From assembly GCA_029210545.1 (NCBI GenBank), contig JARGFV010000041.1:1-19907 (forward strand): a stretch of 19,907 nucleotides of DNA. Reading direction: 5' to 3'. Below the pieces are notes generated by a model. That model searched no databases, had not been told where the DNA came from, and saw only the letters and a program-made list of their open reading frames with translations. The position numbers were made by a program, and so were the translations under genes. This DNA comes from a bacterium. GTDB lineage: Bacteria; BMS3Abin14. Below are positions 1 through 19,907 of this stretch, piece by piece (the stretch's first letter is position 1; each line of letters opens with the position of its first letter).

Positions 1-75
1 AGGAAAGGGAAAACGACGCTTTTCCCTTTCCGTGGAGCGAAAAGTCCCGGATTGGACTTTTTGCGACCCTATCAA
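1..75 (-). repeat. Truncated copy A of a multi-hairpin repeat element
   Basis: Read on the minus strand, this stretch matches positions 19839-19905 over 67 identical bases (1-67 here) and matches 14180-14249 with three differences over the core. It holds two stem-loops: an interrupted AAAAAGTCC/GGACTTTTT-type stem, and a perfect 12-bp stem GGAAAGGGAAAA/TTTTCCCTTTCC with a 6-nt loop. The outer terminus lies near 75, where the minus strand reads TTGATAGGGTCGC. The rest of the element runs off the left edge of the window. Identity to the other copies is seen directly; calling it a mobile miniature element is inference. Confidence 0.85.
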
Positions 76-82
76 GAGTTGA

Positions 83-157
83 GTTCACCGTTAACAGTAT
101 ACGGTTTGCAGTTAGGTCATGCCTGCACTGTGAACTGTAAACAGTGAATCGTAAACT
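83..157. repeat. Degenerate 7-nt periodic tract next to repeat copy A
   Basis: At 83-117 five consecutive heptamers all begin with GT (for example GTTCACC then GTTAACA). At 130-157 four more heptamers follow the pattern GTRAAYN (for example GTGAACT then GTAAACA). Unit sequence drifts but the 7-nt register is kept inside each block. No reading frame covers it. It lies just outside the end of repeat copy A. Confidence 0.65.
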
Positions 158-169
158 TCAGTATTCCCC

Positions 170-460
170 AGCCCCCTGTCTATAACCCGGTTTACAACCC
201 TGTGGTTTCTTTTGTGGAAATCGGTTTATGTGGAACAGTCGGAGATCTCCACCGATTCTTCCCCAGCTTCTTCCACAGAACTCTTTCATTCATTACGGGG
301 GTTTATGGACGATTCCCCCGAATCCCCAGGACCTGTTACTCCTGCTACTGGTTTTAAAGAGAAATAAAGAAGAACTAAAGTGCGAAGCATTATGTACTAA
401 AGACAGTGTTTTTCTTCGTGGTTCAAGCCTTACGTTATATTTCGAACCTGAATCATCCAT
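170..460. other. Candidate replication origin region: DnaA-box-like sites and AT-rich stretch
   Basis: Position 177-185 (TGTCTATAA) matches the DnaA-box consensus TGTGNATAA at 8 of 9 positions. Three weaker sites share TGTGGAA or TTCCACA, at 213-221, 229-237 and 269-277, each 7 of 9 to TTATCCACA. An AT-rich stretch at about 345-460 could serve for unwinding. Location is the main support: origins often lie beside dnaA-dnaN-recF-gyrB. No perfect box is present and dnaA is absent, so this is a candidate only. Confidence 0.35.
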
Positions 461-465
461 TTCAG

Positions 466-507
466 ACACTTTTTATTGGCGCAAAAATGCCCGCCAATAA
501 AAAGTGT
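466..507. repeat. Perfect 16-bp palindrome upstream of dnaN
   Basis: ACACTTTTTATTGGCG at 466-481 is exactly complementary to 492-507, with a 10-nt loop. The stem is AT-rich and is followed by TAAGTGTTGC rather than a run of T, so it is not a classical intrinsic terminator. It is close in geometry to the palindrome at the end of gyrB (16-bp stem, 11-nt loop) but has a different sequence. It sits directly before the possible dnaN promoter. Confidence 0.7.
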
Positions 508-513
508 TAAGTG

Positions 514-543
514 TTGCTTTACGGTCCTCCGTTGGGGTAAAAT
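514..543 (+). promoter_or_regulatory. Possible sigma70-type promoter for dnaN
   Basis: TTGCTT at 514-519 and TAAAAT at 538-543 are separated by 18 nt. The -10 matches the consensus at 5 of 6 positions; the -35 is weak (TTG only). It would give a leader of about 165 nt before dnaN. This is a motif match only. Confidence 0.3.
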
Positions 544-716
544 ATCGCTGCCCCATTATGTTTCCGGGGGAGATTTTCCGGCTCATTTCACGCCAGAAGA
601 CTGGTAGCGGTGCGTCCGTACAGACCGAACACAACCCCGCGGTCGAAAGGTTTGTTTCGATGGCGGGTCGGATCGGTGCATGAGGCCCCAGTGGCCCCAG
701 AACAGGAGGTTTGAAG

Positions 717-1838
717 GTGCTGACCTTTTCCATCAACCGGGAAGAGTTTCTTCAGGGGTTGTCGAGAGTTCAGAATATCGTTGAACGCAAGAATACCGTT
801 CCGATTCTGAGCAACGTTCTTATCGACGGGACCGGTGACAGGTTGAAAATGCTGGCCACCGATATGGAGGTGGGGATCAGCGGGTTTGTAGAGGCTTCCG
901 TCAAAAGCCAGGGAGCGGTCACCCTGTCGGCCAGAAAGCTTTTCGAGATCATCAAGGAGCTTCCAGCCGAATCCTCCATCACCCTTCAGGTCAAGGAGGA
1001 CAATCTTTCGGAGATAACGTGCGGCAACTCCTCCTTCGAACTGAAAGGCCTGCCTGCCGAGGACTATCCAAGCCTCCCCATCTACGAGGATGGTAACTTC
1101 CTTACCCTGAACGCCGAGAATTTCAAGGAGATGATCAAGAAAACGATCTACGCCGCCTCAACGGATGAGACCCGCTATAACCTGACGGGTGTCCTTTTCG
1201 AGATGGAGGAGAAGGACGGCAAGGGGATCTTGAGACTCGTTGCCACGGACGGCCACCGCCTGGCCAAGGTGGAAAAGGGGGCCGAGGGAAATATCCGGCC
1301 TGGAGAGAGCGTTGTTATCCCCCGAAAGTCCCTCAACGAGGTCCGGAGGCTCCTGGAGGAGGGTAGTGACGAGATGGTGGAGGTGGATTTTCAGAAGCAG
1401 CATGGGGTCTTCCGCAAGGATTCCATCGTCCTCACCACCCGCCTTATCGACATGTCCTTTCCCAACTGGAAACAGGTCGTCCCTGAAGAACGGGTGTTTG
1501 TGGCCCAAGCCGACTGCGAGTCGATGATACGCGCCATCAGGAGGGTTTCCCTGCTGTCTTCAGAGCGGTCCAGGGCCGTCAAGTTCGCCTTCGGCGGGGG
1601 AAATGTGACCATTCACATCAACAACCCGGATCTTGGAACTGCCACGGAAACGGTGCCCGTCACTTATGATGGAGACGACGTGGAGGTTACCTTCAATGCG
1701 CGATACATGCTCGACGCCCTCACCTCCATGACCACCGAAACAGTGGAGTTGGGACTCAAGGATGAACTCAGCCCTTGTGTGGTATCCCAGAAGGGGCAGG
1801 AGGATTACATCTCGGTCATCATGCCCATGCGCATCTGA
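717..1838 (+). CDS. dnaN: DNA polymerase III sliding clamp, beta subunit
   Basis: This encodes the ring-shaped processivity clamp that tethers the replicative polymerase to DNA. At about 373 aa it has the normal length for the three-domain bacterial clamp. The N-terminus (FSINREEFLQGL) and the C-terminal ending YISVIMPMRI are family hallmarks; the internal segment VATDGHRLA is also typical. An AGGAGG at 704-709 lies 7 nt before GTG 717, so I chose that start. An in-frame TTG at 711 would add two residues but sits only one base from the ribosome-binding site. The stop is 3 nt before recF, so the two genes are almost certainly co-transcribed. The gene normally found upstream, dnaA, is not within the window. 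Confidence 0.97.
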   Translation: MLTFSINREEFLQGLSRVQNIVERKNTVPILSNVLIDGTGDRLKMLATDMEVGISGFVEASVKSQGAVTLSARKLFEIIKELPAESSITLQVKEDNLSEITCGNSSFELKGLPAEDYPSLPIYEDGNFLTLNAENFKEMIKKTIYAASTDETRYNLTGVLFEMEEKDGKGILRLVATDGHRLAKVEKGAEGNIRPGESVVIPRKSLNEVRRLLEEGSDEMVEVDFQKQHGVFRKDSIVLTTRLIDMSFPNWKQVVPEERVFVAQADCESMIRAIRRVSLLSSERSRAVKFAFGGGNVTIHINNPDLGTATETVPVTYDGDDVEVTFNARYMLDALTSMTTETVELGLKDELSPCVVSQKGQEDYISVIMPMRI

Positions 1839-1841
1839 ACC

Positions 1842-2993
1842 ATGAGGTTGCTGTGGGTTGAGCCGGACCGCTTCCGGAACCTTGACCGGAAAACGGTTGA
1901 GCTCCACCCGCGCTTCAACCTTTTACTGGGCCGAAACGGGCAGGGAAAGACGAACTTTCTCGAGGCGGTCGGGTATCTCGGCAGCCTTCGGTCGTTCCGA
2001 TCAGGCGGCAGGGTCGAGATGATACGCCACGGTGAGTCAGCAGGACGCGTCACAGGTGCCGTCTCTTCCGGAGGGCTGGATCGGGTCCTCTCTTTTACCC
2101 TGACCGGCAGAGGGCGCCAGCAATATATCGACGACCAGAAGGTCAATTCGCCCGAGCAGTACCTGCAGGTTTTGAAAGTGGTCCATTTCATACCCGAGGA
2201 TGTGAGCCTGGTAGGTGGCTCGCCTTCCTGGCGCCGCAAGGTTATCGACAGGGCCGTTTTCGAGATCGTCCCCGAGTACGCCAGGGAGTACCGGCGATAC
2301 CTGTCGGCTCTCAGACAGCGAAATGCGCTGCTCAGAAGAGGGGGGGGGCGTTTCGGGGAACTGGAAGGGTGGAACAAGGCTCTCGCTGCTGCCGGGGCAG
2401 TCCTGGTGTGCAGGAGGATGGAACTTCTCCACACCCTGAACCCGAGGATGAAACATCTGGGGGAAAGGCTCGGGCTGGGTCCGGGGCTGGGGTTGGAGTA
2501 CACTCCGGGTTTTACCGTCCCTGACGATGCCTGGCCCGGCGGCCCCGGGAAGCTGACTCAGCTCATCGGGACGATCGAAAACTCGATATTGGAAGAACTT
2601 GCGAGGGTCCGGACCCGGGAGTCACGGTTAGGCCACTCCCTTGCGGGTCCTCATCGGGACAACATCCAGTTCACCCTCGGCAGCCCGGACCATCCGACGG
2701 ATCTTGCGCGGTACGGTTCCCAGGGTCAGAAACGAAGCGCGGTCCTGGCGTTCAAGCTGGCCCTGGCGGCAGCTTTTCGCGATACCCACGGGGCGTGGCC
2801 CCTTATCCTCCTCGACGATGTGGCTTCGGAGCTGGATGAAACCAGAAGAAAAGCCCTGGGGAGCCTGGTCGTGGATATGAAAGCCCAGTTCCTCATCTCC
2901 ACGACCGGAGAAGAATACATGTTCCTCCCGTCAGGGGAGGGGAAAATATGGACCGTTGATCAGGGCGAACTGAAGCCGTTTGGCAGGAGTTGA
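1842..2993 (+). CDS. recF: DNA replication and repair protein RecF
   Basis: RecF is an SMC-like ATPase that helps load RecA at gapped DNA and stalled forks. At 383 aa it is of ordinary length. The Walker A motif is at residues 30-37 (GRNGQGKT), the ABC-type signature at about 291-296 (YGSQGQ followed by KRSAVLA), and Walker B at about 321-326 (LILLDD). The N-terminal RFRNL segment is also typical. The start ATG lies 3 nt after the dnaN stop with no clear ribosome-binding site of its own, which suggests translational coupling. The stop codon overlaps a short hairpin at 2991-3009. gyrB follows after 41 nt. Confidence 0.96.
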   Translation: MRLLWVEPDRFRNLDRKTVELHPRFNLLLGRNGQGKTNFLEAVGYLGSLRSFRSGGRVEMIRHGESAGRVTGAVSSGGLDRVLSFTLTGRGRQQYIDDQKVNSPEQYLQVLKVVHFIPEDVSLVGGSPSWRRKVIDRAVFEIVPEYAREYRRYLSALRQRNALLRRGGGRFGELEGWNKALAAAGAVLVCRRMELLHTLNPRMKHLGERLGLGPGLGLEYTPGFTVPDDAWPGGPGKLTQLIGTIENSILEELARVRTRESRLGHSLAGPHRDNIQFTLGSPDHPTDLARYGSQGQKRSAVLAFKLALAAAFRDTHGAWPLILLDDVASELDETRRKALGSLVVDMKAQFLISTTGEEYMFLPSGEGKIWTVDQGELKPFGRS

Positions 2994-3009
2994 CGGCAAA
3001 ACGCCGTCA
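2991..3009. repeat. Short hairpin overlapping the recF stop codon
   Basis: TGACGGC and GCCGTCA form a 7-bp stem around AAAAC. The recF stop TGA is the first three bases of the stem. No T-run follows, and gyrB starts shortly after, so termination is unlikely. It is one of several stem-loops in this window that begin inside a stop codon. Confidence 0.5.
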
Positions 3010-3019
3010 GCCTGCCTGA

Positions 3020-5596
<2,577 letters not shown>

Positions 5597-5598
5597 AT

Positions 5599-5640
5599 GG
5601 GGAAACGGGAACGGGTGAAAAGGAGAAAAGGAGAAAAAGG
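5599..5640. repeat. Purine-rich near-7-nt periodic tract after gyrB
   Basis: Units such as GGGGAAA, CGGGAAC and GGGTGAA follow one another from 5599 and then grade into AAGGAG-rich sequence with a local 8-nt period. It directly follows the gyrB palindrome. It has no coding potential. The gyrB-gyrA gap (5576-5709) holds this tract and little else that I can recognise. Confidence 0.45.
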
Positions 5641-5709
5641 CTGTTTTGTAGCCTCTTCCCGCGTCGAGCAAGTACACCTAACAGAACAACCGAGACAGCG
5701 AGACTGTAA

Positions 5710-8157
<2,448 letters not shown>

Positions 8158-8370
8158 AGGGGAAAGATCCGGCGTTCCGAGTGGGCGAGGGGGGAGGCCG
8201 GGGGAAAGAGCGAGCAGTATCGCCTGCCCATCGATGAAGAGCCGTAGTTGCGTGCGTGCGTGCGTCCGTCCGTAAGTGCTTTAATAAAAAAAGTCTGTTG
8301 TCAATGGAAGATCTTACGCGCTAACGCACACACACTCCACTCACATACGAAGAAACGCACGAGGGAAAAG
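8158..8370. repeat. gyrA to pilZ spacer with microsatellite and loose 7-nt tract
   Basis: TGCG is repeated four times and TCCG twice at 8249-8272. An A/T-rich stretch (8280-8292) follows. From 8314 to 8362 is an A/C-rich tract that can be read in heptamers (TTACGCG, CTAACGC, ACACACA). CGTAAG near 8271-8276 and CTTACG near 8313-8318 are complementary, so the two halves could pair weakly. I see no convincing terminator or promoter here. Confidence 0.4.
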
Positions 8371-8709
8371 ATGGACGACAAAAGGAGGCACTCCAGGTAC
8401 CCGGCGGCAGAGATGACCTATGTGGTCGGGCTTCAGAGTCCGGCCCTTATCACCGACGTGAGCCAGGGTGGTCTCGGAGTGCGTTACAAGGGTACCGACG
8501 AACTTCCCGGGGAGTTGGTGGTGGACCTTCTCAACGCCTCGCAGAGCATCCAGCTTGAGAAGGTACGATGCCGGAAGGTCAGAGACGAGACCGTGGGCAG
8601 GGTGGCCGTGTTCAGCTATGTGACCGAACGCCGGCTGGGACTCGAATTCGTGGAACCGGGCAATGACATACTGGACGCGCTGGCCAGGTTTGTGGGAAAA
8701 GAGAACTAG
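8371..8709 (+). CDS. PilZ-domain protein, first of a tandem pair
   Basis: This is a single-domain protein of 112 aa predicted to bind cyclic-di-GMP. The N-terminal RRHSR fits the RxxxR motif and DVSQGGLGV fits (D/N)xSxxG; both are the known ligand-binding signatures of PilZ domains. LGLEFVEP near the C-terminus is the usual last strand. No signal peptide or membrane segment is visible, so it should be cytoplasmic. The chosen ATG 8371 has GAGGGA just upstream; the open frame extends further 5' but only through low-complexity sequence. It resembles the next gene in motif order and length, so the two are probably paralogues. Its target (motility, polysaccharide secretion or other) cannot be read from the sequence. 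Confidence 0.85.
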   Translation: MDDKRRHSRYPAAEMTYVVGLQSPALITDVSQGGLGVRYKGTDELPGELVVDLLNASQSIQLEKVRCRKVRDETVGRVAVFSYVTERRLGLEFVEPGNDILDALARFVGKEN

Positions 8710-8775
8710 GAGTCTGTCGGACTATCCGTTTCAGACTCCTGGCAACGTGTCGGTAAGGTCCGACACGTTGCCAGG
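8708..8775. repeat. Double hairpin beginning inside the first pilZ stop codon
   Basis: Hairpin 1 (8708-8740) pairs AGGAGTCTG with CAGACTCCT. Hairpin 2 (8738-8775) pairs CCTGGCAACGTGTCGG with its exact complement around a 6-nt loop, a perfect 16-bp stem. The two share the bases CCT. Hairpin 1 starts at the second base of the TAG stop. The same arrangement follows the second pilZ gene, interrupted by an insertion. Confidence 0.85.
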
Positions 8776-8778
8776 ATC

Positions 8779-8806
8779 AGTGGAAAGTGGAAAGAAACAG
8801 GATGAA
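8779..8806. repeat. Heptamer tract after the first double hairpin
   Basis: AGTGGAA is repeated twice in exact 7-nt register at 8779-8792, followed by AGAAACA and GGATGAA. A matching tract with the same AGTGGAA unit follows the second pilZ gene at 9363-9397, which supports duplication of the whole gene-plus-spacer unit. Confidence 0.6.
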
Positions 8807-8827
8807 GGGCGCGGGAAGGGCGATAGC

Positions 8828-9181
8828 ATGGCGATGATGGAAAAGCACGAGGACAAGAGACGGCACCCAAGGTTCCGGGCGGCCGACAGCGCGCTTGCCG
8901 CCTGCGGCATGGAAGCGTGCGCTCTCCTGGACGTGAGCGCGGGAGGGCTGGGCATCCAGTATTACGGCGAGAGACCGTTCCCCCGGGAGATCAGTGTCGA
9001 TCTTCTGTTTTTAAACAGGGATCTGACCTTGCCGGGGCTTTTCTGCCGAAAGGTGTTCGAAGCGAGAAAGCCCAACGGGAAGGAAGGGCGCCTGCCTGTA
9101 TGGCATGTGGGCCTTGAGATCGTAAGCCCCACTCCGGAGATGGTTCAACGCCTGCGTCATTTCAGATGGACGGAGAGCTAG
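8828..9181 (+). CDS. PilZ-domain protein, second of a tandem pair
   Basis: This 117-aa protein carries RRHPR (RxxxR) near the N-terminus and DVSAGGLGI as the (D/N)xSxxG motif, so cyclic-di-GMP binding is predicted. It shares architecture and several segments with the preceding gene (KRRHxR, DVSxGGLG, FCRKV against RCRKV, LGLE against VGLE). It is soluble, with no export signal. The start at ATG 8828 has GGGAAGGG about 7 nt upstream; the frame stays open further 5' but through hairpin sequence. The stop TAG is entered by the same AGGAGTCTG hairpin as in the first copy. The protein is somewhat shorter in its loops than full YcgR-type proteins and has no partner domain. Confidence 0.83.
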   Translation: MAMMEKHEDKRRHPRFRAADSALAACGMEACALLDVSAGGLGIQYYGERPFPREISVDLLFLNRDLTLPGLFCRKVFEARKPNGKEGRLPVWHVGLEIVSPTPEMVQRLRHFRWTES

Positions 9182-9342
9182 GAGTCTGTCGGACTATCCG
9201 TTTCAGACTCCTAGCTTAAGTTTTTCGAAAGGCAATTCAGCGAAAAACGGGGAAGCATCCAAAATAAGGGGCATTTCGAAAAACTCCTCGCAACGTGTCG
9301 ATAAAGTCCGACACGTTGCGAGGCTTTCGCTCTGCGAAAGCC
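9180..9342. repeat. Second double hairpin, split by an insertion, plus a third hairpin
   Basis: Hairpin 1 (9180-9212) is identical to 8708-8740 and again starts inside the TAG stop. Hairpin 2 (9286-9323) has a perfect 15-bp stem CCTCGCAACGTGTCG and is homologous to 8738-8775. Between them lies an extra segment annotated separately. A further hairpin GGCTTTCGC/GCGAAAGCC with a 3-nt loop occupies 9322-9342. None is followed by a T-run. These account for most of the 287-nt gap before the next gene. Confidence 0.8.
9213..9288. mobile_element. 76-bp miniature insertion with inverted repeats and 5-bp direct repeat
   Basis: Compared with the uninterrupted double hairpin at 8708-8775, this segment is extra. 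It is flanked by CTCCT at 9208-9212 and again at 9284-9288, as expected for a target-site duplication. Near its ends it carries a perfect 12-bp inverted repeat, AGTTTTTCGAAA at 9219-9230 and TTTCGAAAAACT at 9274-9285. It encodes nothing. The insertion reading rests on comparison with the paralogous spacer. Confidence 0.6.
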
Positions 9343-9362
9343 CAGGGATGGGGAAGACCGTA

Positions 9363-9397
9363 AGATAAAAGTGGAAAGCGGGAAGTGGAAAAGACCG
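9363..9397. repeat. Heptamer tract after the second pilZ spacer
   Basis: AGATAAA, AGTGGAA, AGCGGGA, AGTGGAA and AAGACCG follow in exact 7-nt register. The AGTGGAA unit is shared with 8779-8792. The rest of the spacer up to 9468 shows nothing further that I recognise apart from the ribosome-binding site of the next gene. Confidence 0.6.
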
Positions 9398-9468
9398 GTA
9401 ATAACACCACAGAAACTCCTCCTGCTGCGCCGCACCTTCAAACACGATAAAAAGCAAGCGAGGCGTTT

Positions 9469-10275
9469 TTGAGAAAATTCTTCCTCATATCCCTGATCGT
9501 GATCATGGCCGTTGGCCTCGTGGCCGCCGGTTTTTTTTCGTACCGCTCACGTGAACAGGCCCTCTACGAACAGGCAATGACGGCGCTGGATGAGAACCTG
9601 TCCGGCGCTGCCGTTGAGTACCTCACAGCCTTCCTGGTCAAATACCCGGAAAGCCCCCTGTATTCTGAGGCGCTGCGCCAGAGAGCCTCCATCTACCACA
9701 CATACCAGTCCAGATACCTGGAGGCGATCTCGGATTTCCGGGAGTTTTTGGATCGTTACCCGGACAATGAGCACGCCTCCGAGGCCAGGCGAGCCATTGC
9801 CGAGATCCTGGAAACCAAGGTTCGGGACTGCCGTCGAGCCATTGTAGAGTACCAGCGTCTCATCGACGACTACGAGACGGTGGTCGGGGACGACCTGTTC
9901 CAGTACCGGATCGCCGGCTGTTACTACGACCTGCTGGATTTCGAGCAGGCCAGGCTGGAGTTCACCAGGCTTATCAACAACTATCCGGCCAGCAACCTGG
10001 TGGATGACGCTTACTATCAGATCGCCAACATCTTTCAGACCCAGGGTGCCCTGAATAATGCCGAGGCTGCGTACCGCCTCTACCTATCGCGCTATCCGGA
10101 TGGAGATCTGGGCATCGACGCCCGGTTCAACCTCGCGGCGACCCTCGAGGAAAGGGAACAACTGGAGGAGGCCCTTGTCCTTTACAACGAAATCTTCCCC
10201 GAATACCCCAACAAGGAGGCCATCTCCTGGAGATTGGAGAAGGCGAGGAAGCGGCTGGAAGAAAGGGGCAGATAA
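9469..10275 (+). CDS. Membrane-anchored TPR protein
   Basis: This is a 268-aa protein with an uncleaved-looking N-terminal hydrophobic helix (residues about 4-23) and then repeated 34-38-residue helical pairs. The recurrent segments YPESPLYSEA, YPDNEHASEA, YPASNLVDDA and YPDGDLGIDA are the signature of BamD/YbgF-type tetratricopeptide repeats. No lipobox Cys follows the hydrophobic stretch, so it is more likely anchored in the inner membrane with TPRs in the periplasm than a lipoprotein. The start is TTG 9469, preceded by GAGG about 5 nt upstream. TPR proteins of this kind scaffold envelope complexes; the partner is not evident here. It is followed at once by a terminator and converges on guaC. 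Confidence 0.8.
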   Translation: MRKFFLISLIVIMAVGLVAAGFFSYRSREQALYEQAMTALDENLSGAAVEYLTAFLVKYPESPLYSEALRQRASIYHTYQSRYLEAISDFREFLDRYPDNEHASEARRAIAEILETKVRDCRRAIVEYQRLIDDYETVVGDDLFQYRIAGCYYDLLDFEQARLEFTRLINNYPASNLVDDAYYQIANIFQTQGALNNAEAAYRLYLSRYPDGDLGIDARFNLAATLEEREQLEEALVLYNEIFPEYPNKEAISWRLEKARKRLEERGR

Positions 10276-10340
10276 AAAAGGTTGGATTGCCAGGGACTGA
10301 GTGGAGAACTCCGTTTGATTCTGGCAACCGGACCTTTTTT
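10274..10340. terminator. Bidirectional intrinsic terminator between the TPR gene and guaC
   Basis: The left arm at 10274-10293 begins with AAAAAAGG and the right arm at 10321-10340 ends with CCTTTTTT. The arms pair through GCCAG/CTGGC and AAAAAAGGT/ACCTTTTTT with a few mismatches between, so on either strand the stem ends in a T-run. It overlaps the stop codons of both convergent genes, as expected for a shared terminator. Confidence 0.75.
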
Positions 10341-11376
10341 ATTCGAACATCCTGCTTTCCTGCTCCAGAACCCGGATAAAGGTGGTGCGCTTGGTCAGTT
10401 CCTTGAGGGCCTTGGCACCCACATAGGTGCAGGCGGACCGAACGCCGCCGAGGATGTCCTTGACCGTGTTCTCGATGGGCCCCATGTAAGGAACTTCTAC
10501 GGTTTTCCCCTCCGAGGCCCTGTAGTCGGCGACCCCCCCGGAGTGCTTCTCCATGGCTGTAGCAGAACTCATCCCGTAAAACAGCTTGTAACTTTTGCCG
10601 CCGCGCTCACGGAGTTGGCCTCCGCACTCGTCGTGGCCTGCGAACATCCCTCCGATCATGACAAAATCTGCGCCTGCCCCGAACGCCTTGGCCACATCCC
10701 CGGCACAGGCGCACCCCCCGTCGGAGATGATCCGGCCTCCAAGCCCGTGGGCGGCATCGGCACACTCGATGACCGCCGACAGCTGGGGGTATCCCACCCC
10801 GGCCTTTATCCGGGTGGTACAGACGGAGCCCGGGCCTATCCCCACCTTGACGATGTCGGCCCCGGAAAGGAGCAGCTCTTCCACCATCTCCCCGGAAACA
10901 ACGTTCCCCGCGGCGATGGTCTTGTCCGGAAAGGCCTGCCGTACCTCATGAACGTACTCGACGAAGGCCTCGGCGTAACCGTTAGCCACGTCCACGCAGA
11001 TGAACTCGAGTTCCGGATAGGCGGCCACGATCTTTCCCAGTCTTGACAGGTCCTCGGCCGAACTGCCGCAGCTGACCATGATCCTCTGGAAAATTCCGCA
11101 GTCACGACCATCCAGAAATTGAGCCCACTGCCTGTCGTCATAGTGCTTGTGGATGGCAGTGAGCATACCGTGGCCTGCGAGGACCTCGGCCACCTCGAAG
11201 GTGCCGATGGTGTCCATGTTGGCGGCCATGACCGGGACACCGGTCCATTCCTTCCCGCTGTGCAGGAAGGTGTATGTCCGTTCAAGGTCCACGAGGGCCC
11301 GGCTCTTCATTGTCGAGCGCTTCGGCCTTATGAGGACATCCTTGAACCCCATCTTGATGTCGGTTTCGACTCGCAT
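10339..11376 (-). CDS. guaC: GMP reductase
   Basis: GuaC catalyses NADPH-dependent deamination of GMP to IMP in purine salvage. At 345 aa it lacks the CBS domains of IMP dehydrogenase and ends with the GMP-reductase-type segment [13 protein letters not shown]...CTYVGA. The catalytic cysteine is C186 in [11 protein letters not shown], the same number as in the E. coli enzyme, with T188 following. [26 protein letters not shown] is the phosphate-binding part of the TIM barrel. The start ATG 11376 is preceded by AAGGGGAG at a normal distance; the open frame extends 5' for 52 codons without family similarity that I can see. The gene is monocistronic in this view. Confidence 0.95.
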
Positions 11377-11873
11377 GGATATAACTCCCCTTTCCGCTCC
11401 GGATCTTAAACGATTCCCGCTCCTGTTTGCCAGGTCAACGATCTTGAATTCTAATATCATATCGCAATTCCGGAGTCTTGGGAGGGTCTGTCGATACAAC
11501 GCGGAATCCGGTTGACGCATCCCGCCTTGCAAAAAGGAAACACCGCCACAAGATAGGCAGAGGAGGTCCGGAGAGTGCCGTTCCTGCAGCGGTTTAAACC
11601 GGGATTCCCGGTGATCTGTCGGAGCAAGACGACCCAGGCCGGTCGAGCGCTGTTTCAGGACGGATCAAAGGGTGTCAACCATCCTCATAAGGTGAAGCGG
11701 GACTGCAGCCGCCAATGGGGCATCGAAAAAGGCTTGTTCCACGCTGGAAACCAGGAACTAAGAACTTAAGAATCAGGAACCAGGACCCCAGGAACGAAGA
11801 ACGAAGACCTGTCAGCCAGGAGGCGATTTCCGGCTGATAGCTAAAATCGTTCGACTGCCTTATTATTGGACTT
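11377..11873. other. Divergent spacer between guaC and pldA, with a 7-nt periodic tract
   Basis: About 500 nt separate two divergent genes, so promoters for both should lie here, but I find no convincing -35/-10 pair. At 11753-11808 eight heptamers run in register (AGGAACT, AAGAACT, then CAGGAAC, CAGGACC, later CGAAGAA, CGAAGAC). A 64-codon GTG-initiated frame at 11575-11769 has a good ribosome-binding site but ends inside the tract and looks non-coding. Confidence 0.55.
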
Positions 11874-12764
11874 ATGAAAAAAACTGCCCTTATTGTTGCT
11901 ATAGCCTTTTTCATGGCTGCCGGCAGCTCTAAAGCCGTCTCCGCTTCCCCCGATCAGTCCACCGCGGTGCGCCGGCGCCTCGCCATGGAGAGTGCGGCCA
12001 GGGACAACCCCTTTCTGATCCTGCCCCATCGGCCCAACTACATCCTGCCCCTTGCATATAACCTGCACCCCAACGACGAGGCGTCCGGGCTCGAACCCGG
12101 GACCCTTGACGAACTGGAGATGACCTTCCAGGTGAGCCTCAAGGTTCACTTGAGCGAGCTGTTTCCGGGAAACCGCGGGAACCTTTACGCGGCGTATACC
12201 AGCCGCTCGTGGTGGCAGGCCTACAGTGGCGACAGGTCACGGCCGTTCAGGGAGACCAACCATGAGCCGGAGCTGTTTCTCCTTTACGATACCGATTGGA
12301 GCGTTCTTGGGCTTCGGGCGTCCAGTGTGATCTTCGGTGTGTCCCACCAGTCCAACGGGCAGGACGGCGCCTTGTCACGCAGCTGGAACCGGATCTACAC
12401 AAGCATCATCCTCGAGAGGGGAAACGCCATAGTAAGCGTGAAACCCTGGTACCGTATCCCGGAAAGGGAAAAGGACGGCCCTGACGACCCCGATGGGGAT
12501 GACAACCCTGACATACGAACATACATGGGCTCCGGGGAACTGGGGGTCTTCTTCAGGCGGGCCCGTCACACTCTGACCCTCACGCTCCGCAACAACCTGC
12601 GCCGTGAAAACAAGGGATCTGTCGAGTTGGGGTACTCCTATCCGCTCACGGCAAAGATGAAGGGGTACCTGCAGATCTTCGATGGATACGGCGAAAGCCT
12701 TATCGATTACGACCATCGGATGTCGAGGGTGGGTGTGGGTATCCTGCTGGCGGATTGGCTGTAA
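11874..12764 (+). CDS. pldA: Outer membrane phospholipase A
   Basis: OMPLA is a calcium-dependent outer-membrane enzyme that hydrolyses phospholipids reaching the outer leaflet. The 296-aa length matches the family (about 290). A signal peptide covers about residues 1-24 (Lys-rich start, hydrophobic core, AVSAS cleavage region). The active-site residues H158, S160 and N172 lie in SHQSNG...SRSWNR, with the same spacing as E. coli His142/Ser144/Asn156. Other hallmark segments are SRSWWQAY, PFRETNHEPELF, VKPWYRIPE, DNPDI.TYMG and GYGESLIDYDHRMSRVGVG. The enzyme should sit in the outer membrane and become active on dimerisation. The start ATG has only a weak upstream GGA. Its gene converges with the TIR-like gene downstream. 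Confidence 0.96.
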   Translation: MKKTALIVAIAFFMAAGSSKAVSASPDQSTAVRRRLAMESAARDNPFLILPHRPNYILPLAYNLHPNDEASGLEPGTLDELEMTFQVSLKVHLSELFPGNRGNLYAAYTSRSWWQAYSGDRSRPFRETNHEPELFLLYDTDWSVLGLRASSVIFGVSHQSNGQDGALSRSWNRIYTSIILERGNAIVSVKPWYRIPEREKDGPDDPDGDDNPDIRTYMGSGELGVFFRRARHTLTLTLRNNLRRENKGSVELGYSYPLTAKMKGYLQIFDGYGESLIDYDHRMSRVGVGILLADWL

Positions 12765-12784
12765 CGGCTGCCAGGCCCAGCCGA

Positions 12785-12853
12785 GCGCGAAGCGCAAAGT
12801 TCGAAGCGCGAAGAAAAAGCCTGCCTTCGTTCATCGTGCTTCGTTCTTCGCTC
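12785..12853. repeat. Inverted pair of heptamer tracts between convergent genes
   Basis: GCGCGAA, GCGCAAA, GTTCGAA and GCGCGAA run in exact 7-nt register at 12785-12812. At 12826-12853 TTCGTTC, ATCGTGC, TTCGTTC and TTCGCTC do the same on the opposite strand sense. The two halves are partly complementary and could fold into one long imperfect hairpin, which may serve the convergent genes as a weak transcription barrier. That role is inference. Confidence 0.6.
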
Positions 12854-12877
12854 CGGGCCGCAGTTTCTCAGCGGCCC

Positions 12878-13861
12878 CTATTCAAACAACAGGTTGGCGT
12901 CGATGAAAAAGCCGTTGGCCTTTAGCTGTTTCAAAAGGCCGATCTGCCAGCCGCCTTCTTCCTGGTACTGGATGTAGCGAACACCGAAAAGCTGCTCAGG
13001 AAGGTCGCCTGGACGCTCCCCCTCAAACAGCACGGTCACCGCTCCCGGGCCCAGCCGACCAACGAAAAACCCCAATTTGTACGCCAATTCGTGCTTGGAT
13101 TTTCCCATCCCGATAACAGACGTAAGGCCGGAGAGCCCTCCCCTCTGCCCGACGGCGAGGATCAGGAGCGTGAAAGCGATATGATCCACTGAGGCCAGGC
13201 TTTCCATGGACAGGGCAGAAGGGTCCTGGCCCGGGACCTCTATAGAGATACCAAGGCGGCCAAGCAGCTGTTCGACTGACGGAGTGATCGCCTCCCCGGC
13301 GCCGGAAATGATAAGGACCTTGCCCGGCTGATTCTGGGTGGATGCGGGTTTTTGCGGCGCTGACTGCGGGGCGCCGGGTGGCGAGGGTGCGGGTTTTTCG
13401 GCCACGGTTTTCGAAGCCTGCGAAGGAGCCGGCTTGGGCGCCTCCTTCAAGGGCGCCTTCACGGCCTTGGCCCGCTCTTTGGGCGGTGACTGTTTCACCT
13501 CCACCAGGTCCTCGCTGGAAATCTCCTGGATCAGGTCCGGTTCATCGTCAATGCGGTCCATGAGTTCGAGGAGTTCCTCGAGCCTGGTGATAGCCTTGGG
13601 GACGCCCATCTCGTACTTGGACTGCTTTTCCGTTTTGGAGTCCGCCCTCGAAAGGGGCCCTGCGGATATCTTGAACTGTTCGAAAGCGTCGTGCTCCGGA
13701 GATTCGCTGCCGAAAACGTCACTGACAGATTGTGACACCGCCAGTTCGAGGTCTTCCACCTCCTGGCTGTCGAAAGGAACAATCCTCGGATCGATGGTCC
13801 GGAGCTGATCCAGGACCTCCTGGAGGAGTTCCCTGCCCTTTTTCCCGGATAACTGTGCCAT
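12878..13861 (-). CDS. Protein with N-terminal helical domain, Pro/Ala linker and degenerate TIR-like C-terminal domain
   Basis: At 327 aa, it has three parts. Residues 1-105 are mostly helical and include VFGSESPEHDAFEQFKI, reminiscent of domains found before TIR-like domains. Residues about 125-180 are a Pro/Ala/Lys-rich linker. Residues 180-327 resemble the predicted nucleotide-binding TIR-like family (PF10137): KVLIISGAG, LLGRLGISIEV, HELAYKLGFFVGRLG, VTVLFEGE...LPEQLFGVRYIQY, and GGWQIGLLKQLKANGFFID. In family members the middle segment usually reads like ELGYFIGKLG, with a Glu thought to be catalytic; here that position is Lys262. The start at ATG 13861 follows a GGGGG-containing ribosome-binding site; the frame is open 41 codons further up. 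No cyclase or other defence gene is adjacent. An NAD-cleaving role is doubtful. Confidence 0.65.
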   Translation of the reverse strand: MAQLSGKKGRELLQEVLDQLRTIDPRIVPFDSQEVEDLELAVSQSVSDVFGSESPEHDAFEQFKISAGPLSRADSKTEKQSKYEMGVPKAITRLEELLELMDRIDDEPDLIQEISSEDLVEVKQSPPKERAKAVKAPLKEAPKPAPSQASKTVAEKPAPSPPGAPQSAPQKPASTQNQPGKVLIISGAGEAITPSVEQLLGRLGISIEVPGQDPSALSMESLASVDHIAFTLLILAVGQRGGLSGLTSVIGMGKSKHELAYKLGFFVGRLGPGAVTVLFEGERPGDLPEQLFGVRYIQYQEEGGWQIGLLKQLKANGFFIDANLLFE

Positions 13862-14175
13862 GGGTGACCCCCTGCGATGCGTCCCGGCACCGGCGACATG
13901 TTGGAATAAGGAGAATAGCACCAATATGGTAGCACCTGGATGTCCTTTGTCCAAGTGCAGGAATTCGGGCATTTTTTCTCCCACCTGTCAAAGCTCCCTG
14001 GGCGCTTGGCCCAAACGAGAGTTATAATAGCCTATATATCGGGAACTGAGTACTGGGAACCGGGAACTCGGAACTAAAAACCAGCACCTGGAATCCAGGG
14101 ATGTGCAGGAAATCTATGGAGCAGGGCGCTTGCGAAAAACTTTTTACCGCTGACGGGTATAGTGGCCGCCGGACA
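13862..14175. other. Spacer upstream of the TIR-like gene with an eight-unit heptamer tract
   Basis: At 14041-14096 eight 7-nt units run in register, several as GGGAACT or GGGAACC. TATAAT at 14023-14028 and TATAGT at 14158-14163 look like -10 elements on the plus strand, but neither has a good -35 at the right distance. On the minus strand TTGACA (13986-13991) lacks a good -10. No gene is supported here. Confidence 0.5.
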
Positions 14176-14333
14176 TTGTAGAGTCGCAAAAAGTCCAATC
14201 CGGGACTTTTTGCTCCACGGAAAGGGAAGAACGTCGTTTTCCCTTTCCTCACGGATCAATGACTTACGGTGTGAGTCATTGATTTGGGCGCCCCGCGCGG
14301 GGCGCATTGATGGACTTTTTACGAGTCCATCAA
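14176..14333 (+). mobile_element. Complete miniature inverted-repeat element of about 158 bp with five hairpins
   Basis: Five stem-loops sit back to back: AAAAAGTCC/GGACTTTTT; GGAAAGGGAA/TTCCCTTTCC; ATCAATGACT (14255-14264) with AGTCATTGAT (14274-14283); an 18-bp perfect palindrome of GCGCCCCGC type (14288-14305); and TTGATGGACT (14307-14316) with AGTCCATCAA (14324-14333). The two outer ends are inverted repeats of each other: the left end of the family reads TTGATAGAGTCGCAAAAAG and the complement of the right end reads TTGATGGACTCGTAAAAAG. The first two hairpins recur at 1-70 and 19836-19905. It contains no frame of its own and ends 17 nt before the next start codon. Confidence 0.7.
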
Positions 14334-14350
14334 CCTTGGAGGTGATGGCA

Positions 14351-14566
14351 ATGTTGGATCTCGACGCCCAAGAGCGTGAAATCCTGGCCGACGTGCTGGA
14401 CACGCTGCTAGCCGACCTGAGAATGGAGATCGGTCGAACGGATCGGCAGGATTATCGCGTTATGCTGAAAAGACGCAAAGCCATCCTGGAAAAAGCCGTG
14501 GCCCATTTCAGGGGAGAGCAGGGTTTACAGATCGGGAGTGCGGGTCAGGGGGTGTTTCAACTCTGA
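14351..14566 (+). CDS. Small conserved-type hypothetical protein, 71 aa
   Basis: I do not know its function. The protein begins MLDLDAQEREILADVLDTLLADLRMEIGRT-like: an acidic helix, then ADLRMEIGRTDRQDY and a basic helix MLKRRKAILEKAVAHF. The pattern of a helical hairpin ending in DLRMEI..TDR..YR..LKRR is one I associate with small uncharacterised bacterial proteins. It is soluble and has no Cys. The start at ATG 14351 has GGAGG 8 nt upstream; an in-frame ATG at 14345 is too close to that site. The miniature repeat element ends only 17 nt before it, so its transcription may be driven or shaped by that element. Confidence 0.65.
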   Translation: MLDLDAQEREILADVLDTLLADLRMEIGRTDRQDYRVMLKRRKAILEKAVAHFRGEQGLQIGSAGQGVFQL

Positions 14567-15075
14567 CGACGGGATAAGGATCAGGAGCGATGGGCCAGGG
14601 GGTGCGGTACGGTCCCGATGTCGTTGAGCCGGGAGGTGTGCACCGCGGGATTCGAGGTCTGCCGTTTGACCTACAGGATGCCGGCCGGCCAGCGCCGGGT
14701 GATGGTTCGGTCAAGGGTTGAAGCAAAAGGATGGATGGATTTGTACTTAGGGAAACCCCCCGGCTTTGCCGGGGGACCCGAGAAGTTTGACAGTTCCTGG
14801 AGTAGGAGTAGGAGACCATTAATAAAGCTGACTCACCACAGCCTGTCCTGAGCTTGCCTGCAGTGAGCTTGTCGAACTGTCGAAGGGCGCGGCCGCTGGG
14901 AGGCCGCTCCCTTCGACAAGCTTCACAGTTCAAGCCCCCGACTTTGCCGGGGGTACATGGCTGTCAGCGAACCGGGAACCAGAAACTAATAACAAAGAGC
15001 TGGGAGCGAAGGATCGTATTAGCACATAGCCCCCAGTACCTGGCTCTGCAATTCTTCACAGCGAGGAGATCCCCC
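14567..15075. repeat. Gene-free spacer rich in hairpins, with a heptamer tract
   Basis: CCCCCGGC/GCCGGGGG form a hairpin at 14757-14775, and a near copy with the same CTTTGCCGGGGG lies at 14935-14953. Between them a long stem pairs TCGAAGGG (14880-14887) with CCCTTCGA (14909-14916) around GCGGCC/GGCCGC, with flanking AGCTTGTCGA/TCGACAAGCT-type sequence. At 14967-15008 heptamers GCGAACC, GGGAACC, AGAAACT run in register. I see no credible gene in this stretch. Confidence 0.6.
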
Positions 15076-15258
15076 ATGCCCCTTTATGAATTCGAATGCA
15101 AAAAGTGCAGGCGCCCTTTCGACAAGGTCATGAGCATCAGGGAGATGGAAACAGGGCAGGTTGAATGCCCCAGGTGCGGCTCCGACGATGTTTTGAAGCT
15201 CATCTCATCCGGTGGGATAAAGATCGGGATCGGCGGATACGCCGGTAAGGTAAAATAA
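15076..15258 (+). CDS. FmdB-family zinc ribbon protein
   Basis: This 60-aa protein opens MPLYEFECKKC, the typical start of the FmdB/regulatory zinc-ribbon family. Two CxxC knuckles, C8/C11 and C31/C34 (VECPRCGS), should bind one zinc ion. The C-terminal GGIKIGIGGYAGKVK is a short Gly-rich tail. Members of the family are small and mostly uncharacterised; the name derives from a formamidase gene cluster, so a direct role in that pathway should not be assumed. The start ATG 15076 follows GAGGAG at 7 nt; the upstream open frame has no family similarity. The next gene begins 202 nt downstream. Confidence 0.85.
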   Translation: MPLYEFECKKCRRPFDKVMSIREMETGQVECPRCGSDDVLKLISSGGIKIGIGGYAGKVK

Positions 15259-15460
15259 TCCAGCCTCCCGGGGCACCTGTCCCCGTCACCTCCCCGCCAA
15301 GCAGTCCGGAAAGATCCCTCTTCTCCTTGCCCGGCACGTTGGCCATGAGCCGGATCGCGGCAACGACGCGGCCGCGCCCGTACGGGACGAGGATCGGGAA
15401 GTTGATGATAACAGGCGGATTTGATGTAATATGGGGGATCTGCTCCGGAAGGAGAGCCGC

Positions 15461-16468
15461 TTGTCGAAGAGAAAGATAACCATGACAGCTGCCCTTGCTC
15501 TCGTGCTGTTTTGTTCCGGGGCCGCGGCAGCTGCCGAAACGGCGCTGATCGGGGACAGCATGGGCGCCTGCATGGGTGAAGAGGGGTTTGAAACGGCCTG
15601 GCTGGACAGGATCCATTCCTACATCACCAGGACCCTGTGCCAGCCTTCCGTGTGGTTCGACAACTTTTTCGGTGAACAACGTTCCGGCGAAGAGTGGCCT
15701 GGCAGCCTGGTGCGGTGGAGATCATCCTTTCGAAGGGACGAGAAGGAGGGGGATCTTTTCGGTTCCGGCGTGAGCGCCAGCCTGCGTCTCCCCAAGATGA
15801 GCCAAAAGTTCAGGCTGATAATCACCTCCCAGGACAATGACCTGGATGCGCCCGGCCATCCTGGTGAAGACCCTTTTCTGCAGGATACGGATCCAGGGGT
15901 TACTGCCGACACGAAACGAAGTGCCGCCGGTTTGAGGTATGACCTCTCCGACACCAGGCGGGCGAGACTTCACCTCGGAGCCGGGTTCCGTTTGACCGAT
16001 ACAGTGGAGCCGTACGTGCGTCTCCGCCTCAGGGTCACGGAACCCCTTTCGAGCCACACCCTTGTCAGGCTCACACCTGCTGTTGTCTGGTTCAGGGACG
16101 AGGGGATAAACCAGTCTTTCCGGATCGACTTTGACTGGAGGCTGGGAGAGAGCGCCCTCGCCAGGGCCACGGAGGCGGCGCTCTGGAAAGAGGTGGAACC
16201 GGGCGTCCAATGGGGTTCGGCTCTTTCCCTTTTTGACAGACTTGGTCCGACGGTCGTTGCGGGGATCGAGGGCTCTGCGGAAGGGAACACGTATCCAAAA
16301 AACGACGTTGCCCGCTACCGTCTCGTTACAAGGATCAGGTCAAATTTTATCCGTCCCTGGCTTTTCCTGGAGGCGGCTCCGGAACTCTACTGGCCTCGGG
16401 ACGACACAGGGCGCTACAGGAGGTACAAGGCGACCACCCTGAGGATCGAAGTCCAGTTCTTCAGTTGA
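15461..16468 (+). CDS. Predicted outer-membrane beta-barrel protein of unknown function
   Basis: Of 335 aa, it starts at TTG 15461, with AAGGAG 6 nt upstream. A signal peptide is clear: SKRK, then a hydrophobic core ALALVLFCSGAAAAAE. After a periplasmic-type segment (WLDRIHSYITRTLCQPSVWFDNFFG) the protein consists of alternating short strands rich in Arg, Leu, Phe and Tyr (RLHLGAGFRLTD, VEPYVRLRLRVTE, LVRLTPAVVWF), typical of barrel strands. The end RPWLFLEAAPELYWPRDD...TLRIEVQFF resembles an uncharacterised family of such proteins, and the aromatic terminus fits a barrel assembly signal. No catalytic triad like that of PldA is present, so it is not a second phospholipase. Function unknown. 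Confidence 0.7.
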   Translation: MSKRKITMTAALALVLFCSGAAAAAETALIGDSMGACMGEEGFETAWLDRIHSYITRTLCQPSVWFDNFFGEQRSGEEWPGSLVRWRSSFRRDEKEGDLFGSGVSASLRLPKMSQKFRLIITSQDNDLDAPGHPGEDPFLQDTDPGVTADTKRSAAGLRYDLSDTRRARLHLGAGFRLTDTVEPYVRLRLRVTEPLSSHTLVRLTPAVVWFRDEGINQSFRIDFDWRLGESALARATEAALWKEVEPGVQWGSALSLFDRLGPTVVAGIEGSAEGNTYPKNDVARYRLVTRIRSNFIRPWLFLEAAPELYWPRDDTGRYRRYKATTLRIEVQFFS

Positions 16469-16571
16469 AAAAGTGCCGGTGAAAACGCATCGGCCCCTGG
16501 GCATGGTCCGGAGAAAGCTCTTCGGATATATTAGGATAACAGGCCATGGAGCAGACGTCTGGAGGTGCTGG

Positions 16572-16934
16572 ATGAGTTTTGGCAGTGCGGAACCGTCCGT
16601 AAGCGGGAAAAGGGAACGCAGGGAGAGAGAAAAAAAGATCGCGGCCGTGGGATGGGGAGCGTTCTTCGTATGGCTCGGTTTTATCCTGATGATAAAGGCC
16701 GGATCCGGGGCGATCCTCATTGGTGTCGGAGTCATCAGCCTGTGTGTCCAGGTTGTGCGCAAGTACGCTGGTCTGGAATCGGAAGGGCTCTGGATCCTGG
16801 TCGCGATCCTTTTCATTGTCGTCGGGGTCTGGGAGGTGCTGGAGGTTCGTATCCCCCTCATGTCTCTTCTGCTCATCGTGGTTGGGGCTGCTTTTATCCT
16901 CTCTGCAGTGCGGAGGAAAAGCAACTCCCGCTGA
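16572..16934 (+). CDS. Small integral membrane protein with about four helices
   Basis: The protein is 120 aa. A short basic cytoplasmic segment (GKRERREREKK) precedes hydrophobic stretches at about residues 23-42, 43-60, 72-90 and 92-112, all of them Gly/Val/Ile-rich. No conserved polar residue inside a helix stands out, so it is probably structural or regulatory rather than a transporter. The start at ATG 16572 has GGAGG 6 nt upstream; the frame is open further upstream through non-conserved sequence. It lies 103 nt after the barrel gene and 106 nt before metF, in the same direction. I do not recognise a named family. Confidence 0.65.
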   Translation: MSFGSAEPSVSGKRERREREKKIAAVGWGAFFVWLGFILMIKAGSGAILIGVGVISLCVQVVRKYAGLESEGLWILVAILFIVVGVWEVLEVRIPLMSLLLIVVGAAFILSAVRRKSNSR

Positions 16935-17040
16935 CAGGCTCCTTGCCAAAACCCGCCGGGTTGCCTAGAATCCTGCCTTCGTGGTGTCCGCCGGACACCG
17001 TTCCCGTCATGACAGACCTTTGCCCCTTCGGAGTGAGCTT

Positions 17041-17904
17041 TTGAAGATCGGAGACATCCTCAAACAGGATCGACGCCTGTTATCCTTCGAATTTTTCCCG
17101 CCCAGGAACCCGGAGAGCGAGCACATACTCCACGAGACCGTGGAGGTCCTCAAGCGGTTCGAGCCCGACTTCGTCTCAGTCACTTACGGAGCCGGAGGCA
17201 GCACCAGGGACCGCACCCTCCAGTGGACCATCGACATCAAGGAGAGGTACGGTCTGGACGTTATGATGCACCTGACCTGCCTCGCTTCGACCCGTGAGGA
17301 TATCGGCAGCGTGGTCGAAGTTCTCAGGCACAGCGGGATCGAAAACGTCCTCGCGCTCAGGGGAGACCCCCCCAGGGACCTCCCGTTGGTCCAGGTGAAG
17401 GATGATTTCAGTTTTGCCTGTGAACTGGTCGAGTACCTGGAGAAGCTGGGCCGGTTTTCCATCGGGGTGGCCGGATATCCCGAAGGCCATCTGGAGTCAC
17501 CATCCCTTGAAACAGACATCCAATACCTCAAACAAAAGGTCGATGCCGGCGCCGATTTCATCATCACCCAGATCTTTTTCGACAACCGGTATTTTTTCGA
17601 TTTCGTGGATCGTGCCGCCTCTGCCGGGATCGATGTGCCCATCATCCCCGGGATCATGCCCATCGTCAACCTGGGCCAGGTGCAGAGGTTTACCCAGATG
17701 TGCGGGGCCACGGTGCCGGACCGGATCGTCGGGGAGATGGAGGGGCGGGACGATGAGGAAATGGTCAAGATCGGGATCGAGTACGCTGTCGGCCAGTGCC
17801 GTGAGCTCATCGATGCACAAGTCGCCGGGCTGCATTTTTACACGCTGAACCGGAACCAGGCCACAGAGCTGGTCCTGGACGAGATCGGCACCGACTGGCG
17901 CTGA
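17041..17904 (+). CDS. metF: 5,10-methylenetetrahydrofolate reductase
   Basis: MetF reduces methylenetetrahydrofolate to methyltetrahydrofolate using FAD, supplying methyl groups for methionine synthesis. At 287 aa it has the length of the bacterial single-domain TIM-barrel enzyme. The catalytic-type Glu is E17 in SFEFFPPR; YGAGGSTRDRT follows; D109 in LALRGDPP corresponds to the conserved Asp near FAD; ADFIITQIFFD and PIIPGIMPI are further family segments. The C-terminal GLHFYTLNR closes the barrel. I chose TTG 17041, with GGAG 7 nt upstream, because family proteins begin close to this point; an upstream GTG would add 20 residues with no similarity. In organisms with a Wood-Ljungdahl pathway a MetF can also work there, but no partner genes are in view. 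Confidence 0.93.
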   Translation: MKIGDILKQDRRLLSFEFFPPRNPESEHILHETVEVLKRFEPDFVSVTYGAGGSTRDRTLQWTIDIKERYGLDVMMHLTCLASTREDIGSVVEVLRHSGIENVLALRGDPPRDLPLVQVKDDFSFACELVEYLEKLGRFSIGVAGYPEGHLESPSLETDIQYLKQKVDAGADFIITQIFFDNRYFFDFVDRAASAGIDVPIIPGIMPIVNLGQVQRFTQMCGATVPDRIVGEMEGRDDEEMVKIGIEYAVGQCRELIDAQVAGLHFYTLNRNQATELVLDEIGTDWR

Positions 17905-18020
17905 TAGCAATTAAGCGCGCATGTGCACCAGTGCACTTGAACGTTCTGCACGACCCTTCCCCAATCCCCCGCCGGCATGTTATTAAAAGATGAGGGGGCG
18001 AATACGGAGGAGTGAGCGCA

Positions 18021-18839
18021 ATGATGGAAAAAATGTCGGAGCTCACCGGCAGGATCGGGAAGACTTTTGGGGCGGGAGATGTGGTGTTTCAGCAGGGGGA
18101 TACCGGGGACACCATGTATATCATCCATACCGGCACCCTGGCCGTCATCCGGGAAACGGAAGGCACCGGCACAGTGGTTGCCCGTCTCAACCCCGGGGAT
18201 TTTGTCGGAGAGATGGCCCTGGTAGACCAGGAGCCCAGGTCGGCTACCGTCAAGGCCATTGAAGAGGCAACCCTTGTTCCCATCACCCGGAGCTTTCTCC
18301 TCAAGCACAGCGCGAAGGACACCAGGTTCGTCCTGAACCTTATGGAAAGCCTCAGCGCCCGGCTTGAAAGGGTGGACGAAATGCTCAAGTGGCGGTTCGC
18401 CGAGTCGGGACCACCTGCCGGCCCGGCCGATGGACCTCCCGGCGACGAACCGAGGTCTGCCGCGTTCCTCAAAAGTTTCAGTGCCTCCCTGGACCCTGCC
18501 GCCCTCATCAGAGTCAACCAGGGAGATATTATTTTCCGTACCGGAGATGCCGGAGATGTCATGTACATCATCCTGGACGGTGAGGTTCACGTCAGCCAGG
18601 AGGAGGGGGGACAGCGCTTCGTGCAAGCTCGTTTCGGCAGGGGCCATTTCTTCGGTGAGATGGCTCTCGTCTCGGGTAGGCCCAGGGTGGCCACAGCCAT
18701 TGCCGCAGCACCGTCGGTGCTCATGCCGCTGACTCGCGAGACGTTCCTTCAGAAGGTGCAGACCGACCCCGAAGTTGCTCTTCACACGGTACAGATCCTC
18801 ATCGTACGCTTGAGGCGATCCCTGCAGATGCTCGATTAG
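18021..18839 (+). CDS. Protein with two cyclic-nucleotide-binding domains
   Basis: At 272 aa, it has two CRP-type beta-roll domains in tandem. The first has its phosphate-binding cassette at about 60-77 (GDFVGEMALVDQEPRSATV) and the second at about 208-225 (GHFFGEMALVSGRPRVATA). Both keep the Gly-Glu and Arg that contact the ribose phosphate. A helix resembling a CRP dimerisation helix (NLMESLSARLERVDEML) and a Pro/Gly-rich linker lie between them. There is no helix-turn-helix, kinase or membrane domain, so it looks like a sensor or adaptor that acts through a partner. GGAGG at 18006-18010 fits ATG 18021 (10 nt) better than the in-frame GTG 18012 (1 nt). The next gene starts 93 nt downstream on the same strand. 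Confidence 0.85.
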   Translation: MMEKMSELTGRIGKTFGAGDVVFQQGDTGDTMYIIHTGTLAVIRETEGTGTVVARLNPGDFVGEMALVDQEPRSATVKAIEEATLVPITRSFLLKHSAKDTRFVLNLMESLSARLERVDEMLKWRFAESGPPAGPADGPPGDEPRSAAFLKSFSASLDPAALIRVNQGDIIFRTGDAGDVMYIILDGEVHVSQEEGGQRFVQARFGRGHFFGEMALVSGRPRVATAIAAAPSVLMPLTRETFLQKVQTDPEVALHTVQILIVRLRRSLQMLD

Positions 18840-18932
18840 CCGGATTTTTCATGGCAGCTGGATAACCTCTTCCGACAAATTATATCCTGAAGCCTGGTGA
18901 AGTTCTTCAACAGACTCCCGGGGGGCAGTCCC

Positions 18933-19637
18933 ATGAGTACCATCCTGATCATCGATTCGGCCGAAACGTTTGCCCGTTACGTGGAACTGGTAGTCGGGCG
19001 CTACGGTTGCCGTACCATCGGGGTCAAATCAGCCCAGGAAGCCTTGAAGGTGCTGTCCGATGGGGCCGTGGATCTTGTCATCGCACAGGAGAATCTTCCC
19101 GATATGGAGTGGCCGGAGTTCTGTCGCCGGATCAGGGAAGGGTCCGACCCCTCCCGGGTCCCGGTGATCATGCTTTCAGCGGAACCGGCCAGGACCGGCA
19201 GCAGCGAGTGCGGCGGAGTCGTGGTAGCGGAGGTACGGACAAAGCCGATCTCCATAGGGGACCTCATCGATGTCCTGTCGGAATACCTTCCTTTACAAAA
19301 CAAGCGACGGACTCTCAGGGCCGCGGTTGCCTTGAGGGCACTCATTCGCATCGGAAGCGAGCTGATCCCCTGCCAGGTGCTCAACCTGAGCGAGGGAGGG
19401 GTCTTCGTGCTCAGAAACCAGCCGGGCGAGGTGGGGGACGATGTGACGCTGATCCTGCCCCTGCCCGGGCTTGAAAAACCGGTCAAGGTCGCCGGCAAGG
19501 TGGCTTACGTTATCAGGAAGAGCACCGAAAAAAAACCGAGGGGGATGGGGGTCCAGTTCGAAACCGTCCCCGACGAGACCACCGAACTTCTCCAGGCTTA
19601 CCTTGAGGACCAGGTCGCCACCATCCTGGGGCGATGA
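18933..19637 (+). CDS. Pseudo-receiver domain fused to a PilZ domain
   Basis: The protein is 234 aa. Residues 1-120 have the response-regulator fold pattern (TILIIDSAETFARYVE, DLVIAQENLPDMEWPEFCRRIR, VPVIMLSAEP, VRTKPI). The phospho-acceptor position in DLVIAQ is Gln52, not Asp, while K104 is kept, so phosphorylation of the usual kind is not expected. Residues 124-234 form a PilZ domain with RRTLR (RxxxR), NLSEGG and GMGVQF, so cyclic-di-GMP binding is predicted. The domain order recalls receiver-PilZ proteins of myxobacteria and other Deltaproteobacteria. The start at ATG 18933 was preferred over GTG 18897, since the fold begins right after it. Its stop overlaps the next start as ATGA. Confidence 0.8.
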   Translation: MSTILIIDSAETFARYVELVVGRYGCRTIGVKSAQEALKVLSDGAVDLVIAQENLPDMEWPEFCRRIREGSDPSRVPVIMLSAEPARTGSSECGGVVVAEVRTKPISIGDLIDVLSEYLPLQNKRRTLRAAVALRALIRIGSELIPCQVLNLSEGGVFVLRNQPGEVGDDVTLILPLPGLEKPVKVAGKVAYVIRKSTEKKPRGMGVQFETVPDETTELLQAYLEDQVATILGR

Positions 19638-19831
19638 AACTGCCGAAAGGAGCCACGTTCTGCGATCTGAGGTGCGCCTACGCCTCGGCACCACGCGCGG
19701 AGATGGACGGGGCGCGTTCATGCATGACATTTACCGCCATATGGTGTGAACTTCACGAGCGGCACGTCATGAAATCACAACCGTGCCGGGACCGGGAGGA
19801 AAGGAAAAGACCGGAAATCAGTAATCAATAA
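19634..19831 (+). CDS. Small Cys-rich protein coupled to the receiver-PilZ gene
   Basis: This 65-aa protein starts in the ATGA that ends the preceding gene, a layout typical of translational coupling. Five cysteines are spaced as C10-x3-C14, C30, C38 and C51 within CDLRCAYA, DGARSCMTF, IWCEL and QPCRD. The pattern is compatible with a small metal-binding or redox-active domain. I have an impression of small deltaproteobacterial proteins with a similar C..RC.Y / DG..SC.TF / YC / PC pattern, but cannot name a family. There is no signal peptide. The tail RDREERKRPE runs into a 7-nt periodic tract, so the last ten residues may not be under selection. The function is unknown; association with the PilZ partner is inferred from overlap. 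Confidence 0.6.
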   Translation: MKLPKGATFCDLRCAYASAPRAEMDGARSCMTFTAIWCELHERHVMKSQPCRDREERKRPEISNQ

Positions 19832-19832
19832 T
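19805..19832. repeat. Heptamer tract adjoining repeat copy C
   Basis: Heptamers AAAAGAC, CGGAAAT, CAGTAAT and CAATAAT run in register and end at the outer terminus of repeat copy C. The tract also supplies the final codons and stop of the small Cys-rich gene. The mirrored situation occurs at the left edge, where a heptamer tract lies just outside copy A. Confidence 0.5.
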
Positions 19833-19907
19833 GATAGAGTCGCAAAAAGTCCAATCCGGGACTTTTCGCTCCACGGAAAGGGAAAAGCGTCGTTTTCCCT
19901 TTCCTTA
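19831..19907 (+). repeat. Truncated copy C of the multi-hairpin repeat element
   Basis: Bases 19839-19905 are identical to the complement of 1-67 and differ from the complete copy at 14180-14249 at three positions. The perfect 12-bp stem GGAAAGGGAAAA/TTTTCCCTTTCC is present. The window ends before the third hairpin of the complete copy would appear, so the element is cut by the window edge. Confidence 0.85.

Follow-up and report, generated by a model that had tools for sequence, protein, structure and literature searches.

What produces the short tandem arrays in the spacers of this locus, whose units change from place to place at a common step of seven bases? The window, by which we mean the whole 19,907-nucleotide (nt) stretch analyzed here, corresponds to contig 41 in a draft genome of 2.72 Mb (a MAG of 241 contigs, 97.5% complete). 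It carries dnaN, recF, gyrB, gyrA, a YbgF/BamD-like TPR gene, a phospholipase A gene (pldA), a methylenetetrahydrofolate reductase gene, a cyclic-nucleotide-domain (CRP-like) gene, and a response-regulator gene. Its closest named GyrB matches are MAGs labeled Deltaproteobacteria (58% identity), and an Rfam search of the window returned no match. The window's genome (G000) is one of 12 collected from its phylum, all of a single family; 30% of it was read, with the array inventory drawn from 820 kb and the lag statistics from 400 kb. Spacers were defined with a simple codon-score ORF caller.

Autocorrelation of the spacers at lags 5 to 9 against shuffled controls, the check proposed in an earlier note on this DNA, yields an excess at lag 7 in both the window and the genome, relative to shuffles that keep dinucleotides only. 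Within the window's spacers, the match fraction at lag 7 is 0.296, versus 0.255 in dinucleotide shuffles (z = 5.9), and nine tracts exceed a fixed threshold, versus 0.02 expected; lags 14 and 21 are raised as well, and lags 5, 6, 9, and 10 are not. Across the spacers in 400 kb of the genome, z values reach 21, 11.7, and 9.4 at lags 7, 14, and 21, with 108 lag-7 tracts versus 1.6 in dinucleotide shuffles. Lag 8 forms a second, weaker peak (29 tracts), and lags 5, 6, 9, and 10 contribute 3 to 11 tracts, with lags 5 and 10 near background. The earlier note had named two outcomes that would speak against a seven-base period, no excess at lag 7 or an equal one at neighboring lags; the former did not occur, and the latter was approached halfway by the weaker excess at lag 8, which comes mostly from a distinct class of octamer arrays and not from blurred heptamers.

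The 820 kb inventory contains 110 intergenic lag-7 arrays (0.85 arrays per kb of spacer), compared to 0.023 per kb of spacer at approximately 76 control loci around gyrB in diverse bacteria. All 11 phylum members sampled for this comparison are enriched in heptamer arrays, at 0.14 to 1.78 per kb, some of the samples being small (9 to 320 kb for each relative). Exact two-copy duplications number 57 at 7 nt, 29 at 8 nt, and 20 at 14 nt, versus 0 to 4 each at lags 5, 6, and 9 to 13. These duplications peak at 7 and 8 nt, indicating that the length preference acts at the birth of an array or soon after.

Every tract in the window was tested against shuffles of its own sequence and judged a second time within its neighborhood. 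In nine of the 11 heptamer tracts listed in the earlier note, lag 7 scores best (P of 0.007 or less); the exceptions are those at 5599-5640 and 8314-8362. A degenerate array at 83-117 (GTTCACC GTTAACA GTATACG GTTTGCA GTTAGGT; lag 7, 0.61, P = 0.0005, weak in its neighborhood at P = 0.04) is the left arm of an inverted pair, whose right arm at 130-157 (GTGAACT GTAAACA GTGAATC GTAAACT; 0.62, P < 0.0005) is related to it by reverse complementarity. Between two PilZ-like genes, so named by inspection and with no NCBIfam match, lies a short array of 2.3 copies of AGTGGAA (8779-8799; 0.71, P = 0.007; TRF period 7), and a weak array of AGATAAA AGTGGAA AGCGGGA AGTGGAA occupies 9363-9397 (0.54, P = 0.002; neighborhood P = 0.08). 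The top-scoring array of the window, of the AACCAGG/GGAACGA family, lies upstream of pldA at 11749-11808 (0.65, P < 0.0005). A second inverted pair, (AGCGCGA)n and (CTTCGTT)n separated by 11 nt, is located between convergent genes at 12784-12853 (lag 7, P < 0.0005; TRF rows 12784-12813 and 12825-12850). The GGGAACT/GGGAACC array at 14041-14096 (0.61, P < 0.0005) has similar counterparts at other sites of the genome, with identities reaching 92% over 24 to 30 nt. It is followed by GCGAACC GGGAACC AGAAACT at 14967-15008 (0.63, P < 0.0005) and by a short array, AAAAGAC CGGAAAT CAGTAAT CAATAAT, that overlaps the 3' end of the last ORF at 19805-19832 (0.62, P < 0.0005; neighborhood P = 0.01). The tract at 8314-8362 shows no 7-nt period relative to its own shuffles (0.26, P = 0.74). 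Directly after gyrA, at 8249-8273, there is a tetranucleotide array of six TGCG units.

The remaining tract, 5599-5640 in the gyrB-gyrA spacer, is an 8-nt array rather than a heptamer array (lag 8, 0.71; lag 7, 0.49, P = 0.15): a lag-8 tract within it, at 5609-5637, repeats GAAAAGGA with a period of 8 and 100% matches. Octamer arrays form their own sequence class (GACRCGGR, TCTCCGYG, TACCTCCA, and GAAAAGGA), with other members in L089 (2594-2635), L095 (6989-7067), and L105 (7459-7529). Ten inverted pairs of octamer arrays were found, a weak excess over the 4.3 expected.

That each tract has its own unit, as the earlier note had it, holds insofar as the units are many, but they are not private to their tracts. 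The 110 arrays have 64 distinct consensus units, a number above that of any single-unit system but below the 97.7 that shuffled units would give, and near-identical pairs of units are about doubled (346 versus 152 expected). The window's genome shares nine units with G003, G008, and G011 (2.1 expected) and six with G001 (2.2 expected), and the distinct units carry a weak common pattern (z of 2.5 to 3.7). The most frequent are AATCAGT, AGGAGGG, AAATCTC, AAAGTCC, and AAACTGT, among which only AGGAGGG contains GGG, and within some arrays the heptamers combine into longer units of 14 and 21 nt, as in (CTGTCTACTGACTA)n and AGTGTAG-AGTGCAG-AGTGCAG. In G001, six positions of GTGATTN are kept and the seventh varies, with 139 exact triple matches versus 2 for the reversed control. 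The unit also occurs in a few genomes of other phyla, as an inverted pair in two of them. As a general rule, the scheme of six fixed positions and one free position was rejected, with uneven columns significant only in G001 (P = 0.0015, versus 0.15 and 0.16 elsewhere); TTGAGTN was likewise dropped as a second cross-phylum pattern, since its reversed control overlaps TTGAGTN itself and is uninformative. Similar mixed heptamer arrays were seen in other phyla, at L189 (G012), L211 (G040), L212 (G266), and L213 (G076), with GTGATTN/AATCACN as the inverted pair in L211 and L212.

The earlier note was largely correct in placing the arrays in spacers, although a few arrays are genuinely internal to genes or C-terminal. 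Most of the apparently genic arrays sit at overlong 5' ends of ORF calls and were discarded as coding-sequence arrays. Two mid-ORF arrays stand in an apparent reading frame (L102, 13343-13443), and a CAGGTTC array of five units forms the C terminus of an apparent ORF and ends in its stop codon (L092, 16176-16214). A step of 7 or 8 nt breaks reading frames, so that intergenic confinement is expected for any such step. Within the window's genome, array density is alike in tandem, convergent, and divergent spacers, and no preference for strand, gene orientation, or position within the spacer was found; a role linked to transcription was rejected because of this lack of bias.

Arrays tend to have inverted partners in several genomes. 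Within 150 bp of an array in the window's genome, a reverse-complement partner occurs 24 times, versus 3.8 expected, and direct partners show no excess; G008 has 7 inverted partners versus 1.1 expected, and no clear excess appears in G001, G002, G004, or G007. Close inverted pairs of the kind known from Xanthomonas are a feature of the window's genome and not of every relative. Paired arms are separated by 2 to 146 nt of sequence that shows no conservation; these heptamers also form opposite-strand pairs at variable distance, as in Geobacter metallireducens. Paired arms match at the level of the unit; unit-by-unit complementarity was looked for and is absent (356 versus 359 in permuted arms), as expected if each arm has been rehomogenized separately. 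The two pairs of the window, 83-157 and 12784-12853, fold only modestly as single-stranded DNA (z of -1.5 and -1.7), with the value of -1.7 belonging to 83-117 folding back on 130-157. The earlier note's further suggestion that most tracts abut a hairpin, and that the two may be produced or maintained together, did not survive genome-wide: 12.5% of arrays lie within 30 bp of a hairpin, versus 7% at random, and 3.8% versus 3.1% lie within 10 bp, and the link is not significant.

Comparison of the same loci in relatives, likewise proposed beforehand, reveals other units or no array in orthologous spacers. Of 138 pairs of orthologous spacers compared within the phylum, 12 have arrays in both members (8.0 expected if independent) and 43 in one only, and in none of the 12 is the unit kept, which amounts to full turnover between genera. 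The gyrB-gyrA spacer has AATTCAG in G003, an AGAATGT-type unit in G011, CTAGAAA in G010, and no array in G001 or G008. Where the window has AGTGGAA (8779-8799), G003 has CCAGAAT and G008 has CCAGACA, and the units downstream of pldA in G003 are unrelated to those of 12784-12853. Arrays with the same unit in the window's genome do not share flanks (mean score of 6.1 versus 6.0 for random pairs), so that dispersal with conserved flanks or a conserved core, as in REP/BIME elements or MITEs, is not seen there. It is seen in part in G001, in which some composite arrays are dispersed with their flanks and arrays that repeat one unit at several sites have flanks in common. In the composite spacers of G001 (L165, 7560-7960; L169, 10580-10900 and 15830-16650), AATCACN, AACYGTG, TTTTGGA, and CTCTGGA arrays alternate with fixed joints (ggcggttttc among them) and with a TTGTCATTGCGAAC..GAAGCAATC motif; these spacers are repeated within their region.

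Tandem copies typically come about by slipped-strand replication, and fold-back template switching is well established as a source of inverted ones. We regard it as somewhat probable (roughly 55%) that the arrays result from a lineage-specific, high-turnover simple-sequence process that combines 7- and 8-nt slippage with fold-back template switching and is tolerated in spacers. An array would be born when a stretch of 7 or 8 nt is duplicated, either through slipped-strand replication or when the nascent strand folds back and copies itself; in the latter case, a reverse-complement partner array would be left close by as well. Arrays would then grow and homogenize by whole units, decay through point mutation, and be lost, persisting only where a change of 7 or 8 nt is harmless, i.e., outside reading frames. 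The process would run across the whole phylum at a rate far above that of ordinary bacteria. The earlier note's proposal of local slippage or templated copying with a fixed step, without spread of one sequence, thus gains support for the local origin and the 7-nt step, but not for the independence of the units, which recur between loci and genera above chance. We infer that the arrays arise by slippage and template switching, that they are largely neutral, and that their step length stems from some property of the replication machinery. Loss of mismatch repair was rejected as the cause, as MutS and MutL are present, and so was a RAYT/Y1 transposase, which is absent from G007, an array-rich, 98%-complete relative.

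Several observations count against this process in its simplest form. Recurrent units and a weak common pattern are not predicted by random slippage, and families of the GTGATTN type look like constraint or sequence preference, arguing against pure slippage; the dispersal of composite arrays with their flanks in G001 and the lack of an inverted excess in four relatives also weigh against it. The recurrent units, the common pattern, and the GTGATTN type could mean that the arrays are clusters of binding sites, at which nucleoid-associated or regulatory proteins recognize a loose motif once per 7 (or 8) bp, a possibility strengthened by the inverted pairs and by the proposal that paired sites of Geobacter metallireducens bind IHF/HU-like proteins (PMC2700814). 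More than 60 units in one genome, without preference for promoters, operon ends, or strand, count against a binding-site role, as does the failure of orthologous spacers to conserve either array or unit, and we consider such a role unlikely on balance.

The shared flanks and regional repetition in G001, inverted partners that resemble terminal repeats, and the recurrence of unit families might instead reflect spread by copying, the arrays being parts of small, dispersed MITE- or REP-like elements with heptamer-array ends; since the window's genome lacks shared flanks for same-unit arrays, the segment between arms is unconserved, and the array-rich relative noted above has no Y1_Tnp/RAYT, we find this quite improbable. 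Least credible is a function as RNA or DNA hairpins (e.g., terminators or mRNA stabilizers) with heptamers as stem arms. Inverted pairs are in excess and some arrays give good single-strand folds (L093, z = -6.4; L156, z = -3.3), but most arrays have no partner, the arms lack unit-by-unit complementarity, the window's pairs fold modestly, and spacers between convergent genes of the window's genome are not enriched. A bolder version of the slippage account, to which we give only tentative credence, is that replication or repair in this phylum includes an activity that inherently steps by 7 nt (secondarily by 8 nt), mildly prefers certain sequences, and keeps adding short tandem and inverted arrays of near-arbitrary sequence to spacers; independently acquired or strengthened, it would also explain the arrays of Xanthomonas, Geobacter, and cyanobacteria.

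Heptamer arrays as such have precedents in a few other bacteria; what is unusual here is the diversity of units, the phylum-wide spread, and the demonstrated turnover. In the literature on bacterial heptamer arrays that we examined, neither the window's phylum nor its degenerate arrays are described. The cyanobacterial STRRs invoked in the earlier note are a fair comparison, but the Xanthomonas GGGAATC arrays and the paired heptamers and octamers of G. metallireducens are closer. The former are degenerate heptamers, e.g., (GGGANTN)n, mostly of about 4 units, approximately 90% intergenic, and on both strands, with 70 cases of close inverted pairs among 186 repeats in Xcc and strong change between close Xanthomonas species (PMC4692102). 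They are the closest in design: degenerate, on both strands, mostly intergenic, with close inverted pairs and fast change. Each Xanthomonas genome, however, has a single G-rich unit that forms quadruplexes, and its arrays are biased toward the preceding ORF (PMC4692102), whereas the present arrays have dozens of units, mostly without a G-run and so not with GGG and quadruplex potential throughout, and no preceding-ORF bias.

Putative global regulator sites of classes 1 to 3 and H4 heptamers have been described in G. metallireducens, including tandem heptamers (MTYCTGA and GGGACCG) and octamers (GTTGCTYN and TCTCCGTS[Y]), with classes 1 and 2 forming opposite-strand pairs at variable distance (PMC2700814). 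The tandem 7- and 8-mers, the opposite-strand pairing, and the variable distance are common to both systems; in a comparison limited to the published consensus strings, the phylum's AATTCAG corresponds to ATTCTGA, a form of class 3, and among the octamers TCTCCGYG is similar to class 2. G. metallireducens has a handful of classes with 16 to 49 sites each, and they are absent from G. sulfurreducens (PMC2700814), in contrast to the many more units, lower copy number, and whole-phylum distribution here. Cyanobacterial STRRs and the GGGGA(T/C)T arrays of Nostoc are likewise intergenic heptanucleotide tandem repeats, but few defined units per genome are reported there, and inverted pairs are rare in Nostoc (PMC4692102). 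As tandem 7-nt units that are intergenic and present in many copies per genome, the present arrays are of the STRR/LSSR kind; the one or few units per genome typical of, although not strictly required for, that kind are not found (64 units in 110 arrays). The TAACTGA repeats of Beggiatoaceae, Cyanobacteria, and Bacteroidetes are intergenic heptamers with one dominant unit, often just upstream of start codons, and Microcystis is reported to have a range of mixed heptamers (PMC4679880). AATCAGT, frequent here, is one mismatch from TAACTGA.

Why heptamers dominate among the longer bacterial tandem repeats is an open question. As summarized in later reports, Mrazek et al. 2007 found heptanucleotides to be the commonest class of long simple sequence repeats and proposed a 7-nt polymerase contact as the cause of slippage (cited in PMC4679880 and PMC4692102); that survey, so summarized, concerns long repeats in named genomes, as opposed to the degenerate arrays of one phylum. 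With many units, one step, and complete turnover of units between genera, the step length is separated from any single sequence, and the guess of a polymerase contact thereby becomes testable. The arrays are better read as the product of a copying habit, shared across the lineage and moving in steps of seven bases, than as a conserved signal, and their turnover cautions against taking arrays of this sort for conserved regulatory sites.

Two further repeats were observed in the window. The same block (GGAGTCTGTCGGACTATCCGTTTCAGACTCCT) lies directly 3' of both neighboring PilZ-like genes and is followed each time by a perfect hairpin with AACGTGTCG/CGACACGTT (8709-8776 and 9181-9323). A two-hairpin element of approximately 76 bp, AAAAGTCC..GGACTTTT then GGAAAGGGAA..TTCCCTTTCC, occurs at 1-70, 14181-14250, and 19832-19907; it is dispersed at 99 to 100% identity, with at least 40 copies scored among 328 first-look candidates in the genome, and it starts or ends many contigs, including that of the window.

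Follow-up and report, generated by a model that had tools for sequence, protein, structure and literature searches.

Bacterial TIR domains are usually interpreted as NAD-cleaving immune enzymes; many animal TIR adaptors function without catalysis. TIR NADases are oligomers with active sites that span subunits (PMC12421889, PMC9402430). The NAD pocket of the TIR-STING protein SfSTING lists R78, N80, E84 and D110, and N80 coordinates the adenosine-side phosphodiester/ribose, away from the scissile ribose (PMC9402430). In ElSTING, E86 is named as the catalytic residue and E86A was used as the catalytically dead control (PMC12421889). Our literature search returned no text on the PADLOC defence candidate PDC-S35, and none on bacterial pseudo-TIRs under the terms tried.

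This work describes one gene in a stretch of bacterial DNA of 19,907 nucleotides, which is referred to in its entirety as the window. Its product joins a helical bundle to a TIR domain of the CAP12/PycTIR type through a disordered Pro/Ala linker. On balance, this product is probably a pseudo-TIR, which would be vertically inherited, derived from a candidate defence effector and kept for binding or scaffolding.

Gene architecture and family assignment

The open reading frame lies on the minus strand, runs from ATG 13861 to stop codon TAG (12880-12878) and encodes 327 aa. The start is supported by a purine-rich stretch (AGGGGG) approximately 7 nt upstream of the ATG. AlphaFold2, run with the nine orthologues (mean pLDDT 68.8), places a helical domain at the N-terminus, followed by a disordered linker (residues ~111-178, block pLDDT 31-37) and by a C-terminal α/β domain of moderate pLDDT, in which the CC-loop region (residues 238-253) falls below 50 (Table 1). 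The initial annotation had described an intact helical domain and a long Pro/Ala linker, and both are borne out: the frame is open without an internal stop, and the linker is Pro/Ala-rich and predicted to be disordered.

Table 1. Features of the TIR gene and its product, with positions in the window
Feature	Position	Strand	Basis
Whole-protein CDS, 327 aa	12878..13861	-	ORF; orthologues in eight other species of the phylum
N-terminal helical domain, residues 1-110	13532..13861	-	AlphaFold2 pLDDT 84.9; alignment; PADLOC and NCBIfam matches
Pro/Ala-rich linker, residues 111-178, variable except EDLVE	13328..13531	-	pLDDT <50; dN/dS ~0.49
CAP12/PycTIR-type TIR domain, residues 179-327	12881..13327	-	PADLOC PDC-S35; Foldseek; VIA-align
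Lys262 at the catalytic Glu position (SfSTING E84, ElSTING E86)	13076..13078, codon AAA	-	Alignment; 6/6 clade members
Glu258, the same in all Lys-clade members; SfSTING N80 position	13088..13090	-	Alignment; pocket residues (PMC9402430)
Ser186 for His of HGHDE	13304..13306	-	Sequence comparison of orthologues
Gln290 for DD-loop Asp (SfSTING D110)	12992..12994	-	Alignment; pocket residues (PMC9402430)

A TIR-like C-terminal domain had also been proposed, to be checked by a PF10137 profile search and by comparison of a predicted structure with known TIRs. The profile search gave a mixed answer: PF10137 (CAP12-PCTIR_TIR) covers residues 181-300, but at 15.5 bits against a curated cut-off of 24.7, so that a plain Pfam scan would overlook the protein. 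Three profiles of PDC-S35 were matched (E 2.2e-19, 1.5e-13 and 5.1e-12), and all nine orthologues match this PADLOC candidate. When HMMER was run against the PDB, E values <0.1 were obtained only for the CAP12 TIR-STINGs 7un8 and 9lmq. The structural comparison agrees with the proposal, as the AlphaFold2 model has the flavodoxin-like architecture of TIRs and solved TIRs match it best. All six Foldseek matches with E ≤ 0.001 are TIR-STING chains (best 9lmq_B, E 1.1e-5), and VIA-align gives Z scores of 10-12 to the TIRs of SPARTA, TIR-STING and SARM1. Because receiver domains score nearly as high in VIA-align (Z ~10), the fold by itself is insufficient to assign the family. It is settled as CAP12/PycTIR-type by the PDC-S35 match and by TIR-STING being best both by sequence and in Foldseek.

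The N-terminal domain comprises helices at residues 3-22, 33-50, 55-60 and 76-106. PADLOC and NCBIfam matches and alignment place the same domain at the head of canonical PDC-S35 TIR proteins and of TIGR02391 proteins, consistent with it being a swappable sensor or assembly module. The N-terminus could be aligned with L035, L041, L044 and L049 at a low identity of 16-21%, and homology to canonical PDC-S35 members rests on a shared motif and the profile matches. The predicted domain is a generic helical bundle for which fold searches gave no clear match among solved structures (Foldseek best E 0.6; VIA-align Z 8.3, unrelated helical chains), and a fold assignment was dropped on these grounds. 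At the start of the linker, the motif EDLVE (residues 117-121, positions 13499-13513 of the minus strand; EDLVE in A1) is conserved in most orthologues and could be a docking motif.

A substituted catalytic face

When the HMMER profile is aligned to SfSTING and ElSTING, Lys262 falls in the column of the Glu of FEFG (residue 86 in 9lmq), and the motif reads YKLG where FELG is expected. The substitution of Lys (codon AAA) for the Glu of the ELG.F.G motif, as first noted in the initial annotation, is thereby upheld at the catalytic position. The further correspondences to SfSTING are E258 to N80, K256 to R78 and Q290 to D110, with K262 corresponding to E84; chain number 92 of 7un8 minus an offset of eight residues gives E84, and the same offset, which is deduced from the agreement with the published pocket residues, gives R78 and N80. 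E258 and K262 place a negative and a positive charge at the N80 and E84 positions. The annotated replacement of the usual HG by SG was also read, as S186-G187 for the HG of HGHDE, and can be refined: position 186 is Ser in the window genome alone, Gln in the sister species and His in three relatives that retain the catalytic Glu.

In the PF10137 family the catalytic Glu belongs to FELG on helix αC, whereas all six Lys-type members carry Lys262 at this position. Both the Asn and the Glu are present in 12/12 of the canonical domains compared from outside the phylum. The Glu was also found in all 68 distinct alignable PF10137 domains of viral contigs. The Asn is likewise present in 68/68, but the scan patterns specify Asn and not Glu, so that only the Glu count is unbiased.

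Other proteins have lost the catalytic Glu too, though rarely, as two cases in other phyla show. The PDC-S35-like protein L046 (1078-1932) has Gln in its place and Glu four residues before, while its relative L074 retains the Glu; L046 is a possible parallel of the window protein. In the PDC-S35 protein L011 (1246-2232; same gene as in L051), Arg occupies the catalytic position and GGSSDG replaces HGHDE. The L011 genome also encodes a canonical copy (L015), possibly forming an active/inactive pair.

Since Lys holds the catalytic position and Glu replaces the Asn that contacts the adenosine side, ordinary NAD+ cleavage is unlikely, and we infer that NAD hydrolysis has been lost in the window protein. 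Some caution on this dead-enzyme reading is due, as the E162A mutant of TirC recovered NADase activity when PEG 8000 was present as a crowding agent (PMC13142454).

Descent and selection within the phylum

Orthologues occur in 9/12 species of the phylum, which here equals one family; the gene is absent from the other three genomes, two of which are 71-78% complete. Six species combine Lys262 with Glu four residues before (E to K, N to E; Lys type), and three (L008, L009 and L010) keep the catalytic Glu (Glu type) and exceed the PF10137 cut-off at 37-61 bits. A weak PF10137 match in G004 was rejected as an orthologue, being a separate protein. The TIR tree unites the six Lys-type proteins as a single clade with support 1.0, next to L008-L010, and the GyrB tree gives the identical split of the genomes (support 0.998); internal branching differs between the two trees at weakly supported nodes. 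The simplest account of this pattern, in a sample of six Lys-type genomes (several of them incomplete and one with a masked C-terminus in the protein), would be that E changed to K once, in the lineage leading to the Lys clade. One genome of the phylum carries a second, partial gyrB match (L072, G010:C3), perhaps assembly contamination or a ParE-like gene.

That the Lys type came from a mobile element or a phage was rejected. No full-length match was found in plasmids or phages, where the TIR part alone matched (24-29% identity among the matches listed), and the whole-protein profile found no relative in viral contigs.

Two comparisons address whether the Lys-type protein is being maintained. 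For the closest Lys-type pair, dN and dS amount to 0.018 and 0.14 in the TIR domain (ratio ~0.13); the N-terminal domain gives 0.037 and 0.256, and the linker 0.169 and 0.344 (ratio ~0.49). This purifying selection, in an estimate that depends mainly on one species pair, indicates that the TIR domain is being kept in the Lys clade. Secondly, the Lys type was compared at 18 positions where each of the three Glu-type proteins keeps the residue conserved in canonical members. The four on the catalytic face (H186, D238, R256 and E262, the first two placed there by TIR topology) are changed in most or all Lys-type proteins, and the 14 others are mostly kept (Fisher p 0.0003, a descriptive result, the grouping having been drawn after the table was seen).

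That the gene is a decaying remnant of a defence gene, as its absence from 3/12 genomes (two of them the less complete ones) might suggest, is scarcely credible: frames are open throughout, the TIR domain evolves under purifying selection and the derived residues are common to six species. Decay is thus largely refuted. The same clade-wide pattern could be read as relocated catalysis, in which E258, one helical turn before the old site and named in the initial annotation as a Glu that might occupy the active site, is catalytic; K262 might assist, and the substrate might differ from NAD+. All members of the Lys clade have E258, the residue appeared on the branch where E262 was lost, and L046 shows the same pairing of a Glu at -4 with a lost Glu. 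Set against this, E258 corresponds to the adenosine-side residue N80 of SfSTING (PMC9402430), H186, the Asp of PDD and, in most members, the DD-loop Asp are changed as well, and an E-K pair at i,i+4 may equally be a plain helix salt bridge. We regard relocated catalysis as quite unlikely.

Genomic surroundings

From their translations, dnaN, recF, gyrB and gyrA were recognised in the window, together with PilZ, TPR, IMPDH-type, PLA1, zinc-ribbon, MTHFR and cNMP-binding genes. None of the window's genes was identified as a defence gene, and the remark that no cyclase or nuclease lies nearby holds for the whole window. Four Lys-type loci (the window, L026, L027 and L029) have a PLA1 gene close to the TIR gene, on the opposite strand; metF stands beside the TIR gene in the Glu-type locus L030 and near it in the Lys-type locus L029. 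No same-direction partner gene recurs across the compared loci, and an operon partner was rejected, since PLA1 alone recurs nearby and does so on the opposite strand.

Two further loci of the window were noted. After gyrA, two overlapping PilZ-like ORFs lie side by side (8248-8709 and 8663-9181), only the first with a sub-threshold Pfam match. A 345-aa ORF at 15431-16468 without a Pfam match resembles an outer membrane phospholipase-type barrel and has an orthologue in L033; it is separate from the clear PLA1 gene at 11874-12764.

Defence genes are usually gained and lost. The presence of this gene in 9/12 species, amid housekeeping genes and without a recurrent partner, therefore weighs against an antiphage role without NAD hydrolysis, in which the helical domain would sense infection and the TIR domain would recruit an effector encoded elsewhere. 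Such a role would fit with PDC-S35 being a PADLOC defence candidate, and with the TIGR02391 domains behind the same N-terminal domain matching the Aga_HEPN and PD-Lambda-3_B models, but we consider it unlikely.

A decoy or damper function, by dominant-negative co-assembly with an active TIR of the same cell, can be conceived because active sites that span subunits would allow a dead subunit to poison a TIR NADase oligomer. The window genome, 97% complete, contains no second PF10137 or TIR_2 match, and the lack of an active paralogue of these families makes a decoy highly improbable. A search for the SMODS cyclase family gave no match in the window or in any of the 12 genomes of the phylum.

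Proposed history and significance

The pseudo-TIR reading is more probable than a decoy, decay or catalysis by E258. We infer that the TIR domain acts by binding, in a scaffold or switch role. Reuse for a non-enzymatic job is probable because six species share the Lys while the gene stays intact. An ancestor within this small uncultured phylum probably carried a candidate antiphage TIR effector built like PDC-S35, with a helical domain for sensing or assembly, then a linker and a TIR domain, and this effector would then have been inherited vertically. On the branch to the six species the NADase centre would have been lost (E to K, the His of HGHDE, the Asp of PDD, and Asn to Glu four residues before), with purifying selection continuing thereafter. 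Most likely the TIR domain would now only bind, by self-association or partner docking in response to something detected by the helical domain, while the flexible linker serves as a tether. A possible but still tentative account is exaptation: in one branch of the phylum, an antiphage-type TIR effector would have become a binding or scaffold protein that is non-enzymatic and passed on vertically.

The initial annotation had suggested a retained, non-enzymatic role, such as ligand sensing or a decoy. Retention is strengthened by clade-wide fixation, purifying selection and the joint loss of the catalytic face, and the decoy version is weakened by the missing paralogue. The comparative data back a retained non-enzymatic role more firmly than a single sequence could. 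If this is true, a bacterial TIR without catalysis, like the animal TIR adaptors, has arisen inside the CAP12/PycTIR family. The loss of the Glu, clade-wide and selected, next to relatives outside the clade that retain it, offers a natural before/after pair, which lets one ask when and how a TIR NADase becomes a pure interaction module. A PDC-S35 match in a defence finder need not mean an active effector.

Comparison with known systems

PDC-S35, a solitary-gene candidate, shares the helical N-terminal domain and a PF10137-type TIR domain with the window protein. Its canonical members carry HGHDE, PDD, RARQN and FELG, whereas the window protein has none of these, and the long Pro/Ala linker is not seen in the canonical members compared. 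CAP12/TIR-STING proteins (SfSTING and ElSTING) are alike in TIR fold and alignment, and of all solved structures they score best in Foldseek and in the profile search. The window protein differs from them in its substitutions (Lys for Glu, N80 to Glu, D110 to Gln), and no STING domain was found in it, the N-terminal bundle having no clear fold match; the CD-NTase expected in the operon or genome of a CBASS CAP12 was not found either, with no SMODS among the 12 genomes. The link to PF10137 and PycTIR, the Pycsar effector, is provided by L008-L010, which lie above the PF10137 cut-off while the window protein lies below it, and by three members that match PycTIR. Lastly, the TIGR02391 (hypoth_ymh) proteins L012, L042 and L048 have the same N-terminal helical domain followed by a TIGR02391 domain in place of the TIR, a module thus common to at least two kinds of C-terminal domain.
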